64,000 bases of DNA. Source: Clostridiales bacterium (GTDB taxonomy: Bacteria; Bacillota; Clostridia; Lachnospirales; Lachnospiraceae). Of this stretch, positions 1-64,000 are shown in pieces (the first letter of the stretch is position 1; each line of letters begins with the position of its first letter). The position numbers and the translations under genes were made by a program. The notes under the pieces are model-generated. The model had not been told where the DNA came from. It saw only the letters and a program-made list of their open reading frames with translations, and ran no database searches. The stretch is taken from NCBI GenBank assembly GCA_012839295.1, contig DUNO01000013.1, forward strand, positions 186,001-250,000, in the 5' to 3' direction.

Positions 1-68
1 TTGCCTCTTTTAAATTGACATTAATAACTTGTGATGTTATCCTTTATTTATAGAAGGGAGTGGGGCTG

Positions 69-500
69 TTGTATAAGATTTATTTAGATAATTGTTGCTA
101 TAATCGTCCGTTCGATATGCAGTCTCAACTGAAGATACATTTAGAAACACAAGCCAAACTATATATACAGCAAAGAGTTAAAGATGGAAAGGATATCTTG
201 GTATGGTCGTATATCTTGGAATATGAAAATGCTAAGAATCCATATAAAGAAAAAAAAGAAACCATATTGGCATGGAAGAATGTAGCCAGTGAATGTGTAT
301 CTGAAAATGAACCTATACTTTTATTTGCTGAGACATTAGCAGCAAAAGGGATAAAATTATACGATGCTCTTCATATCGCATGTGCAGTGAATTCAAATTG
401 TGAGTATTATATAACGACTGATAAAAAATTATTAAATACACTTATTCCGGAAATAAAGATTTTAAATCCTATTGATTATGTGAGAGTGATAGAGGGGTGA
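69..500 (+). CDS. PIN-domain protein, VapC-like ribonuclease toxin candidate
   Basis: A compact protein of about 143 residues with the PIN-fold acidic residues in the expected order: an N-terminal YLDNC strand, a central LYDALHIACA segment and a late YYITTDKKLL segment. PIN proteins of this size usually act as Mg-dependent RNases in toxin-antitoxin modules. A GTG at 60 is possible but lies inside the Shine-Dalgarno AGAAGGGAG; TTG at 69 gives normal spacing and a protein starting MYKIYLDNC, so I chose it. The small gene at 505 starts four bases after the stop and is its likely partner. Family assignment is firm; the toxin role is inferred. Confidence 0.75.
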   Translation: MYKIYLDNCCYNRPFDMQSQLKIHLETQAKLYIQQRVKDGKDILVWSYILEYENAKNPYKEKKETILAWKNVASECVSENEPILLFAETLAAKGIKLYDALHIACAVNSNCEYYITTDKKLLNTLIPEIKILNPIDYVRVIEG

Positions 501-504
501 TTAT

Positions 505-696
505 ATGACAGATACTTTGATTAAAGAGAAGGGAATGAAGATATTAATTGAGCAACTTGGATATGTTGAAGCAGAAAGATTCATCATGCTTATGAATAGA
601 GAGCCTTTTGATTATACAGGCTGGCGGGAAGAGAACCTAGAGGAACCTTCTAGTGTAAGAGAACTTAGTAGAATGGCTATGGGTTATTGTGATTGA
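505..696 (+). CDS. small partner protein of the PIN toxin, putative antitoxin
   Basis: A 63-residue acidic protein, predicted mostly helical, with no recognised DNA-binding motif. It follows the PIN gene after four bases and so is co-transcribed. Small proteins of this type, with the pattern AERFxxLxxREPFDYTxW, often sit beside PIN-domain genes, which is why I call it the likely antitoxin. The toxin-first order is less common than antitoxin-first. Function is inferred from position and size only. Confidence 0.55.
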   Translation: MTDTLIKEKGMKILIEQLGYVEAERFIMLMNREPFDYTGWREENLEEPSSVRELSRMAMGYCD

Positions 697-806
697 GATG
701 GATGTATTGTAAAAAATATGTTGCCAACTCAAAATAAAACGAAAGATTGCAAAAATGTGTTTGGTGAGTACGTACAAGGAGATAGTTTCATATGATTTAG
801 AAACGA

Positions 807-855
807 AAAAGGCGTGCTGCAAAGCTGATGGAAATCAGTTTTGCGGCACGCCTTT
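807..855 (-). terminator. Rho-independent terminator after asnB
   Basis: A strong hairpin with arms AAAGGCGTGC / GCACGCCTTT and a further inner stem. On the minus strand it is followed by a T run (the A run at 806-810). It lies about 55 bases beyond the asparagine synthase stop and could also limit readthrough from the PIN pair. Confidence 0.75.
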
Positions 856-909
856 CTCTGGAGGCGCTTATCAGAAATAAGGATAAAAAGGCGTTTGAGG
901 GGTTACTGT

Positions 910-2757
910 TTATACCAGTTCGATATGGTATTTTTCTAGCCAGTAGTTGATTTGAAGTAAATATGCTATTAACTGGGGGCCGGCCATTAGTTGGCCGTAC
1001 CAGGGTTTACCATAATCGGAGGGTGATTCCAGGAAAGTTTTTATTTTGGCTTCGTCCACCAGGGGGTGGATTGGGGCATTCGAATCGGATAGAATATCCA
1101 GCAGCCGGTTACCCAGTAATTTCTCATATTCCGGATGATAAGTCTTTGGGTAAGGGCTTTTCTTACGGAATAGAATTTCGTCCGGGATCAGTCCTTTGCC
1201 TGCATCACGCAGCAGTCCTTTTACAACTCCATTCGGAGATTTCATTTCCCAGGGGACGTTCCACAGGTATTCGACGATACGGTGGTCGGCGAAGGGAACC
1301 CTGGCTTCCAGGCCGGAGAACATGCTGCAGCGGTCCATGCGGTCCAGCAGGGTAACCATAAACCATTTCAGGTTTAGGAAGGCGATTTCGCGGCGGCGGG
1401 CTTCCAGTGGAGCCTCGCCCTGTAATTTTGGAACCTCGGACAGGGTTTTTTCGTATGCGGCGCGGACATAGCCCTCCAGGTCAAGGCTTTTTAGGAGGTC
1501 GCCGGATAGGAGCAGTTTCCTTGTATCCATATTAATGGACCAGGGGAAGGTGCCGGCGTTCATCAGCTCAGGGCGGTGGAACCAGGGATAGCCGCCGAAG
1601 ATTTCATCGGCGCATTCTCCGGTCAGTGCGACCTTTGTCCTGGCTGCAACCTTTTTGCAGAAATAGAGCAGGGAGGATTCAACATCCGCCATATTCGGTA
1701 AATCCCTGGCATCAACGGCTTGATAGAGATTGTCGGCCAGGTCGAAATTATCACATTCTAAATAAGTATGCTTGCTTTTTATATGCTCCACCATGATATC
1801 GACATAGGGGCGGTCCATGGAGGGCTGGAAGGAATTCGATTTGAAATGCTTTGCATTATCCTCGAAATCGAAGGAATAGGTTTCTAACTGCTTGCCGGAG
1901 TAGCCCAATTCCCTGGCACAGATGGCAGATACCAGGCTGGAATCCACACCGCCGGAGAGGAAGGTACAGATCGGTATGTCGGAAATCATCTGCCGTTTTA
2001 CGGAATCGTAGACCAGGAAGGCGGTCTTTTCCACTGTATGTTCATAAGAATCTTCATGTGGATGGCTTTCCAGCTCCCAATAAGTATTTACATGAAGTCC
2101 GCTTTCATTATAGATGAGGGCCGTCCCGGGAAGTACCTCATGAATATTCTTAAAAACTCCGTTACCATAGGATTTCGCGGGTCCAAGTCCAAAGATTTCA
2201 CAAAGGCCGTTTGCATCAAGCTGTGGTTTGACGCCCGGATATTCAAATAATGCCTTTATCTCTGAACCAAAAATGAGAGTATTGTCTTTTACAGTATAGA
2301 ATAAGGGTTTGACTCCCAGGCGGTCCCTGGCCAGGGTTAAGGTTTTTCCGTTCTCGTCCCAGATTGCCAGGGAAAAGATGCCGTTCAGCTCCTTGATGAA
2401 ATCAAAGCCGAATACCATATACCCGACAAGGATGACCTCCGTATCCGTATGTGTCTTGAATAAGCAGCCGATGCGGGTTAAATTGTCACGCAGCTCCTGG
2501 GTATTGTACAGCTCTCCGTTATATACAATGGTATAGGAGCACCCAAAATGTTCCCTGGTCATTGGCTGGTGTCCCCTGTTCAGGTCTATGATGGATAATC
2601 TGGTGTGGGCGAACCCGACCTGTGGAAGCAGGTATTCTCCTTCATCATCAGGGCCGCGGCGGGCAAGCATTTTTTTCATTTCCTGCAGGATATGTTCCCA
2701 TTTCGCATCCCTTGTAAAATCAGCTTTTGTATTACAAAATCCGGCTATTCCGCACAT
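910..2757 (-). CDS. asnB: asparagine synthase (glutamine-hydrolysing)
   Basis: Class B asparagine synthetase: glutamine amide nitrogen is moved to aspartate using ATP in the cytoplasm. The N-terminal glutaminase domain needs Cys as residue 2, and ATG at 2757 gives MCGIAGF directly after a perfect AAAGGAGG site; a longer frame from 2817 would bury the nucleophile, so it is rejected. Residues RRGPDDEG and YNGELYN belong to the glutaminase domain, and SGGVDSS near residue 268 is the ATP-pyrophosphatase loop of the synthetase domain. At about 615 residues it has the usual length. It is transcribed alone, with its own terminator and a structured upstream gap. Confidence 0.95.
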   Translation of the reverse strand: MCGIAGFCNTKADFTRDAKWEHILQEMKKMLARRGPDDEGEYLLPQVGFAHTRLSIIDLNRGHQPMTREHFGCSYTIVYNGELYNTQELRDNLTRIGCLFKTHTDTEVILVGYMVFGFDFIKELNGIFSLAIWDENGKTLTLARDRLGVKPLFYTVKDNTLIFGSEIKALFEYPGVKPQLDANGLCEIFGLGPAKSYGNGVFKNIHEVLPGTALIYNESGLHVNTYWELESHPHEDSYEHTVEKTAFLVYDSVKRQMISDIPICTFLSGGVDSSLVSAICARELGYSGKQLETYSFDFEDNAKHFKSNSFQPSMDRPYVDIMVEHIKSKHTYLECDNFDLADNLYQAVDARDLPNMADVESSLLYFCKKVAARTKVALTGECADEIFGGYPWFHRPELMNAGTFPWSINMDTRKLLLSGDLLKSLDLEGYVRAAYEKTLSEVPKLQGEAPLEARRREIAFLNLKWFMVTLLDRMDRCSMFSGLEARVPFADHRIVEYLWNVPWEMKSPNGVVKGLLRDAGKGLIPDEILFRKKSPYPKTYHPEYEKLLGNRLLDILSDSNAPIHPLVDEAKIKTFLESPSDYGKPWYGQLMAGPQLIAYLLQINYWLEKYHIELV

Positions 2758-2833
2758 GTTAACCTCCTTTTGCCGCCTTGGCGGCATATAATCTGCATTT
2801 GAAGGTGCTTCCTTCAACCTGCCGTTTTTGCTC

Positions 2834-2863
2834 AGGGTATGTCTGAGTATTCAGGCATGCCCT
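2834..2863. repeat. 13-bp hairpin upstream of asnB
   Basis: Arms AGGGTATGTCTGA and TCAGGCATGCCCT flank a four-base loop; the two differences between arms are G-U compatible in RNA. It sits in the asnB leader. A related GGGCATGTCTGA stretch occurs near 48538. No T run follows on either strand, so I do not call it a terminator. Confidence 0.5.
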
Positions 2864-2898
2864 TGGAAAATGAATTTCCGAGCTTATGGATGATATAG

Positions 2899-3009
2899 AA
2901 AAGGAGCTTTCTTTCTTGAAACCTTCTGGAAGTAAATTCCCACACTTCCAATAGAATCATAGAAGAAGGGAGTGGGCACGGGAAAGGTTCCTGTCAGAAA
3001 GCCCCTTTG
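2899..3009. repeat. long imperfect inverted repeat between dpaB and asnB
   Basis: The outer arms AAGGAGCTTTCT and AGAAAGCCCCTTT and the inner arms AAACCTT and AAGGTT can fold into an approximately 110-base hairpin. On the minus strand the 3' arm ends in CTCCTTTTCTAT, so it may end dpaAB transcripts or form part of the asnB leader. A small MITE-like element is the alternative. Confidence 0.45.
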
Positions 3010-3041
3010 CTTTCAAATTTAGTGTCAGAAGCTATGAACCG

Positions 3042-3629
3042 TTACCTGGGACATAGTACGATGGGCTGTAATTGGCGGTTTTCTAAAGCGGCTTCAATCG
3101 TAGGAAGCATAAGATCAAAATGGGCTACCATGGAATAGGGCTTACCCATATAATTGTCCTGACCGAAGGGGACAAAGAAAACATTTTTTACATTTAGAAG
3201 TAAACCAATATTTTTTAAATTATTGCTCAAGGCGTCATTAGTGGAAATTGCAAGAACAACAGGCTTTTCATTGCGGAGAAGTCCTTTTGCTGCCATTAAG
3301 ACAGAGGAATCGGTAATTGCATTTGCCATCTTTGCCAGTGTATTGCCGGTACAGGGGGCAACGATGATGATATCCAGTAAATTATTTGGTCCAAGCTTTT
3401 CTGCCTGGACAATGGTTGTAATAGGCTCGTGGCCTGTGACCTCCTGTGCTTTTTTAAGCCACATATCAGCTTCTCCAAATCTCGTATCCGTAGTTTGGGA
3501 GCGCTCAGAAAAAATCGTATAGACATTGGCTTTCTCACCAATCAGGCGCTCAATCTCAGGAAAGACTTTATCAAAGGTGCAGTAAGAGCCGGTTAGGGCT
3601 ACTCCCACATTTTTTCCACTAACAGTCAT
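3042..3629 (-). CDS. dpaB: dipicolinate synthase subunit B
   Basis: SpoVFB-type flavoprotein of 195 residues. With DpaA it makes dipicolinic acid from the lysine-pathway intermediate 4-hydroxy-tetrahydrodipicolinate in the mother cell during sporulation. The flavoprotein fold signature is visible: VGVALTGSYCTF at the N terminus, VAPCTGNTLAKMANAI in the middle (phosphate/FMN-binding loop), and NAITDSSVLMAAK. Its ATG abuts the dpaA stop with no spacer, so the two are translationally coupled. Presence of this pair marks the host as a true endospore former that uses the SpoVF route rather than the EtfA route. Confidence 0.95.
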   Translation of the reverse strand: MTVSGKNVGVALTGSYCTFDKVFPEIERLIGEKANVYTIFSERSQTTDTRFGEADMWLKKAQEVTGHEPITTIVQAEKLGPNNLLDIIIVAPCTGNTLAKMANAITDSSVLMAAKGLLRNEKPVVLAISTNDALSNNLKNIGLLLNVKNVFFVPFGQDNYMGKPYSMVAHFDLMLPTIEAALENRQLQPIVLCPR

Positions 3630-4502
3630 TTAATCACTTCTTTCTTTCATAAAAGCATCAATTTTAGTCACTAGAATGTCGGCAGATGATTTTGGCGAAA
3701 CTTTACCGGGCAGGCCAAGGCATAGCTTTGCATTGATATTATTTTTAAAGGCATATTCATAGTCAACTCCGCCGGGGGCAGAGGCAATATCAATGATCGT
3801 AACCGTCGGGCTTGTCAGTGACAGGCATTCTTTATCCAAAACCATTGCCGGTATCGTATTAAAGATAAAGTCACAGCTTGGAAGGAGGCTCTTCATATCC
3901 TTTAAAGCAATGGTTTTATGGCCGGCAGCCTCTGCATATGCAAGGGCATCCCCGGAGCGTGCGGCGACGATGACATCTACGTCAAGTCCCTTCAGCTTCA
4001 GGCCTAAGACCTTTGCACAGCGGCCGTAACCAAGGATTAAGGCCTTGCTTCCATGAAGGTTTTTTTCACTGCCTTTGATGGCCTCCAGTATAGAGCCTTC
4101 TGCCGTTGCAATTGCATTTAAAATCGTAATCCTCTCATCAGTCATCAGGTCAAAGTAGGGGATTCCCTTCTCCTTACATGCGTTAACAATAGAGGCTGGA
4201 AGGATTCCGCCAATTAATATATGGCTCTTATTCAGCATGTGGGAGATATTGGAGGTATTTAAATCCATGGTATGGGAGGCTGTTATTGAAACAAGGTCCT
4301 TTGTTAAGGGAATCGGCCCAATGAGTACCTGGCATTTTTCGAATAATTCTTTCGGGTTATTAAGAGGAATACAGTTTTCATTTTCTACCGTATCCATAGT
4401 TTTATAAGTGTATACACGGTAGCCCAGCTTAGAGAAGGCTTCCGCCATATATACCTGACGCTGGTCACCGCCGAAAATACCAAGATTAATTTGAGAAAAC
4501 AT
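3630..4502 (-). CDS. dpaA: dipicolinate synthase subunit A
   Basis: SpoVFA-type, 290 residues, normal length. An N-terminal substrate domain (LGIFGGDQRQVYMAE) is followed by a Rossmann NAD(P)-binding segment ALILGYGRCAKVLGLKL near residue 155, as in the family. A clear AGGAGTG site precedes the ATG. It is the first gene of a two-gene operon with dpaB. A sigma-K-like promoter sits 23-51 bases upstream, fitting late mother-cell expression. Confidence 0.95.
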   Translation of the reverse strand: MFSQINLGIFGGDQRQVYMAEAFSKLGYRVYTYKTMDTVENENCIPLNNPKELFEKCQVLIGPIPLTKDLVSITASHTMDLNTSNISHMLNKSHILIGGILPASIVNACKEKGIPYFDLMTDERITILNAIATAEGSILEAIKGSEKNLHGSKALILGYGRCAKVLGLKLKGLDVDVIVAARSGDALAYAEAAGHKTIALKDMKSLLPSCDFIFNTIPAMVLDKECLSLTSPTVTIIDIASAPGGVDYEYAFKNNINAKLCLGLPGKVSPKSSADILVTKIDAFMKERSD

Positions 4503-4524
4503 CTGATTTCACTCCTTTATGCCA

Positions 4525-4553
4525 CATTATATGATGCAAAAGAAGAGATGGTG
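4525..4553 (-). promoter_or_regulatory. candidate sigma-K promoter of dpaAB
   Basis: On the minus strand CACC (4553-4550) is followed after exactly 16 bases by CATATAATG (4533-4525). The sigma-K consensus is AC in the -35 region, about 16 bases, then CATANNNTA; the last two positions match only in part (TG instead of TA). Position and the sporulation role of the downstream genes support it. Confidence 0.5.
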
Positions 4554-4691
4554 ACATCAATGGAGGAACGAAAAAGGTTTCAGTTGAGGTGGAAGGGGGA
4601 GACATGGTATAATCAATATTCGACAGAATGATATAGAAATGGAGAACAAGGTTGCAAGAAATAGAATTGATAAACGAAACGGAGGAAATTT

Positions 4692-5234
4692 ATGAGTGAG
4701 AGGATCAGATTAGCGACCCGGGAGGATGGGGCAGAAATTCTATCCATCTATGAACCTTATATTATGAATACTGCAATTACCTTTGAGACGGAAAGGCTTT
4801 CCCTGGAGGATTTTCAGGAACGCATGGCTAAAATCCAGGCCCAGTTTCCCTGGCTGGTCTATGAAGCCGATGGAAGGGTAGTGGGCTATGCCTATGCATC
4901 CTATTACCGTGAAAGGGCTGCCTATGCATGGGACTGCGAATGCTCGGTTTATGTGTCCGGGGAAGCCCAGCGGAAAGGGATTGCAACGAAGCTGTATAAG
5001 GAATTGTTTGACCGGCTGAAGGAGCAGGGATACCGCAACGTATATGCTTTTATTACCTATCCCCATGACAGCAGTGTGGAATTACATAGAAAGTTTGGGT
5101 TCCGTGAGGTAGGTATCTTCCATAAGACAGGCTATAAACTGGGAACCTGGTGGGACCTGATCGTGATGGAAAAGGCGATCGGTGATTTCCAGCCGGAGCC
5201 CGTAAGGCCTGTGCCTGTGATAAAGCCGCAGTAA
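4692..5234 (+). CDS. GNAT acetyltransferase, phosphinothricin-acetyltransferase-like
   Basis: A 180-residue GNAT enzyme that transfers an acetyl group from acetyl-CoA to an amine. The layout matches the Pat/YncA group: IRLATREDGAEILSIYEPYI at the start, TAITFETE, the acetyl-CoA pyrophosphate loop QRKGIATKLY, then NVYAFITYPHDSSVELHRKFGF and a late GTWWDLIVMEK. Members acetylate phosphinothricin, methionine sulfoximine or related amino acids, or unknown substrates. It has a good GGAGG site and its own terminator and appears monocistronic. The exact substrate cannot be told. Confidence 0.85.
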   Translation: MSERIRLATREDGAEILSIYEPYIMNTAITFETERLSLEDFQERMAKIQAQFPWLVYEADGRVVGYAYASYYRERAAYAWDCECSVYVSGEAQRKGIATKLYKELFDRLKEQGYRNVYAFITYPHDSSVELHRKFGFREVGIFHKTGYKLGTWWDLIVMEKAIGDFQPEPVRPVPVIKPQ

Positions 5235-5378
5235 CTGCTGCCGCAAAAACGGGAATTCTTATTAATTCTATATAATATTCCAGAAGTTTTGCTGTAATGC
5301 TGTTTAAAATAAATCTAAATAATGATAATGATGTCGCCTTACGCATAATGGTATCGAAAATATTAAAACGCTGTATGA

Positions 5379-5416
5379 AAACAGGAAAATCTGTAAAAAG
5401 GATTTTCCTGTTTTTT
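5379..5416 (+). terminator. Rho-independent terminator after the GNAT gene
   Basis: AACAGGAAAATC and GATTTTCCTGTT form a 12-bp stem with a nine-base loop, followed directly by six T residues. Confidence 0.85.
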
Positions 5417-5427
5417 ACATTTGTGAA

Positions 5428-5456
5428 TTGAATTAATCAAGACCCTATTATATAAT
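5428..5456 (+). promoter_or_regulatory. sigma-A promoter of the polysaccharide locus
   Basis: TTGAAT (5428-5433), a 17-base spacer and a perfect TATAAT (5451-5456). The start site would lie about 130 bases before the first gene, leaving a leader with a GC-rich patch near 5519-5540 (GGACGAGTCCCTCCGGGATC) in otherwise AT-rich sequence. I recognise no riboswitch class in it. Confidence 0.75.
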
Positions 5457-5593
5457 TCATTTAATGGGGAAATTTAGTAACAATCTATTATAAAATTAAA
5501 TATTTTGTTGATATTGTGGACGAGTCCCTCCGGGATCCCATGTAAAGGTATAGGCACAGGAAAACAAGAATTTATCAGTATAGATGAACGGGA

Positions 5594-6445
5594 ATGGAAT
5601 TAATAATGGAAGTACATGGGAACGAATTTGTAGATATCGATGTTAAGGAAATGTTTTTTATCTTATTACATAAGCTATGGCTTATTGCTATCATTGGAAT
5701 TTTATTTGCAACCTGCGCCGGGCTGGCCAGCATCTATCTGATAACGCCTACCTATGCGTCGACCGCGTGTATAACGATTGTTACCCGGCAGGATGTTGAC
5801 CGACAGAATATTGACCGACAGGATATTGACCGACAGGATATTGACCGACAGGATATTGGCCGGCAGAATGCTGACCGGCAGGATGCTGACCAGCAGGATA
5901 CTAATCAACAGGAGGGCACCCTGCTAATATTATCGGAGCCAGGCCTGGAGCCACAGCTAACCGGGGACTATAGGGCATTGTTAAAGAGCGTCCCGGTCCT
6001 GGAACGGGCTTTGGGGGAGCTGAAGCTGAATTTATCCCCGGATGAACTGGCTGGTATGGTATCCGTAGAGCCATCAGAGGATGCCCGGCGGATAGAGGTC
6101 ACTGTTAACCATGGAGACCCAGTAATGGCGAAGCAATTGGCAGACGCCATAGCAGGAGCGGCTTTAGGACAAAGTATAAGCATGGGGGAAATGAAGGGGA
6201 TGGATACCCTGGAGGAAGGAAATCTGCCACACTCGCCCTCCAGCCCCAATTTATGTAAAAATATGCTTCTGGGGGCTTTTGGAGGAATTGTTTTTAGTCT
6301 TGGGTTCCTCGCCCTGGGACGTCTGTGGAATTCTTCGGCCTACAATGCGGAGGATATTGAAAAATGCCTTGGAAAGGCAGCATTTTGCGGCATGTCCCAT
6401 GCAGGAGGGAGGCGCAGGAAGGGGAGAAAGGGAATCATACAATAG
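5594..6445 (+). CDS. Wzz/CapA-type polysaccharide co-polymerase with pentapeptide repeats
   Basis: A 283-residue membrane protein with the topology of chain-length determinants: a short cytoplasmic N terminus, a first membrane helix at about residues 29-50, an outer domain, and a second helix at about 226-246 followed by a basic tail. Such proteins set polymer length or partner a tyrosine kinase in capsule export; no kinase is seen nearby. Residues 65-106 are an insertion of eight to nine copies of DRQ(D/N)(I/A) right after the first helix. ATG at 5606 is an alternative start. First gene of the polysaccharide locus. Confidence 0.7.
5786..5911 (+). repeat. 15-bp coding tandem repeat
   Basis: About eight copies of a 15-base unit close to GACCGACAGGATATT encode DRQDI-like pentapeptides inside the co-polymerase gene. 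The central copies are nearly identical and the distal ones degenerate. Unit length is a multiple of three, so copy-number change would keep the frame. Confidence 0.9.
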
Positions 6446-6539
6446 AGGGAGAAAAGGAATAGACACCTCAAGATGAAATAATAAGCTACCGGATGATGAG
6501 AATTCAGGAATCATTTTTAGGTATGAGGTGTGAAACGAT

Positions 6540-7208
6540 ATGAAGAAACTAATTACTATGACAATTATAGTAATGGCATCCATAGTAGGCATCATAGTAA
6601 TGGCGAGATTAACCTTAAGGGATGGAGGGTACTCCCAGAGGGTATTCAAGAAAGCAGGGGATACTCCCATAAGGGAAGAGGGATTGACCTCCGAAGAGGA
6701 AGAAATACTTTTACAATTGCAGGATATGCTGGAGATTGGGCAGGTGCCGGCGCCGGAGACTATGACGGGAATGTACTATTATTACCTGAAGCAGTATTTC
6801 CTGCGTGAGGATGTGAGGCTGGATAAGGATACGATGGAACGGATTCGCGGGGAACTCAGGCATGCAAAGGAATTAACCCTGCTGGAGAAAAATGCGGATC
6901 CAGGGAAAATGTCATGTGACGGCAGGACAGTAGCCAGGTTTCTGTACATGGATATTTACCGGCTGAGCGGCCTGCGGATCAGGATAAATTCAGAGGGGGA
7001 AATTGAAGAAATAGCAAAGCCGTCAGGAGAGCTGATCTTTGAAAAGAAATTCCCGGAAGCTCCCGGCAGCTTACATTTTGAGGTGGCAGGCGTCGTCCTG
7101 ATGGTTCTGGGCGTACTGTTCCTTATCTGCCTTTTAACCTATAAAAAGGGTCAAATATTTGAAAAGGGCGGTGATTGTCGTGAGTATAACGCGAAGAGAA
7201 TCGCCTAG
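6540..7208 (+). CDS. membrane-anchored protein of unknown function in the polysaccharide locus
   Basis: I do not recognise this 222-residue protein. It has an N-terminal hydrophobic segment (about residues 3-21, signal anchor-like), a polar middle rich in Glu and Leu including ETMTGMYYYYLKQYF, and a second membrane helix near residues 182-202 followed by a basic tail. That two-helix layout resembles the co-polymerase upstream but without clear sequence kinship. It overlaps the start region of the next gene, so the two are coupled. A role in export or assembly is inferred from position only. Confidence 0.55.
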   Translation: MKKLITMTIIVMASIVGIIVMARLTLRDGGYSQRVFKKAGDTPIREEGLTSEEEEILLQLQDMLEIGQVPAPETMTGMYYYYLKQYFLREDVRLDKDTMERIRGELRHAKELTLLEKNADPGKMSCDGRTVARFLYMDIYRLSGLRIRINSEGEIEEIAKPSGELIFEKKFPEAPGSLHFEVAGVVLMVLGVLFLICLLTYKKGQIFEKGGDCREYNAKRIA

Positions 7209-8604
7209 CCTGAATCTTTTGTTTTTTGATTTATGCAGCATCATTGTTTCTTATTTATTGGCAGATTGGATAAGATACGGGAATATAATGCAGTTCTGGT
7301 TCCGTCTGGATACCTATGGGGAGGCCATGGGTGTGGTGCTGCTGATCTATATTGCGATTTATTATTTGACGAATACCTATGACCGGATGTTTAGACGGGG
7401 CTTCCTGGAGGAGATGATTGCGGTCATAAAGGTTAATTTTGTACTGGCTGTAACCTTAACGGTCCTTATGTTTGTGTTTCAGGGAAGGATCCGTTATTCC
7501 AGATTGTTTTTTCTCTGTTTTTTTCTTTTGAATATTTTGATTACTTACATCGTCCGCCAATACTATAAGCTTCTGCTTCAGGGCATCTATATGAAAAGCA
7601 GCCGGGCCTATAAGGTAATGCTGCTTACAACCCTGGATCAGGCGGGAAAAATCCTCACACAAATGAGAAAGGAAAATAATTGGGAATACCAGGTTACCTA
7701 CCTTACGATCCTGGATCAGAGCATGGTTGGGCAGACGATCCATGGGCTCGAGGTAAAGGCTGATTCCCGGAACATGTTTGAGGTAGTCAAGAATGAAGCG
7801 GTGGACGGTGTTTTTATCCATATTCCGAATGAAGGAGAAGAATACGGAGCCTCCCTGGAGGAGGTTATTCTTGAGTTCCAGAATATGGGGCTGACTGTGG
7901 ATTTAAGCATCAATACCTTTGGGCTTAACATAAGTGAAAAGGTAGTCAGGGAGGTCAGCGGATACCATGTGCTCACCTTTAGCTCCAGATTATTTACGGA
8001 GAGCCAGATGCTGGTGAAACGGGCAATTGATGTGGTGGGGGGATTGGTCGGATGTCTGGTTACTGTGATTTTAACCATATTTATTGCCCCGGCCATATAC
8101 CTTGAATCCCCGGGACCCATCTTTTTTTCACAGGTCAGGATCGGCCGGAACGGACGGCGCTTTAAAATATACAAATTCCGTTCCATGTATATGGATGCGG
8201 AGCTGCGCAAGGCGGAGCTGATGGCACAAAATGAGATGAAGGGATTTATGTTCAAGATGAAGGATGACCCCCGGGTTACGAAGGTGGGGAGGTTTCTTAG
8301 GAAAACCAGCCTGGATGAATTTCCCCAATTCTTTAATGTGATAAAGGGTGATATGAGCCTGGTGGGTACAAGGCCGCCTACGGAAAATGAATTTATCCAG
8401 TATGAGAAAAGGCACCGGAGGCGGTTGGCACTGAAGGCGGGGGTTACTGGACTCTGGCAGGTAAGCGGAAGAAATGACGTTAATGATTTTGAGGATGTGG
8501 TAAAAATGGATTTGGAATACATCGACAACTGGTCCATCAAAATGGATGTTAAAATTCTTTTTAAGACCGTCGGTGTGGTTATCTTTGGAAAAGGATCAAG
8601 GTAA
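7180..8604 (+). CDS. undecaprenyl-phosphate sugar phosphotransferase (polyisoprenyl-phosphate hexose-1-P transferase)
   Basis: The enzyme moves a sugar-1-phosphate from a nucleotide sugar to undecaprenyl phosphate and so starts a polysaccharide repeat unit at the membrane. The N-terminal half has four membrane helices and a CoA-binding-like Rossmann domain; one further helix follows KRAIDVVGG. The C-terminal catalytic part carries KIYKFRSMYMDAE, KTSLDEFPQFFNVI and MSLVGTRPP, the signature of the WbaP/WcaJ family. I place the start at GTG 7180, which follows a GGGCGGTGA site; a TTG at 7159 is also in frame. It overlaps the preceding gene by 29 bases. Confidence 0.9.
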   Translation: MSITRRESPSLNLLFFDLCSIIVSYLLADWIRYGNIMQFWFRLDTYGEAMGVVLLIYIAIYYLTNTYDRMFRRGFLEEMIAVIKVNFVLAVTLTVLMFVFQGRIRYSRLFFLCFFLLNILITYIVRQYYKLLLQGIYMKSSRAYKVMLLTTLDQAGKILTQMRKENNWEYQVTYLTILDQSMVGQTIHGLEVKADSRNMFEVVKNEAVDGVFIHIPNEGEEYGASLEEVILEFQNMGLTVDLSINTFGLNISEKVVREVSGYHVLTFSSRLFTESQMLVKRAIDVVGGLVGCLVTVILTIFIAPAIYLESPGPIFFSQVRIGRNGRRFKIYKFRSMYMDAELRKAELMAQNEMKGFMFKMKDDPRVTKVGRFLRKTSLDEFPQFFNVIKGDMSLVGTRPPTENEFIQYEKRHRRRLALKAGVTGLWQVSGRNDVNDFEDVVKMDLEYIDNWSIKMDVKILFKTVGVVIFGKGSR

Positions 8605-10299
8605 ATGAAATTTTATTTAGGAAAAAGGGAACCGGCTCACAGGTTTCCCTTTAGGGAAGGAAGTTGTAGAGTGAGGCGTATGGAGGAAGGACTGGCGGAA
8701 GGCCATATCAGGATACTGGATTGCACCCTGCAGGATGGAGGGTATTGCAACCAGTGGAGGTTTGGATTTGAGAACACCAGAAGAATTATCCGGAGCCTGA
8801 TAGATGCAGGAGTTGACATCATTGAATGCGGGATTTTGTCAGACCGGGTTACCTACAGAAGGGATTTTACCATATTTACAGGGATGGAGGAGGCCGCCCA
8901 GGTAATACCGGAGGAGCGCTGCGGAAGAATATTTGCCTGCAGGATAAACTATGGGGAATATGGGTTGGAGAAGCTTCCGGAATATGACGGGACTTCTCTT
9001 GACGCAATCCGCCTGGCCTTCCATAAGGTGGATATGGCGGGGGCACTGAAGCTTTGCAGTGGGATCAAGGCAAAGGGGTACCGGGTATTTGTGGAGCCCA
9101 TGGCTGCCCTGGACTATTCGGATGAGGAGTTTGTGGAGCTGGTACGTATGTCGAACAGGATAGCTCCGGATGCCTTCTATATCGCTGACAGCTTCGGAAA
9201 CATGGGGAGGAAGGATCTGGTCAGGCTGTTTTCTGTGGCAGAGCATAACCTGTCGGTGCGTATTGCCATAGGATACCACGCCTACCATAATATGCAGCTG
9301 GCCTATGCAAATGCGCAGGCGCTGGCAGATTTTAAGTCCAAGCGGGGCATCATCATTGATTCCAGTATTTTCGGCATGGGCAGGGGGGCAGGAAACCTGA
9401 ATACGGAATTACTGGCAGGATATTTAAATGAGAATATGGGGACCCGGTATTTGCCAAAGCCCTTGCTGACCGTGATGGATGAAGTGGTCAGCAGGTATTA
9501 TTCCTCCTGCAGCTGGGGGTATTCGCTTCCTGGTTATTTGTCTGCCACCCATAATTGCCATCCGGAGTATGCCTACTATCTGGAGGATAAGAATACCCTG
9601 ACCCTGGAGGATATGGATGAAATCCTCGGCCTGATGAGGGAGGATAAGCGCCATAATTATGACCAGCAGTATATGGAAGGGCTCTATCTGGCCTATATGA
9701 AGCAGGGGGAAGCCTGTGAGGAGAACTTATCGGAGCTGAAACATTATCTCCGGGGAAAACAGGTATTGATGATTGCCCCGGGAATGAGTGCGGAGAAAGA
9801 AAGGGAAAAGGTGGCTACCGCAGCAGCCCGCAGGGATGTGGTATCCATCAGCGTGAATTTTGATTACCCATATTACAATACGGATTTTATTTTCCTCAGC
9901 AACCTGCGCAGGTACCGTTACTGGAACCCGGGATTAAAGGGGAAAACCATAGTGACCTCCAATATTCCGGCAGAGGGGGTATACCTGAAGGCAAAATATG
10001 GGGAGCTGCTTAATAACATCGAGGGTGTTAAGGATAATGCAGGGATGATGCTGCTAAAATATCTCGTAAGGCTGGACGTCTGTGATATTCTTCTCGCAGG
10101 CTTTGACGGGTACTCCTACGACATCAGCCAGAACTATGCGGTGCAGGAGCTGGCAGTGCATGCAAGAAGGGCTGCATTTGATAAGGTGAATACGGGCATG
10201 AGCAGAGTTTTGTCAGAATATGCAAAGCATATCAGGCTGGAATTTGTCACGGAGCCGAAGCATGTGCAGATTACCCGGATGACCTTCACTGCAACATAA
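8605..10299 (+). CDS. DRE-TIM aldolase-like protein with altered active site, fused to a C-terminal Rossmann-like domain
   Basis: Residues 36-300 look like the HMGL/4-hydroxy-2-oxovalerate aldolase barrel found in some capsule and O-antigen loci. Two key positions differ: the expected catalytic Arg of LDCTLRDGG is Gln43 (LDCTLQDGG), and the metal motif HxH is H225-A-Y227-H228, so the second ligand is Tyr. Residues about 380-564 form a second alpha/beta domain of unknown role (VLMIAPGMSAEKE onward). The ATG abuts the stop of the sugar transferase; ATG 8680 is an alternative start just before the conserved part. It may be a pseudoenzyme or have changed chemistry. Confidence 0.7.
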   Translation: MKFYLGKREPAHRFPFREGSCRVRRMEEGLAEGHIRILDCTLQDGGYCNQWRFGFENTRRIIRSLIDAGVDIIECGILSDRVTYRRDFTIFTGMEEAAQVIPEERCGRIFACRINYGEYGLEKLPEYDGTSLDAIRLAFHKVDMAGALKLCSGIKAKGYRVFVEPMAALDYSDEEFVELVRMSNRIAPDAFYIADSFGNMGRKDLVRLFSVAEHNLSVRIAIGYHAYHNMQLAYANAQALADFKSKRGIIIDSSIFGMGRGAGNLNTELLAGYLNENMGTRYLPKPLLTVMDEVVSRYYSSCSWGYSLPGYLSATHNCHPEYAYYLEDKNTLTLEDMDEILGLMREDKRHNYDQQYMEGLYLAYMKQGEACEENLSELKHYLRGKQVLMIAPGMSAEKEREKVATAAARRDVVSISVNFDYPYYNTDFIFLSNLRRYRYWNPGLKGKTIVTSNIPAEGVYLKAKYGELLNNIEGVKDNAGMMLLKYLVRLDVCDILLAGFDGYSYDISQNYAVQELAVHARRAAFDKVNTGMSRVLSEYAKHIRLEFVTEPKHVQITRMTFTAT

Positions 10300-10399
10300 A
10301 TATACTTTTGCCGCAATAGAAATATACTTTTACTGCAACATAAATATACTTTTCACTGCAACGTAAATACACTCTTCGCTACACCATAAATATGCTGAG
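10289..10399 (+). repeat. five degenerate approximately 23-bp tandem repeats
   Basis: Units close to CTGCAACATAAATATACTTT begin at about 10289, 10311, 10333, 10356 and 10379. The first unit contains the TAA stop of the aldolase-like gene, so the array starts exactly at the end of that coding region. Confidence 0.85.
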
Positions 10400-10465
10400 G
10401 ATAAGGCAGGATTGGAAAGGTAAGCTTTAAGGAAAATACAAAGGGAAAGAGGCGGGATCATTAAT

Positions 10466-11545
10466 ATGAAGCAGTTTATAAAGCATTTATTGGCATCATT
10501 GGAGAGCGGATACCGTTACATTCATATTTACAGACATGAAAAGGCCGCCCTGGTTGCGAAAAAGCACCTGTGGAAGGAGATCCAGCTGACGGCGGAGCAG
10601 CAGAAGGAAATCCGGGGGATTTATGGGAACAGGGTCAGCAACAAATGGCACCGCCTCTATCAGGCCTATACCGGAAGGTATAATAAGGATTATTTCCCTG
10701 AGATATTATTTTCCGCGAAGCTGGAGCCGGTTCTCTGCCCCCGTGACATTTGCACGGTGCTCCAGGATAAAAGCCTGGTAGAAATCCTGTATGCTTCCGT
10801 TCCCGGACTTAAGTTTCCTAAGACAATCGTGCTGAATTGCTCCGGGATCTATTACGATGGGAACCGGAACATCATTAACCGGGATCTGGCCATTGGCTAT
10901 GTGGAGTATTGGAGCCGGAATGCCGACTTTATTATAAAGCCGACCATCAATGCCGGTTCCGGAAAGAAGCTTCCGGAAGCGAGGAAGGAGTCAGGCCTTG
11001 GCAAGGACCAGATCGGGGAATTGTTTGACCGTTACGGAGAAAATTATATTATCCAGGAATGTATCACAAATTGCGGGGAGCTGAACAGCATCTATGATAA
11101 AGCCTTACATACCTTCCAGGTCATGACCTATATCCTGGGGGATAAGCTGTACCATACCCCGCCGGTGCTAAGGCTGGGACGCTCCGGGAGCGGGACGGAG
11201 CAGGAGCTTTATATTGGGGTTGGCAATGACGGACGGCTGAGAAGGGAAGCTTACAGCTATGAGGGGGAGCGCTATATCGTCCACCCGGACAGCGGGGCAG
11301 TATTTGAAAATGTTGAAATCCCAGGTGTCCAAAAAATCATAGAATGTGCCTTTTTCTGCCATAAGAAAACGCCCCATACGAAATTTATTACCTGGGACTT
11401 TGCAGTAGATAAGAATAATAATCCGGTCCTGATTGAGGTCAATATGCTCGGACATTCCTCCTGGTTTCTCCAGTTAGTGTATGGGGAAGGGATATTTGGG
11501 GAGCATACGAAGCAGATGCTGGAGCTGATCGGGATGGGGCAGTAG
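10466..11545 (+). CDS. sugar-transfer-associated ATP-grasp protein
   Basis: A 359-residue ATP-grasp enzyme of the type linked to sugar-transfer loci (ATPgrasp_ST). Visible blocks are ADFIIKPTINAGSGKKL (nucleotide-binding loop and lysine), ENYIIQECITNC (hinge), FITWDFAVDKNNNPVLIEVN (metal-binding Asp/Glu/Asn) and HSSWFLQLVYGEGIFGEHT. Such proteins ligate a carboxylate to an amine or hydroxyl; the substrate is unknown and may be a modified sugar or its acyl substituent. It is the last gene of the polysaccharide locus and is followed by a terminator. Confidence 0.8.
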   Translation: MKQFIKHLLASLESGYRYIHIYRHEKAALVAKKHLWKEIQLTAEQQKEIRGIYGNRVSNKWHRLYQAYTGRYNKDYFPEILFSAKLEPVLCPRDICTVLQDKSLVEILYASVPGLKFPKTIVLNCSGIYYDGNRNIINRDLAIGYVEYWSRNADFIIKPTINAGSGKKLPEARKESGLGKDQIGELFDRYGENYIIQECITNCGELNSIYDKALHTFQVMTYILGDKLYHTPPVLRLGRSGSGTEQELYIGVGNDGRLRREAYSYEGERYIVHPDSGAVFENVEIPGVQKIIECAFFCHKKTPHTKFITWDFAVDKNNNPVLIEVNMLGHSSWFLQLVYGEGIFGEHTKQMLELIGMGQ

Positions 11546-11570
11546 GGGCAGGCAGGCTGCGGATCAGGCC

Positions 11571-11629
11571 AGGATCGGAAAAGGATCAGAAAAAGGAACA
11601 GAATAAGGATCGGAATAAGAATCAGGATA
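11571..11629 (+). repeat. five degenerate 12-bp tandem repeats
   Basis: Units near AGGATCRGAATA repeat five times between the ATP-grasp stop and the terminator. No reading frame with a ribosome site covers them. Confidence 0.7.
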
Positions 11630-11650
11630 ACGCATAGCGCTAATGAAACA

Positions 11651-11701
11651 GCCCCCGGGCAGGCAGTAAAAGGAATAAACTTTTGCTGTCTGCCCGGGGG
11701 C
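11651..11701. terminator. bidirectional terminator hairpin
   Basis: GCCCCCGGGCAGGCAG pairs with CTGTCTGCCCGGGGGC, with an inner AAAAG/CTTTT stem. It separates the convergent ATP-grasp gene (+) and ABC permease gene (-). T runs on both sides are weak, but the stem is very stable. Confidence 0.7.
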
Positions 11702-11712
11702 TTATTGAAATC

Positions 11713-12885
11713 CTATTCACTCCTTAAGGCGTCAATGGGATTTAATTTTGCTGCCTTGCTGGCTGGTGCATATCCAAAGCCGATCCCAATGGCCGCCGAT
11801 ACACCAAAGGCCAATAGGATCGATCCCATGGTGGGAGCCGCTTCTATCTTAAATAAGGTGCCTAATGCCGTGGTTGCTGCACTTCCTATTACGATTCCGA
11901 TGAAGCCTCCCAGCATGCTGATGGTGGCTGCTTCAATAACAAACTGCCACATGATGTCCCTGCGCTTTGCACCTAAGGATTTGCGGATACCGATTTCCTT
12001 TGTCCTCTCCACAACGGACACCAGCATGATGTTCATGATGCCGATACCGGCAACCAGCAGGGAAATTCCTGCAATACCTCCCAGAATGGAGGACATCATG
12101 GCGGTGATCTGGTTAATGACGTCAAGCAGCTCTGCCATGTTCATGATGCTGTACAGGTCAACATCCTTTAAAATCCCATACAGGTAATCATCCAACGCGG
12201 CCTCTGCACCGTCCACATGCTCCGTGCCCGCAGCCACAAAGGTATAGCTGGAAATCTTGGAGTTACCTGCCAGGCGGCAGGCAACGGAATAGGGGATGTA
12301 GATGCAGTCATCCGAGGAGCCCTGTACCGTATCCGCCTGTTCCTCCAGAACCCCCACAATGGTGAAGACCTGCCCGTTAATCCGGATGGTATCCCCCGGA
12401 TTGATCTTTCCGTCATATAATTTATCGACAATATAGGTTCCCAGGACGCATGCATTATACCGGTTCTTGATATCTGCATAGGAGATAAAGCGTCCCCAGG
12501 CCAGATCGATGCTTTTCAGCTCCAGATAATCCTCACCGACACCGGTTACGGAGGTGGAAACCGAGGAGTTTTTATTCTTTACGGTATAGCTGGCTGCCAC
12601 GGATGGTGTGACTCCTTGGAAAACCTTCTTGTTCTCTCTGGTAAAACGATAGACGTCCTCCACGTCCACGACCCGGGTATCCGTATTGCGGATATTGACA
12701 ATTAAGCTATTGGTGCCTAATTCTGAGAAGGTACCAACCAAATAATTTGTCACGCCCTGCATTAAACCCAGCAGGGTAATTACGGAGCCAACGCCGATAA
12801 TCATGCCCAGCATGGTAAGGAAGGAGCGCATCTTGCTTCCCAGGATACACTGCCATGCCAGCTTAAATGCCTGACCTAATCTCAT
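11713..12885 (-). CDS. MacB/FtsX-type ABC transporter permease
   Basis: A 390-residue permease with the MacB layout: one membrane helix near residues 22-43 (GMIIGVGSVITLLGLM), a large extracytoplasmic MacB_PCD domain, then three helices near 275-380 with the conserved EIGIRKSLGAKRRDI cytoplasmic loop. In the YknXYZ group such permeases work by mechanotransmission with an ATPase and a membrane-fusion protein, exporting peptides or giving resistance to them. Its start overlaps the ATPase stop by four bases (ATGA). Confidence 0.9.
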   Translation of the reverse strand: MRLGQAFKLAWQCILGSKMRSFLTMLGMIIGVGSVITLLGLMQGVTNYLVGTFSELGTNSLIVNIRNTDTRVVDVEDVYRFTRENKKVFQGVTPSVAASYTVKNKNSSVSTSVTGVGEDYLELKSIDLAWGRFISYADIKNRYNACVLGTYIVDKLYDGKINPGDTIRINGQVFTIVGVLEEQADTVQGSSDDCIYIPYSVACRLAGNSKISSYTFVAAGTEHVDGAEAALDDYLYGILKDVDLYSIMNMAELLDVINQITAMMSSILGGIAGISLLVAGIGIMNIMLVSVVERTKEIGIRKSLGAKRRDIMWQFVIEAATISMLGGFIGIVIGSAATTALGTLFKIEAAPTMGSILLAFGVSAAIGIGFGYAPASKAAKLNPIDALRSE

Positions 12886-13625
12886 CCTGCCACCTGCTTC
12901 CTGTATTCCCCGACATCTCCGTCAAAGGTTATTTTGCCGTCCTGGATGCTTATGATCCGGTTTGCCCTTTCCGCAACCGAGCGGTCATGGGTAATCAATA
13001 CGATGGTATTGCCCTCCTCGTTCAGCTGCTTTAGGAAGGAGAGGAGCTCCTCGCTGGTTCTGGAATCCAGGGCACCTGTCGGCTCGTCTGCCAGGATCAG
13101 GGAGGGATTTGTAACCAAAGCCCGGGCAACGGCACCTCTTTGCTGCTGTCCTCCGGACAGCTGGTTTGGGAAGTTCCTGTATTTGTCCTCGATACCTACC
13201 TTTTTAAGGGCTTCCATGGCTTTTTCACGCCGTGCCTCCGCCCCCATGCCGGAATAGAGCAGGGGCAGGGAGACATTATTAATCAGCCTTTCCTTCGGGA
13301 GCAGGTTATACTGCTGGAAGATGAAGCCTATCATTTTATTCCGGATGGTTGCAAGCTCGTTGTCATTCATTTTGCTGACATCCTTGCCCTTTAGGATGTA
13401 CTGCCCGGAGCTTGGGACATCCAAGGCTCCTATAATGTTCATAATCGTGGATTTACCGCTGCCGGATTTGCCTATGATGGCTACGAATTCACCTTCATTG
13501 ATCGTCAGGCTGATGCCGTTGTTGGCATAGACCTCGGAGGTGCCCATATAATAAACCTTATGTATATCAATCAGCTGGATCAGGGGGCCGCGGCAGGCTT
13601 CTTCCGCTTGGTTTTTCTTCTTCAT
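12882..13625 (-). CDS. ABC transporter ATPase, LolD/MacB/YknY-like
   Basis: A 247-residue nucleotide-binding subunit with Walker A GKSGSGKST, signature LSGGQQQR, Walker B LILADEPTGALD and the switch His in VLITHD. Together with the FIFQQYNLLP Q-loop it belongs to the lipoprotein/macrolide exporter branch. It powers the permease encoded next to it and follows the fusion-protein gene after 17 bases. An AGGAGG site precedes the ATG. Confidence 0.95.
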   Translation of the reverse strand: MKKKNQAEEACRGPLIQLIDIHKVYYMGTSEVYANNGISLTINEGEFVAIIGKSGSGKSTIMNIIGALDVPSSGQYILKGKDVSKMNDNELATIRNKMIGFIFQQYNLLPKERLINNVSLPLLYSGMGAEARREKAMEALKKVGIEDKYRNFPNQLSGGQQQRGAVARALVTNPSLILADEPTGALDSRTSEELLSFLKQLNEEGNTIVLITHDRSVAERANRIISIQDGKITFDGDVGEYRKQVAG

Positions 13626-13642
13626 AATCTGTTCCTCCTAGT

Positions 13643-15418
13643 CTACCGGGAAGTTGCCCCGGCTGGTCCGCCGGGCTGGCCCGGTTCTTCTCCGGACATT
13701 TCCCCGCCCTGGCCTTCCACGCCGAAGATCATACGCTCCAGGCCTGAGAGACCCTCCGGTCTTTTCACGTAAACTATGTCACCCTCGGATAAGCCGCTGC
13801 GGATCTCAATATAGCTGCCATCGGAAATCCCGGTGGTGACCTCAACTGCCCTGTATCCGGCAGGGACATCCCCCACTGCCTCGGTTACCGAAGCATCCGC
13901 CACATAGACCATATCCCCCCGCTGCAGTGCATCGCTGGGGATTGCCAGTACGCCCTCCGCTTTTTCCACCACGATTTCCCCAGTCACATTCATGCCGGGA
14001 AGCAGCTGGCCTGCAGCATCAATGCGGACCGTTACCGGGTATTGGGTGACGCCCTGGCTGGAGCTGCTCTCCAGGCTTATGTTGGTGATGATGCCACTGA
14101 TCAGGGCTCCCTCCAGCGCGTCGGCGGTTACCTTTACCGTCTGGCCTTCCTTCACCTTCAGGACATCCAGCTCATCCACGTTCATATCAAAGGTCACGGC
14201 GGATAAATCATAGATGGTACAAAGGGAGGAGGTACCGATGGCTCCTGCATTAACCGTATCACCCTTTAAGGCGTTTTTGGCGATGACTTTGCCGGTAATA
14301 GGGGAGGTGATGCTGTAGTCCGTTCTGTTATCAATAATATCCTGGAGGGAGGACTGGGCATCCTCAATGGCCTCCTGCCTGCTTTCCAGGGCATCCTTTG
14401 CATTATCAATGGCGTCCTGGGCCAGGTCTAGTGCATCCTGGTAGGATTTTAGTTTATCATCCACCGTATCCTGGCTGATGGAGAGAACAATATCGTCTTC
14501 TTTTACTGCTTCATTTTCTTCAATATTTAGATAGGCGATTTTTCCCGTAAGGTCGGAGGTAATGGTGGTATTGGTCTTAGGAGTGAAGGTGCCGGAATCC
14601 ATGCTATAATAATAGCCTTCGATGCTTGCGCTAGCCGTAGTGGCATCCGTGATACCGCCCGGGTTCTCCACCTCGATGGTAACATCCTTTACTACCCGGT
14701 TGCCGGTTAAGGCTTTTTGGGTATTGCTGACCTTTGTCACCTTTCCCTTCAGGGTTTCAAAGGTGTCATCCAGGGAAATTACGGCTGTCCTGCCTACAAG
14801 CTCGGGGCTTGCTTCAGAGGCGTTGAAGGGTACCGTCAGCAGCATCCGGCTGTTGTCATACACATCGGCAACCTGGCTTCCGGCCTGGATGGTGTCACCT
14901 TCCTTCACATAGACCTTTGTTACGATACCGGTGGCTGTGGAAAGCACATTGATGTTGCTGTATTCAGATACGGCTTTCTTATAATCCTCCTGTGCGTCAT
15001 CATAATCTCCCAGGGCTTCCTGGTATTTCTTTTCCGCCTTCGTATATTCTTTTTTCGCCCTGCGGAGGGTGGTTTCAGCCGAACTGATATTGGAATCCAG
15101 GTTATCCGTTGCAATCTGGTATAATACCTGGCCTTCCTGGACGATATCACCCTCCTCAAAATCAGCAGCAATGATTTCACCGGATACCAGAGTGGTTACA
15201 TTATAGCTGGCGAGGGGTTTGATTGTACCGGAAGAGGATAATACAGTTTCAATGTCTCTGGTTTTTGCCTCCTCCGTGGTGGCCGCCGATGTAGCCTTTA
15301 AATTAGCTGCCATCTGGGTAGCTGCCATATTCCGAAAGACAAGTATGATAATAGCCAGTACGGCAAGTATGATTCCTATCCGCAGGGCTCTTTTTAAAAA
15401 TTTGGGTTTACGCTTCAT
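13643..15418 (-). CDS. HlyD/YknX-type membrane-fusion protein of an ABC exporter
   Basis: A 591-residue adaptor with an N-terminal membrane helix (about residues 11-28), a first lipoyl-like half (LVSGEIIAADFEEGDIVQEG), a long coiled-coil hairpin rich in Ala/Glu/Lys/Asp between about residues 105-150 and again 310-360, a second lipoyl-like half (SPITGKVIAKNALKGD), beta-barrel and membrane-proximal domains and a Gly/Pro-rich tail. Two lipoyl/coiled-coil modules make it longer than the usual approximately 400 residues. In a Gram-positive cell it would span the cell wall from the membrane. It leads the three ABC genes. Confidence 0.85.
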   Translation of the reverse strand: MKRKPKFLKRALRIGIILAVLAIIILVFRNMAATQMAANLKATSAATTEEAKTRDIETVLSSSGTIKPLASYNVTTLVSGEIIAADFEEGDIVQEGQVLYQIATDNLDSNISSAETTLRRAKKEYTKAEKKYQEALGDYDDAQEDYKKAVSEYSNINVLSTATGIVTKVYVKEGDTIQAGSQVADVYDNSRMLLTVPFNASEASPELVGRTAVISLDDTFETLKGKVTKVSNTQKALTGNRVVKDVTIEVENPGGITDATTASASIEGYYYSMDSGTFTPKTNTTITSDLTGKIAYLNIEENEAVKEDDIVLSISQDTVDDKLKSYQDALDLAQDAIDNAKDALESRQEAIEDAQSSLQDIIDNRTDYSITSPITGKVIAKNALKGDTVNAGAIGTSSLCTIYDLSAVTFDMNVDELDVLKVKEGQTVKVTADALEGALISGIITNISLESSSSQGVTQYPVTVRIDAAGQLLPGMNVTGEIVVEKAEGVLAIPSDALQRGDMVYVADASVTEAVGDVPAGYRAVEVTTGISDGSYIEIRSGLSEGDIVYVKRPEGLSGLERMIFGVEGQGGEMSGEEPGQPGGPAGATSR

Positions 15419-15511
15419 TGTTACCTCCTACCAGGTTATGATATTTTGTAGAAATATTTCAATAATATCCGTACGATTGCTGTAGTGTCCTATGCTTTGC
15501 CGGAGTACCTG

Positions 15512-17374
15512 TTATTTAGGTGCCGCAATGATAATACGGATTCTTCCGCCGGTGAAGGTAGGCTTGTCATAATAAGCCATTACAGTGTATTTTGTCAGGT
15601 TGCTGACCTTATCCAGGGTTGTGAGGACATATTTCTTATCCAGATACAGGTATACATCATATTTATTTGCCAAGGTATATTTTTCATTGTTGGCCTGGAC
15701 AGTGGTAACCCCGATGGAAGAGACTTTGACACCTGTGAGTGCATAGCTGGAGGTTAGGATTCCATCCTCCAGGACAAAGCCGCTGGGACCCTCATCCAGA
15801 TTCAGGGAAGCGGAGGAATCGACAACCAGGGCCTGGGAGGTTCCATCGATAATATAGTTATAGGTTGTGGAGTTCCCATAGGACATTCCGGTAAAGATAC
15901 CGTAGGAATCCAGGTCACCGGTGGCACCCTTTAATATTAATTCGGAAATCTGCCTGCTGTCATTGAAGGCATAGTATAGGATGGAGGAGGAGCCGATGGA
16001 GGCATTGGCCAGCCGCTCCGGTATTACGCTGGTATAGCGGTTCTTTTTCAGATCCAGGATCTTAACATCGGAGGCCAGGGCTGTATTACCCAGGTAGAGC
16101 CCGTCGCTGCTGAAGGTATAGGATGAGAAGACTGGATCCGGTGCCGTATAGCTGCTTACGCTTGCGGTGCCGTCCACAAATTTCACCTGTACCAGGCTGC
16201 CCTCACCCAGCAGTACCTGGGAGGAATCATAGTCCTGGGTATATTCATTTCCGGCAGCGTCCACAAAGGTTACGTAATCGCTAACCCGATAATTGTCTTT
16301 TTCATCCTCTACAATATGGGTTCCGGTACTGAGGACATAGCCGGTCATGGTCACATTGTATTCATCAATGTCAAGCACTCCAACCACCGTCTTGTCCTTA
16401 CCCAATAACAGGGTAACGACCCGCCCTTCCTTTAAGTCACCCATTGCGGAGAACCTGAGGGCAACATCCGTATCCGCAAAGCTGTATTCGGTTCCGCCAA
16501 TGGTTACGGAGGAGGGGGCGGTATAATTGGGATTAATGGAGCCTATGGTGCCGGTTATCTTGCTGTCATAGATCCAGATAGTTTTAAAGCTCTTCGAATA
16601 ATAGAGCACGTCATAGGCATCAATGTCAGTGTATTTGCAGGCCACACCGTTTTTATAAAGCTGTGCCATGGATACGGAGAAGGGTATTTCAGAGTACCAT
16701 CCGCCCTTGGCGATAACCGGACCCTCTACTCCCGTATTAATTAAGGAAAGGTAATCAATATTTCCCTTGGAATCCAGGGTATAGCCCAGGACGGAGGCAT
16801 ATTTGGTGCCTGCCTTGTTCGTTGTATTTAGGGTATTATAGAATAGGTTGACGCAATCATTTACGGTCAGAAGGTCAGTAGCTCCCTTGTCGATATTCTT
16901 ATCCAGACCCTTTGATTTGTACAGCTTCATTATCGCGTTGACCTTGCTGCCCGCAAAATCACTGTTGCTGTAGCCCAGCAGGGCCAGCACCCCATAGACG
17001 GCCTCCTGGAGGTTGATGCCCTGGGTTGGACGGAAGGTACCGTTTAAATAGCCAGACATCCAGCCCTTTGTAACTGCGGTCTGGATATAACCGGAGGCCC
17101 AGTGGGTTTTCCTCACATCCTTGAATAAGGAAACATTGCTTTCGCCGGCAATATCGTTCTTAACCGTGGATAGGTTGACCAGCATCTGGGAAAACTTTGA
17201 CCTCGTTACAATACTGGTGCCCGGAGCGTTGAAATCCCTGTCGGTTTCCATGATACCGAGGGCGTTTATTACTTCAGCTGCCCGGTCCGCTGCGGATATC
17301 CGGGTTGCTGCGGGAGCCAGCACAGTTGCGGCTAACAGTACTGCGCATAACATAAATGCTATTCTTTTTCGCAT
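15512..17374 (-). CDS. secreted S-layer-homology (SLH) domain protein
   Basis: A 620-residue exported protein with a classic signal peptide (MRKRIAFMLC, hydrophobic to about residue 22, Ala-rich cleavage region near 28). Residues about 84-130 contain an SLH module (FKDVRKTHWASGYIQTA, GYLNGTFRPTQGINLQEAV), and flanking segments look like degenerate SLH repeats, so it can bind secondary wall polymer. The remaining 450 residues are a repetitive beta-rich region without a recognised catalytic motif. It lies 93 bases upstream of the ABC exporter genes on the same strand with no clear terminator between, so it may be co-transcribed with them. Confidence 0.85.
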   Translation of the reverse strand: MRKRIAFMLCAVLLAATVLAPAATRISAADRAAEVINALGIMETDRDFNAPGTSIVTRSKFSQMLVNLSTVKNDIAGESNVSLFKDVRKTHWASGYIQTAVTKGWMSGYLNGTFRPTQGINLQEAVYGVLALLGYSNSDFAGSKVNAIMKLYKSKGLDKNIDKGATDLLTVNDCVNLFYNTLNTTNKAGTKYASVLGYTLDSKGNIDYLSLINTGVEGPVIAKGGWYSEIPFSVSMAQLYKNGVACKYTDIDAYDVLYYSKSFKTIWIYDSKITGTIGSINPNYTAPSSVTIGGTEYSFADTDVALRFSAMGDLKEGRVVTLLLGKDKTVVGVLDIDEYNVTMTGYVLSTGTHIVEDEKDNYRVSDYVTFVDAAGNEYTQDYDSSQVLLGEGSLVQVKFVDGTASVSSYTAPDPVFSSYTFSSDGLYLGNTALASDVKILDLKKNRYTSVIPERLANASIGSSSILYYAFNDSRQISELILKGATGDLDSYGIFTGMSYGNSTTYNYIIDGTSQALVVDSSASLNLDEGPSGFVLEDGILTSSYALTGVKVSSIGVTTVQANNEKYTLANKYDVYLYLDKKYVLTTLDKVSNLTKYTVMAYYDKPTFTGGRIRIIIAAPK

Positions 17375-17423
17375 CTTTTCTTCTCCTTTTTGGGTTTCAC
17401 AATTGTCGATTTATTTGTACTAC

Positions 17424-17443
17424 TGTATTAAGTTATTAATACA
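17424..17443 (-). promoter_or_regulatory. operator-like palindrome at the SLH gene start site
   Basis: TGTATTAA-GTTA-TTAATACA is a perfect inverted repeat with 8-bp arms. It lies directly downstream of the -10 box of the SLH promoter, where a bound repressor would block initiation. No cognate regulator is evident nearby. Confidence 0.5.
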
Positions 17444-17472
17444 ATGATACAAATGTGGCAAAGAAATGTCAA
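17444..17472 (-). promoter_or_regulatory. sigma-A promoter of the SLH/ABC genes
   Basis: On the minus strand TTGACA (17472-17467), a 17-base spacer and TATCAT (17449-17444). The gap 17375-17705 otherwise holds the ridA promoter and AT-rich sequence without genes. Confidence 0.75.
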
Positions 17473-17644
17473 TAGTTCTTTTAAAGAAGTTTCCTTTTAA
17501 CCGGATATTACAATTCAATGCCTGGTTTTTATGTATTATTGTAAAGTATTTTTATCAACTATAAATTAATTAAGTATAAAATGAAAGTTAATTCTTGATT
17601 AAAATTGGAAGAAGTCCAAAGAAGTTTAAAAAAATAAAAACGTC

Positions 17645-17673
17645 TTGATTAATTCATCCATAATTACTATAAT
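17645..17673 (+). promoter_or_regulatory. sigma-A promoter of ridA
   Basis: TTGATT, a 17-base spacer and a perfect TATAAT (17668-17673), 33 bases before the ridA ATG, which has a GGAGG site at 17692. Confidence 0.85.
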
Positions 17674-17705
17674 GAAAATCAAAAAAAGACCGGAGGTAAA
17701 ATAAT

Positions 17706-18083
17706 ATGTTTCAAGTAATCCAGACAGACAAGGCACCGGCAGCGATCGGACCCTATTCACAGGCGTTAATCCATGGCAATATGCTCTATGCTTCGGGACA
17801 GATCCCGATCAATCCTGGGAACGGACAGGTTGTGGAGGGGGACATCAAGATCCAGACCCTGCAGGTAATGAAAAACATATCAGCAATCCTTGAGGCGGCA
17901 GGGATTTCCTTTGCCAATGTGATCAAAACCACCTGCTTTATTAAGGACATGAATGATTTTGCAGCCTTTAATGAGGTCTACGGCGAGTACTTCACAGGCA
18001 AGCCTGCAAGATCCTGCGTTGAAGTAGCAAGACTTCCAAAAGACGTATTATGTGAAGTGGAGATCATTGCATTCCTCGCATGA
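17706..18083 (+). CDS. ridA: RidA family enamine/imine deaminase
   Basis: A 125-residue YjgF/YER057c/UK114 protein that hydrolyses reactive 2-aminoacrylate and related enamines released by PLP enzymes. It matches the family along its whole length: [28 protein letters not shown], the [24 protein letters not shown] middle, and the conserved Arg in [12 protein letters not shown] followed by VEIIAF. It is monocistronic with its own promoter and terminator. Confidence 0.95.
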
Positions 18084-18125
18084 GCAGGGATTTGGCAGGG
18101 CAGGCTGGATTTCTTGACAATGTAG

Positions 18126-18154
18126 TTGACAATAGGAAAAATGTATCATATAGT
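18126..18154 (+). promoter_or_regulatory. candidate sigma-A promoter upstream of the soluble chemoreceptor
   Basis: A perfect TTGACA (18126-18131), a 17-base spacer and TATAGT (18149-18154). The start site would fall only a few bases before the ridA terminator hairpin at 18166, so transcripts would begin with that hairpin. Confidence 0.65.
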
Positions 18155-18165
18155 ATATCACAAAC

Positions 18166-18195
18166 AAGCAGTGAGGCGCGTCCTTGCTGCTTTTT
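18166..18195 (+). terminator. Rho-independent terminator after ridA
   Basis: AAGCAGTGAGG pairs with CCTTGCTGCTT (two G-U pairs, five-base loop) and is followed by TTTTT. Because a promoter lies just upstream it may also act as an attenuator for the next gene. Confidence 0.75.
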
Positions 18196-18299
18196 GCGTA
18201 TTTTGGCCTGGGATATCTGCTCCAATACCGGTTCCAGGACAAATAACATCACAAGGAAGATAAATGAAGCAGGGTTACAGGGAACTAAGGAGGGCTTTT

Positions 18300-19817
18300 A
18301 TGAGTTTAATGAGAAAACGCAGGGAAATGTTAAAAATGAATGATGAAATCGGGGAGATTGAGGGCAGCATCCAGCAATTAGTGAATGGAAACCTGGATAT
18401 CACCATGCAGCTGGAACAGTTTAACCTTCTGGGAGAACTGGCAAGGGACATCCAACAGATCAGTACGTCCTTTAACGGCTATATTAACGAGATAGCCCAT
18501 GTGCTGTCCCATCTGTCCGCCGGCAATATGGCAGTCTCCTTTGCGAAGGACGTTAATTACCAGGGTGATTTTGTACCTATTAAAAATGCCTTGCATAAGA
18601 TAAGGCATTCGCTGAATAAATCCTTTGAAGAGATCAATGGATTAACCCATGAAATAGACCGTCTCTGCGGACAGGTGGAAAATGGCTCGAGCCAGATCAC
18701 CCAGAATGCCATTGACCAGGCGGAGCTGATCAACAGCCTGAGCGGAACCATCTCTGAAATCACGGAGCAGACCACCAGTAACACAAAAAATGTGAGAAAG
18801 GCTGCCGAGGATATCAATACCATACAAAAAGAGGCAGGGGTAGGCAGAGAATATATAGAGCAGATGGTAGCTTCCATTGAAAAGGTACAAAGCTCCTCCC
18901 GGGATATCTCAGGCATCATATCCATCATCGATGAAATGGCACAGCAATCCAAGCTTCTGGCCTTGAATGCCTCCATTGAGGCAGCGAGGGCGGGGGAAGC
19001 CGGACGGGGCTTTTCCATTGTTGCAAATGAGGTAGGCGTTCTGGCCCAAAAAAGTGCTGATGCGGTAAAGCAGACCACAGAGCTGATTGGCCACAGCATT
19101 CTGACCGCCAGGGAAAGTGCGGACATAGCGGGAAGGACCTCAGAAAGCTTTAAAAGCATCCAGGAAGCGATTGGGAGTGTAACAAAGCTATGTGTGGAGG
19201 TGGCGGAGGCTTCCGAAGAGCAGACCGACCGCTTAAAGCACACCTCCGGTATTATTGCGGATATCTCAGGAGTAGTCCAGAATAATGTGGCCTATGCGGA
19301 GGGGAACTGTGCCGGGGTGGCACGGCTTTCAGAAGCCTCCCTCAGGCTCCGGGCAGTGATGGGCAGATACCGGCTAAAGCAGCAGGGAGGTGCTGAAGTA
19401 AAACTGGAGGACAGCGGCTGGCTTGATCAGGGTATCCAGGACAAGCTCCTTGCCCTGTTACATAAAGCCGTTAGGAGGGAGGAAGTAGATGCAGCCCTGG
19501 AGGATACTATAAAAGAGCAGAAGGATTTTGAATGCCTTTATGTGATTGATGCAGCAGGAAAACAGTTCAGCCATACCATAATGAATCCGGACATCATCGC
19601 CGAGCAGGACGAAAACTTTAAGCCCGCCATGCCGGGAGATTACCACGGCGAAAAGAAATACTTCCGCCAGGCCGTCAAAAAGCCCGGGGAATGGTATGTA
19701 TCCGTTGAATACATTTCCACGGCAACCGGAGGACTGTGTAAAACCCTGTCCTATGCCTATGAAGGAAAGGACCGCAATACCTACGTTATCTGCGCCGACC
19801 TGATCTGCAGATATTAA
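18300..19817 (+). CDS. soluble methyl-accepting chemotaxis protein with C-terminal Cache-like domain
   Basis: A cytoplasmic chemoreceptor of about 505 residues with no membrane helix. The N terminus contains two HAMP-like modules (QQLVNGNLDITMQLEQ and LSHLSAGNMAVSFAKD), then the methyl-accepting coiled coil with hairpin tip [20 protein letters not shown]. After the coiled coil comes a domain of about 120 residues (FECLYVIDAAGKQF, HGEKKYFRQAV, GEWYVSVEYISTATG, TLSYAY) that looks like a PDC/Cache sensor. Cache domains are normally outside the cell and N-terminal, so this is unusual. ATG 18300 has a perfect AAGGAGGG site; ATG 18264 is a weaker alternative. Confidence 0.85.
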   Translation: MSLMRKRREMLKMNDEIGEIEGSIQQLVNGNLDITMQLEQFNLLGELARDIQQISTSFNGYINEIAHVLSHLSAGNMAVSFAKDVNYQGDFVPIKNALHKIRHSLNKSFEEINGLTHEIDRLCGQVENGSSQITQNAIDQAELINSLSGTISEITEQTTSNTKNVRKAAEDINTIQKEAGVGREYIEQMVASIEKVQSSSRDISGIISIIDEMAQQSKLLALNASIEAARAGEAGRGFSIVANEVGVLAQKSADAVKQTTELIGHSILTARESADIAGRTSESFKSIQEAIGSVTKLCVEVAEASEEQTDRLKHTSGIIADISGVVQNNVAYAEGNCAGVARLSEASLRLRAVMGRYRLKQQGGAEVKLEDSGWLDQGIQDKLLALLHKAVRREEVDAALEDTIKEQKDFECLYVIDAAGKQFSHTIMNPDIIAEQDENFKPAMPGDYHGEKKYFRQAVKKPGEWYVSVEYISTATGGLCKTLSYAYEGKDRNTYVICADLICRY

Positions 19818-20039
19818 CAACGTATTTCCAATAGTTTTGGCGCTGAAGAGCAGGATTCTTATAATGATAAAAAACAGGAAAGGAATCATAAATTTTGCGT
19901 CCTCTTGATATACATTATAGAGGATACCCAGCAGATTCTATTGGACATACGTCAGGAGAGCTTTATGGACACAGAGGTACAACCCGTTTTGAAAAATACT
20001 TAATTATAATATAAATAGAATAGAGGGTGATTCAAGCAT

Positions 20040-20579
20040 ATGGAGGATTATGAACTGCGGAGGGCAATTGATGATTATATGAAGGAGGTCTGCCATTATA
20101 GTCAGATGCAGGTGTTTGCCACCTCCTCTTATCAGAAGAATTATTTTCAGCAGCAGATTAATACTACCGTTGACGGACTGGTTAAGTTCCTGCAATTATA
20201 TTTTGGTAACGGGAATAAGCGCCGGCAGCCTTACGCCATGCAGCAGGAGCAAGGGCAGATGGAGCCTGCTCCGGATGAGAATATGCTATTCCCGGATGAT
20301 ATTTTGGCAGACCTGGGGCAGCTTGAGGAACCAGAGGAACCGGAGGATCAGCGGGTATTTACCCTGGAGGAGCTCAGCGGGTACGATGGAAGGGATGGAA
20401 GGCCTGCATACGTGGCAGTGGATGGAATTGTTTATGATGTCAGCAATGTAATGCGGTGGGCAGGAGGAACACATTTTGGCCTGGTGGCAGGCCAGGATCA
20501 TACCAGTGATTTTATGCTCTGCCATGATGGGATGCAGGAACGGCTGAACAGTCTTCCTGTTGTAGGTATATTAGGTTAA
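20040..20579 (+). CDS. cytochrome-b5-like heme/steroid-binding domain protein
   Basis: A 179-residue protein. The first 55 residues are helical (RRAIDDYMKEVCHYSQM), followed by an acidic Gln/Glu/Pro-rich linker. Residues about 104-179 form a predicted cytochrome-b5-like ligand-binding domain: RVFTLEELSGYDG, PAYVAVDGIVYDVSNV, WAGGTHFGLVAGQDHTSDF, and a closing LPVVGIL. His in GGTHFG and in CHDG are candidate ligands. In clostridia such proteins are small and soluble; ligand and partners are unknown. It appears monocistronic, with a terminator following. Confidence 0.8.
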   Translation: MEDYELRRAIDDYMKEVCHYSQMQVFATSSYQKNYFQQQINTTVDGLVKFLQLYFGNGNKRRQPYAMQQEQGQMEPAPDENMLFPDDILADLGQLEEPEEPEDQRVFTLEELSGYDGRDGRPAYVAVDGIVYDVSNVMRWAGGTHFGLVAGQDHTSDFMLCHDGMQERLNSLPVVGILG

Positions 20580-20623
20580 ACCTTAAGCAGGTTTTCCTTC
20601 CATCTATGGAATAGAAGACAGGA

Positions 20624-20667
20624 ACAGCCACAGGTGATATCTTTGTACCATATCAGCCTGTGGCTGT
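20624..20667. terminator. bidirectional terminator
   Basis: ACAGCCACAGGTGATAT pairs with ATATCAGCCTGTGGCTGT (one bulged base), nine-base loop, followed by TCTTTAT on the plus strand. It separates the cytochrome-b5-like gene from the convergent Asn/Gly-rich gene. Confidence 0.8.
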
Positions 20668-20703
20668 CTTTATGCTATGTGGTTTTACTTATTGCAATGG
20701 GTG

Positions 20704-21249
20704 TTAAACTGCATTGTGGCAGAAGGCTGCTATTTTATCAAGTGGAATGTCGACTACAGAGCCTACGATACGGCCATTGCAATTACCATTACCATTGCCA
20801 TTTCCGTTCCCGTTACCATTGCCATTGCATCTTCCCAGATCGCCCATGGCAAAGCCTCCTCTTAAGCCGTTTCCATTATCCATGTTACAGCAAATGCTGT
20901 CAGCCAGAGGATTGCTTGGTGCCATGCCCTGCTCTGTTACTAATCTGATGAAGCAGGGATTTACGGAAAGGACAACCCCGGTAAAGCCGCAGCCGGCAGC
21001 TCCGCCGCTGGTAGTAAAGATTGTTACTGTTTCCCCGACAAAATCACAGAGGTGTCTGACAAAGTTGGCACCCTGGGTCCCGCTATTGCCGCAGGAGCCA
21101 TTTCCACTATTGTTATTATTGTTACCTCCGCAGTAATTTCCATTATTGTTACCGCTACCGGAGACATTGCTGTTATTACCTCCGCAGAAGTAATTGCTGT
21201 TATTATTACCGCTGCCGGAGCAATTATTATTGTTGCCGCGCATTGACAT
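20704..21249 (-). CDS. Asn/Gly-rich protein with a small conserved beta domain
   Basis: About 181 residues; function not recognised. The first 60 residues are low complexity (Asn, Gly, Ser, Cys), then comes a conserved domain ETVTIFTTSGGAAGCGFTG, then a GN dipeptide repeat, ending in VDIPLDKIAAFCHNAV. Domain and tail are shared with the shorter neighbour. The composition recalls spore-coat or surface proteins, but that is only analogy. ATG 21249 follows a GGAGGT site with seven-base spacing; a TTG at 21264 would lie upstream of that site and is rejected. Confidence 0.6.
   Translation of the reverse strand: MSMRGNNNNCSGSGNNNSNYFCGGNNSNVSGSGNNNGNYCGGNNNNNSGNGSCGNSGTQGANFVRHLCDFVGETVTIFTTSGGAAGCGFTGVVLSVNPCFIRLVTEQGMAPSNPLADSICCNMDNGNGLRGGFAMGDLGRCNGNGNGNGNGNGNGNCNGRIVGSVVDIPLDKIAAFCHNAV
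20776..20830 (-). repeat. hexanucleotide coding repeat (Asn-Gly)
   Basis: About eight six-base units, on the minus strand alternating GGYAAY codons, encode the (GN)n stretch near the C terminus of the Asn/Gly-rich protein. In-frame expansion or contraction by slippage is possible. Confidence 0.8.
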
Positions 21250-21277
21250 ATTTTTTACCTCCAATTTATTATCTTAC

Positions 21278-21559
21278 TTAAATTGCGTTATGGCAGAAAG
21301 CTGCTATTTTATCTACTGGGATATCGCATACCGAGCCAACCGAGTAAATAGGTGTATTGTCCGAGGGTCTACCGTTTCCACCGCAGACGGTTTCACTTAG
21401 GGGACAGGTCGGCGGGGTACCTATGCGGTTAACTAATGTAACATAGTCGCTATTCACCCGGAGCAATACGCCGGTAAAGCCGCAGCCTGCAGCTCCGCCG
21501 CTGTTGGTAAAGATGGTTACCGTTTGCCCGATGTATCGACAAAGTTCATTCAATAACAT
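21278..21559 (-). CDS. short paralog of the Asn/Gly-rich protein
   Basis: A 93-residue protein consisting almost only of the conserved domain: QTVTIFTNSGGAAGCGFTG, a variable loop with three Cys, then VCDIPVDKIAAFCHNAI. It is clearly homologous to the gene 29 bases downstream on the same strand, and DNA identity is high at the 3' ends, so the pair arose by duplication. A perfect AAGGAGG site precedes ATG 21559. Function unknown; the beta-rich core with conserved Gly and Cys suggests a small, perhaps crosslinked, structural protein. Confidence 0.65.
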   Translation of the reverse strand: MLLNELCRYIGQTVTIFTNSGGAAGCGFTGVLLRVNSDYVTLVNRIGTPPTCPLSETVCGGNGRPSDNTPIYSVGSVCDIPVDKIAAFCHNAI

Positions 21560-21825
21560 TGTAATTCCTCCTTAAATGACGTTCAGATTCCGCTTCAAAT
21601 TACGAAAATCCTACTATATCTTATGTTAATTGACAAAGGATGTGACAGGAACTTTATAAATACGAGAAAATTATTGGAAATTCCCCAAATTCCCCCTGGT
21701 GGACCAGGACATATGAAAAATGAGATTTTCTTATTATTTCTAGTGTAAATATCCGGGAGGATCAAGTATAATGATAGTAAGTCAGTGAAACTAAAAATAA
21801 ATATCTTCAATGGGATGGTAGAAGT

Positions 21826-23613
21826 ATGAATCTGAAGGATGCAATTCGTACCTTACTATTTAAAAAGAAGGCCATTGGATTTAATCAGTTGTATACCCCC
21901 TGGGGGGAACAGATAGATCCGGAGAAGATACTGACGGAGTATCCCAGACCTCAATTAAGAAGGGATAACTATACGATTTTGAATGGATATTGGAATTACT
22001 GCATTTCCTCCGGCCATGTGATGCCCATGGCTTACGCCGGAAGGATACTGGTTCCCTTTTCACCTGAAAGTGTCTTGTCCGGTGTAGACCGGCAGCTGCA
22101 GCCGGATGAATTTTTCTGGTACGAACGTATTTTGACCATCGACTGGATGCAGTGGAATAAGCGGTGTATCCTGCATTTTGGCGCAGTTGACCAGAGCTGT
22201 GAGGTATATATTAACCACCAGAGGGTAGGAGGGCATGTTGGCGGATATCTGCCATTTTCCTTCGACATAACCAAGTATTTGGAAGTCGGGACGAACCTGA
22301 TTACCCTTAAGGTATGGGATGTGAGCGATACCTCCTACCATAGCAGGGGAAAGCAAAAGCTAAACCGGGGAGGAATGTGGTATACGGCCCAAAGTGGTAT
22401 CTGGCAGACCGTATGGCTTGAATGGGTTCCGGATCTGTACATCAAGTCTTTGCGGATTACCCCGCTGGTGGATGAGAAGGCAGTCCAGTTGGAGATCCGA
22501 ATGAACGATGATTTCCGCAGGGACAGGGTTTACGAGGTTATTTACCAGGTTGAGATTTACAGTGACGGGAACCGTGTGGGGGCTTTGGTGACAAGGAACC
22601 CCTTTATGAGGATACCGCTGACGGAGCTGCTTCTCTGGAGTCCGGAGCAGCCTCATCTATATGACTTAAAAATCGTGGTAAATGAGGATCAGGTGGACAG
22701 CTATTTTGCCATGAGGAAGGTCGAAATAAAAAATGGTGAGGATAATATTCCCAGGATTTACTTAAACAACCAACCCTATTTCCAGAATGGATTGCTGGAT
22801 CAGGGCTATTGGCCTGACGGCCTATATACGGCACCCAGTGATGAGGCTCTTATTTTTGATATCATGAAGGCGAAGGAGCTGGGCTTTAATATGTTAAGAA
22901 AGCATATTAAGATTGAACCGCTGCGCTGGTACTACCATTGTGACCGGCTGGGGATGCTGGTGTGGCAGGATATGGTAAACGGCGGGGAGGAATATAGGGC
23001 GATGATCATATCCTATCTTCCGAACTTTTTCCCCCGGATTGCCAGCCTTGTAAAGGATAGCCGCTATAAGCTGTTTGGCAGGGAGGATATACAGGGAAGG
23101 CGGGAATGGGTAAGAGAATGTGAGCAGACGGTGGAACATCTCTATAACTGTCCATCCATCGTGGCCTGGGTTCCCTTCAATGAAGGCTGGGGACAATTCG
23201 ATGCGGTAAAGGTCTATGAGTTCATCCGTGGGCTTGATCCTACCAGGCTGGTCGACCACGCCAGCGGCTGGTATGACCAGAAATGCGGGGATTTTACCAG
23301 TATCCATAATTATTTTAGCCAATTGACGGTGAAGGCTGGGCACAGACCCTTTGTATTGTCTGAGTTTGGGGGGTATGCCTGCTATATTTTAGGGCATTCC
23401 TATTCGCTGCTGGTCTTTGGCTACCGGATCTATTTGACGAAGGAGGAGCTTGACGAGGCTTATCATACCAGTATGGAAGAGGGCGTGAAGCAGCTTATTG
23501 AAAAGGGGCTTTCTGCCGCTGTCTATACCCAGCTTTCGGATGTGGAGGACGAGGTTAACGGACTTTTAACCTATGACCGCAAGGTCTGTAAGGTTACACC
23601 GATTCATTTATAG
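21826..23613 (+). CDS. glycoside hydrolase family 2 protein
   Basis: A 595-residue cytoplasmic (no signal peptide) GH2 enzyme of the beta-galactosidase/glucuronidase/mannosidase group. Order: sugar-binding jelly roll (residues about 40-200, ILNGYWNY, LHFGAVDQSCEVYIN), an immunoglobulin-like domain, and a TIM barrel from about residue 305. The acid/base Glu453 lies in FNEGWGQ and the nucleophile is probably Glu513 in LSEFGG. Length is at the short end of the family. Substrate cannot be fixed. It is followed after 60 bases by the LTA-synthase-like gene and may share its transcript. Confidence 0.88.
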   Translation: MNLKDAIRTLLFKKKAIGFNQLYTPWGEQIDPEKILTEYPRPQLRRDNYTILNGYWNYCISSGHVMPMAYAGRILVPFSPESVLSGVDRQLQPDEFFWYERILTIDWMQWNKRCILHFGAVDQSCEVYINHQRVGGHVGGYLPFSFDITKYLEVGTNLITLKVWDVSDTSYHSRGKQKLNRGGMWYTAQSGIWQTVWLEWVPDLYIKSLRITPLVDEKAVQLEIRMNDDFRRDRVYEVIYQVEIYSDGNRVGALVTRNPFMRIPLTELLLWSPEQPHLYDLKIVVNEDQVDSYFAMRKVEIKNGEDNIPRIYLNNQPYFQNGLLDQGYWPDGLYTAPSDEALIFDIMKAKELGFNMLRKHIKIEPLRWYYHCDRLGMLVWQDMVNGGEEYRAMIISYLPNFFPRIASLVKDSRYKLFGREDIQGRREWVRECEQTVEHLYNCPSIVAWVPFNEGWGQFDAVKVYEFIRGLDPTRLVDHASGWYDQKCGDFTSIHNYFSQLTVKAGHRPFVLSEFGGYACYILGHSYSLLVFGYRIYLTKEELDEAYHTSMEEGVKQLIEKGLSAAVYTQLSDVEDEVNGLLTYDRKVCKVTPIHL

Positions 23614-23673
23614 AGTACTCTTGTGCAAGTGGGATTCCGGGAGTGCTCTTACAGCACAAAGGGGATTTGCATC

Positions 23674-25674
23674 ATGAAAAAAGAACGACTGGAAGTAAAG
23701 CTGAATTATAAAGGAAGGAAAAGCATACCGGGATATCTGCTGTCGCTTTACTTTTTACTTTTAATAATAGTTTTTATAAGGCAGGAACCGGTGACCTCCG
23801 TAAGGAGCCTGCATGCCTTGGGTTATCTGCTGATATGGCTTGGGATCACATTGTTTTCCATGTTGGAAATCAGTGCGGTAAGAAGGTGCTTCCAGGCCTA
23901 TGCCCTTGGATTAAATGGGCTTTTCCTGGCTATAATGCCGGTTCTGTCCTTCCTGATGGTTGAGATTATGGTAAGTAATTATAACCTCCATATGTTCCGG
24001 AGCTATAGCTTGTATAACCTTATCTGGTATATTGTCATTTGCTACATGATCCATGCTTTGATAAGAAATAGCAAATATACAATGATCCTTGGGGGCCTTA
24101 TCATATATCTGATGGCATTGGTTAATTATTTTGTCTATTTATTCCGGGGGAACCCGCTGATACCCAGTGACCTGCTTGCCTGGCAGACGGGTATGAGCGT
24201 AGCCTCTAATTATACGGTCAGTATTACGGAAGGCGTTCTGGTTGCAACCCTGCTGATGTATCTTATATATGTGCTGGCCTGCAAGCTGGAGAAGCCTAAG
24301 AAAAAGCCTTCCCTGCTGAACCGGATCCTCGTGACGGGTTCCTTTTTAGTGACAGCCTCCGTCGTATATGGGATATTTTTTAATACGGACCTGGTGGAGG
24401 CTAAAATCAGGGTGCTGGATTTCTTTGCCCCGAAATACACCTATATGACCTATGGTACGGCCTTTAGCTTTGTCGCAAATGTGAAGGCCATGGGAACGGA
24501 GGAGCCGGAGGGGTACTCCATTGATAAAGTGGAGGCCTTGCTCCAGAATGCGGCTTATGAGGCTGGCGGGGAGGAAAAAACGTCAGGGAAAAAGCCAAAT
24601 ATTATCGTGATTATGAATGAGGCTTATTCTGATTTAAGCCTGGTAGGGAATTTTGAGACAAATATGGATTACCGGCCATTTACGAGAACCCTGGAGGATA
24701 ATACGACACAGGGTACGATGTATGTGTCCGTCTTTGGGGGAGCCACAAGCGATACGGAATATGAGTTTTTGACAGGTAACAGCATGGCAGTGCTTCCAAA
24801 GAATTGCGTCCCCTACCAGCAATATGTAACGGATCCTACGGATTCCCTGGCGAAGACCCTGAAGGACCAGGGGTATTATAATATTGCAATCCATCCTTAT
24901 GAGGCCAGCGGCTATAAAAGGGATCTGGTATATCCCCTGCTGGGCTTTGATGAATTCCTGTCCATGGAGGATTTTAAGGAGCCGGAGTTCATCCGCAGTT
25001 ATATCAGCGACCGTTCCAGCTTCCAGAAAGTTATTGAAGAATATGAGGCAAAGGGCAAGGATCAGCCTTTGTTTATTTTTAATGTTACCATGCAGGATCA
25101 TGGAGGGTATACCTCGGAGCAATTATTTTCAGAGGAGGAATCCGTAAGGCTGACAGGTATGCCCGGCTTTGGGGCGGTAGAGCAGTATCTGAGCCTGCAG
25201 CGCCAGTCGGATATGGCTTTCCAGGTGTTGACCGACTATTTCAGTAAGCAGGAGGAGCCTACGATTATCCTGATGTTTGGGGACCATCAGCCCGTGGCCT
25301 TTTCCACGTTCTATGATTCCGGGGCGAGCAAGCCGGAGGAATACAGGCAAAAGTACGCCGTACCCTTTATTTTGTGGGCAAATTATGATATTTCGGAGGA
25401 TGATGTGGATAACATAAGCGCCAATTACCTGTCTACCTATCTTCTTAAGGTGGCTGGACTGAAGGACACCGCCTACAATGAATACCTCTGGCAGTTATAC
25501 CAGAGGGTGCCTGTAATTAACGGGTTATTCTATATAGATAAGAACAATGGGATTTATAGCCTGGGGGAGGCCTCCGGGTATTCGGAGCTGGTCAGGGAGT
25601 ACCAATATGTAGGTTATAACAATGCTTTGGACAAGGATAGGAAGCTTTCGGAGTATTTTTATTTACGGGAGTGA
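23674..25674 (+). CDS. LTA-synthase-family membrane sulfatase-fold protein
   Basis: About 666 residues: five to six membrane helices in the first 240 residues, then an extracellular alkaline-phosphatase-like domain beginning KKPNIIVIMNEAYSDL (metal-binding Glu) with the catalytic Thr in GGATSDTEYEFLTG and later MFGDHQP metal ligands. Such enzymes transfer phosphoglycerol from phosphatidylglycerol to teichoic acids or glycans. Compared with Bacillus LtaS the glycans modified here may differ. ATG 23674 follows an AAGGGGAT site and starts MKKERLEVKL; a GTG at 23623 is upstream but has no site. Confidence 0.88.
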   Translation: MKKERLEVKLNYKGRKSIPGYLLSLYFLLLIIVFIRQEPVTSVRSLHALGYLLIWLGITLFSMLEISAVRRCFQAYALGLNGLFLAIMPVLSFLMVEIMVSNYNLHMFRSYSLYNLIWYIVICYMIHALIRNSKYTMILGGLIIYLMALVNYFVYLFRGNPLIPSDLLAWQTGMSVASNYTVSITEGVLVATLLMYLIYVLACKLEKPKKKPSLLNRILVTGSFLVTASVVYGIFFNTDLVEAKIRVLDFFAPKYTYMTYGTAFSFVANVKAMGTEEPEGYSIDKVEALLQNAAYEAGGEEKTSGKKPNIIVIMNEAYSDLSLVGNFETNMDYRPFTRTLEDNTTQGTMYVSVFGGATSDTEYEFLTGNSMAVLPKNCVPYQQYVTDPTDSLAKTLKDQGYYNIAIHPYEASGYKRDLVYPLLGFDEFLSMEDFKEPEFIRSYISDRSSFQKVIEEYEAKGKDQPLFIFNVTMQDHGGYTSEQLFSEEESVRLTGMPGFGAVEQYLSLQRQSDMAFQVLTDYFSKQEEPTIILMFGDHQPVAFSTFYDSGASKPEEYRQKYAVPFILWANYDISEDDVDNISANYLSTYLLKVAGLKDTAYNEYLWQLYQRVPVINGLFYIDKNNGIYSLGEASGYSELVREYQYVGYNNALDKDRKLSEYFYLRE

Positions 25675-25744
25675 ATTGAAAATTACATCGCGTGATAGTC
25701 TGGAAATGGATTTGGAAGTATAATACAATTTTGATTGAATCTAC

Positions 25745-25776
25745 TTGATACTCATATTAAAATACTTATGTATAAT
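25745..25776 (+). promoter_or_regulatory. candidate promoter of the type I toxin mRNA
   Basis: A perfect TATAAT (25771-25776) preceded by TG; the best -35 is TTGATA (25745-25750) with a long 20-base spacer, so the -35 is uncertain. Transcripts would begin about 55-60 bases before the 27-codon toxin gene. Confidence 0.5.
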
Positions 25777-25808
25777 TGAATAGAAGTCAGAGGATAGTCT
25801 GATGGTTA

Positions 25809-25828
25809 CCTTCGGAAATAAACGAAGG
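25809..25828 (+). promoter_or_regulatory. hairpin occluding the toxin ribosome site
   Basis: CCTTCG (25809-25814) pairs with CGAAGG (25823-25828) across an eight-base loop. The 3' arm contains the AAGG of the Shine-Dalgarno AAGGAGG (25825-25831), so translation of the toxin would be damped, as is usual in type I toxin mRNAs. Confidence 0.65.
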
Positions 25829-25840
25829 AGGAAATGTAAT

Positions 25841-25924
25841 ATGAATACACTTGAAGTGTTGACATTAGTGCTGATAATTTTCGCAGCATTGACTTACATA
25901 GATAATCATCAGAAAAGAAAATAG
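25841..25924 (+). CDS. 27-residue hydrophobic peptide, putative type I (holin-like) toxin
   Basis: A very short gene with a perfect AAGGAGG site nine bases before ATG. The peptide has a short acidic start (MNTLEV), one membrane helix of about 14 residues (LTLVLIIFAALTYI) and a charged tail DNHQKRK. Size, helix and basic tail match membrane toxins of type I systems, in particular the putative holin-like toxins of Firmicutes, by recall rather than search. It is flanked by a hairpin over its ribosome site, a converging promoter and terminators for both strands, which together make the toxin assignment credible. Alternative: a small regulatory membrane peptide. Confidence 0.7.
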   Translation: MNTLEVLTLVLIIFAALTYIDNHQKRK

Positions 25925-26020
25925 CTATCCTCTATAGGCGTAGAGGATAGCCTGTAACTATAAATTACCCAGTTATCCGATTAGCAATCATCAGACGACC
26001 AAAGTCTTTTGATTACTTCT
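25912..26020 (-). ncRNA. predicted antisense RNA antitoxin
   Basis: A consensus promoter on the minus strand would start an RNA near 26020. It would run leftward, overlapping the 3' untranslated part of the toxin mRNA, and end at a perfect hairpin GCTATCCTCTA / TAGAGGATAGC (25924-25951) followed on this strand by TATTTTCTTTT. The resulting RNA of roughly 105 bases would pair with the toxin transcript just beyond its stop codon. Predicted only from sequence. Confidence 0.6.
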
Positions 26021-26026
26021 GAGTAA

Positions 26027-26055
26027 ATTATACACTGGGTACTTGATTTTTTCAA
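26027..26055 (-). promoter_or_regulatory. sigma-A promoter of the antisense RNA
   Basis: On the minus strand TTGAAA (26055-26050), a 17-base spacer and a perfect TATAAT (26032-26027) preceded by TG. No protein gene follows on this strand until beyond the toxin, so its product would be the antisense RNA. Confidence 0.75.
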
Positions 26056-26065
26056 GCACCCTTTT
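26037..26065 (+). terminator. terminator of the toxin mRNA
   Basis: GGGTACTTGA pairs with TCAAGCACCC (one A-C mismatch), five-base loop, followed by TTTT. It overlaps the antisense promoter, giving a compact convergent pair of transcription units. Confidence 0.65.
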
Positions 26066-26106
26066 AAATTTCATCGTTAAATCATTGTTAACACCGTATT
26101 AGCTTT

Positions 26107-27825
26107 TTACGCACAAATACGCTCGATATCCTGTCCCGTAAGGGATTCCTGGGTCAGCAGCTCCTGGGTGATCTTCTCCAGAAGTGGAAGCTGTTCTTTC
26201 ATTAATTCTCTGGTGCTTTCATATAATTCATTCATCTGTGTCCTGCATTTTTGGATTAGATGGTTGTCATGGCCTTCGTTCAGGATCGCCATACTGAATA
26301 GCCCCATATCCTCATCCATACCGTATTTGTTGATATAATCAACCAGCATCTGGGAGGCCTTCTGGATATCGTTGCTGGCACCGGTGGTTACTTCCTCCGT
26401 GCCAAAGATCAATTCCTCGGCAACACGGCCGGCCAGCAGAACCTGGATGTTTGCCTTTAACTGGCGCTGGGTTTGGAACATGGTATCCTTTGGAATGCTT
26501 AAATTAAAGCCGCCGGCACCGCGGACACTTGGAATGATCGTTACTTTGGATATGAAATGCTCCGGCAGCAGCAGGGTTGTGGCCAGGGCATGGCCTGCTT
26601 CATGGTAGGCAGTGATTTTGCGTTCCCTGTCTGTGATGTAACTGCGGTCTGTTTTGGGAGAACCTGCGATTACGGTGTAAAAGGCTTTATCGATATGCGC
26701 CTTGTTGACCTGGGTAGCCTTTGCGTTTGCTGCGTTAATAGCTGCCTCGTTTAATAGATTTTCCAGCATCGCTCCGCTAAAATATACGGTTGATTTTGCC
26801 AGCTCCTCCAGATCCACATCATCGGAGAGGGGCTTTTTCTTGGCGTATAGCGTAAGGATATTCTTTCTGGCATTTACATCGGGCAGCCCAATCTCGATAT
26901 GGCGGTCAAACCGGCCGGGTCTGAGCAGGGCTTCATCCAGTGTATCCAGCCGGTTGGTGGCACCGATAACAATAATCCCCTGGTTCTCGTGGAAGCCGGA
27001 CATCTCTGTAAGAAGGGCATTCAGGGTCTGATCCCGTTCATCATTGCTGGCGGAGGTGTTGCGGGCACGCTTTTTGCCGATGGCATCAATCTCATCAATG
27101 AAGATAACGGCCTTCTCGCTTTTTTTTGCCTTGTTGAACAGGCTCCTGATCCTGCTTGCGCCGACACCGACATACATCTGGACAAAGTCGGAGCCGCTCA
27201 TGGCATAGAAAGGTACATTTGCTTCGCCGGCAATTGCCTTTGCCATCAGGGTTTTCCCCGTTCCGGGAGGCCCGTACAATAAAAGTCCCTTTGGCATCCT
27301 TGCGCCGACATCCGCATATTTATCGGGCTCCTTGATAAAGGAAATGATATCCTCCACCATGGACTTTGCTTCCATATTTCCTGCAACCTGGGCAAGGGTG
27401 ATTGCCGGTGCGGACTGGACTTTCTTTTTATTCGCGTCCCTGATTAATTCCTTTGCGTTTCCGCCGTTGCGCAGAAATACAAACATACCGCCGGCAAGGC
27501 CAAGCAGAAGAATTACCTTTAATGCTGTAAAGGCGGAATTTTCCTTGCCATAGCTGACCGTAATATCATTCATTAACAGATATTGTGTAAAGTCATCCGT
27601 CTTTGGGTTAGTTACAATATATTTTTCAGATTTATCCTTGAAGGTTGCTTCAAAGGAATTTCCATCCTGGCTGAATACGACCTCCCGGACCTGCTGCTGG
27701 TCAACTGCATCTAAAAATGAGCGGTAGGTCATATCGGATGGTTCTTTTATAAGGTATTTATTACCGACAAAAATAACACCAAGCAAGAGGATACCGGCTA
27801 GGGCTATCAATAGGATTCGTTTCAT
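26107..27825 (-). CDS. ftsH: FtsH-family ATP-dependent zinc metalloprotease
   Basis: A 572-residue membrane AAA protease that unfolds and degrades membrane and soluble proteins. Two helices (residues about 3-22 and 100-118) flank a small outer domain; then Walker A GPPGTGKT (185-192), Walker [11 protein letters not shown], the second region of homology with RPGRFDRHI, and the zinc site HEAGH (408-412). The C-terminal tail is short compared with the approximately 640 residues of the housekeeping protein, so this may be an accessory paralog. A GGAGG site precedes the ATG. It is monocistronic. Confidence 0.93.
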
Positions 27826-28107
27826 GAAATGACCTCCATCATAGAGTAAAGAGTTATAATTGATACTATATTATTGTAACATGTTTTAAATAGATTTCTA
27901 GGATTAAATACTGGTAACTTTGTAAGAGATAGCTAGAAAAGAAAGCGGAGAAGGGAATAGGATCCCTGTTTAGGGGGAGGGGAACATGGTTTTAGCTCTA
28001 ATACAATAAAATTCGACAAAAGTTTATAAAATTTTAATAAATGCTTGAAAAACCAAGAAATCAGGGCTATGATTAAGCAGATGAAAATAATAGGGAGACA
28101 GATAAAA

Positions 28108-29811
28108 ATGGAAAAATTGAAGCCAAAGTTGTTTTCGGTCATGAAAACCTACACGAAACAGCAGTTTATTAAGGATGTAGTTGCCGGCATTATTGTGGCA
28201 ATCATTGCATTGCCCCTATCCATTGCATTGGCGCTGGCATCCGGAGTAACGCCGGAAAGAGGTCTTTACACAGCGATTGTGGCTGGATTTGTGATATCCT
28301 TCCTGGGTGGAAGCCGTGTACAGATTTCAGGACCAACAGCGGCATTTGCAACGATTGTAGCAGGAATTGTGGCAAGGCAGGGGATGGCGGGTCTTGCAGT
28401 AGCGACCTTAATGGCCGGTGTCATTTTAATTTTTATGGGTTTATTGAAATTTGGAAGATTACTGCGTTACATACCGTATACAATCACCACCGGCTTTACC
28501 TTAGGGATTGCCGTAACTATATTTATAGGACAGATCAAGGATTTTTTTGGACTTACGTTTCAGACAAGTCCTGTTGAGACGATGGAAAAACTGCTGGAAT
28601 GCGTCCACAGCATTGCCAGCCTGAACCTCTCGGCATTGGTTATAGGGGCGTTGTCCCTGGCGATCCTGATCCTATGGCCAAAGCTGAACCATAGGATTCC
28701 GGCATCTCTGATTGCCGTATTAGCAGCCTCCGCGGTGGTTAAGCTATTTAACATGGAGGTAAACACCATTGGAAGCCTGTATGAGATCTCGTCAAAGCTT
28801 CCGGAGGTCCAAGTGCCGAGGGTGAGCTTCGCCATAGTGAAGAGCCTGATACCGGATGCGGTTACCATTGCCATTCTTGCAGGTGTAGAATCATTGTTGT
28901 CATGTGTTGTGGCAGATGGTATGATAGGAAGTAAGCACAGATCCAATATGGAGCTGGTAGCACAGGGAGCGGGGAATATCTTCTCCAGCTTATTTGGTGG
29001 AATTCCTGCCACAGGCGCCATTGCCAGAACTGCTGCGAACATAAAAAATGGTGGGCGTACTCCCATCGCCGGAATGGTGCACTCCATTACACTATTATTA
29101 ATTTTGGTGGTGTTAATGCCCTATGCATCCTTAATTCCCATGCCCACCATCGCAGCAATCCTTTTCATGGTTGCTTATAATATGAGTGAGTGGAGGGAAT
29201 TTGTAGAGCTGGTTAAGAAGTCACCAAAGAGCGATATCCTGGTTCTTCTCACAACCTTTGCCCTGACAGTTATCTTTGACCTGGTGGTTGCAATCGAGAT
29301 AGGAATCCTGATGGCAGCAGTTCTTTTTATGAAGAGGATGGCGGAGGTGACCGATGTCCAGCAATGGAAGGATGCGGAGGATGAAACCGGCGAGGATGAT
29401 TTAAATGACCCGGAAAATATCAGGCTAAAGAAGGTTCCAAGCCATACCATCGTATACGAAATAAATGGCCCCATGTTCTTTGGGGCGGCGGATAAATTCA
29501 TGAATATTTCGCTGAATTCCAGCGTGAAAATCGTGATTCTCCGGATGCGGAGTGTACCCGCCATGGATGTGAATGCACTTCATTCCTTACGCAGTGTATG
29601 GAAGGCTTGTAAGAAAAAGCATATCACCTTACTCTTTTCCCATGTCCAGGAGCAGCCCCTTCATATGATGAAAAAGGCGGGCTTTGATAAAGAGGTCGGA
29701 GTAGAGAACTTCTGTGAAAACATAGATAGGGCATTGGAGAGAGCGGAAAACTTAGAAAAGCTGCTTCGCCGTCCTGGGAAGGATGTTGCAGACAAGGAAA
29801 AGGCCGTGTGA
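28108..29811 (+). CDS. SulP-family anion transporter with STAS domain
   Basis: A 567-residue SLC26/SulP carrier. About twelve to fourteen membrane helices start with the family signature DVVAGIIVAIIALPLSIALALASGV shortened here to IVAIIALPLSIALAL, then PERGLYTAIVAGF and SGPTAAFATIVAGI. A cytoplasmic STAS domain follows (HTIVYEINGPMFFGAADKF). Such proteins carry sulfate, bicarbonate, dicarboxylates or other anions; the substrate is not readable here. ATG 28108 has a GGGAG site and begins MEKLKPKLF; the in-frame TTG and ATG codons upstream lack one. Confidence 0.92.
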   Translation: MEKLKPKLFSVMKTYTKQQFIKDVVAGIIVAIIALPLSIALALASGVTPERGLYTAIVAGFVISFLGGSRVQISGPTAAFATIVAGIVARQGMAGLAVATLMAGVILIFMGLLKFGRLLRYIPYTITTGFTLGIAVTIFIGQIKDFFGLTFQTSPVETMEKLLECVHSIASLNLSALVIGALSLAILILWPKLNHRIPASLIAVLAASAVVKLFNMEVNTIGSLYEISSKLPEVQVPRVSFAIVKSLIPDAVTIAILAGVESLLSCVVADGMIGSKHRSNMELVAQGAGNIFSSLFGGIPATGAIARTAANIKNGGRTPIAGMVHSITLLLILVVLMPYASLIPMPTIAAILFMVAYNMSEWREFVELVKKSPKSDILVLLTTFALTVIFDLVVAIEIGILMAAVLFMKRMAEVTDVQQWKDAEDETGEDDLNDPENIRLKKVPSHTIVYEINGPMFFGAADKFMNISLNSSVKIVILRMRSVPAMDVNALHSLRSVWKACKKKHITLLFSHVQEQPLHMMKKAGFDKEVGVENFCENIDRALERAENLEKLLRRPGKDVADKEKAV

Positions 29812-29938
29812 GTAAGGCCGCGTGAATTTATGGGTGTGGCGCATGCGTGAAAAATAGCGTGATTTATAAAATATAATTCATACGGTAAAAGTGTGCAACC
29901 GCCCCAATTCATAGGTTAATGTCAGAACGGAGGCTAGT

Positions 29939-31174
29939 GTGGAATTCATCGATATACTGAAAAATAATCTTCAGACCTATTCTTATGCAACGAATATTAC
30001 CCTGACTTTGCTGGATAAGGAGGGGAATCAGATTGGCCTGTTTGGACAGGCCTACCAGTATTGCTCCTTGTTTCAGGAGTCTACGGGTAAATACTGTCCC
30101 TGTGCAAAAACACATCAGGATTCCTGCAAAATGTCCCTTAACCTGGGGGAATCCTATATTTATCTGTGTCCTGCAGGCCTGATTCATTTTACAGTGCCTA
30201 TTTTTAAAGAGAAATCTTATCAGGGAAGCGTACTCGCCGGGCCTATTGTTTTGGATTATCCGGACATGACCCTGGTAGACAGTATCATACAAAAGCATAA
30301 TATCAGCCTGGATTACCGCCGCAAGCTCTACACCGCATTGACCGCGGTTCCTCTCATTGAACCCTTTCAGGCCAGGCATCTGAGCAAGCTTTTATTTTTG
30401 CTGGTGACGAACCTGTTAGCGGGAGAATCGGAGCGCACGAAGGAGCTGAGTGAGAAGGCCTTCCAGCAGGCAAAAATCGGTGAATATATTCAGGCAACGA
30501 AGGAAGAGGACAGGCCTGTCTCAGTTACACAATATGCCATGGAGAAATCCCTGATCAGCGATGTATTATCGGGTAATATCAACGGTGCTAAGGCCATGCT
30601 CAATGAAATGCTCGGGCAGATTTATTTTACCTCCGGTAATAATATAGATATTATCAAGGTCAGGACCATTGAGCTGATTGCCCTGTTATCGCGTGCTACC
30701 TACGAAGCCGGCTCCAATGAAAAATCAATCTATCACATGACGGAAGATTTTATGAAGCAGCTGACCGATGTAAAGAATCTTACGGATCTGTCCTATGTTC
30801 TGTTGGAAACCCTGGACCAGTTTACGAACCTTGCCTTCAGCCCTAAGGCAAATAATAATTTAACGGTAATCAAGAAGAGCATTGCCTACATGAATGATCA
30901 TTACAACCAGGATCTTTCCCTGGACATGGTTGCAGAGCATGTAGGGTTAAATCCGGCATATTTTTCGACCTTGTTTAAGAAAGAAACAGGTGTAAATTTC
31001 TCAAATTATTTGTTGAACCTTAAAATAGATAACGCGAAGCTGCTTTTGGCCAATTCAAATCTTTCCCTGATTAACATTGCAGTAGAGGTGGGCTTTGACA
31101 ATCAAAGCTACTTTTCCAATGTATTCAAAAAGGTTACCGGCATGACGCCGAAGCAGTACCGCCAGACCCTGTGA
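29939..31174 (+). CDS. PocR-domain AraC-family transcription regulator
   Basis: A 411-residue regulator. Residues about 5-160 form a PocR ligand-binding domain with Cys-rich spacing (YCSLFQES, CPCAKTHQDSCKMS) and FTVPIFKEKSYQGSVLAGPI; the middle is helical; residues about 310-411 are the double helix-turn-helix AraC domain (LSLDMVAEHVGLNPAYFSTL, VGFDNQSYFSNVFKKV, TPKQYR). PocR-AraC proteins often sit by corrinoid methyltransferase or diol genes, so the methyltransferase operon facing it is a likely target. GTG start at 29939 with GGAGG six bases upstream. Confidence 0.9.
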   Translation: MEFIDILKNNLQTYSYATNITLTLLDKEGNQIGLFGQAYQYCSLFQESTGKYCPCAKTHQDSCKMSLNLGESYIYLCPAGLIHFTVPIFKEKSYQGSVLAGPIVLDYPDMTLVDSIIQKHNISLDYRRKLYTALTAVPLIEPFQARHLSKLLFLLVTNLLAGESERTKELSEKAFQQAKIGEYIQATKEEDRPVSVTQYAMEKSLISDVLSGNINGAKAMLNEMLGQIYFTSGNNIDIIKVRTIELIALLSRATYEAGSNEKSIYHMTEDFMKQLTDVKNLTDLSYVLLETLDQFTNLAFSPKANNNLTVIKKSIAYMNDHYNQDLSLDMVAEHVGLNPAYFSTLFKKETGVNFSNYLLNLKIDNAKLLLANSNLSLINIAVEVGFDNQSYFSNVFKKVTGMTPKQYRQTL

Positions 31175-31194
31175 GAAGAAGGGAGAGAAAAGAA

Positions 31195-31262
31195 GGAAGA
31201 AGGAATGGCCTCAAGATTTTGCAATACTTTTGAGAGCATTCCTGCTTCCTTTATTCTTATCT
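31195..31262 (+). terminator. Rho-independent terminator after the AraC gene
   Basis: A long stem (GGAAG, AAGGAATG and CTCAA arms with matching CATTCCT and CTTCC) is followed by a T-rich tail TTTATTCTTATCTTTTATTTTT. Confidence 0.8.
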
Positions 31263-31288
31263 TTTATTTTTATATTTATGACAAATAT

Positions 31289-31352
31289 GGGAGATGTTAT
31301 AAAATGAAAAGGCAATGGATCTGATTTTCCGCCTTTCATTTTACAACATCCC
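31289..31352. terminator. hairpin between convergent genes, probable minus-strand terminator
   Basis: GGGAGATGTT and TAAAATGAAA pair with TTTCATTTTA and AACATCCCC. It lies downstream of the G3E GTPase stop; T richness beyond the stem on the minus strand is moderate. Confidence 0.55.
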
Positions 31353-31406
31353 CCTGCTTATCTTGGTTGAAGACTTATGAATAGATATTCTGTTTAAATC
31401 AGGCCA

Positions 31407-32333
31407 TTATGGAAAAACCGTATCAAGCTTATTCTTATCCAGCAGTCTTCCGATGAGACAGAGCTTTGAGGTTCCTGAAGTTATCTGCCCACTGTCTACA
31501 GGCTTTATGATAAGCTCCTGGGGAATATAATCAACGGTATACATTCCCTGCCCTGCGTCAAAGCATAATCCCTTTACCCGGTGGATTTCACCGTATATAC
31601 CATTTGTAATCTCCCCAATAAAGGAGGTTATCTGCTCTATACCAAGGGGCTGCTCCATGATGATTTCATAGCTGTCAAAATCATTCACATGGTTTACCCG
31701 CATTGAAAGCTTATGCTTTAGGTTTGAAGCCTCCGGCTTATACTCAAGGAATTCCTTTAACCGGTCAGGAGATATATTATCCCATACTTCATCCACAATA
31801 TGACAGGCAGGCTGTAATTTCTGTATCACATCCTTCACCTGCTCCAGTCCCTCCTGATCCAGGAGTTCGGTTTTGCTTAAGAAGATAAGCTCACTGGCTC
31901 TGATCTGATCCTCAAAAAAATCCTTGGAAATCAGGGCACGGACATGATAATTCTTTGCGTCAACAATTGTAATGATATGATCTAATTCCCAGGCCTGTCC
32001 CTCCGCTTCCTTAAGAAGCAGCTTCTTTATATCCGACAGCTTGGCAATCCCGGTAGGCTCAATGATGATACGGTCCGGCCGGTATTCTGACAGGATTTCA
32101 TTAATTCCCCTTGCTAAATCCAGGGAGCATGAGCAGCAGATACAGCCGGCATAAATGGATTTCACCTGAATGCTCTCCCTTTGGAAGGTTCCCTCGTCAA
32201 TATTAACTTTGCCAAATTCGTTTTCAAGGATAACAACATTGGTGTCAATATATAGATCCTTTACCAGCTTCTTAATGAAGGTGGTTTTCCCGGCTCCTAA
32301 AAATCCCGAGATGATGTCTATCTTAGTCGCCAT
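31407..32333 (-). CDS. G3E-family (CobW/YjiA-like) P-loop GTPase
   Basis: A 308-residue metallochaperone-type GTPase: Walker A GFLGAGKTT, the metal-binding GCICC motif (YAGCICCSCSLDL), IIIEPTGIA, and guanine-specificity segment FLSKTELLD. G3E proteins insert or traffic metals and cofactors (Co, Zn, Ni) for client enzymes. Its position three bases after mtaB suggests service to the corrinoid methyltransferase, for example zinc loading of MtaB or cobalamin handling of MtaC. Members of this group are regular companions of methyltransferase genes in clostridia, as far as I recall. Confidence 0.88.
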   Translation of the reverse strand: MATKIDIISGFLGAGKTTFIKKLVKDLYIDTNVVILENEFGKVNIDEGTFQRESIQVKSIYAGCICCSCSLDLARGINEILSEYRPDRIIIEPTGIAKLSDIKKLLLKEAEGQAWELDHIITIVDAKNYHVRALISKDFFEDQIRASELIFLSKTELLDQEGLEQVKDVIQKLQPACHIVDEVWDNISPDRLKEFLEYKPEASNLKHKLSMRVNHVNDFDSYEIIMEQPLGIEQITSFIGEITNGIYGEIHRVKGLCFDAGQGMYTVDYIPQELIIKPVDSGQITSGTSKLCLIGRLLDKNKLDTVFP

Positions 32334-32336
32334 AGG

Positions 32337-33713
32337 CTAAATACCGTACTCAGACGGGTTATATTTGGAGGAATCCACCTCTTTCTTCATTTCTGCGATG
32401 AAGGCTTCCTCATCCTCAGGAATTTCATCCAGCTGGGATTCCAGGATATCGAGCCAGTTCAGCTCTCTCTCTTCAATTACAAGCTCCTTTTTGTCAACCG
32501 CTTTCTTTATAATATCCAGGGTGAGCTTTGCAGTATTTAAGGTTCTGATAAATGGATCCTGTGTCTTTACGATCTCTTTACCGATCTCAAAGGCTACATC
32601 CGGTCTTAATACATAAGCCTGGGGATCCAGGTAGCAGTCGGATTCAACCAGGAGATCCCTCATTAATTTCGTCTGACCCTTCCTGGTGGCCACATTCATC
32701 AGGCGGCAGTCATAGATCAGCTGCTCTGTGGATACCACAGGGGCAAAACCGCTTAACAGCTTGACCTGCTGGACGGATTCATTGCTCCAGAGATCAGCAA
32801 CAGCAGCAGAGATATTGCCGATAGGGCTAAAATGTGCGCAGGCCGCGGTTTTACCCTCAGAAGAAATCGGAGTACCAGTGATTGCCTTCAGATAAATATT
32901 TTCATATGCGCAGTCCTTGCTTGGTCCGACAGCGCCGTTCTCTATTGCCGCTAAAGCTCTTGGTGTAGTAATGGTTCTCATAATGGCTGCATAAACCTTA
33001 GGGATAAAGCCCTGTTCTGCAAGCACCATGGCAGTGTTAGCAAAGCCGCAGGCAGAATCACCGCCGGAGATTGCGCCGTTTGCCCTTGCAATATCGGAGA
33101 TATTAGTCCATAACCACGCCATATCCCTTGGGGCCAGACAGCCCAAGGCAAAAACAGATGTCCTAAGGTCTGCATTAACGATTGCTTCGTCATTAATTTC
33201 CTTACCGCCTGTGGATTCAATGGAAAGAAAATCTGCTCCATCCTTTGCGGAGCCTTCAAAGGTTTTAACCATTGCTTCCCAGTACTTACCGCTTCTCATA
33301 ATCGGAGGGCGGCTCATTTCACGGATATCATTGGGAGTCATTCTGATGGCACTCTTCAAACCGTATTTTGCTTCATAATCAGACATGGTATCGCGGAGCA
33401 GCTTATGGATTTGGATACCCCACTCCGGATGCTCCGTCATATCCGGCAGAGTCTCGAATTCGACTACAAGCCCCGGAGCATGTAATTCATGGACTTTTTT
33501 CAGGACACCATGAATCATTTCCTGATATATGCTAAGTACCTCGGGCATGGTATCCTTAGTGATATGCATGGGAGGTAAGGTAAAGTTAACCTCAGGATAA
33601 ATCTCGCCGCCACCAATGACTAAACCATTTCTTGTGGTAACAGGATTGGGGCAGGAACCGTAAATCATATCATCAACGGATGAGTATGCTAATTTCGTAA
33701 ATTGTTTGCTCAT
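32337..33713 (-). CDS. mtaB: methanol:corrinoid methyltransferase MtaB-like
   Basis: A 458-residue zinc enzyme that activates methanol and passes the methyl group to the Co(I) corrinoid of MtaC. Sequence order follows archaeal and acetogen MtaB: KLAYSSVDDMIYG, GGGEIYPEVNF, DFLSIESTGGKE, GGDSACGFANTAM, GPSKDCAYENIYLKAITG, EGKTAACAH. Expected zinc ligands are present: Glu166, Cys222, Cys268. It follows mtaC by 12 bases. No MtaA-type partner is next to it, as in acetogens, where the methyl group goes to tetrahydrofolate. Another C1 donor is possible. Confidence 0.88.
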   Translation of the reverse strand: MSKQFTKLAYSSVDDMIYGSCPNPVTTRNGLVIGGGEIYPEVNFTLPPMHITKDTMPEVLSIYQEMIHGVLKKVHELHAPGLVVEFETLPDMTEHPEWGIQIHKLLRDTMSDYEAKYGLKSAIRMTPNDIREMSRPPIMRSGKYWEAMVKTFEGSAKDGADFLSIESTGGKEINDEAIVNADLRTSVFALGCLAPRDMAWLWTNISDIARANGAISGGDSACGFANTAMVLAEQGFIPKVYAAIMRTITTPRALAAIENGAVGPSKDCAYENIYLKAITGTPISSEGKTAACAHFSPIGNISAAVADLWSNESVQQVKLLSGFAPVVSTEQLIYDCRLMNVATRKGQTKLMRDLLVESDCYLDPQAYVLRPDVAFEIGKEIVKTQDPFIRTLNTAKLTLDIIKKAVDKKELVIEERELNWLDILESQLDEIPEDEEAFIAEMKKEVDSSKYNPSEYGI

Positions 33714-33725
33714 TTATTATGCCTC

Positions 33726-34370
33726 CTAATTACTGTATTTGGATTCCAGATATGCCTTTGCAACTTCAGCAGCATCGGCTGCATTAGAGGTGTACTTGTT
33801 GGCACCGATAGAGTCTGCAAATGCCTGGTTAACCGGGGCGCCGCCAACCATGATATGATATTTATTTCTAACACCAGCTTTCTCAAATTCCGTGATTACG
33901 TCACCGATTGCAGGCATGGTTGTTGTTAATAGGGCGGAGATACAAACGATGTCTGCTCCAACCTCCTCTGCCTTCTCCACGAAAGCAACATCAGGAACGT
34001 CAATACCCAAATCGTAAACCGTAGCTCCCATACCCTTCATCATCATTGCTACCAGATTCTTACCGATATCATGTAAATCCCCCCGGACAGTACCGATTAC
34101 GATCTTACCGATGGGCTTAACACCGGTTGCGGTAAGCAGCGGCTCAAGAATGGAAAGTCCTGCTGACATTGCTCTTGCAGCTACGAGCATCTCGGGAACA
34201 TATATTTTATTCTGCTTGAAATTCTCGCCTACAACCGCCATGGAATCGATGAGACCCTCGTTTAGGATCTTTTCGATGGAAATCCCTTCCTCAACGCCCT
34301 GGTTTACGAGTTCCCTAACCTGCTTTGCTTTACCCTTTTGTACTGCCAATGATAATTCTTCAAAATCCAT
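33726..34370 (-). CDS. mtaC: corrinoid (B12-binding) protein MtaC-like
   Basis: A 214-residue methyl carrier with a helical cap domain (residues 1-85) and a Rossmann B12-binding domain. The lower cobalt ligand motif DxHxxG is D98-L-H100-DIGKN, followed by the SALLTTTMPAI and MVGGAPVNQAFA segments that contact the nucleotide loop. First gene of the mtaC-mtaB-G3E operon, with an AAGGAGG site. It must be kept reduced by an activator such as the divergent gene at 34785. Confidence 0.93.
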   Translation of the reverse strand: MDFEELSLAVQKGKAKQVRELVNQGVEEGISIEKILNEGLIDSMAVVGENFKQNKIYVPEMLVAARAMSAGLSILEPLLTATGVKPIGKIVIGTVRGDLHDIGKNLVAMMMKGMGATVYDLGIDVPDVAFVEKAEEVGADIVCISALLTTTMPAIGDVITEFEKAGVRNKYHIMVGGAPVNQAFADSIGANKYTSNAADAAEVAKAYLESKYSN

Positions 34371-34784
34371 AAGTAAATTCCTCCTTCACATTTTACATGT
34401 TTTGTTTCATGAGCTTAGTATATATTTTTTTGGAAAAGAAGTATTTCTTTTTATCTATGTTATTTATAAAATTTTTGGGATTTTTGTTTAGTTATGGTGT
34501 GAAATTAGTCTAAATTAGGATGGTTCCAGGATGAATCCAAATATATTAATAAAATTTATAAATATTTTTAGATTTTGGGTTAGGTAAAATTTATTTTTGG
34601 GTCTTTTATGGAAAGGATGAAGGATGGAGCTGAAAAAGCTTTTAAACAATCTGCTTGTAAAACGGATCAAAGGTCTTTATTATAGAATAAGTGAGGGTAC
34701 CTTACGGAGTAACAAAATATTCAGCACTGCCAGCCTAAAGATGGATGAGACAGTACACTAATAAATTTTTATGAAGAAGGGGAT
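34371..34784. other. AT-rich divergent intergenic region
   Basis: Holds the start signals for mtaC (-) and the activator (+). I find no cobalamin riboswitch: neither the B12 box nor the GCCACTG core is present. The left 230 bases are very AT-rich. The right half contains one small reading frame (34624-34761). Confidence 0.5.
34624..34761 (+). CDS. possible 45-residue small protein upstream of the activator
   Basis: An ATG with an AAGGATGAAGG stretch upstream opens a 45-codon frame (MELKKLLNNLLVKRIKG onward) ending 23 bases before the activator start. The opening faintly resembles the N terminus of MurE-type ligases, so it could be a remnant. It has no recognised domain and may not be translated. 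Confidence 0.25.
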   Translation: MELKKLLNNLLVKRIKGLYYRISEGTLRSNKIFSTASLKMDETVH

Positions 34785-37064
34785 ATGGGGATGGATAATT
34801 TTATTAAGCTTACGGAATTTGATATTAAGATAAACCAGAAGGTAGTATTCCAGCTGATGGACTGCCACAGGGATAGCCCGATTTATGAAGAGCTGTCGGA
34901 GGAATACGAAAGATTGGAGCCGGAGATCCTTCGCTGTGTACATCCGGTGGCCTACCTAAAATTCGGAACCTATACAAGGGAAGGAAAGGGGGAGGTGCCG
35001 GCACTTTATGTACTGACAAGCATCGGGGATGAAGTGACGGAATTGTCCGACGGATATTTTGGGACGGGTGATTATTTACTTGGGATGCTGACAAATTCCA
35101 TGTCGGATGCCTATATGTTCCAGCTGGAGACACAGCTGCACGAGAGGATTAAGGAAGAATGTATCCTGCGGGGCTTTGGAATTGCTGAGAAATTGGAGGC
35201 ACCGGTACATATTCCGATGGAGGAGCAGGAAAGGATACTGGAGGAGATAAAAGCGGTAGATCCGATTTCCATAGAGTTGACGAAAGGATATATGTTTACT
35301 ACGGTAAAGACCTTGGGGCATATCCTTGTATTGACGGAGGATATTACCGTAGACCATGACGGGCATAACTGCGATGAATGCGACAGAACCGATTGTAAGA
35401 TGAGAAAGGGTAAGATCATCACAGTGACGGTATTGGGAAGGGGAGCTGCAGTACAGCTGCCCTATGAGAGGAAAACAGATTTACTGAAGGCCTTGGTTGC
35501 CAAGGGGATTTATGTGAGTGCGGCCTGCGGCGGTAAGGGCACCTGCGGGAAATGTAAGATAAAGGTAGTCTCAGGAGAGCTGGAGGTCACCGATGCTGAT
35601 CGGGCGAAGTTCAATGAAAAGGAGCTGGAGCAGGGGTACCGGCTGGCCTGTAAGGCCTATCCGGAATCAGCCTGTACCATACGGATCGTCAGCGGGGATG
35701 AAGCAGATTTTGAGGTGGTTACCGAGATAGGACAGGGGATCAGCCTGTCAGACGGCCAGGAGAAGACGGCTGGCCGGGAGGAGATGCCTAACCGGGAGCA
35801 AATGTCCGGCCGGATGGAGAAACCGGGCCAAGGGGAGGAATCCAGCCAGGCACAGGAGGGCTATGCCCTCGCAATTGATATTGGTACGACGACGATAGCC
35901 ATTAGTCTGGTAAACCTGGCTACGAAGCAGATAATCAGAACCTATACCACAATCAATAAGCAGAGAGCATATGGTGCGGATATCATTTCCCGTATCAAGG
36001 CTTCCGTAGAAGGAAAGAAGGAGGAGCTGCGCCAAAGCATCCGGACGGATCTTCTGGAGGGTATCAGGAGTATCGTAGAGGGAAGCCGGGTGGATAAGGA
36101 CAGCATATCTGAGATTGCTATCGCCGCTAATACGACTATGGTGCATCTGCTGCTGGGCTATTCCTGCGAAACCCTGGGGGTCTATCCCTTTACACCCGTG
36201 AATATTGATAGGATCACGCTGTCCTTTGCAGAAATGTTCGGGGAGGATTACCTTGCGGCGCCAGTTACGGTACTACCGGGTATTTCGACCTTTGTAGGAG
36301 GGGATATTGTTGCCGGACTGTTGACCTGTGGCTTTGACAAAATGGAGGAGCCCAGCCTTTTGATCGACCTTGGTACCAACGGTGAGATGGCAATTGGGAA
36401 TAAGGACAGGATTTTGGTCACTTCTACCGCAGCGGGACCGGCCTTTGAAGGGGGAAATATCTCCTGCGGAGTCGGAAGCGTAGCCGGAGCCATCTGCAAT
36501 GTACGAATCGGGGATACCCTTGTTTATGATACAATTGGGCAGAAGCCGCCAATCGGAATCTGCGGCACAGGGGTCATTGAGCTGACAAGTGAGCTGCTAA
36601 AAACCGGACTGATCGATGAGACCGGGCTGCTCTGTGACGAATATTTTGACTCAGGATATGTCCTGGCAAGGGATGACCATGGAAATGATATTACCTTTAC
36701 CCAGCGGGATATCCGTGAGCTTCAGATGGCAAAATCAGCGGTCCGTGCCGGGGTAGAGACCTTAATGAAGCGTTATGGCGTCACCTGTGGGGAGATCGGA
36801 AAGGTATATTTGGCGGGAGGCTTTGGCTACAAGGTGAACCTGGAGAAGGCGATCCACATTGGGCTGCTGCCTGAGGAGCTGGATGGAAAGATCACTGCCA
36901 TAGGCAATAGCTCCCTCAGCGGGGCGCTGCATTACCTTGTGGAGGAGGATGCTCCTGAACGGATGGAGCGTATGAAATCGCTGTCTAAGGAAGTACACCT
37001 GTCGAACGATGTGGACTTTAATGATTTATATATTGAGTTTATGGCGTTTGGGGAGGAAGAGTAA
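34785..37064 (+). CDS. corrinoid-protein reductive activator fused to a methionine-synthase-activation-like domain
   Basis: A 759-residue protein with three parts. Residues 1-190 resemble the B12-dependent methionine synthase activation domain of clostridia, followed by a Cys cluster (NCDECDRTDCKMR, C196/C199/C204). Residues about 212-305 are a [2Fe-2S] ferredoxin domain (C248, C254, C257, C289). After a Met/Glu/Arg-rich linker (315-358) comes the ASKHA ATPase of RamA/RACo-type activators (AIDIGTTTIAISL, NTTMVHLLLG, DLGTNGEMAIG, YLAGGFG). It reduces Co(II) corrinoid proteins to Co(I) using ATP. Usual activators lack the first part. Start could be ATG 34791. It faces mtaC and presumably serves it. 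Confidence 0.85.
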   Translation: MGMDNFIKLTEFDIKINQKVVFQLMDCHRDSPIYEELSEEYERLEPEILRCVHPVAYLKFGTYTREGKGEVPALYVLTSIGDEVTELSDGYFGTGDYLLGMLTNSMSDAYMFQLETQLHERIKEECILRGFGIAEKLEAPVHIPMEEQERILEEIKAVDPISIELTKGYMFTTVKTLGHILVLTEDITVDHDGHNCDECDRTDCKMRKGKIITVTVLGRGAAVQLPYERKTDLLKALVAKGIYVSAACGGKGTCGKCKIKVVSGELEVTDADRAKFNEKELEQGYRLACKAYPESACTIRIVSGDEADFEVVTEIGQGISLSDGQEKTAGREEMPNREQMSGRMEKPGQGEESSQAQEGYALAIDIGTTTIAISLVNLATKQIIRTYTTINKQRAYGADIISRIKASVEGKKEELRQSIRTDLLEGIRSIVEGSRVDKDSISEIAIAANTTMVHLLLGYSCETLGVYPFTPVNIDRITLSFAEMFGEDYLAAPVTVLPGISTFVGGDIVAGLLTCGFDKMEEPSLLIDLGTNGEMAIGNKDRILVTSTAAGPAFEGGNISCGVGSVAGAICNVRIGDTLVYDTIGQKPPIGICGTGVIELTSELLKTGLIDETGLLCDEYFDSGYVLARDDHGNDITFTQRDIRELQMAKSAVRAGVETLMKRYGVTCGEIGKVYLAGGFGYKVNLEKAIHIGLLPEELDGKITAIGNSSLSGALHYLVEEDAPERMERMKSLSKEVHLSNDVDFNDLYIEFMAFGEEE

Positions 37065-37072
37065 GGAAATGC

Positions 37073-37144
37073 CTTATTCTACCCGGATTCTAACGCGATA
37101 ATTGACAAGAAGCGTTAGAAGCGTTAGAATCTGGGTAGAATAAG
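37073..37144 (+). promoter_or_regulatory. promoter embedded in a 24-bp inverted repeat
   Basis: Arms at 37073-37096 and 37121-37144 match at 23 of 24 positions (CTTATTCTACCC, GATTCTAACGC and their complements). Between and over the right arm lie TTGACA (37102-37107), a 17-base spacer and TAGAAT (37125-37130). GCGTTAGAA is also directly repeated at 37112 and 37121. This is a strong operator candidate controlling the gene at 37163. Confidence 0.8.
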
Positions 37145-37162
37145 ATGTGAGGAGGTGGTTGT

Positions 37163-38467
37163 GTGAATCTCAAAGAGAGTGAAACGGTAGAACTGAAGGA
37201 AATCATTGTAGATGATGTGAAAAAAGAAATTATTGCTTTTGCCAATAGTGCCGGTGGAAACTTATACATCGGTGTTGCTGATGATGGAAGCATTGTTGGA
37301 GTTGAGAATCCTGATATGGTGATACTACAAGTTGTTAATATGGTCAGGGACAGCATAAAACCAGATGTTACTATGTTTCTCCGCTATACAACCAAGGATA
37401 TTGATGGGAAGCAGATTGTTGCAGTGGAAGTACAGCGGGGTGTAGAGCGCCCGTACTATTTGGCAAGGAAAGGCCTTCGGCCTGAAGGGGTTTATGTCCG
37501 GCAAGGTACAGCATCCGTACCTGCTACGGATACTGCAATCAGGCGGATGATTAAGGAAACCGATGGTGATAGTTTCGAGGATATGCGTTCCTTAGAACAG
37601 GATCTCACCTTTCGGGACACCAGCAAGGAATTTGCTGAGAGAAAGATTGAACTGGGCGCTTCCCAGATGAAAACCCTTGGAATACTAAATACGGATGGGA
37701 TCTATACGAACCTGGGACAACTCTTGTCAGAACAGTGTGCGCATACAGTCAAGGCGGCTGTTTTTGAGGGGACAGATCAAAGTGTGTTCCGGGATCGGAG
37801 GGAGTTTTCCGGTTCCCTGTTGCAGCAGCTTAATGAAGTATACGACTACATTGACAGAAGGAACCAGATTAGCGCCACTTTTGATAAACTGCGCCGTATT
37901 GATAAACGGGATTATCCGGAGGTGGCTGTCCGTGAGGCTCTTCTGAATAGCCTTGTACACCGGGATTATTCCTTTAGCGCAAGCACGCTAATTAGCGTTT
38001 ATTTAGATCGGATTGAATTTACGACCATCGGAGGCCTTCCCTCCGGCGTTTCGTTGGATGATATTATGTTGGGGCTGTCTGTTTGCCGGAATCCTAAGCT
38101 TGCCAATGTGTTCTACCACCTGGAGCTTATTGAAGCATATGGCACAGGTATGGGAAAAATCATGAAAGCCTATGAAGGCAGCCGAAAAAAGCCCATTATT
38201 GAAACTACGGAGAATGCCTTTAAAATTATTTTGCCGAACTTAAATGAGGGAGGCTTTTTAGGGTCTGAAGAAAAAGCAAAAAATAATATAGAAGAAAAAG
38301 TTTTGGAATTAGCCAAAAGGAATGGAACGATAACACGTAAGGATATAGAACAATTCACAGAACTCAAGCAGACCGCTGCCGGACGGCTTTTAAGGAATAT
38401 GGTGAAGGAAAATCTGCTTGTTCAAAAAGGGCAGGGAAGAAGCACAGAGTACACTTTGCCAAGGTAA
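37163..38467 (+). CDS. AlbA_2/Schlafen-like domain, ATP-binding regulator with C-terminal winged helix
   Basis: A 434-residue protein. Residues 1-130 are the AlbA_2 (divergent AAA_4/Schlafen-like) domain: ESETVELKE, IIAFANSAGGNLYIGVADDG, YVRQGTASVPA. The middle (about 230-350) has the GHKL-like ATP-binding segment YPEVAVREALLNSLVHRDY and GIGMGKI-like YGTGMGKIM. The last 80 residues (EEKVLELAKRNGTITRKDIEQF) form a winged helix. Such proteins are thought to be transcription regulators, often beside mobile or stress genes. GTG start follows GAGGAGGTGG. A promoter inside a palindrome just upstream suggests autoregulation. Confidence 0.82.
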   Translation: MNLKESETVELKEIIVDDVKKEIIAFANSAGGNLYIGVADDGSIVGVENPDMVILQVVNMVRDSIKPDVTMFLRYTTKDIDGKQIVAVEVQRGVERPYYLARKGLRPEGVYVRQGTASVPATDTAIRRMIKETDGDSFEDMRSLEQDLTFRDTSKEFAERKIELGASQMKTLGILNTDGIYTNLGQLLSEQCAHTVKAAVFEGTDQSVFRDRREFSGSLLQQLNEVYDYIDRRNQISATFDKLRRIDKRDYPEVAVREALLNSLVHRDYSFSASTLISVYLDRIEFTTIGGLPSGVSLDDIMLGLSVCRNPKLANVFYHLELIEAYGTGMGKIMKAYEGSRKKPIIETTENAFKIILPNLNEGGFLGSEEKAKNNIEEKVLELAKRNGTITRKDIEQFTELKQTAAGRLLRNMVKENLLVQKGQGRSTEYTLPR

Positions 38468-38528
38468 ATATTTTACGCGGTATGAACGCCTTAATGTTCT
38501 ATGTTTTTGAATCAATATGTAGTTAAAA

Positions 38529-38583
38529 TAAAATGGTACGTCAAGAAGCTCATAAAAATCTGGTTTCTTGACGTACCATTTTA
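38529..38583. terminator. bidirectional terminator with 17-bp perfect stem
   Basis: AAATGGTACGTCAAGAA pairs perfectly with TTCTTGACGTACCATTT across a 17-base loop, with A and T tracts on both sides. It separates the AlbA_2 gene (+) from the SDR gene (-). Confidence 0.85.
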
Positions 38584-38650
38584 GGCTTATTATGTAAATG
38601 ATTTGAAGCTTAATTGCTTTATAAGTGTCTTGTTTAAATTAGTATAGTAA

Positions 38651-39412
38651 TTAATACAGAGTGGTGCCATGATCCACATAGAGAATCTGTCCAGTAATTG
38701 CCTTCGAGGCATCGCTGGCGAAGAAAAGGATAGCTTCGGCCTGATCCTCAGCCTGGGCTTCCGGCAGGGTAATGTCGATATGCTTTGCGCAGGCCGCTGC
38801 AAACTCCTGATGGAAGGTCTTGAAATTCTCCGGTGCGTTTAATTCTGTCGGTGTCGGACCCGGAGCTATGGCATTGCACCGGATCTCTGTCGGGGAATAA
38901 AGCAGCGCTATGTTCTTGGTCATGCTGTTAACGGCTGCCTTTGCTGCGCTGTAGGAGATACCCGCAATACCTTGGCTGCCGATGGAGGATATATTAATGA
39001 TAGAGCCTTTGCCTGCTTTTTCCATATGCTCCAGCGCGTACTTGGACATATAGAAAACAGAGAATTGATCCACGCGGCAGACCGTTTCATACCACTCCTC
39101 GGAGCATTCATTGATAGGGATATGCTTGTCTGCGATCCCGGCATTGTTGACCAGAACATCAATCCTTCCGAATTTCTTAATGGTTGTATCGACGATTTTC
39201 TTACAGTCCTCCATTTTTGCCACATCTGCTTCCACGGCTATGATTTCTCCGCCTTTGGCTGAAATTTCCGCCACTGCTTTTTGGTTATTCTCCGCCCTCC
39301 TGGAGGCAATGACAACCTTAGCACCCTCTTTGCAGAACAGTTCCGCCGTAGCGCGGCCAATCCCCGCATTTCCGCCTGTAATAATAGCGATTTTTCCTTC
39401 CAGTCTTCCCAT
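38651..39412 (-). CDS. SDR-family NAD(P)-dependent oxidoreductase
   Basis: A 253-residue classical short-chain dehydrogenase/reductase of the FabG/glucose-dehydrogenase type. Cofactor motif TGGNAGIGRA at residues about 12-21, NNAGIA near 90, catalytic Ser in ISSIGSQG and the YxxxK pair in YSAAK, then IAPGPTPTELN. The Arg-Arg following the second strand (IASRRAE) favours NADP(H). Substrate cannot be told. It is transcribed alone from an upstream gap and has a clean GGAGG-type site (AGGAGGTATTATT). Confidence 0.9.
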   Translation of the reverse strand: MGRLEGKIAIITGGNAGIGRATAELFCKEGAKVVIASRRAENNQKAVAEISAKGGEIIAVEADVAKMEDCKKIVDTTIKKFGRIDVLVNNAGIADKHIPINECSEEWYETVCRVDQFSVFYMSKYALEHMEKAGKGSIINISSIGSQGIAGISYSAAKAAVNSMTKNIALLYSPTEIRCNAIAPGPTPTELNAPENFKTFHQEFAAACAKHIDITLPEAQAEDQAEAILFFASDASKAITGQILYVDHGTTLY

Positions 39413-39643
39413 AATTAATAATACCTCCTAAGTTTTTATTTCAATATAGAAAATTGAAGTATAGCTTCACGGTTACCTGATAAATAGTTTAATATCAGTC
39501 CCATTATAATCCTTATACCTTGGATTGTATAATGCTAAATCTGTATGAACAAAACGTTAATTATTCTTTGAAAAGCGATAGGGTTCATGTATGATTAGGA
39601 TAGATGATAAAATCTCTTACTATGGATGGGAAGCATTATTAGA
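39413..39643. other. intergenic gap upstream of the SDR gene
   Basis: AT-rich sequence without a credible gene. It must contain the SDR promoter; TATAAT-like boxes occur on both strands near 39518 and 39528, but no well-spaced -35 was found. Confidence 0.4.
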
Positions 39644-39854
39644 ATAGGGGATAAAGTAATAGGATATGGGACAATAGGGCATGAGGCAATAGGATATAAG
39701 GTAGTAAAGCGTAAGGTATTAGGACATAAGACAATAGGGCGTAATACAGTAGGGACTAAGGCAATAGGGACTAAAGACAATGAGGCGTAAGGCAGTAGGA
39801 ACTAGGGCAATAAGGTATAAGATAATAGGACATAGGGAAATAGAACAGGAGAAA
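39644..39854. repeat. 14 degenerate 15-bp tandem repeats, non-coding
   Basis: Units near ATAGGACATAAGGCA repeat about 14 times with one 16-base unit. They run up to the ribosome site of the next gene. Reading frames crossing them are repetitive and lack start signals, so I treat the array as non-coding. Confidence 0.85.
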
Positions 39855-39858
39855 CTGA

Positions 39859-40857
39859 ATGAATAAAGAATACGATCATATGGCACTGCTGTATGCGGCT
39901 GCCCGCTATGCATATGAAAGAAAATACGGAAAATTAATGTCCTGGATAGAAGAGAAGTATTTTCAGAACAGCAGATTTCCAAGTGAATATTATCTGTATG
40001 CTGATGATTTCATCTACCGAATGGATGTCACCGAGCTGACCTATGGAGCGGTTCTTGAACTAGCTTACAGGGCATTGGTAAACGGGGATAACCGCCAATT
40101 TTTGTTGGGGATCAAGATTGTATATGCTAAACTAAAGGGAAACCAGCGTTACACCTATTATGACCGGGATCGGATTCTGGAGCTGGCAATGGAAATGTGG
40201 GAACATTATGAGTTTGAGCCCTTGCAAATTGATGAAGTAAAGATACCTAAGCTGTTACTTGACCAATGCAATACTTATTTACCTATTGGCTTTGAGGAAA
40301 TGGGGCTGAAGGAATACCGCTTAAGCTCCACCAGATCCTTCTATGATAGTTATCCTACCGTGCCGGATAAGCTTTTTGAAAAGGAATATCATACCGCTAT
40401 CGAACAGGGGAATATCTATCATCACATAATTGAGATTGATCATTATATCAATCGTGGGAATAATGTCGTTACCAAGTCTCAGTGGATTCATCTTGCTAAG
40501 CTTCTGTCAGCGCATTATGCTACGGAAAAAGCACCTTGGTCCGTAGATTTGACCAAGGATCTATTGAGAGTGTACCTTGGTTTAAAGGATTGCTGTGGAC
40601 AGGAGGAATTCAGTGGGATTCTTTCCCGGATGGTGACCGCTACCTTAAAAATTGCCTTGGAAAAGATAATGAGGTTACAGGAGCAAAGCTCCCCCAAGGA
40701 GCTCCCAAATGTCTTGAATTATTTGATCAATGTCTATGTGTTAGGGGGTGACAATAAATTCTTGGATTATATCCGGGAACTGGTTAAGGTAATGAAGCGG
40801 GAAGACGCGACAGAGGAATTTATAGGTATCAAAGATTGGTTAATGGAACAAAAATAG
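39859..40857 (+). CDS. unrecognised 332-residue cytoplasmic protein
   Basis: I do not recognise this family. It is charged and Tyr-rich, has no signal peptide or membrane helix, and appears largely helical, with segments such as YAAARYAYERKYGKLMSWIEEKYF and long Leu-rich helices near the C terminus (LPNVLNYLINVYVLGG), perhaps helical repeats. An ACAGGAGAAACTGA site precedes the ATG. It stands alone between a tandem-repeat array and a terminator. Codon use looks like its neighbours. Confidence 0.6.
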   Translation: MNKEYDHMALLYAAARYAYERKYGKLMSWIEEKYFQNSRFPSEYYLYADDFIYRMDVTELTYGAVLELAYRALVNGDNRQFLLGIKIVYAKLKGNQRYTYYDRDRILELAMEMWEHYEFEPLQIDEVKIPKLLLDQCNTYLPIGFEEMGLKEYRLSSTRSFYDSYPTVPDKLFEKEYHTAIEQGNIYHHIIEIDHYINRGNNVVTKSQWIHLAKLLSAHYATEKAPWSVDLTKDLLRVYLGLKDCCGQEEFSGILSRMVTATLKIALEKIMRLQEQSSPKELPNVLNYLINVYVLGGDNKFLDYIRELVKVMKREDATEEFIGIKDWLMEQK

Positions 40858-40860
40858 AAG

Positions 40861-40905
40861 CCGGATGAGTCATCCCCTTTGGATAGGGGGCTCATCCGGT
40901 TTATT
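40861..40905 (+). terminator. Rho-independent terminator
   Basis: CCGGATGAG and CCCC pair with GGGG and CTCATCCGG, followed by TTTATTTG, three bases after the stop of the unknown gene. A second small hairpin (ACCACC/GGTGGT) follows at 40925-40956. Confidence 0.85.
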
Positions 40906-41033
40906 TGTAAGGCTATCTTTAAAAAACCACCAGTTTAACCAGTTCACACCGGTGGTGCTGATTAGGTTCTTATGCAGAATAGTAAATAAAAAGTGACAGA
41001 TCTACAAAATTCACCATTTAATTTATTTTTCTA

Positions 41034-41062
41034 TTGAATAGTAAATTAGTCCTATGTATAAT
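41034..41062 (+). promoter_or_regulatory. sigma-A promoter upstream of the transmembrane chemoreceptor
   Basis: TTGAAT, a 17-base spacer and a perfect TATAAT (41057-41062). It gives a leader of about 200 bases before the receptor gene, holding the five-codon frame at 41178. Confidence 0.75.
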
Positions 41063-41177
41063 TGGATTATCCCCAATACCGATTTCTGTAAAGGTAGATA
41101 ATGTAAGAAAGAATGATGACTGCTGATACAGAATGGTTATGATTTGGTAAAATCACAATGAAGGAGGTCCTATTACA

Positions 41178-41195
41178 ATGACACACATTACATGA
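41178..41195 (+). CDS. five-codon leader frame (MTHIT) with strong ribosome site
   Basis: AAGGAGGT at 41161-41168 (perfect) is followed after nine bases by ATG ACA CAC ATT ACA TGA. It may be a leader peptide, or what remains of a lost gene. The receptor start lies 75 bases further on. Confidence 0.3.
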   Translation: MTHIT

Positions 41196-41270
41196 ATTTG
41201 TATGTTAAAAGTTTAACTATCAAAAGGTTACTTATCAATTTAATATCAAAAAACACCAGACGGAGGCCGT

Positions 41271-42959
41271 ATGAAAATTTCAATTAAATTCAGGATTATT
41301 ATGTCTTTGATTATTTTAGCAGCGCTTATTCTTTTGATTTTAACGGTTATATCCTTGAAAGGTATTAAAAAAACAACGGATGAGCAACAGACAGTAAACA
41401 CGCCAATGATGATTACCTCCTTACAGCTGCAAAAGGAAGTAATCCAAATACAACAATGGCTTACGGATATTTCTGCAACCAGGGCTGAATCCGGTTATGA
41501 TGACGGCTTTGAGCAGGCTGAAGTGTATTATAATATGGCATTGGCTGATATTGAGGCATTAAATGAGCTAGGTATTGAGGATGAGCTGGCAGCTTCAATG
41601 ACGAAGGATTTGAAAGAATATTACCAAGTGGGAATTGAAATGGCCAATAAATATATCAATGAAGGAACCGCTGCAGGAAATGATTTCATGAGCACCTTTG
41701 ATGCTTCTTCGGAGCTGATCCAGGAGGATATAGATATCTTAATCGGTGTGGCCTCCCAGACCTTTGAGGAAGGAAATAAAAATATTAAAGATCTTATCAA
41801 GGCCTTAGAGAGGCAATCTCTGACGGTTAATTTACTGATTATTGTTATATGCATAATATCTTATATTCTTATTCATATATTAATCATCCGACGTCTTAGT
41901 AAAATGACAGCATTACTAAAGGAGATCAATGGAGAGACCATTCGTCTGTCTACGCATATTCCTTTTCAGTCAAAGGACGAATTTGGCGTTATGGCCTCCT
42001 GCTTCAATGAGCTAATCATGAAGGTAAGGGATATCATTATTTCAATCAAGGCGGCATCAGAGCAGGCAGGGATCACACTAGCAGCGGTGAACGCTTCTTT
42101 GCAGCAATCCGTAACTGCAGTGGAGGAAGTTGGTCATACGGTTGAAGAAATTGCGAGAGGTGCCTCCGACCAGGCACTAAGCACAGAACAAGGATCTGCT
42201 AAGTTAATTGACCTTGGTGATATGATTGAAGATAATAAATACAATATCGATATTCTGGCAGAGAACTCCACACAGATTAAGGGGATTATACAGCAGGGTA
42301 TGAAGGTCATTGAAGCGCTCGCAGTGAAAACCAGTGAGACGGGCAATGCAACGCAGGCGGTTTATGACAGTGTTACCAGAACGAATGAAAGCTCTATCAA
42401 AATCGGCGAGGCCAGCCGGATCATCTCAGATATTGCGGCCCGCACCAATCTGCTTTCATTAAATGCGGCAATTGAAGCAGCGAGGGCAGGAGAGCAGGGG
42501 AAAGGTTTTGGGGTTGTGGCTTCTGAGATAAAAAAGCTTGCCGAACAGTCCGCAGCATCAACGGAGGTGATCAATGATGTTGTTAACCTGCTGCTCCTTG
42601 ACTCTGCGAATACGGTGAATATCATGACTGACGTTAAGAAAATCATTCTGGAACAGACGGGCTTTGTGAATACCGCAGAGAATTCGTATAAAGAAATAGC
42701 TGAGCTTATGTTCAAGGCAAATGAGAAAACCAATGAAATAAATAACTCAGTGAAATCAATGGGCCGGAAGAAGCAGGAGGTTATTGATATGATCCAAAAT
42801 CTCTCCGCTACTACAGAGGAAAGCGCTGCAGGAACGCAGGAGGTCTCTGCTTCCATGGAAGAACAGATTGTGACCTTTGAAGAAATAGCTAACAGAACAA
42901 ATGAATTGTATCAATTGTTCCGGGAACTAAAGCCTCATGTAGAGAAATTTGCCGTATAA
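41271..42959 (+). CDS. transmembrane methyl-accepting chemotaxis protein
   Basis: A 562-residue receptor: membrane helix 1 at residues about 8-28, an outer four-helix-bundle-type sensor domain (30-180), helix 2 near 184-206 ([18 protein letters not shown]), HAMP domain, and a long signalling coiled coil with tip [24 protein letters not shown]. The sensor looks like the 4HB_MCP group, so the ligand is unknown. Near residues 437-450 the coil contains [12 protein letters not shown], slightly irregular for the family. Monocistronic; terminator follows. Confidence 0.9.
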
Positions 42960-42987
42960 TAAGGGGTTGAAACTATCTATGAGGAGA

Positions 42988-43039
42988 AAACGGTATATCA
43001 GAAGACTCCAATATTCCAGAGTTTTTTGATATACCGTTT
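42988..43039 (+). terminator. terminator hairpin after the chemoreceptor
   Basis: AAACGGTATATCA pairs perfectly with TGATATACCGTTT; the loop contains an inner AGACTC/GAGTTT stem. T richness downstream is modest. Confidence 0.65.
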
Positions 43040-43193
43040 CAATCAATTTAGTACTCGCAAAGGATAGCCTGTGATATGGCGCTAAAATTTAGAAACTCTG
43101 CTACAATAATTTAATAAATATAGGAAATTCTTCAATATCAAATGCAACAGGGTTATAGTCTCCCAATAAATGAGTTTCTGGTGGTGTTGGTTT

Positions 43194-45062
43194 TTACCTG
43201 TGAAATTCATGCCCGATAGCGGAGGCTAGCAGGGATTCGCTTCTGGTAATAAAGCTCTCCACATCCTCCGGCTTCAGAGCCTGCTGGCTCATCAAGGCCA
43301 AATCAAAAAGCTGGTTCATAACGATGCGGATTGCAATTTCGTCCGAGGCTCCTAATAGATAGCGAATAATATCGTTATTCATGTTAATTAGCAGAGTACT
43401 TTTTGCCTGTATTTCCCTGAGGGAAACATCCGTTGGATTAAGGAAACCGTATATCTCAAGCATATCTGCCATTCTTCTGGATTTCTCATCATTAATAATC
43501 AAGGTGGAGATACTTTCCTGCTCAAGATTCGTTATCTTTATCGTCATAGAATGCAGGCGATCTCCCAGTGCCCTGCTTATCTTATCCTTCAAGATTCCAG
43601 CCTTTGCATCATCACCCGGATTCATATAGCCGAGAAACAAGGACTCAATGTTAGAATCAATGCGTATGAATTTCAAATTCGGACGTGCTACCTCGTATTT
43701 TCTCATAAAGGGCTGATCTATGACATGGTCAAACAGCAGCGCATTCAGTTTGCATCTTTTAAAAATTTCAATATAATGTGCCTGTTCCAGGGCATCTGAG
43801 GAATAGTAGATGGTATCTGGATGGGCAGCGGCAGCTACTGTATCGGCATATTCCTGAATGGTCTGATAGTTTCCAAGGATGTCCATAAAAATAACCTTAC
43901 GGGTCATGACGGAAGCAAATATTTTATCCTGTAGTACACCATACTTTACAAAGGCATTCAAATTAGGCCAATTGGCCTCGTATTGATCCCGATGATTCTC
44001 AAACATATCGTGAAAGGCAATGGTAACCTCCTGTGAGAGGCATTCATAGATTAATTCCATCGTACCTTCCTGCCGGTCCTCTTCCCGAAGGGTGGAGCGT
44101 GAAACAACCAGGGGCAAATGATCACATTCTATAATTCCGCTTTGCAGGTTCACAAATTTAGGGATCAGCTCAGGAATATTTTCACCAACATAAACCCCTC
44201 TGTTGTAAACTTTAATGGTTCCGTCCAGCTCCTCTGTTCCGTTTTTGGTATCCCGGAAGAAGAGAATGCCACGTACACCGATATCCACACTGCCGAACTG
44301 AAGCCAGAACATTGGAGCGGATACATCCTGGAAGAATTCCTTGTAGAAGCTATTCATTGCCTCTTCATTTACAAGCTCCTTTGGCAGCCTCCAAATTGGT
44401 GCCGGATCATTAACCAGAACCTGATCATATCCGGGGGCGTCAAAGTAGATCGGAGTTTTTGAAAAGATAAAGTATTTTTTTATAATATCTAAGACTAGCC
44501 CGGGTTTTTCAAGATAGGGGCTGCTATCCTCCAAATAAAGCATCACCTCGGTTCCTACCTCAGTCTTTTGGCAGTACTCCATTTGATAGGACATGTCAGA
44601 CATGCAATCCCAGCGGACAGCAGATTCCTCTTCCTGATAGGATTTTGTCTCAAGAGCAACATGGTCAGCCAGCATGAAAGAAGAATAGAAGCCCACACCA
44701 AAGTGACCGATAATCGTGTTTTTACCGGCATTATTATTCTTATTGATGAACTCGGAGGCTCCGGAAAAAGCGATTTGATTAATATATTTATGTACTTCCT
44801 CCCGGCTCATACCGATGCCATTGTCACCTATGGTTAGTGTTTTCTGATCCCGATCGAGTTTCACAAGGATCTTACCTTTCTCCAATTGAACGACAGGATC
44901 ACCAGTATTTAAAGTGGAGAGCTTTTCTATAGCATCACAGGCGTTAGAGATCAGTTCCCGAAACACGATATCCTGTTCTGTATAAAGCCATTTTTTTAAT
45001 ATGGTAAAGATATTCTTGCTTTCTATGGAAAGCATTCCATTTTGAGTTGTTAGATTTGTCAT
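43194..45062 (-). CDS. htpG: molecular chaperone HtpG (Hsp90)
   Basis: A 622-residue bacterial Hsp90. The N-terminal GHKL ATPase is complete: ELISNACDAIEKL, TIGDNGIGMSREEV, and GHFGVGFYSSFMLAD. A middle domain with FFRDTKNGTEELDGT and the catalytic Arg segment SRSTLREED follows, then a C-terminal dimerisation domain. Length is normal for bacteria without the eukaryotic linker. An AGGAAGCGG-type site precedes the ATG. Monocistronic, divergent from the catabolic island. Confidence 0.96.
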   Translation of the reverse strand: MTNLTTQNGMLSIESKNIFTILKKWLYTEQDIVFRELISNACDAIEKLSTLNTGDPVVQLEKGKILVKLDRDQKTLTIGDNGIGMSREEVHKYINQIAFSGASEFINKNNNAGKNTIIGHFGVGFYSSFMLADHVALETKSYQEEESAVRWDCMSDMSYQMEYCQKTEVGTEVMLYLEDSSPYLEKPGLVLDIIKKYFIFSKTPIYFDAPGYDQVLVNDPAPIWRLPKELVNEEAMNSFYKEFFQDVSAPMFWLQFGSVDIGVRGILFFRDTKNGTEELDGTIKVYNRGVYVGENIPELIPKFVNLQSGIIECDHLPLVVSRSTLREEDRQEGTMELIYECLSQEVTIAFHDMFENHRDQYEANWPNLNAFVKYGVLQDKIFASVMTRKVIFMDILGNYQTIQEYADTVAAAAHPDTIYYSSDALEQAHYIEIFKRCKLNALLFDHVIDQPFMRKYEVARPNLKFIRIDSNIESLFLGYMNPGDDAKAGILKDKISRALGDRLHSMTIKITNLEQESISTLIINDEKSRRMADMLEIYGFLNPTDVSLREIQAKSTLLINMNNDIIRYLLGASDEIAIRIVMNQLFDLALMSQQALKPEDVESFITRSESLLASAIGHEFHR

Positions 45063-45167
45063 ACCGCACCGCTTCCTTTATTTTTTGATGTAGATTAATT
45101 AATATTATAGCAAAAATAACTAAGCAGCATAGGGAAAAATCAGATTTGGTTATGCAAAATATGAATT

Positions 45168-45195
45168 TTACGATCTACATTTCATTTTCTATAAT
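45168..45195 (+). promoter_or_regulatory. candidate promoter of the crotonase gene
   Basis: TTTACG (45168-45173), a 16-base spacer and a perfect TATAAT (45190-45195), about 60 bases before the chosen ATG. The weak -35 suggests activator help. Confidence 0.5.
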
Positions 45196-45256
45196 GGCAT
45201 TAACAGTTAAATTGCTGTTTTCTATGAAAGCTAAATTAATCGTTGGAGGAAGAGAA

Positions 45257-46144
45257 ATGTCAAAAAAAGAAACAAATACAAATTATGTAAAATGGCCTAC
45301 CTTTGAAGAAATTAAGGAGATGTTCAAAGAGCATTTTATTATGGACAGACGTGAGGACGGTGTTGTTACCGTAAGAATGCACTGCAAGGGCGGCCCGTTG
45401 ATCTGGTCCATGGAATTGCATGATGCCATCGGCAAGATGTGGAGGCTTCTTGGTACGGACCGTGAGACAGAAATGATTATCTTCACCGGTACCGGTAATA
45501 TTTGGGTTACCGACTTTGAAGCTGCCAGCTGGGCACCGGAGGGTGATAATGCAGGCGAAACCCGCTATAACCATATGTTTGTTGATGGACGCCGTATGAT
45601 CATCACCATGATTCAGGATGTAGAGGTTCCTACCCTCGGTGTCCTCAGCGGCTCAGGCGGACATACGGAGCTTGCGCTGATGTGTGATCTTGCTATTGCA
45701 GCGGATGACATCACGGTACTTGACCCCCATATGCTTCCTGGAACCAATAACGTACCGGGAGACGGTATCCATAGCTGCTTCTTTGAATTAATGCCAAAGA
45801 GGTTTGCTGCCTGGTATCTGATGACAGGTGACAAGATGTCTGCCGAGGATCTGGTCCGCCTTGGAATGGTGTCTGAAATCGTACCAAGAGAGAAGCTCAT
45901 GGACCGTGCCTATGAAATCGCAGACATGCTGATGGCACAAAACAGGGTAGCAAGAAGACTTACCTCCCAGCTGATCAGAAGAAATTGGAAGAAGCGTATC
46001 TCTGACGATTTGGATATGGCCTTCGGAACAGAAATGTTTGGTATGTTTTGTGCAAATGAGCTTCACTCTGAGCTTCTTTCCATGATTCAATATCTTGGCT
46101 TGGAAGGAAAGATTGATCCGCCGCTGGCTGGTAAAATTAGATAA
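45257..46144 (+). CDS. crotonase-superfamily protein resembling 6-oxocamphor hydrolase (beta-diketone retro-Claisenase)
   Basis: A 295-residue crotonase-fold enzyme. Instead of the acyl-CoA-type oxyanion and Glu pattern of enoyl-CoA hydratases it has HTELALMCDLAIAADD and DPHMLPGTNNVPGDGIH. This matches the DxPHxxxGxVPGDGxH motif I recall from 6-oxocamphor hydrolase, which cleaves a cyclic 1,3-diketone by adding water. WRLLGTDRETEMIIFTGTG and FFELMPKRFAAWYLMTG also align. I infer cleavage of a 1,3-dicarbonyl, free or ring-bound. ATG 45257 follows GGAGG; upstream in-frame ATGs lack a site. First gene of the catabolic island; a terminator-like hairpin follows. Confidence 0.78.
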   Translation: MSKKETNTNYVKWPTFEEIKEMFKEHFIMDRREDGVVTVRMHCKGGPLIWSMELHDAIGKMWRLLGTDRETEMIIFTGTGNIWVTDFEAASWAPEGDNAGETRYNHMFVDGRRMIITMIQDVEVPTLGVLSGSGGHTELALMCDLAIAADDITVLDPHMLPGTNNVPGDGIHSCFFELMPKRFAAWYLMTGDKMSAEDLVRLGMVSEIVPREKLMDRAYEIADMLMAQNRVARRLTSQLIRRNWKKRISDDLDMAFGTEMFGMFCANELHSELLSMIQYLGLEGKIDPPLAGKIR

Positions 46145-46196
46145 TACATAGATATACGTTAACAAGTTTTTCAGGCAAGTGATTCCGGGTTAACAT

Positions 46197-46232
46197 AAAG
46201 GGCTGTTGTAATAGTAATTTCTTCAGCCCTTT
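46197..46232 (+). terminator. hairpin after the crotonase gene
   Basis: AAAGGGCTG pairs with CAGCCCTTT across an 18-base loop, followed by AAAAG rather than a T run. It may be a weak or partial terminator, or a processing/stability stem. Confidence 0.5.
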
Positions 46233-46283
46233 AAAAGAACCCAAATTAAAGCTATATGGCCTTCTGTTTCAAATCAGGGATAT

Positions 46284-46311
46284 TTGGTACGTTCAAGGTA
46301 AGTACTATAAA
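46284..46311 (+). promoter_or_regulatory. candidate promoter of the UroD-like/buk unit
   Basis: TTGGTA, a 16-base spacer and TATAAA (46306-46311), 18 bases before the ATG at 46329. Confidence 0.5.
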
Positions 46312-46328
46312 GGAAAGAGGAGAAGGAT

Positions 46329-47291
46329 ATGACGGAAAGAGAAAATATGCAGATGGTTTGGGATCATAAGCTTCCTGAATGGGTACCGATGATTAATACC
46401 GCCAGTCAGATTCTGATTACACCAGAGATTAACGACCGGTCACTTTTTCAAACCGGAAAGGATTGGTTCGGACTCACCTGGGAACTGGATCCGGAGCATC
46501 CGGAGCTAATGACTCATGTAAAGCCTAATATCAGCTTCTTTGACGATATGACCCGGTGGAAGGAATATATTCACTTTCCCAGTGTAAAAGATTTAAACTG
46601 GGAAATGATTGGTGCCCGGACAAAAGCCATGTGGTCAAAGAAAGAAGAACTTATGGGGTATGTGGTAGAAAATATAGGCGCATTTGAACGGTTAAATGCA
46701 ATGATGGGATTTGAAAACGGTCTATGTGCATTGTTTGAGACAGAGGATTATGCTGAATATGTAAATGCTTATGCCGATTATCGCATTGAACAGATGCATT
46801 ATATTAAAAAATATATGGATGCTGATTTTTTAGTGATGCATGATGATTGGGGAAACCAGGCGAATATGTTCATGGCACCGGATATGTGGAGAGAAATTTT
46901 CAAGGAGCCGGAGCGACGGATGGTGGAAGCCTGCAGGAATTTAGGCATGCACTATATGCATCATTCCTGCGGATATATTGAGCCTATAGTCGGTGACCTG
47001 ATAGAAATTGGGGTAGAATCCTGGCATGCAGTATCACCGGTGAACCATTGGAAGGAAATCAAGGAAAAGTATGGAGATAAAATAATCTTTGCAGGCTGTG
47101 TGGATCCTCATGTAACAGATGCACCGGGAGCAACGGAAGAGGACATACGCAAAGCAGTCCGGGATACCATTGATATCCTTGGTAAAAACGGGGGACTTTT
47201 GGCAAGCTCCGCTGTTATGTTCTCTACCGTTCAAGGAGTCGATGCAATTATTGATGATGAGGGCAAAAAGTACGGTAGGTATATTAAATAA
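46329..47291 (+). CDS. uroporphyrinogen-decarboxylase-fold protein, MtaA-type methyltransferase candidate
   Basis: A 320-residue TIM-barrel protein of the UroD/MtaA superfamily. It lacks the N-terminal RxPVWxMRQAGR signature of true HemE. It carries H212-S-C214-G (HHSCGYIEPIVGDLIEIGVES), the His-x-Cys zinc pair of MtaA/MtbA methyltransferases, and GCVDPH with Cys257. The third Cys normally found nearer the C terminus is not obvious there (ASSAVMF). MtaA-type enzymes move methyl groups between corrinoid proteins and thiols or folates; some relatives demethylate aryl ethers. No corrinoid gene is adjacent. Alternative: a decarboxylase or lyase of unknown substrate. Confidence 0.7.
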   Translation: MTERENMQMVWDHKLPEWVPMINTASQILITPEINDRSLFQTGKDWFGLTWELDPEHPELMTHVKPNISFFDDMTRWKEYIHFPSVKDLNWEMIGARTKAMWSKKEELMGYVVENIGAFERLNAMMGFENGLCALFETEDYAEYVNAYADYRIEQMHYIKKYMDADFLVMHDDWGNQANMFMAPDMWREIFKEPERRMVEACRNLGMHYMHHSCGYIEPIVGDLIEIGVESWHAVSPVNHWKEIKEKYGDKIIFAGCVDPHVTDAPGATEEDIRKAVRDTIDILGKNGGLLASSAVMFSTVQGVDAIIDDEGKKYGRYIK

Positions 47292-47388
47292 TAAAAGTGG
47301 CTCGGGGAGAAGAAAAATAAAATGACTCGTATTTCCTGTAATGGGAAAGTACCCGGATGCTCCATAAATTTTAGATAAGGGGAATGAA

Positions 47389-48522
47389 ATGAAAAGGATA
47401 TTTGCCATCAACTGCGGCTCCACTTCAACAAAGGTAGCGTATTTTGAAGACGATAAAATGATAAACAAGGTTTCGCTGGATATTACAGCTGAAGATTTAA
47501 GAAAAATGCCGAAGGTACTGGATCAGCTGGAATATCGAACGAATCAGGTAAAGAAATTTCTAGAGGATAATAATCTGGAACCTGCCAGTTTCGATATGAT
47601 TGTTGCAAGGGCTGGGACGATACCCTCTGTACCCTATGACGGTGCCTATGAAGTAAATGAGCTTATGATAGCGTCTGTTACCTATGCGCCGGAGGCCCAG
47701 CATGCCTCCACCTTATCCTGCCTCATTGCCAATCAATTGGTGAAGGGACGAAAGGTTCCGGTTATCATCTATGACCCCACCTGCGTGGACTCCGCAGATG
47801 AAATCGCTAAGATAACGGGTATTCCGGAAATCGTAAATATGCCAATTGCCCATCTATTAAATACCAAGATGGCAGGGATTACATATGCACAGTCCATCGG
47901 CAGGAATTATAAGGACTTAAACTTAATTATTATTCAGCTTGGGGGCGGTATTACCTTAGGATTTCACGACCATGGACGTATCTCTGACTGGGTATATGAT
48001 GATGAAGGTCCGATGTCACCCCAGCGCGCCGGTGCTATTCCGACAAGATATATGGCAAATTTCTGCTACGAGAAATTTAAGGAAGGAAAAACGCTTCAGG
48101 AGGTCAGAATGTACCTGTGCGGACAGAGCGGCCTGGTGGCGTATTTTGGAACCCAGGATGTCCGTGAGGTATCTGGGCTTATGGAGCAGGGGGATGAGCA
48201 GGCGGAAAAAATCCTGAAGGCCATGGCCTACCAGGTGGCAAAAAGCATCGGAAGCTTAGCGGTGACCAGGAACGGAAGGGTGGACCAGATCATCATCACG
48301 GGCGGTATTGCCCATAGCCGGCTTCTTACTGACTGGATTAAGGAGAAGGTGGAATTTATAGCGCCGGTATCCGTCATCCCCGGTGAACGGGAGATGGAGG
48401 CGTTGGCAGCGGGAGCACTCCGTGTACTTAACAAAGAAGAGGAAGTCCATGAGTACAATGTGTATCCGAAGGGCTACAGCTCCATTGAGGAAATCATCAA
48501 TAAACCAAACTATCTTGCATAA
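47389..48522 (+). CDS. buk: butyrate kinase
   Basis: A 377-residue acetokinase-family enzyme that makes ATP and butyrate (or another short/branched acid) from the acyl phosphate. Motifs: INCGSTSTKVAYF (phosphate 1), VARAGTIPSVPYDGAY, IYDPTCVDSADEIAKITG (butyrate kinase-specific), LGGGITLGFHDHGRISD and IITGGIAHS (adenosine). An AAGGGGAATG site precedes the ATG. Works with the phosphate acyltransferase at 49502 for substrate-level phosphorylation. The C-terminal tail is slightly longer than usual. Confidence 0.95.
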   Translation: MKRIFAINCGSTSTKVAYFEDDKMINKVSLDITAEDLRKMPKVLDQLEYRTNQVKKFLEDNNLEPASFDMIVARAGTIPSVPYDGAYEVNELMIASVTYAPEAQHASTLSCLIANQLVKGRKVPVIIYDPTCVDSADEIAKITGIPEIVNMPIAHLLNTKMAGITYAQSIGRNYKDLNLIIIQLGGGITLGFHDHGRISDWVYDDEGPMSPQRAGAIPTRYMANFCYEKFKEGKTLQEVRMYLCGQSGLVAYFGTQDVREVSGLMEQGDEQAEKILKAMAYQVAKSIGSLAVTRNGRVDQIIITGGIAHSRLLTDWIKEKVEFIAPVSVIPGEREMEALAAGALRVLNKEEEVHEYNVYPKGYSSIEEIINKPNYLA

Positions 48523-48570
48523 TAGGGAACTGCCCTTGGGGCATGTCTGAAAACCCATTGCGGTTTTCAA

Positions 48571-48633
48571 CTTAACGATCATTTGGCCGCTAGGCCACGG
48601 GGGGTCGGATGTGAAATGATCCTCATCTCATAC
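48571..48633 (-). repeat. 61-bp structured repeat element, copy 1 (minus orientation)
   Basis: Read on the minus strand it contains GATCATTTCACATCCGAC, a spacer, then the small hairpin GGCC-TAGC-GGCC, then AAATGATCGTTA. Outer arms GATCATTT / AAATGATC can pair around the inner hairpin. The same element occurs twice in tandem at 56831-56952. It fills the gap between buk and the BKACE gene. Confidence 0.85.
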
Positions 48634-48654
48634 TAGACAGAATGGAGGCATGAA

Positions 48655-49488
48655 ATGTCATTAGAAAATAAAGTAATTATAACAGCAGCCCTTACCGGTG
48701 CCATGACACCGAAGGAATTGAATCCGCACATACCGTTAAAGCCGGAGGAAATTGCGGAAGACGCTTATCAGTGCTGGAAGGCCGGCGCAGCAGTAGTCCA
48801 TCTCCATATGAGGAATGATCAGGGGCTGGGCACCATGGACAAGGAAAAATTTAAGAAAACCATAGATCTCATAAAGGAAAGAACAGATTGTGACGTAGTC
48901 ATCAACTGTACAACCTCCGGTGATAACAGGGCGGGCTATGAGGAGCGCATGGCGCATCTGGAATATGTGAAGCCGGAACTGGCATCCTTTGATGCCGGCT
49001 CCTTCAACTGGATGCCCTTTGGAATCTTTGATAATGCACCCCAGTTCCTGGAGCCCCTTGGCCGGAAAATGAAAGAACTTGGTGTAAAGCCGGAGCTGGA
49101 GATCTTTGATTCCGGGTTTATGAATATCGTAAAATATTATGTAAAGCAAGGAGTGCTCGACACACCCTGCCATTATCAATTTGTGTTAGGGGTTCTGGGC
49201 GGTATGGAAGCTTCCGTCAAGAATCTCCAGTTCCTCTATGAACTGCTGCCGGAAGGATCTACCTGGTCTGCTTTTGGACTTGGCAAACAGCATATGCCGA
49301 TCCTGTATACGACCCTGGCGCTGGGCGGACATATCCGTGTGGGTCTGGAGGACAATGTGTACTACAGCAAGGGAACCCTGGCAACCAATGTTATGCTGGT
49401 GGAAAGAGCGGCCAGGGCAATCCGTGAATTCGGAAAGGAGCCTGCTACACCGGAGGAAGCCAGGCAGATTCTAGGTCTTGGAAGGTAA
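48655..49488 (+). CDS. beta-keto acid cleavage enzyme (BKACE, DUF849)
   Basis: A 277-residue zinc TIM-barrel enzyme of the 3-keto-5-aminohexanoate cleavage (Kce) family, which condenses a beta-keto acid with acetyl-CoA to give acetoacetate and a new acyl-CoA. Zinc ligands H49 and H51 (VVHLHMRND) and E232, with catalytic D233 and R228 (IRVGLEDN), are all present, so it should be active. The substrate-specificity residues cannot be decoded by eye. Lysine fermentation partners (aminomutases, kdd) are absent, so a different beta-keto acid, such as a 3,5-dioxo acid, is likely. GGAGG site before ATG 48655. Confidence 0.9.
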   Translation: MSLENKVIITAALTGAMTPKELNPHIPLKPEEIAEDAYQCWKAGAAVVHLHMRNDQGLGTMDKEKFKKTIDLIKERTDCDVVINCTTSGDNRAGYEERMAHLEYVKPELASFDAGSFNWMPFGIFDNAPQFLEPLGRKMKELGVKPELEIFDSGFMNIVKYYVKQGVLDTPCHYQFVLGVLGGMEASVKNLQFLYELLPEGSTWSAFGLGKQHMPILYTTLALGGHIRVGLEDNVYYSKGTLATNVMLVERAARAIREFGKEPATPEEARQILGLGR

Positions 49489-49501
49489 TTGGGTGGAAGC
49501 T

Positions 49502-50404
49502 ATGTATAAAAATTATGAAGCATTGATTAAGGCACGCCTCTCTGGCAGCAGTAAGCCAAAGAAAGCCATAGTAGCCGGAGCAAATGATGACCATGTGCTG
49601 GAAGCAGTCTTCCTGGCACAGGAAAAAGGCTATGCCTATCCGGTTCTGGTGGGCGAGGAAGGTGAAGTGACGGGGATAATCAAGGATTTGGGCTTTTCGG
49701 ACAGACCCTATGAGATCCTTCCATGTACCGGGCAGAGGAATCCTTCCGAAGTGGCTGTAGCATTGATTCATGAAGGAAAAGGCGACTTTATTATAAAAGG
49801 AAAGCTGGAGACAAGGGAGCTTTTAAAGCCCATCCTGAACAAGGAGAATGGCCTGAACCAAAAAGGCTTTATCACTCATTTTGGTCTGATGCAGATCAAA
49901 GGCTATCATAAGCTGCTGGCCATGAGCGACTGTGCGGTAATTCCATATCCGACGCTTGAGGATAAGAAGAAGATCATAACCGCAGGCATGGAAGCCCTCC
50001 GAAAGCTCGGGTATGAAGAGCCTATAGTAGGAGCCCTATGTGCAGTTGAAACAGTCAGTGAGAAAATGCCGGAAACAGTGGAGGCAAAAGCGCTTCAGGA
50101 TATGGCAGAAGCGGGAGGGTTCGGAAAGGGCAGGGTAGTAGGTCCAATATCCTTTGACCTGGCAACCCGCAAGGAAGCGGCATTAATCAAAGGATATGAT
50201 TCACCCTATGCAGGTGAGGTGGATATGTTATTGGTGCCTCAGATGGTAACCGGCAATGTCATGAGTAAAATCTGGAATGCAGACCCGGATAATATACTGG
50301 CAGGCTGCCTGATCGGTGCGGATATACCGATTGTCCTTACTTCCAGAAGCGCAAGCATGGATGAGAAGCTTTATTCCATACTGTTATGTAATATGCTCAG
50401 CTGA
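49502..50404 (+). CDS. ptb: phosphate acyltransferase (phosphotransbutyrylase-like)
   Basis: A 300-residue Pta/Ptb-family enzyme converting acyl-CoA and phosphate to acyl phosphate. Seen: KKAIVAGANDDHVLEAV, VALIHEGKGDFIIKGKLETRELL, LLAMSDCAVIPYPTLEDKKKII, and GRVVGPISFDLATRKEAALIKG with VDMLLVPQMVTGNVM. Length fits Ptb. I use ATG 49502, preceded by GGTGGA; a TTG at 49478 would overlap the BKACE gene. It supplies butyrate kinase with substrate; buk and ptb flank the BKACE gene, so all three probably share a pathway. Confidence 0.9.
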   Translation: MYKNYEALIKARLSGSSKPKKAIVAGANDDHVLEAVFLAQEKGYAYPVLVGEEGEVTGIIKDLGFSDRPYEILPCTGQRNPSEVAVALIHEGKGDFIIKGKLETRELLKPILNKENGLNQKGFITHFGLMQIKGYHKLLAMSDCAVIPYPTLEDKKKIITAGMEALRKLGYEEPIVGALCAVETVSEKMPETVEAKALQDMAEAGGFGKGRVVGPISFDLATRKEAALIKGYDSPYAGEVDMLLVPQMVTGNVMSKIWNADPDNILAGCLIGADIPIVLTSRSASMDEKLYSILLCNMLS

Positions 50405-50408
50405 TCAT

Positions 50409-51320
50409 TTAAACAGACAAAGGCGGTTGTTTAGGGCACAGGCTTTTAACAATATCAATAAATTTGTTAACCAACTCCGTTGTGGCAGATTTTTTGTAGA
50501 GCATGACAATGTTACCGTTGGCTGAGAAGTTAACAAGGTTAATGTAGGAGATATTGTGGAATCCGCTTTTTGCTTTGGTAAGGGACGTTGGTACAATGCC
50601 ATAGCCCAAGCCTAAGGAGGCTTCCAGCATGACGGAATCGGTTGTATTTACATAATTTATATTGATTTTCTTGCTGCCGGCAAAGGTCTGCAGCTCATGG
50701 AGGATTAGCTTCATAAAGGGCGGTTCGATATAGGAGGGAAGGATCAGGGGTAATTTTCGGACGATTTCAGGAATGGTTTCTACGGTAGGATTCTTATAAA
50801 GCTCGGAGGATACAGCTAATGAGAAGTCGTCATTGCCAATAGAAATACTCTCCAGCTCCTCATAACCCGAAGCAGCAAAATCATAGGTGAAGCCGATATT
50901 GTAGATATCGTACTGAATCGCGCAGGGAATTTCATTAAACTCATACAGCTCGACAGTTAATTTAATGAAAGGATATTTTTCCCTGAATATAGTTAGGGCA
51001 TCGGACAGTACCGGGCATAGCTTTCCCGGAGCTGTGATGCGGAGAATACCGGAATTACCTTTGTCAGCCAGCTGGACATTTTTAATTACGGTTTCCATAT
51101 GCTTAATGAAAAGGTCACATTCACTTTCAAATACCTTTCCGGCCTCAGTTAATTCAATCTGTTTATTATTGCGGATGAACAGCTTAACATCCAGCTCCTC
51201 CTCCAGTGCCATGATATAGCGGCTGAGGGTGGACTGGCTGATATAGAAATGCTTGGCGGCCCTGGTTATGTTCTTATATTTGGCTATATATTGGAAATAT
51301 TGTAATGTTTCTAGATTCAT
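50409..51320 (-). CDS. LysR-family transcription regulator
   Basis: A 303-residue LysR protein: winged helix at residues 1-60 (MNLETLQYFQYIAKYKNITR, HFYISQSTLSRYIMALEEEL) and a periplasmic-binding-protein-like effector domain (LRITAPGKLCPVLSDAL, LGLGYGIVPTSL). ATG 51320 has a GGGAGG site and the usual start of the family; a longer frame from 51353 is rejected. Convergent with ptb and divergent from the thiolase gene, so it probably controls the thiolase-to-CoA-transferase block through the 51321-51467 gap, and perhaps the whole island. Its ligand would reveal the pathway substrate. Confidence 0.92.
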   Translation of the reverse strand: MNLETLQYFQYIAKYKNITRAAKHFYISQSTLSRYIMALEEELDVKLFIRNNKQIELTEAGKVFESECDLFIKHMETVIKNVQLADKGNSGILRITAPGKLCPVLSDALTIFREKYPFIKLTVELYEFNEIPCAIQYDIYNIGFTYDFAASGYEELESISIGNDDFSLAVSSELYKNPTVETIPEIVRKLPLILPSYIEPPFMKLILHELQTFAGSKKININYVNTTDSVMLEASLGLGYGIVPTSLTKAKSGFHNISYINLVNFSANGNIVMLYKKSATTELVNKFIDIVKSLCPKQPPLSV

Positions 51321-51467
51321 TAAGTTTATCCTCCCAAATTCATAGTCTCTCACTATAGTTTACAATACATTGGAAGTATAATCAATGAAGATTGGACAAT
51401 TGTGAAAACAAAATAATCCGCGTAAAAGTGTCATACATCATTAAGTTTAAAAGCGAGGAGTGCTAAC

Positions 51468-52622
51468 ATGGAAAAATGCATTATAGCGGCCTATGGCCGT
51501 TCTGCTATCGGCAAAGCAGGAAAAGGTTCCTTAGCCGCGGCAAACCCGGTTGACTTCGGGGCAGAGGTGCTTAAAGGGGTCGTAGCCAGAGTGCCGGAAC
51601 TGGATCCAAATGAGATTGACGATGTCATTGTGGGCTGCGCCATTCCGGAAGGAAAAATGGGATTAAATCCGGCGCGGAACCTTGTACTTCGGGCAGGGCT
51701 GCCGGATACGGTGCCGGGGCAGACCGTCAACCGGTTCTGCGCATCAGGGATACAATCCGTAGCCATCGGAGCGTCCATGATCCTGAGCGGATTACAGACG
51801 GTGGTCATCGCAGGAGGTGTAGAATCCATGTCCTGTCCGGTTATTTCATCAGATCCACAGTATTTGGATGAATGGCTGCTAAACAATACGGATACCTATA
51901 TGCCCATGGGAATCACGGCGGAAAATGTTGCAGAGAGGTTTCATATCAGCAGGAAAGCCATGGAGGAGATGGCTGTAGAAAGCCATGCAAAGGCTTCGAA
52001 AGCAGTAGAAAGCGGCCTCTTTGATCCTGAAATTATCCCGGTAACAGGCTATGGCCTGGAAGGCAATCCCGTAAAATTCGTCAGTGATGAATGCTACCGG
52101 AAGGGTACAAATGCGGAAACCCTGGCTACCTTAAAGCCCTGCTTTAAAGAGGATGGCCTGGTGACGGCAGCTACTTCCTCCCAAAGAAGTGATGGGGCGG
52201 CATTTGTCGTACTGATGTCAGAAAGTAAAGCAAGGGAGCTGGGAATTAAGCCCCTGGCAAGCTTTGTGTCCTTTGCTGTGGAAGGCTTGGATCCCGCGTT
52301 CATGGGTCTTGGACCGATTTATGCGGTTGAGGCGGTGCTGGAAAAAGCCGGATTGCAGCTGGAGGATATGGATGTTATTGAACTAAATGAAGCCTTTGCG
52401 TCACAGGCAATTGCTACGATTGATAAGCTGGAGCTGGACAAAAGCAAGGTTAACCCCAGAGGTGGAGCCTTGGCACTCGGCCATCCCTTAGGAGCGACCG
52501 GAGCCATTCTTCTTGGAAAGGCAATGAATTATCTTCAGGCAAGCAATGGCAGATACGGACTCATCACAATGTGCATCGGCGGCGGTATGGGTGCGGCCTG
52601 CATTATAGAAATGGAAAATTAG
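51468..52622 (+). CDS. thiolase (acetyl-CoA C-acyltransferase)
   Basis: A 384-residue thiolase with all catalytic residues: Cys91 (NRFCASGIQS), the His pair in ELNEAFASQA context and GHPLGATGA, and the second Cys in CIGGGMGAA. It either splits beta-ketoacyl-CoA or forms acetoacetyl-CoA from acetyl-CoA. The sequence is nearer degradative FadA/PcaF-like thiolases than ThlA to my eye, but this is uncertain. First gene after the divergent LysR; the MFS carrier follows after 11 bases. Confidence 0.92.
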   Translation: MEKCIIAAYGRSAIGKAGKGSLAAANPVDFGAEVLKGVVARVPELDPNEIDDVIVGCAIPEGKMGLNPARNLVLRAGLPDTVPGQTVNRFCASGIQSVAIGASMILSGLQTVVIAGGVESMSCPVISSDPQYLDEWLLNNTDTYMPMGITAENVAERFHISRKAMEEMAVESHAKASKAVESGLFDPEIIPVTGYGLEGNPVKFVSDECYRKGTNAETLATLKPCFKEDGLVTAATSSQRSDGAAFVVLMSESKARELGIKPLASFVSFAVEGLDPAFMGLGPIYAVEAVLEKAGLQLEDMDVIELNEAFASQAIATIDKLELDKSKVNPRGGALALGHPLGATGAILLGKAMNYLQASNGRYGLITMCIGGGMGAACIIEMEN

Positions 52623-52633
52623 GGGGAATTGGC

Positions 52634-53854
52634 ATGGATTTCGAACAGAAGAGATGGAGGTATATGGTGACAGCCATGGTTCTGGCATTATGCTCCGGCA
52701 TCGGATATGCCTGGAGTGTATTCCAGAAACCGTTGATGGAGAACTTTGACTGGACTCTTAAAACCATATCACTGACCTTTACATTACAAATTATGATATC
52801 CACCATTGCCCCGGTATTCTTAAGCAGGTTCCAGAAGAAGCTGGGCGTTAAAAATTATCTGAGGATCGGGATTGCCATATATATTTTGGGATTGCTGGCT
52901 ACCATGTTCACAAATTCCATCGGCTATCTTTATATTGTGTATGGAATTGTTGTAGGTATCGGTATTGCCATGCTCTATCCGACACTGATCGCCTATGCAA
53001 CAAGCCTGTTTCCCGATAAGACGGGAATGGCCTCAGGCCTTTTGGCAAGCTCCTATGGCAGCGGGGCAATCCTATGGGCACCCCTGGCGACCTTCTTTAT
53101 GGAGAAGCACAGCGTGCTTTCCGTATATGGATTGTTGGCAGCAATCTTTGCAGTTGTTATGATTCCTACCTCTTTTCTGATTAAGAATGTACCCGCAGAT
53201 TTTGGGTCAGGACCGAATAAAGGAAAGGCTGCAAATCATAATATAAGCTCCGTTAAGGACTATTCCTGGCAGGAGATGCTAAGGACCGGGACGTACTATC
53301 TATTGCTCCTTGCCTTAACGCTGGGCGCTACAGCCGGCCTGATGATCGCAGGCCATGCCTCTGGAATGCTGCAGGAGATATTGTCCTATACACCGGAGCA
53401 GGCAGCGGTCCTGGTAGGACTCTTCTCTGTCTTCAACGCGCTGGGACGGCTTTTATTTGGCTTCCTTTCCGACCGGATGGGAAGATATAACGTCATGCTG
53501 TTACTGTTTACTGTGATTGGAGGCTCCATGATCCTCCTGTCAAAAACAAATGGCAGTGTATTTATTGTGGCCTTGCTGGCAATCAGCTCCTGTTATGGTG
53601 GCTTTACCTCCATGTTTTCACCGGTGTGTGCTGATAATTTTGGAATGAAGAATTTAGCTGTTAATTATGCCTTCTTATATATTGCATATGGACTGGCAGG
53701 CTTGGTTGGACCGCAGCTCGCGGCCAGGACCAGAACCGCCAGCGGTGGATATGATATGGCCTTTCTGGCAGTGGCGGGCATGAGTGTGGTGGGATTTGCC
53801 CTTATTCTGGTACTTAAAATGAAGTCAAAAGCCGCTTCCCATAAAAGGTTATAA
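52634..53854 (+). CDS. MFS carrier, oxalate/formate antiporter (OFA) family
   Basis: A 406-residue twelve-helix carrier. The opening WRYMVTAMVLALCSGIGYAW and VFQKPL, the GIGIAMLYPTLIAYATSLFPDK loop and FGMKNLAVNYAFLYIAYG match OFA-family monocarboxylate/dicarboxylate carriers. ATG 52634 follows AGGGGGAATT. Co-transcribed with the thiolase. Probably imports the acid degraded by the island or exports an acid product. Confidence 0.9.
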   Translation: MDFEQKRWRYMVTAMVLALCSGIGYAWSVFQKPLMENFDWTLKTISLTFTLQIMISTIAPVFLSRFQKKLGVKNYLRIGIAIYILGLLATMFTNSIGYLYIVYGIVVGIGIAMLYPTLIAYATSLFPDKTGMASGLLASSYGSGAILWAPLATFFMEKHSVLSVYGLLAAIFAVVMIPTSFLIKNVPADFGSGPNKGKAANHNISSVKDYSWQEMLRTGTYYLLLLALTLGATAGLMIAGHASGMLQEILSYTPEQAAVLVGLFSVFNALGRLLFGFLSDRMGRYNVMLLLFTVIGGSMILLSKTNGSVFIVALLAISSCYGGFTSMFSPVCADNFGMKNLAVNYAFLYIAYGLAGLVGPQLAARTRTASGGYDMAFLAVAGMSVVGFALILVLKMKSKAASHKRL

Positions 53855-54005
53855 AATAATGTAAGAATAAACCTGATTTAACACATTGATTTAATCATGA
53901 TAAAATGCTAGCATTTGGTATCACGTGCAAATAAGCTGCACCAGGTGACGTTAGGAGTGAAGGTTGGAAGAAATAACATCAGTGAACGAAGGGAGGACCG
54001 GGTCC

Positions 54006-54038
54006 ATGCCAACACTTTCACGGCGATTTGCACGGTAA
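54006..54038 (+). CDS. ten-codon leader frame coupled to the NuoG/GltD-like gene
   Basis: AAGGGAGGA followed by ATG opens a frame coding MPTLSRRFAR and ending in TAA at 54036-54038. The next ATGs are at 54044 and 54056, whose own ribosome sites are poorly spaced. It may deliver ribosomes to the following gene. Translation is unproven. Confidence 0.35.
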   Translation: MPTLSRRFAR

Positions 54039-54055
54039 GGTGCATGGACATAATT

Positions 54056-56140
54056 ATGAGTAAAGTAAGGTTAGAAATCGATGGTTATAAGATTGAAGCA
54101 GATGAGGGCAAGAATTTATTACGGGCAGCGCTTGACGCCGGAATTTACATACCCCATCTATGCTATCATCCCGATTTGACGCCGCTGGGCAATTGTAAGC
54201 TATGTGGCGTTGAGCTTCAAGGGGAGCCAAATATTGTGCAATCTTGTGAAACAATTGTCAAAGAAGGCATGGTGGTCAATACAAAATCCGAGGCCGCGAA
54301 CAAGCTTCGGATGACAGCACTGGAGCTCATGCTGGCAAGCCATCCCAAGGACTGTACCTCCTGTGATAAATATCTGAACTGCGAGCTCCAGGCTTTGATG
54401 CAGTACATGGGGGTAGCCCATTCCAGATTGCGGGAGGTCGAGAAAGAGAATACCAAAATTGCCGTATCGGACCGGTTAATCAAAAAAGAAATGTACCGCT
54501 GCATCCAGTGCGGCAGATGTGTCAGGGTATGCGAAGAGGTCAGGGGCGTCGGTGTGCTGAAGATCAATAAGAAGGACGGAGAAACCTATATCAGCACGAA
54601 GGACGATGTACCTCTGATTGATACGGAATGCAGATTTTGCGGAGCCTGTGTCGAGGTCTGTCCGACAGGGGCAATCCAGGATGTGAAAGGAATTTTCCCT
54701 ACGGAAGGATCCCGCAATATGACCCTGGTTCCCTGCAAATATCACTGTCCGGCCCACACGGATATACCGCTCTATGTAAGGCTCGTGAAAGAGGGGAAAT
54801 ACAGCGATGCGGTAGCTGTTATCCGGGAAAAGCTGACCTTTCCCCATTCCCTCGGGCATATTTGCTCCCATGTCTGTGAATCGGGATGTAAGCGCACTTA
54901 TATCAACGAGCCTATTGCAATCAGGGAAATCAAGAAATTTGCCGTAGAGAATGATAAAGACCAGACCTGGCGGCAGGGTGTTCTTCGGGGTGAAGCAAAG
55001 GGGAAAAAGGTTGCCATTGTCGGAGGCGGTGCGGCAGGCATGACAGCGGCCTATTACCTGGCAAAAAAGGGATATGGGGTGGAAGTATACGAGCGCCAGC
55101 CGGTACCCGGCGGCATGCTTTCCTTCGGGATTCCAAAGTACAGGCTGCCGCAGCAGATTGTAGATGAGGAAATCGAAATCCTAAAGGAAGAGGGCATCAA
55201 GGTCCATGCAAATTCCAATATCCAATCCCTGGAGGAATTAAAGGATAAAGGCTATGATGCTGTCCTGCTGACAGTCGGAGCAGGAAAGGGTAAACGCCCC
55301 CCGGCCTTTGACAAGGGCTGGAGCAATGCCATGGATGCAGTGGATTTTTGCAGAAAAGCCATTGAAGGAACATTGCCGGAGCTGGGAAAGACGGTGACGG
55401 TTTACGGCGGCGGAAATGTTGGGTTTGACTGTGCCAGGACAGCGAAGAAGCTTGGAATTAAACAGGTTTTTATCGTCTGCATGGAAGCAAGGGAGCAGAT
55501 GCTGGCAGACCAGGAGGAGATAAGCTGTGGTCTGGAAGAGGGCATTGAAATTCTAAACAGCAGATCAATTGTTAAAATTGAAGAAGAGGGCAATGCCATA
55601 TCAGCCCTGTCCCTGATTGGAATCAAGAGCTTTAAATTCACAAAGGACGGCCTGGAGCTGGAACCTGTGGAGGGCTCAGAGGAGATCCTAAAGACAGATA
55701 CCCTGGTCTTTGCAACAGGGCAGCAACCGGATTTAAAGGCATCCTTTGGCATTGAGCTGGTCAGAAACAGCTTTGCAAAGGTGGATCAGAGCCTGCAGAC
55801 CAGTGAAAAGGGGGTATTTGCAGCCGGTGATGTCGTCTATGGAACAAAGTCAGTGGTAGAAGCCATCGCCTCCGGAAGGCAGGCAGCAATCAATATCGAT
55901 AAATACCTGGGCGGTGACGGCAATATTGAAGAAACGCTGTATGAGCGCAGGAAGCCTGAGGCAAACATCGGAACCGTAGAGCTTTTCTCGGAGCTTGAGA
56001 GAATTGACCGGTTTAAGGACGCCGGTGATGCAACAGCCGAATCCCTCCGGTGCCTGCAATGTGACCTCCGCACGGAGCTCCAGAAGGTGAAATACTGGGT
56101 GGATCCCCACTTTAAGACGGTGAAGGGGGTGTCGGAATGA
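54056..56140 (+). CDS. NuoG-like Fe-S / GltD-like NAD(P)H oxidoreductase fusion
   Basis: A 695-residue electron-input subunit. Order: [2Fe-2S] domain (C36, C47, C50, C64), NuoG His-Cys [4Fe-4S] (H96, C100, C103, C109), a 2x[4Fe-4S] ferredoxin (CIQCGRCVRVC; CRFCGACVEVC), an Fe-S domain of the GltD/dihydropyrimidine-dehydrogenase type (HCPAHTDIPLYVRL, ICSHVCESGC), then FAD (VAIVGGGAAGMTAAYYLA) and NAD(P) (VTVYGGGNVGFDCARTA) Rossmann folds. It would oxidise NAD(P)H and feed electrons along the clusters. Start uncertain (54044 or 54056). Its last four bases overlap the next gene. Likely donor to the flavoprotein at 56978. Confidence 0.88.
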   Translation: MSKVRLEIDGYKIEADEGKNLLRAALDAGIYIPHLCYHPDLTPLGNCKLCGVELQGEPNIVQSCETIVKEGMVVNTKSEAANKLRMTALELMLASHPKDCTSCDKYLNCELQALMQYMGVAHSRLREVEKENTKIAVSDRLIKKEMYRCIQCGRCVRVCEEVRGVGVLKINKKDGETYISTKDDVPLIDTECRFCGACVEVCPTGAIQDVKGIFPTEGSRNMTLVPCKYHCPAHTDIPLYVRLVKEGKYSDAVAVIREKLTFPHSLGHICSHVCESGCKRTYINEPIAIREIKKFAVENDKDQTWRQGVLRGEAKGKKVAIVGGGAAGMTAAYYLAKKGYGVEVYERQPVPGGMLSFGIPKYRLPQQIVDEEIEILKEEGIKVHANSNIQSLEELKDKGYDAVLLTVGAGKGKRPPAFDKGWSNAMDAVDFCRKAIEGTLPELGKTVTVYGGGNVGFDCARTAKKLGIKQVFIVCMEAREQMLADQEEISCGLEEGIEILNSRSIVKIEEEGNAISALSLIGIKSFKFTKDGLELEPVEGSEEILKTDTLVFATGQQPDLKASFGIELVRNSFAKVDQSLQTSEKGVFAAGDVVYGTKSVVEAIASGRQAAINIDKYLGGDGNIEETLYERRKPEANIGTVELFSELERIDRFKDAGDATAESLRCLQCDLRTELQKVKYWVDPHFKTVKGVSE

Positions 56141-56793
56141 TCTGTGACAAAGACAGCAAGATTTTTACAAAATGGGAGGAAGCCGGCAAGGAAGCCTGTG
56201 TGGTGGATTATTGCATGAATCTCATGGGCACGGCAAAAAATGAATCCTGCGGTAAATGTGTCCTGTGCCGGGAAGGAACCTGGCAGGTATATCAGATCAT
56301 GAGGGATATTACAGAGGGAAAGGCAGAAAGTGAAGACTTTGAATTGCTTGCGGATTTGCTGGGACAGATACAGAATTACGCCAGCTGTGAAATGTCAAGG
56401 AATGCTGCAGCTGTCTGCATGGAGCTCCTGAAAAGTCATGAAGAAGAGTGGGATATGCATATCCGCCGGAAACGGTGTACCAATCTGGTATGCAAAGGAA
56501 CCTATACGCTCTACGTGGATCCTGATATTTGTGATGGCTGCGGCCAGTGTCTAAAGAGCTGCCCCCAGGAAGCCATCGACGGCGGAGACGGACTGATTCA
56601 TGTCATCAGGACTGACCAGTGCAATAAATCTATGGTTTGTGTATCAGTCTGTCCAAAGGCAGCGATCAAAAAGGCAGGGGCAGTGAAGCCGAAGATTCCG
56701 GGTGAGCCCGTTCCTGTGGGCAGCTTTGGGGCTTCTGAAGGTTCTGGGGAAGGAGGGGGAAGAAGGCGGCGCAGACGTGGAGATGTGGAATAA
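56137..56793 (+). CDS. truncated NuoF-like Fe-S subunit with ferredoxin domain
   Basis: A 218-residue protein. Residues 1-105 match only the C-terminal [4Fe-4S] helical domain of NuoF/HydB (NESCGKCVLCREGTWQ, ASCEMSRNAAA); the FMN/NADH-binding part is missing. Residues 125-180 are a two-cluster ferredoxin (CDGCGQCLKSC, with a modified second set CNKSMVCVSVC). The tail is Gly/Arg-rich (GGGRRRRRRGDVE). It overlaps the preceding gene by ATGA and must form a complex with it, NAD(P)H oxidation then being done by the GltD-like part. Confidence 0.85.
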   Translation: MICDKDSKIFTKWEEAGKEACVVDYCMNLMGTAKNESCGKCVLCREGTWQVYQIMRDITEGKAESEDFELLADLLGQIQNYASCEMSRNAAAVCMELLKSHEEEWDMHIRRKRCTNLVCKGTYTLYVDPDICDGCGQCLKSCPQEAIDGGDGLIHVIRTDQCNKSMVCVSVCPKAAIKKAGAVKPKIPGEPVPVGSFGASEGSGEGGGRRRRRRGDVE

Positions 56794-56830
56794 CGAAGGA
56801 TTTTATTAACAAGATCATAACCGGTTTACG

Positions 56831-56952
56831 GTTAGTGTGAAATGAAGATCATTTCACATCCGACATTGAGTGACCTAATGGTCAAATGATCGTTAGTGTG
56901 AAATGAAGATCATTTCACACCCGACACCTGATGGCCTGATGGCCAAATGTTC
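56831..56952 (+). repeat. 61-bp structured repeat element, copies 2 and 3 in tandem
   Basis: Two directly repeated 61-bp units (56831-56891, 56892-56952). Each opens with GTGTGAAATGA-AGA-TCATTTCACA, then CCGAC, a spacer, a hairpin (GACC-TAAT-GGTC in the first, GGCC-TGAT-GGCC in the second) and AAATGATCG or AAATGTTCG. The paired changes keep the small stem. TCATTT can pair either with the preceding AAATGA or with the distal AAATGA, giving two exclusive folds. They lie directly before the ribosome site of the flavoprotein gene. Confidence 0.9.
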
Positions 56953-56977
56953 GTTAATATGAAAGGAGAAAGTATTC

Positions 56978-58495
56978 ATGGGCACTATGTTAGAAGCGGA
57001 TGTTATTGTTATTGGAGGAGGAGCATCGGGAATAACGGCAGCTGTTGCTGCAGCAGAAAAAGATGCCAGTGTCATTGTGCTGGAGAAAGGAAGCACCACC
57101 GGCGGAGCTGCCAACATGGGGATGGGCATCTTCGCAGTTGAGTCGAAATACCAGAAGGCACAGCTGATTGACTTCACAAAGGAAGACGCCTTTAATCTTC
57201 TGATGAACTACACCCACTGGAGGGTGGATGCCAGGCTGGTAAGAAAGTATATGGAACAGTCCGGCAATACCATTGACTGGCTGGAAACAATGGGGATTGA
57301 ATTCCTTGGAGCCTATAAGTATTTTGAGAAATCAACACAGACCTGGCATGTGGTTAAAACAAGGGGGAGCAATGCTCCGGCGGAAAGAGCGGCCTCCAAC
57401 ATGTTCAGGGCCCTTACGGAACGGGCGGAAGAGCTGGGAGTACAAATAAAGTACAATACCAAGGCAACCAGGATTCTTTTAAAAGACGGTTATGTTGCCG
57501 GAGTTGAACTGACCGGTGCGGATGGTGAAACCGTTACGGCAGAGTGTAATGCTGTAATTGTTGCAACCGGAGGCTTTGGAGATAATCCCAAGATGATCCA
57601 TGACATCCTGGGATATGAATGGGGCAAGGACCTGCACTCCTTTAGAATCCCCGGGGTTCAAGGGGAAGGCCTTAGGATGCTTTGGGAGGCGGGAGCAGGT
57701 AAAACAGAGCCGACAATGGAGCTTACCTATACAACACCGGGAGTAACGGATATTTTTAAAACCCTCAGTGAGACTATGCGCCAGCCAAACCTTATGGTGA
57801 ACCTGGACGGCTACCGCTTCTACAATGAAGAAATTATGAACAATACAGTATTCACCGGCAATGCCATCTCATTGCAACGGGAAAGGATGGCCTTTACCAT
57901 TATTGATGACAGCATCCTGGATACCTACCGTAAAAATGGCCTGGATTATGTGACCGTCCACCATAATATCAAGACCGTAGATAAATGGGATAAGGAAATT
58001 GAAAGCTATCTTAGCGGTGGCCAATCAGAAACGGCAGGGCTTGCAGAGCTTCATGATGAAAACCAGAAGCACCAGCAGAATGTGTACGTAGCCGATACTT
58101 TGGAAGAACTGGCAACGCTGACCGGGATCAACCTGGAAAATCTCAAGGAGACCATTGAGGAATATAACAGGTCGTGCACGGAGTCAGACCAGATGTTCTT
58201 TAAAAAGCAAAAGTACATGAAGCCTTTCAAGGGCGGCAAGTATTATGTGGCAAGGCACTATCCGGCAGGCTATGGCAGCCTGGGCGGTGTAAAGACCAAT
58301 GATAAGCTGGAGGTCCTCGATCCTTCCGGCATCAAAATCCCGGGGCTTTATGCCAGCGGTACGGATGCCTGCAATATCTATGGTGACAGCTATTGCTTCT
58401 TCCTGCCCGGAAATACCATGAGCTTTGCCGTTAACAGCGGAAGGATGGCTGGCTATAATGCGGTCGATTATATGGATTCTGATGAATTTAAGTAG
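56978..58495 (+). CDS. fumarate-reductase-type FAD-dependent oxidoreductase
   Basis: A 505-residue soluble flavoprotein of the FAD_binding_2 family (fumarate, urocanate and 3-ketosteroid-type reductases). FAD motif VIVIGGGASGITAAVAAAEK with VLEKG, the TGGAANMGMGIFA loop, VIVATGGFGDNPKM, and near the end GLYASGTDACNIYGDSY and GNTMSFAVNSGRMAG. There is no signal peptide, FMN-binding or cytochrome domain, so electrons probably come from the Nuo-like pair upstream. It reduces (or oxidises) a C=C next to a carbonyl; the substrate is unknown. AAGGAG site before ATG. Confidence 0.88.
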   Translation: MGTMLEADVIVIGGGASGITAAVAAAEKDASVIVLEKGSTTGGAANMGMGIFAVESKYQKAQLIDFTKEDAFNLLMNYTHWRVDARLVRKYMEQSGNTIDWLETMGIEFLGAYKYFEKSTQTWHVVKTRGSNAPAERAASNMFRALTERAEELGVQIKYNTKATRILLKDGYVAGVELTGADGETVTAECNAVIVATGGFGDNPKMIHDILGYEWGKDLHSFRIPGVQGEGLRMLWEAGAGKTEPTMELTYTTPGVTDIFKTLSETMRQPNLMVNLDGYRFYNEEIMNNTVFTGNAISLQRERMAFTIIDDSILDTYRKNGLDYVTVHHNIKTVDKWDKEIESYLSGGQSETAGLAELHDENQKHQQNVYVADTLEELATLTGINLENLKETIEEYNRSCTESDQMFFKKQKYMKPFKGGKYYVARHYPAGYGSLGGVKTNDKLEVLDPSGIKIPGLYASGTDACNIYGDSYCFFLPGNTMSFAVNSGRMAGYNAVDYMDSDEFK

Positions 58496-58587
58496 TTTAC
58501 ATGCAGGAGCCGGATATCAGAAGCTGGATTGATGCTCAGATAAAATCATACATAACAGATTAAATAATATATGGAAGAGGTAATTAA

Positions 58588-58677
58588 ATGTACATTACAT
58601 CCAATCACCATGGTTTTAATTCCTGTGACTGGTTAGTACCAAATAAAAAATATATTATGGGGGTTTACTATGTTTAA
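58588..58677 (+). CDS. 29-codon frame overlapping the start of the second MFS carrier
   Basis: GAGGTAATTAA precedes an ATG that opens a 29-codon frame (MYITSNHHGFNSCDW onward). Its TAA ends eight bases inside the carrier gene, an overlap typical of translational coupling, and the GGGGG site of the carrier lies inside it. No family is recognised. It could be a leader peptide or a chance frame. Confidence 0.35.
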   Translation: MYITSNHHGFNSCDWLVPNKKYIMGVYYV

Positions 58678-59956
58678 AAATAAGAAATTTGCAGGCTATT
58701 CAATAATATTCATGATTCTTGGCGTTGCTTATATGTTCTTTTATTCCGGGCTCCAGAATGACCATCTCAACATCCTGACACCATTTCTTCAGGAGACCTA
58801 TGGCTGGTCGGATCTAAAGATTACGAATCCGGTAACCGTTGGCGCAATTATCGTTATCGTGCTTTATCTTGTAATTGGTACCCTGTTTGTTAAATACGGG
58901 GTTAAGAAGGTACTGATTCCCAGCATTGTAATAATGGCAGTGGCCTGCGTCGGCATCGCTATGGCGGGCGAGAATTATATGCTGTATGCCATCAGCATCT
59001 TTTTGATCCGTATCCTTGTAGTACCGTTGCAGATGGGCGGCTTCATGCTCTGCGCTAACTGGTTTATCAAATACCGTGGGCGTGTCATGGGAATCATTAC
59101 TGCCGGAAGCCCTTTGATGTCAGTTGTCGGCATCGGCTTATTAACTTCCCTGGTGGGAACCTTCGGTCTGAATACCTATATTATGATCGGAGCCATATTA
59201 TTGGTTATAGCGATTGTAACAGCCTTTGGTATCAAGGATACTCCTGAGGAGCTTGGTCTTTATCCCGATGGTGCAGACCGCGCTCCGGTATCTGAAGCTC
59301 AGGAATCGGGGGGAGCTTTGACTGTAAAACAATTACTTAGCGAAGCAAGAGCCTGGAAACTGATTATTTCCTATGGTATCCTTCAATTTGTTATTGTTGC
59401 AATGATGGCATATATGGCGGTGCGTTATATCAGCCTAAGCTCACCGGAGGATGTTCCGAACCTTTTTGTAAGCAAAGGATTGCTGTGGCTTTCCATCGGA
59501 GCATTAGTAGGTATTCCCATGAGCTATGTCCTGGGCTGGATTGATGATAAAGTTGGATCCATCAAGGCATCCTTGGTTCTTAATGTATTATTCCTGTTTG
59601 CGGTAATACCTCTGGCAATCATGCCTGTCGGTGGAAATGTTGCACTGATGGCAGTTTGGGCATTTGGTGTTGCCTGCATGACGGGCGGCCTGCCAACCAT
59701 GCATCCCTGCGTTACATCCTATGTATACGGACGTAAGCACTATATGGCAGCCAACAAATGGATCATGACCATCCAGGCGATCCCGATGGCCTTTGCATTA
59801 ACTTTTATGGGCGCTTTCAACCAGATGGGACAATTGACAACGGCTTACTATATCATGATAGGATTGCTGGTAGTATCCTTTATTGTAATCATGACAATGA
59901 AAAACATACCTGATGCTAATGAAGCGGACAGGGACTACAGTAAAAATACAAATTAA
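58670..59956 (+). CDS. MFS carrier, OFA/monocarboxylate-type
   Basis: A 428-residue twelve-helix carrier, distinct from the one at 52634. Seen: FYSGLQNDHLNILTPFLQ in the first helix, LQMGGFMLCANWFIKYRGRVMGIITAGSPLMSVVG (shortened to the key RGRVMGIITAG) and GIKDTPEELGLYPDG before the central loop. Such carriers import short organic or aromatic acids. It follows the flavoprotein gene and is closed by a terminator. Two carriers in one island suggest separate import and export. Confidence 0.88.
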   Translation: MFKNKKFAGYSIIFMILGVAYMFFYSGLQNDHLNILTPFLQETYGWSDLKITNPVTVGAIIVIVLYLVIGTLFVKYGVKKVLIPSIVIMAVACVGIAMAGENYMLYAISIFLIRILVVPLQMGGFMLCANWFIKYRGRVMGIITAGSPLMSVVGIGLLTSLVGTFGLNTYIMIGAILLVIAIVTAFGIKDTPEELGLYPDGADRAPVSEAQESGGALTVKQLLSEARAWKLIISYGILQFVIVAMMAYMAVRYISLSSPEDVPNLFVSKGLLWLSIGALVGIPMSYVLGWIDDKVGSIKASLVLNVLFLFAVIPLAIMPVGGNVALMAVWAFGVACMTGGLPTMHPCVTSYVYGRKHYMAANKWIMTIQAIPMAFALTFMGAFNQMGQLTTAYYIMIGLLVVSFIVIMTMKNIPDANEADRDYSKNTN

Positions 59957-60008
59957 CAGGAAAGATCCTATTGAATTCATAGAATTCATGGGGATTGGAC
60001 TAAAAATC

Positions 60009-60041
60009 AGACGAACAGGCTTTGGTCTGTTCGTCTTTTTA
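60009..60041 (+). terminator. Rho-independent terminator after the second MFS gene
   Basis: AGACGAACAG pairs perfectly with CTGTTCGTCT, eight-base loop, then TTTT. It separates the MFS gene from the CoA-transferase genes, which need readthrough or their own promoter. Confidence 0.9.
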
Positions 60042-60068
60042 ATAGGTAATAAAATTTGAGGTGATTGG

Positions 60069-60725
60069 ATGATAAATAAGATAATAGATAAAGAAGCATT
60101 TAAAGCGGTACTAAAAGATGATATGACAATTATGTTCGGTGGATTCATGGCTTGCGGCACATCGGATGTACTGGTGGAGGCAATCTGTGAAAGTGGAATA
60201 AAAAACATTACAGCTATTTGCAATGATGCCGGATTTGAGGATAGGGGACTTGGTAAAATTATAAAGAACGGGCAGGTCAAAAAACTCTATGCTTCCCATA
60301 TCGGACTCAATCCGCTGGTGGGCAAGATGATGTCGGAGGGTATGTTAGAGGTGGAATTAAGCCCCCAGGGAACGCTGGTAGAACGAATCCGTTGTGCAGG
60401 CGCGGGTCTTGGCGGTGTCCTGACACCAACGGGCCTGGATACTGACGTAGAGCTGGGAAAATGCATCATAAAGGTTCAGGGTAAGAAATATCTGCTGGAG
60501 GAGCCCTTGCGTGCTGATCTTGCGGTTATCAGGGGAAGATATGTCGATAGGCTGGGAAATGTGGTCTATGAGGGAACTGCCAGGAACTTCAATCCTGTTA
60601 TGGCAACAGCGGCTGATTTGGTAGTTGCAGGTGCGGATGAAATTGTGGAAACAGGTAAGCTGGGCCAGGAATGCATTGCTACACCCCATGTGCTGGTCGA
60701 CTACATTGTGAAGGAGGAAATATAG
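60069..60725 (+). CDS. 3-oxoacid/acetoacetate-type CoA-transferase subunit A
   Basis: A 218-residue alpha subunit of family I CoA-transferases (AtoD/CtfA/ScoA). [34 protein letters not shown], and [23 protein letters not shown] match the family. With subunit B it moves CoA between acyl-CoA and a free acid, for example acetoacetate or butyrate. GAGGTGATT site before ATG; B starts one base after the stop. Which acids it uses is not readable. Confidence 0.93.
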
Positions 60726-60726
60726 T

Positions 60727-61371
60727 TTGAAAGAGCTGATTGCAAAAAGGGTAGCAAAAGAACTTCATGATGGGGATCTGGTCAATCTTGGGATCGGCCT
60801 TCCCACCTTAGTAGCAAACTATATCCCGGAGGATATCCAGATATACCTGCAGTCTGAGAATGGCCTCATCGGTCTTGGGCCGGAGCCGACAAAGGAAGAA
60901 TTCAACAGGAATATAGCAAATGCGGGCGGGGTGCCGGTCACAGTGCTAAAGGGTGGAATGTTTTTTGACTCAGCATTTTCCTTCGCCCTAATCCGGGGAG
61001 GGCATGTGGATGTTACTGTCCTGGGAGCGCTCCAGGTGGACCAAAACGGTAATCTGGCAAACTGGATTATACCGGGCAAGCTGGTACCGGGCATGGGAGG
61101 AGCCATGGATCTTGTGACAGGCTCAAAAACCGTCATTATTGCTATGACCCACACCAACAAAGGTGAGCCTAAAATCTTGAAAAAATGTACATTGCCACTT
61201 ACGGCAAAGGGTCAGGTAGATATGATTATTACGGAAATGGGAGTTATGAAAATAACAAAAGAGGGAATTGTCCTGACGGAGATTAATCCGGAATATACAG
61301 TTGAGGATGTTAGAAATGCAACGGAAGCGGAGCTTATCATTGATGACGGCCTTAAACGGATGGAGATCTGA
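60727..61371 (+). CDS. 3-oxoacid/acetoacetate-type CoA-transferase subunit B
   Basis: A 214-residue beta subunit. The catalytic Glu lies in [10 protein letters not shown], and [45 protein letters not shown] and [15 protein letters not shown] follow in family order. The start is TTG 60727 with a perfect AAGGAGG eight bases upstream. It may trap acetoacetate released by the BKACE reaction as acetoacetyl-CoA, linking that step to butyrate formation. Last gene of the island. Confidence 0.93.
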
Positions 61372-61487
61372 TTTGTGCGCAATATTATCAGGGGAAATCA
61401 GGTTTGGAGCAAAGGAAGGCTATTTAACAAACATTGTACTCATTTTGCCCGCATATAATAGAGTAACCTTATCATGGAGTTTATGAT

Positions 61488-63218
61488 ATGCCTAGTGGAA
61501 AGATAGAGAATCAATTAAATCTGGCTCTGGAGTCTACACCGGAGCAGCGGGAGAAAACCGGAAACCTGAATGTGGGCTATAATCCGGACACGGATATGTG
61601 GGAGCTGATCGTCCGTTATACCGGAAGCCTGGACCGGGTTCGCCAGGAGCTTGGCGTATCAGCGGTTGAGTTAACCAATGAATATGCCGTCCTGACCATA
61701 CAGCAATATCTAATTGACCGGCTGGCAGACTATGAGGAAATTGAATTTATAGAGAAACCGAAGCGGCTTTTCTTTGAGGTAAATGAAGGCAGGACAGCCT
61801 CCTGTATCAACCCGGTCCAGGCACCGCCCTATAGCTTGTTTGGCGAAGGGGTACTGGTGGCTGTCATTGATTCCGGAATTGATTATGCCCATCCTGATTT
61901 TATCAATAATGACGGAACCTCCAGGATTGATGTCCTATGGGACCAGACCATAACCGGCACCCCGCCGGAAGGGTATGATATCGGAACCCTTTATACCAGG
62001 GAACAGATCAATCAGGCAATTCGTACCCCGATGCCGGAACGAATGAATATTGTGCCAAGTACTGACCTGAGCGGCCATGGTACCCATGTTGCTGGAATTG
62101 CTGCAGGGAATGGCAGGGCCAGCAACGGATTATACCGGGGGGTGGCCTCCCAGAGCCAGCTGGTTATAGTAAAGCTTGGGATACCCGTCGGGGATTCCTT
62201 CCCCAGGACAACTCAGCTGATGCAGGGTCTTGACTTTGTCATAAAATACGCCATCAGCCAGAGAAAACCCATGGCGATCAACGTCAGCTTTGGAAACAAC
62301 TATGGCTCCCATACGGGAACAACTTTGTTAGAAAGCTTTATCAATGACATAGCAAATACCTGGAAGACAAACATCGTCATAGGCACAGGGAATGAGGGCG
62401 CTACGGGAAACCATGCTGCGGGAATCCTGCAGATGGGTACCAATGCCGTGGTAGATGTCGCCGTCAGTGACTATGAATTCTCCTTAAGCCTTCAGATATG
62501 GAAGAATTATTTTGACCATTTTGATATTACCATCATCGCCCCCAACGGAACACGGGTAGGCCCCATCCCACGGATTCTGGGAAAACAGCAGTTTACCATT
62601 GCTCAGACACAGATCCTTCTATATTATGGGGATCCTACGCCCTACAACCAGCAGCAGGAGATATACATTGAGCTGATACCGACGGACCGCTATATTAACA
62701 GCGGTGTCTGGAGGTTTGAACTGGTGCCGAGTAAAATCGTCGTAGGTAATTATGATATGTGGCTTCCGGCGGGAGCGGCCAAAAGCCCGGAGACCAGGTT
62801 CCTTTCACCGTCGGAATATGTTACACTGACAATTCCTTCCACTGCCCTGCGTGCAATCACGGTCGGTGCATATAATGCCTACACCGATAGCTATGCCCCA
62901 TTTTCCGGCAGAGGCTATACGAGGAACCTGGAGATCAAGCCGGATCTGGTGGCTCCCGGGGTGAATATTAATTCCTGCGCTCCCGGCGGCGGCTATGCGA
63001 TCCGCTCGGGAACCTCCATGGCGACCCCCTTTGTTACGGGGAGCGTGGCTTTATTGATGGAATGGGGCATCGTGAGGGGGAATGATGCATACCTGTATGG
63101 GGAGAAGATGAAGGCTTACCTGATTAATGGGGCAAGGCCGCTGAGGATTGAAAATGCTTATCCGAACCGGACGCTGGGGTTTGGAGCGCTGTGCGTGCAG
63201 GATAGCTTGCCGGGGTGA
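61488..63218 (+). CDS. S8 family (subtilisin-like) peptidase, clostridial Csp-like
   Basis: A 576-residue subtilase without a signal peptide but with a short prodomain (residues 1-95). The triad is intact: Asp in VAVIDSGIDYAHPD, His in LSGHGTHVAGIAAG and Ser in SGTSMATPFV. A jelly-roll-like insertion between His and Ser (about 320-440) and overall size match the CspA/B/C group that processes spore cortex lytic enzymes in clostridia; other members are of unknown role and occur in many copies in Lachnospiraceae. The last residues run to the junction with the ABC remnant but look essentially complete. Confidence 0.88.
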   Translation: MPSGKIENQLNLALESTPEQREKTGNLNVGYNPDTDMWELIVRYTGSLDRVRQELGVSAVELTNEYAVLTIQQYLIDRLADYEEIEFIEKPKRLFFEVNEGRTASCINPVQAPPYSLFGEGVLVAVIDSGIDYAHPDFINNDGTSRIDVLWDQTITGTPPEGYDIGTLYTREQINQAIRTPMPERMNIVPSTDLSGHGTHVAGIAAGNGRASNGLYRGVASQSQLVIVKLGIPVGDSFPRTTQLMQGLDFVIKYAISQRKPMAINVSFGNNYGSHTGTTLLESFINDIANTWKTNIVIGTGNEGATGNHAAGILQMGTNAVVDVAVSDYEFSLSLQIWKNYFDHFDITIIAPNGTRVGPIPRILGKQQFTIAQTQILLYYGDPTPYNQQQEIYIELIPTDRYINSGVWRFELVPSKIVVGNYDMWLPAGAAKSPETRFLSPSEYVTLTIPSTALRAITVGAYNAYTDSYAPFSGRGYTRNLEIKPDLVAPGVNINSCAPGGGYAIRSGTSMATPFVTGSVALLMEWGIVRGNDAYLYGEKMKAYLINGARPLRIENAYPNRTLGFGALCVQDSLPG

Positions 63219-63600
63219 TGATGCTGGCTCTATAGCGCAATTAATACAAAAGGTATCAGATATTTGTATTGTATATTTTGCAGCAAAACTGGTTATCAGT
63301 GGAGAATTAACGGTTGGACAGATGGTTGCATTTCGCATGCTTGCAGGTAGAGTTAGCCAACCGGTTTTACGATTAGTCCAGATGTGGCAGGATTTTCAGC
63401 AAACATCCATTTCCATTAAGCGGTTAGGAGATATATTCAATTCAAAGCCAGAGCCTACGATGGAGGGAACGAAGACCAGACTTCCTGCGATCGAGGGGAC
63501 AATTCGCTTTGATAAAGTACGTTTTCGATACAGGCCTGAGGGTGCAGAGGTGATTCAGAATATGTCTTTTTTAATAAAACCTAATACGGTGGTCGGTATT
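63217..63600 (+). pseudogene. remnant of a type I secretion/bacteriocin ABC transporter
   Basis: In frame +1 relative to the peptidase, 128 codons match the end of the membrane domain and start of the ATPase of HlyB/LktB-like exporters: SGELTVGQMVAFRMLAGRVS, RLVQMWQDFQQTSISIKRLG and IRFDKVRFRYRPEG. The match ends at VVGI, just before the expected Walker A loop. No start codon with a ribosome site is apparent; the 5' part is missing. It is a decayed fragment left by recombination beside the peptidase gene. Confidence 0.8.
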
Positions 63601-64000
63601 GGAACAATCCATAAAAGAGGCAAAGCGAAAGCTTGTATTAAATGTCCCATACCGTCTTCAAGCTCTTTTCTCGGACAATTGACGAAATCCAAATGGCGTA
63701 ATTATGACTATGTTGCCAGTTTAACTCAGCAGAATAGCAGAGTACTATATTATTATGAACGATTGAATAATAAGAAAAGAATCCATATCAATGAACGCTG
63801 GGTATCCTATATGATTAAAAATGAAGCAATATTGAAGGGTTGGATTCAAAATGAATTGATTCAATATCTTCAAAAAAGAAACCCCAATGTTCCTGGAATA
63901 CCGTTTAAGATACGGCCTCCTGAAAAACGTGATTTGAAAGTTGCGATTAAGTTTTGGAATACGATGATCAGTAATTATGAAATAACAGATGTTTACACCG
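63601..64000 (+). CDS. unrecognised reading frame joined in frame to the ABC remnant, cut by the window end
   Basis: The frame of the ABC remnant stays open for 133 more codons to the window edge but the sequence no longer resembles a transporter. It opens with a CIKCP motif, is rich in Lys, Asn, Tyr and Trp (SKWRNYDYVASLTQQNSRVL) and AT-rich compared with its neighbours. The final part (AIKFWNTMISNYEITDVYT) faintly recalls the segment preceding an HNH nuclease module in restriction-type proteins; this is a guess, since the deciding residues would lie beyond the window. Real start unknown. Confidence 0.4.

Follow-up and report, generated by a model that had tools for sequence, protein, structure and literature searches.

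A putative anaerobic 1,3-dicarbonyl pathway with a diketone hydrolase-like crotonase and its own Hsp90 in a Clostridiales bacterium

Anaerobic opening of phenolic rings bears on whether plant carbon is lost or retained in guts, peat, and digesters. The closest described system is the pathway by which Clostridium scatologenes breaks down phloroglucinol (PGR, DPGC, TfD, and TAL), in which, according to the accessible text of PMC10470551, the ring is opened by a Mn-dependent hydrolase of the "cyclase" family. The same text states that Glu14 binds the 5-amino group in the lysine-type β-keto acid cleavage enzyme (BKACE) and that the phloroglucinol enzyme has Trp16 there. Titles in the reference list of PMC8082187 indicate that HtpG, a bacterial Hsp90, is required for the production of albicidin or of colibactin/yersiniabactin.

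The window analysed here (64,000 nucleotides, contig DUNO01000013.1) shares with the C. scatologenes pathway, as described in the accessible text of PMC10470551, BKACE-family C-C cleavage, a thiolase, a CoA-transferase, a kinase/phosphotransacylase step for ATP, and an MFS carrier; retro-Claisen ring opening is proposed here as well. The ring opener differs, being a crotonase in the window, and a Pfam scan of 26 window ORFs detected no Mn-dependent cyclase-family cyclohydrolase. Because the known phloroglucinol hydrolase belongs to another family, it cannot simply be equated with the crotonase. A flavoprotein with its electron wire and an Hsp90 also belong to the window set, neither being described for C. 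scatologenes in the accessible text, and the window BKACE falls below the 3,5-dioxohexanoate model, unlike that pathway. The genes most likely encode an anaerobic retro-Claisen pathway which would run parallel to phloroglucinol fermentation with other enzyme families, and they provide a defined gene set and regulon for such a second route.

Gene content and conservation

The genes named in an earlier note on this DNA are real, as ORFs matching the stated families in Pfam and NCBIfam profile searches (Table 1). The island had been drawn at 45168-61371, and the listed genes do lie inside it, but the set reaches further, to an Hsp90 and a short-chain dehydrogenase (SDR), which had been overlooked together with a shared promoter element.

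Table 1. Features of the gene set and its surroundings (window coordinates)
Feature	Position	Strand	Evidence
SDR with cluster orthologues in related loci	38651..39412	-	Pfam adh_short_C2; motif ASRR after β2
Variant LysR-type element upstream of SDR	39524..39546	-	ATAC-N7-GCAT + TACAAT; matrix score 17.3
Unknown-family protein between SDR and Hsp90	39859..40857	+	40% identity with proteins in L007 and L024
Hsp90 (HtpG) paralogue, divergent to crotonase	43194..45062	-	NCBIfam HtpG 436.3 bits, cut-off 371
Crotonase promoter	45152..45195	+	Eight related intergenic regions compared; LysR-type box ATGC-N7-GAAT 45152-45166; -35 TTTACG 45167-45172; 17-base spacer; -10 TATAAT 45190-45195
Crotonase-superfamily β-diketone hydrolase-like enzyme (predicted retro-Claisen C-C hydrolase)	45257..46144	+	
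UroD/MtaA-like protein	46329..47291	+	PF01208
Butyrate kinase (buk)	47389..48522	+	TIGR02707 358.6, cut-off 289.1
BKACE, non-lysine type	48655..49488	+	PF05853 345.1 bits
Phosphate butyryltransferase-like (ptb)	49502..50404	+	PF01515; NCBIfam PRK05805 235.2 bits, below cut-off 399
LysR-type regulator	50409..51353	-	PF00126/PF03466
Thiolase	51468..52622	+	TIGR01930 432.7, cut-off 240.55
MFS carrier, monocarboxylate (lactate) type	52634..53854	+	NF049980 336.9, cut-off 320
NuoG N-terminal Fe-S domain fused to GltD/NfnB-like FAD domain	54056..56140 (start possibly 54044)	+	Acidic NADH-type motif
NuoF C-terminal Fe-S domain + 2x[4Fe-4S] ferredoxin domain	56137..56793	+	Profile matches
FAD_binding_2 flavoprotein	56978..58495	+	Nearest NCBIfam model vinyl phenol reductase
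Second MFS carrier	58670..59956	+	PF07690
CoA-transferase subunit A (AtoD type)	60069..60725	+	PF01144; TIGR02429 192.6, cut-off 128.5
CoA-transferase subunit B (AtoA type)	60727..61371	+	PF01144; TIGR02428 317.6, cut-off 243.55

Crotonases 57-98% identical to that of the window occur in 23 genome loci of Bacillota, Actinomycetota, Spirochaetota, and others; named strains that carry them are Sedimentibacter saalensis DSM 13558, S. acidaminivorans DSM 24004, Anoxynatronum buryatiense Su22, and Sinanaerobacter chloroacetimidivorans BAD-6. BKACE lies near the crotonase in 16 of the 17 long loci, buk in 14, and ptb in 13, while CoA-transferase, SDR, and OYE are found there in only 10, 9, and 8, respectively (OYE in 8/23 of all loci), and a thiolase in 12 of the 23. 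The neighbourhood is more than chance because it recurs across phyla. The co-occurrence envisaged earlier for crotonase, UroD-like, and BKACE genes is thus conserved for crotonase and BKACE, but the UroD-like gene has no counterpart in any of the 23 related loci at a limit of 35% identity. In one relative (G012, locus L028) buk directly follows the crotonase, and the window genome holds seven further UroD-like matches at 26-31%. The UroD-like gene, taken previously for a pathway member, probably lies outside the system.

The window SDR is 83, 82, and 79% identical to its orthologues in L007, L024, and L006, a likeness by which it is assigned to the set; its ASRR is presumably an NADP-type motif. 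The unknown-family protein occupies the same position between SDR and Hsp90 in the window, L007, and L024 and has no Pfam match at 1e-8; its membership is uncertain.

Crotonase, BKACE, and the proposed route

Translation of the crotonase starts at the ATG at 45257, behind a GGAGG, and not at 45168; the protein comparisons used a start at 45254, one codon too long. Its best PDB sequence matches are a β-diketone hydrolase (2j5g) and 6-oxocamphor hydrolase (OCH, 1o8u) at about 104-105 bits, and the next kind of crotonase follows at 54 bits. A structural model, only moderately reliable at a mean pLDDT of 71.4, gave OCH or β-diketone hydrolase as each of its top 12 Foldseek matches. H45, H122, H145, D154, and E244 (OCH numbering), each of which we take to have its role in OCH, are invariant in 25/25 crotonases longer than 250 residues. 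By sequence and fold the enzyme is nearer to OCH and the Anabaena β-diketone hydrolase (ABDH) than to CoA-dependent crotonases, which bears out its earlier assignment to the diketone hydrolase type; retro-Claisen activity on a 1,3-diketone is predicted. It shares with OCH (1o8u, 1szo) and ABDH (2j5g, 2j5s) the crotonase fold and the five catalytic or near-catalytic residues, but identity in structural alignment is 24-26%, residues such as W63 and D111 are invariant in the window type and differ in both, and the window type, unlike either, stands beside fermentation genes.

The window-type BKACE resembles the Kce of lysine fermentation in its Zn site (H46, H48, and E230) and catalytic residues (E143, R226, and D231), all kept in 20/20 distinct sequences, and departs from it in the amino-binding Glu14 and Asn108, both replaced in all 20. 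The place of Glu14 is taken by Val (11), Met (7, the window among them), Ile (1), and Trp (1), the sole Trp belonging to a gene (L048) not near a crotonase. The loss of Glu14, together with a score of 310.3 for the lysine model NF052387 (cut-off 382), rules against Kce and agrees with the earlier view that this BKACE is not the lysine enzyme. NF052387 is nevertheless the best BKACE model by name, the one point for a lysine-type BKACE or an enoyl-CoA-type crotonase; that reading is extremely improbable, as the crotonase also matches diketone hydrolases with roughly double the bits that it scores against enoyl-CoA hydratases and has all five diketone hydrolase residues. Against the 3,5-dioxohexanoate model NF053538 the window BKACE reaches 211.7, with a cut-off of 430. 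Triacetate itself is doubtful as its substrate because this cut-off is passed in 0/24 genomes and Trp stands at the Glu14 place in only one sequence.

The previously noted NADH-type electron wire beside the flavoprotein stood up. An acidic residue (E) follows β2 of the GltD-like domain in 13/13 distinct homologues, window included, and we assume that, in replacing an NADPH-binding Arg pair, it denotes the NADH type. In the companion protein called NuoF-like, the only matches are to the NuoF C-terminal Fe-S domain and a ferredoxin domain, and no NADH/FMN domain was found by Pfam or NCBIfam. Orthologues of the flavoprotein (63-94%) occur in 15 of the 23 related genomes, and GDSYCF(x)(x)PGN is kept in 13/13, window included. 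Alignment to flavocytochrome c3 revealed no counterpart of its Arg and His, presumably the substrate-binding active-site residues.

Taken together, the set most likely serves to cleave ring-shaped or chain-like 1,3-diketones to short acids and ATP. A 1,3-diketone would arise when the NADH-fed Fe-S/flavoprotein set reduces a conjugated ketone or an oxygenated ring, and the crotonase would open this diketone by water-driven retro-Claisen cleavage. Hydroxyl/keto adjustment by the SDR would give a 3-oxo acid, which BKACE would cleave with acetyl-CoA, releasing an acyl-CoA together with acetoacetate. Thiolase and CoA-transferase would regenerate acetyl-CoA, and Ptb-Buk would yield ATP and the short acid. 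As substrate we favour a ring of the phloroglucinol or resorcinol type, or the corresponding acid. The gene list parallels phloroglucinol fermentation almost step by step, and from BKACE onwards the two use the same enzyme families. A point against the scheme is that cyclohexane-1,3-dione in its simple form would be opened to 5-oxohexanoate and not to a β-keto acid.

To our knowledge, the fermentative resorcinol route is known from enzymology only, without genes, and these would be supplied if the window encoded it. The flavoprotein set would then be a ferredoxin/NADH-linked resorcinol reductase and the crotonase a cyclohexane-1,3-dione hydrolase yielding 5-oxohexanoate; desaturation by OYE, water addition by a second crotonase or other hydratase, and the SDR would lead to 3,5-dioxohexanoate, followed by BKACE and the rest. 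The Fe-S-rich NuoG/NuoF/ferredoxin wire fits this, resorcinol reductase being ferredoxin-dependent with hydrolytic ring cleavage next in the accessible text of PMC10470551 (which cites Kluge 1990), as do the two crotonase genes in L008, L009, and L010, the presence of OYE in some loci and, next to a TRAP carrier, in an operon that the element marks, and an ABDH structure (2j5s) solved, by its entry title, with a 3-oxocyclohexyl ligand. This route is considered rather unlikely, since no window enzyme can be assigned to desaturation or hydration, OYE is missing from the window cluster, and the one paper found that mentions resorcinol reductase names no gene for it in the accessible text.

A variant phloroglucinol pathway is likewise possible but rather unlikely. 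In it the flavoprotein set or the SDR would reduce phloroglucinol or a substituted derivative, the crotonase would replace the Mn-dependent dihydrophloroglucinol cyclohydrolase and the SDR the 3-hydroxyacyl-dehydrogenase-type enzyme, and BKACE would act as triacetate lyase. The regulon offers a candidate for every published step (accessible text of PMC10470551), and the missing Glu14 agrees with such a lyase, but the NF053538 scores do not; moreover, the SDR carries SRR in place of the TR(S/N) given in that text for the published reductases, and there is no known reason to replace so many enzymes for one substrate.

Promoter element and regulator

The crotonase promoter has a T-N11-A dyad upstream of the -35; its general form, ATRC-N7-GMAT followed by TACRAT, a spacer, and the -10, is a putative LysR-type operator. 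The long form occurs once in the window, with 0.02 expected at up to 3 mismatches, for a pattern derived from the sites themselves. The generalised pattern has 22 exact matches across 24 whole genomes, after removal of one genome counted twice, and 18 of them precede cluster-type genes (crotonase, Hsp90, SDR, thiolase, MFS, and a TRAP-transporter/OYE operon); the other four lie inside unrelated ORFs, and a reversed-pattern control gave 0. No Actinomycetota genome has the element by exact match. In G119, Hsp90 and crotonase are separated, each with its own copy at 0 mismatches.

The element upstream of the SDR is the second-best matrix match in the window, and the best match per shuffled window scored 9.6-21.0, with 1/20 above it. 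The same variant precedes the SDR in L006, L007, and L024. It matches the generalised pattern exactly, a pattern written with the SDR sites in view, and its copies score low with the crotonase matrix (13.6-17.7, inside the span of the shuffles). A conserved promoter element marks the crotonase, the SDR, and, where the genes are separated, Hsp90. The LysR-type regulator, conserved at 57-85% in 6 of the 23 loci, may read it, and the genes are probably under joint control. A LysR-controlled anaerobic pathway for 1,3-dicarbonyl compounds with its own Hsp90 is given an even chance.

The pathway-linked Hsp90

Hsp90 is the unexpected part of the set, and its pairing with the crotonase extends across three bacterial phyla. 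It lies near the crotonase in 14 of the 23 loci (Bacillota, two Cellulomonas, and a Spirochaetales MAG), and the four ATPase positions (E, D, G, and R) are kept in 15/15 cluster Hsp90s. These form a single clade of 15 rows from three phyla with support 100/99, in a tree where other genomes of the class are represented only by their 29 best matches; L009, L012, and L013 are long branches. In 100% of 200 bootstrap trees, a single change is enough to set them off from the 17 further Hsp90s that crotonase-bearing genomes contain.

Hsp90 is common, with 111 of 391 class genomes matching the window protein at E<=1e-90 (33-40% identity, own excepted), and it is absent near 9 of the 23 crotonases, as would suit a gene that adjoins the cluster by chance or a stress chaperone of general function. 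Such an origin is very unlikely in view of the taxonomic spread, the single clade, the pathway element before Hsp90 in G119, and the presence of a second, different Hsp90 (E<=1e-10) in 13 of the 15 genomes with the cluster type. This Hsp90 is co-inherited with the pathway and, in Bacillota, probably co-regulated with it.

Five of the nine loci lacking Hsp90 are long (L014, L015, L016, L019, and L020). Four of these keep buk, BKACE, and ptb, and searching these genomes turned up no cluster-type Hsp90; the enzymes are therefore able to work without it. Where present, Hsp90 most likely matures the crotonase, a client suggested because the two genes adjoin in L021 and L022, where the flavoprotein set is not seen. 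Dedication of a bacterial Hsp90 to one catabolic pathway would, if true, make a rare natural client system, in which the client would be obvious and the promoter inducible, with close client relatives living without the chaperone. A fuller proposal remains rather speculative: a pathway-private Hsp90 lineage would have spread between phyla with the ring-opening crotonase and be induced with it, in a pathway providing the missing genes for fermentative breakdown of 1,3-dihydroxybenzenes (resorcinol/resorcylate type), namely a flavoprotein-plus-Nuo-fragment reductase, a cyclohexane-1,3-dione hydrolase, and BKACE.

As proposed here, the window type would resemble the HtpG of albicidin and colibactin/yersiniabactin production in being needed by one metabolic pathway. 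That HtpG is reportedly the general cellular one, whereas the window type is a separate paralogue clade which travels with its pathway and is marked by the pathway promoter element.

The crotonase and its surroundings

The crotonase scored 100-105 bits against beta-diketone hydrolase and 6-oxocamphor hydrolase and 54 bits against the next crotonase. Residues H45, H122, H145, D154 and E244 are invariant in the 25 crotonases compared, all distinct (25 of 27 sequences, two fragments of at most 250 residues being left out). With an AlphaFold model built from 20 sequences (mean pLDDT 71.4), the first 12 Foldseek matches were all 6-oxocamphor hydrolase or Anabaena beta-diketone hydrolase chains (TMt 0.82-0.88). 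The earlier note had described this crotonase as beta-diketone-hydrolase-like, and bit scores, residues and structural matches bear this out; Pfam/NCBIfam-type matches likewise confirmed its families for the genes that it named.

Crotonases of this kind are rare. A scan of contigs, with one genome per species over 84,980 species, returned at least 23 loci with a crotonase 57-98% identical, a lower bound since short peptide patterns were used. In the kin set, a match at E≤1e-30 was found in 3 of 99 genomes, its own included, and the close form only in its own genome and G012; class-wide, only its own genome among 391 had a match at E≤1e-50. Among the hosts are Herbinix, Sedimentibacter, Anoxynatronum, Sinanaerobacter, Cellulomonas, Actinotalea and Propionibacteriaceae, together with one MAG each of Spirochaetales, Deltaproteobacteria and Thermoleophilia.

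Neighbouring genes were counted by tblastn at identity limits of 30-65% set by gene, with flanks added for 13 of the 23 loci (L-numbers below; G-numbers are genomes and C-numbers their contigs). The genes found were the crotonase (23 loci), BKACE (16), buk (15), Hsp90 (14) and ptb (13). Redox genes were found as well, namely NuoG-GltD (12), SDR (11), NuoF-C (10), flavoprotein (10) and old yellow enzyme OYE (8), as were thiolase (12), CoA-transferase A and B (10 each), mfs1 (8), mfs2 (6) and LysR (6). Where the locus spans 12 kb or more (17 cases), the counts are BKACE 16, buk 14, ptb 13, Hsp90 12, thiolase 12, NuoG-GltD 11 and flavoprotein 9, so that the conserved crotonase-BKACE co-occurrence for which the note had proposed a search is present in 16 of 23 loci and 16 of 17 long ones. 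Genes counted as near the crotonase are not always adjacent to it: 8 kb lie between Hsp90 and crotonase in L012, and a LysR and an MFS gene separate them in L024. The 20.8 kb of L019 hold no partner genes near the crotonase; in that genome BKACE, buk, SDR, thiolase, CoA-transferase, OYE and flavoprotein are found on another contig (L042). L008, L009 and L010 carry two crotonase genes each. No prior description of the cluster was found in titles and abstract openings of literature mostly outside subscription journals.

The UroD-like gene, listed by the note among the genes of the island, was found by tblastn in none of the 23 related loci, and its candidacy as pathway decarboxylase or demethylase was dropped from the core. 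Its protein keeps an H-x-C resembling the Zn motif of MtaA, with the later Cys unmatched in the alignment, the ligands being those we take to be used by MtaA. It might be linked to the methanol-type methyltransferase set of the window and not to the diketone cluster. The chemotaxis receptor between the SDR and Hsp90 genes could sense the pathway substrate.

Features by position in the window or in related loci
Feature	Location	Remarks
Methanol-type methyltransferase set	31407-37064	CobW, MtaB, corrinoid protein, RACo-type activator
Protein without Pfam match	39859-40857	40% identical to same-place proteins of two Sedimentibacter loci
Chemotaxis receptor (MCP)	41271-42959	between SDR and Hsp90 genes
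Predicted promoter of crotonase	45152-45195	
Crotonase	45257 (start)	RBS GGAGG
UroD-like protein	46329-47291	MtaA-like
CspB-type subtilisin-like protease	61488-63218	directly 3' of CoA-transferase genes; in L046 beyond flavoprotein too
4-Hydroxybutyryl-CoA dehydratase-like protein	L009:10965-12578	1u8v, 281.8 bits; near crotonase-like and BKACE genes
Dehydratase-like protein	L049:11486-13006	71% identical to that of L009; near crotonase-like and BKACE genes
Phosphotriesterase-like gene (possible lactonase)	L014:6188-7165	also L015/L050 and L042; beside BKACE, Actinomycetota

BKACE and the substrate

Zn and catalytic residues are kept in all 20 distinct BKACE sequences, the window's included, of which three (L042, L048, L049) were taken from stretches other than that locus where the crotonase lies. 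The overlapping stretches L015/L050 and L020/L043 had double-counted two BKACE and one NuoG-GltD, and the totals given here (20 and 13) are the distinct ones. In the lysine-fermentation enzyme, the intermediate's amino group is bound by Glu14 (PMC10470551). This position is occupied by V (11), M (7), I (1) or W (1), and that of Asn108 by Asp in 20/20; because of these replacements the BKACE substrate most likely carries no amino group at this site. A lysine-type BKACE was rejected on the loss of Glu14 in all 20, in line with the note's reading of the island. The known triacetate lyase was also rejected as the identity of this BKACE: none of 24 genomes reached the 3,5-dioxohexanoate model's cut-off, the best score (416.7 versus 430) belonging to a different gene in G101.

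By carbon count, a 1,3-dione ring opened by retro-Claisen cleavage would yield a 5-oxo acid, and a 3-oxo acid for BKACE would arise only from a 1,3,5-trioxygenated ring or if the SDR later oxidised C3. Given this 3-oxo requirement, the gene list would therefore mirror either the phloroglucinol fermentation described for C. scatologenes in PMC10470551, with the reductase and hydrolase reactions carried out here by different enzyme families, or a resorcinol pathway that meets it at 3,5-dioxohexanoate. The A-ring of flavan-3-ols as substrate is only an idea, suggested by the phosphotriesterase-like gene in L014, L015 and L042 and the 4-hydroxybutyryl-CoA-dehydratase-like protein in L009 and L049; among the papers listed by one literature search, none showed gene work supporting it. 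A 4-hydroxyacyl-CoA step may exist in the L009 and L049 species.

Redox proteins and Hsp90

The SDR carries a motif that we take to be of NADP type. The gene called NuoF-like in the note is present, but profile searches found no NADH/FMN domain in it. In the GltD-like domain, an acidic residue occupies the place of the Arg of NADPH enzymes in 13/13 distinct sequences; as such a residue presumably denotes NADH rather than NADPH use, NADH is the likely cofactor. Of the models, vinyl phenol reductase comes nearest to the flavoprotein (300.9 bits against a cut-off of 600), and fumarate reductase function was rejected, as the fumarate-binding residues have no counterpart in the alignment. Genome-wide, an orthologue with 63-94% identity occurs in 15 of 23 related genomes; G120 has matches of at most 50%, and seven have no match at E≤1e-80. 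Four more flavoproteins, 47-49% identical to that of the cluster, are encoded in its own genome (G000:C70, C48, C69, C13).

Two Hsp90s are encoded in the own genome, one of them in the window. In a tree of 61 rows, the 15 cluster Hsp90s form one clade (support 100/99). Outside it fall 17 further Hsp90s from genomes with the crotonase (13 from genomes with a cluster Hsp90, four from three genomes without) and 29 Hsp90s that are the best 29 matches among other genomes of the class. L009, L012 and L013 have long branches, and the tree program warned that L012 and L013 may have been joined wrongly. For G107 and G121, two of the 15 genomes with a cluster Hsp90, a search at E≤1e-10 yielded no second one. 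All 15 cluster Hsp90s retain four ATPase positions. Crotonases of Cellulomonas are accompanied by an Hsp90, those of Propionibacteriaceae are not. In L021 and L022, crotonase, Hsp90, CoA-transferase, BKACE and thiolase adjoin and the flavoprotein set is absent from the locus, which favours the crotonase over the flavoprotein as the putative Hsp90 client; the genome of L022 (G117) has a flavoprotein orthologue on another contig.

The promoter element

A 27-base element is common to eight Hsp90-crotonase intergenic regions. Downstream of it in the window, TATAAT lies 17 bases after a -35-like TTTACG, a spacing that by eye fits six of the eight. A matrix was made from these eight sites, and the further copies reported here lie outside its training set; in 20 shuffled windows its best scores were 9.6-21.0. 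Copies precede the separated Hsp90 (35.2) and crotonase (35.1) of L024, a transporter gene of L009 (30.2), the thiolase of L007 (28.6), the first crotonase of L008 (24.3) and L010 (26.3) and the second of L009 (26.2), and one lies at an MFS gene of L037 (26.0). The SDR has weaker copies (13.6-17.7) in front of it in the window, L006, L007 and L024. Scattered other matches of 12-22.7, such as L044 22.7, L004 17.4, L022 17.2 and L035 17.2, had no visible promoter role and are on the level attained by shuffled windows (best 21.0). A 17-base short form proved useless alone (25 matches versus 31.5 expected); only the long form is specific. Crotonase and thiolase promoters share no k-mer of at least 9 bases in the window, L004 or L005.

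An exact pattern of more general form, drawn up with knowledge of the SDR sites, matched at 25 places across 25 genome handles; G012 and G099, with identical places, are one genome counted twice, and the corrected figures are 22 places in 24 genomes. Eighteen places precede cluster-type genes (the MFS site of G103 only with a later start codon) and four lie inside unrelated ORFs; the reversed pattern matched nowhere. In 14 of the 24 genomes, the Actinomycetota among them, no cluster gene has an exact match next to it; the element is therefore a Bacillota feature, with exact matches in eight genomes and only three-mismatch forms in G105 and G116. Loose matches in 12 genomes number 23, of which 16 are at cluster or regulon promoters. 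The gene check covered three of the other seven (G119:C8, G102:C5, G099:C128), where no related gene was found; the remaining four are at G000:C8, G100:C1, G119:C2 and G102:C6. One copy of the element precedes an operon of a TRAP carrier and OYE in Anoxynatronum, a hint that the substrate is an organic acid.
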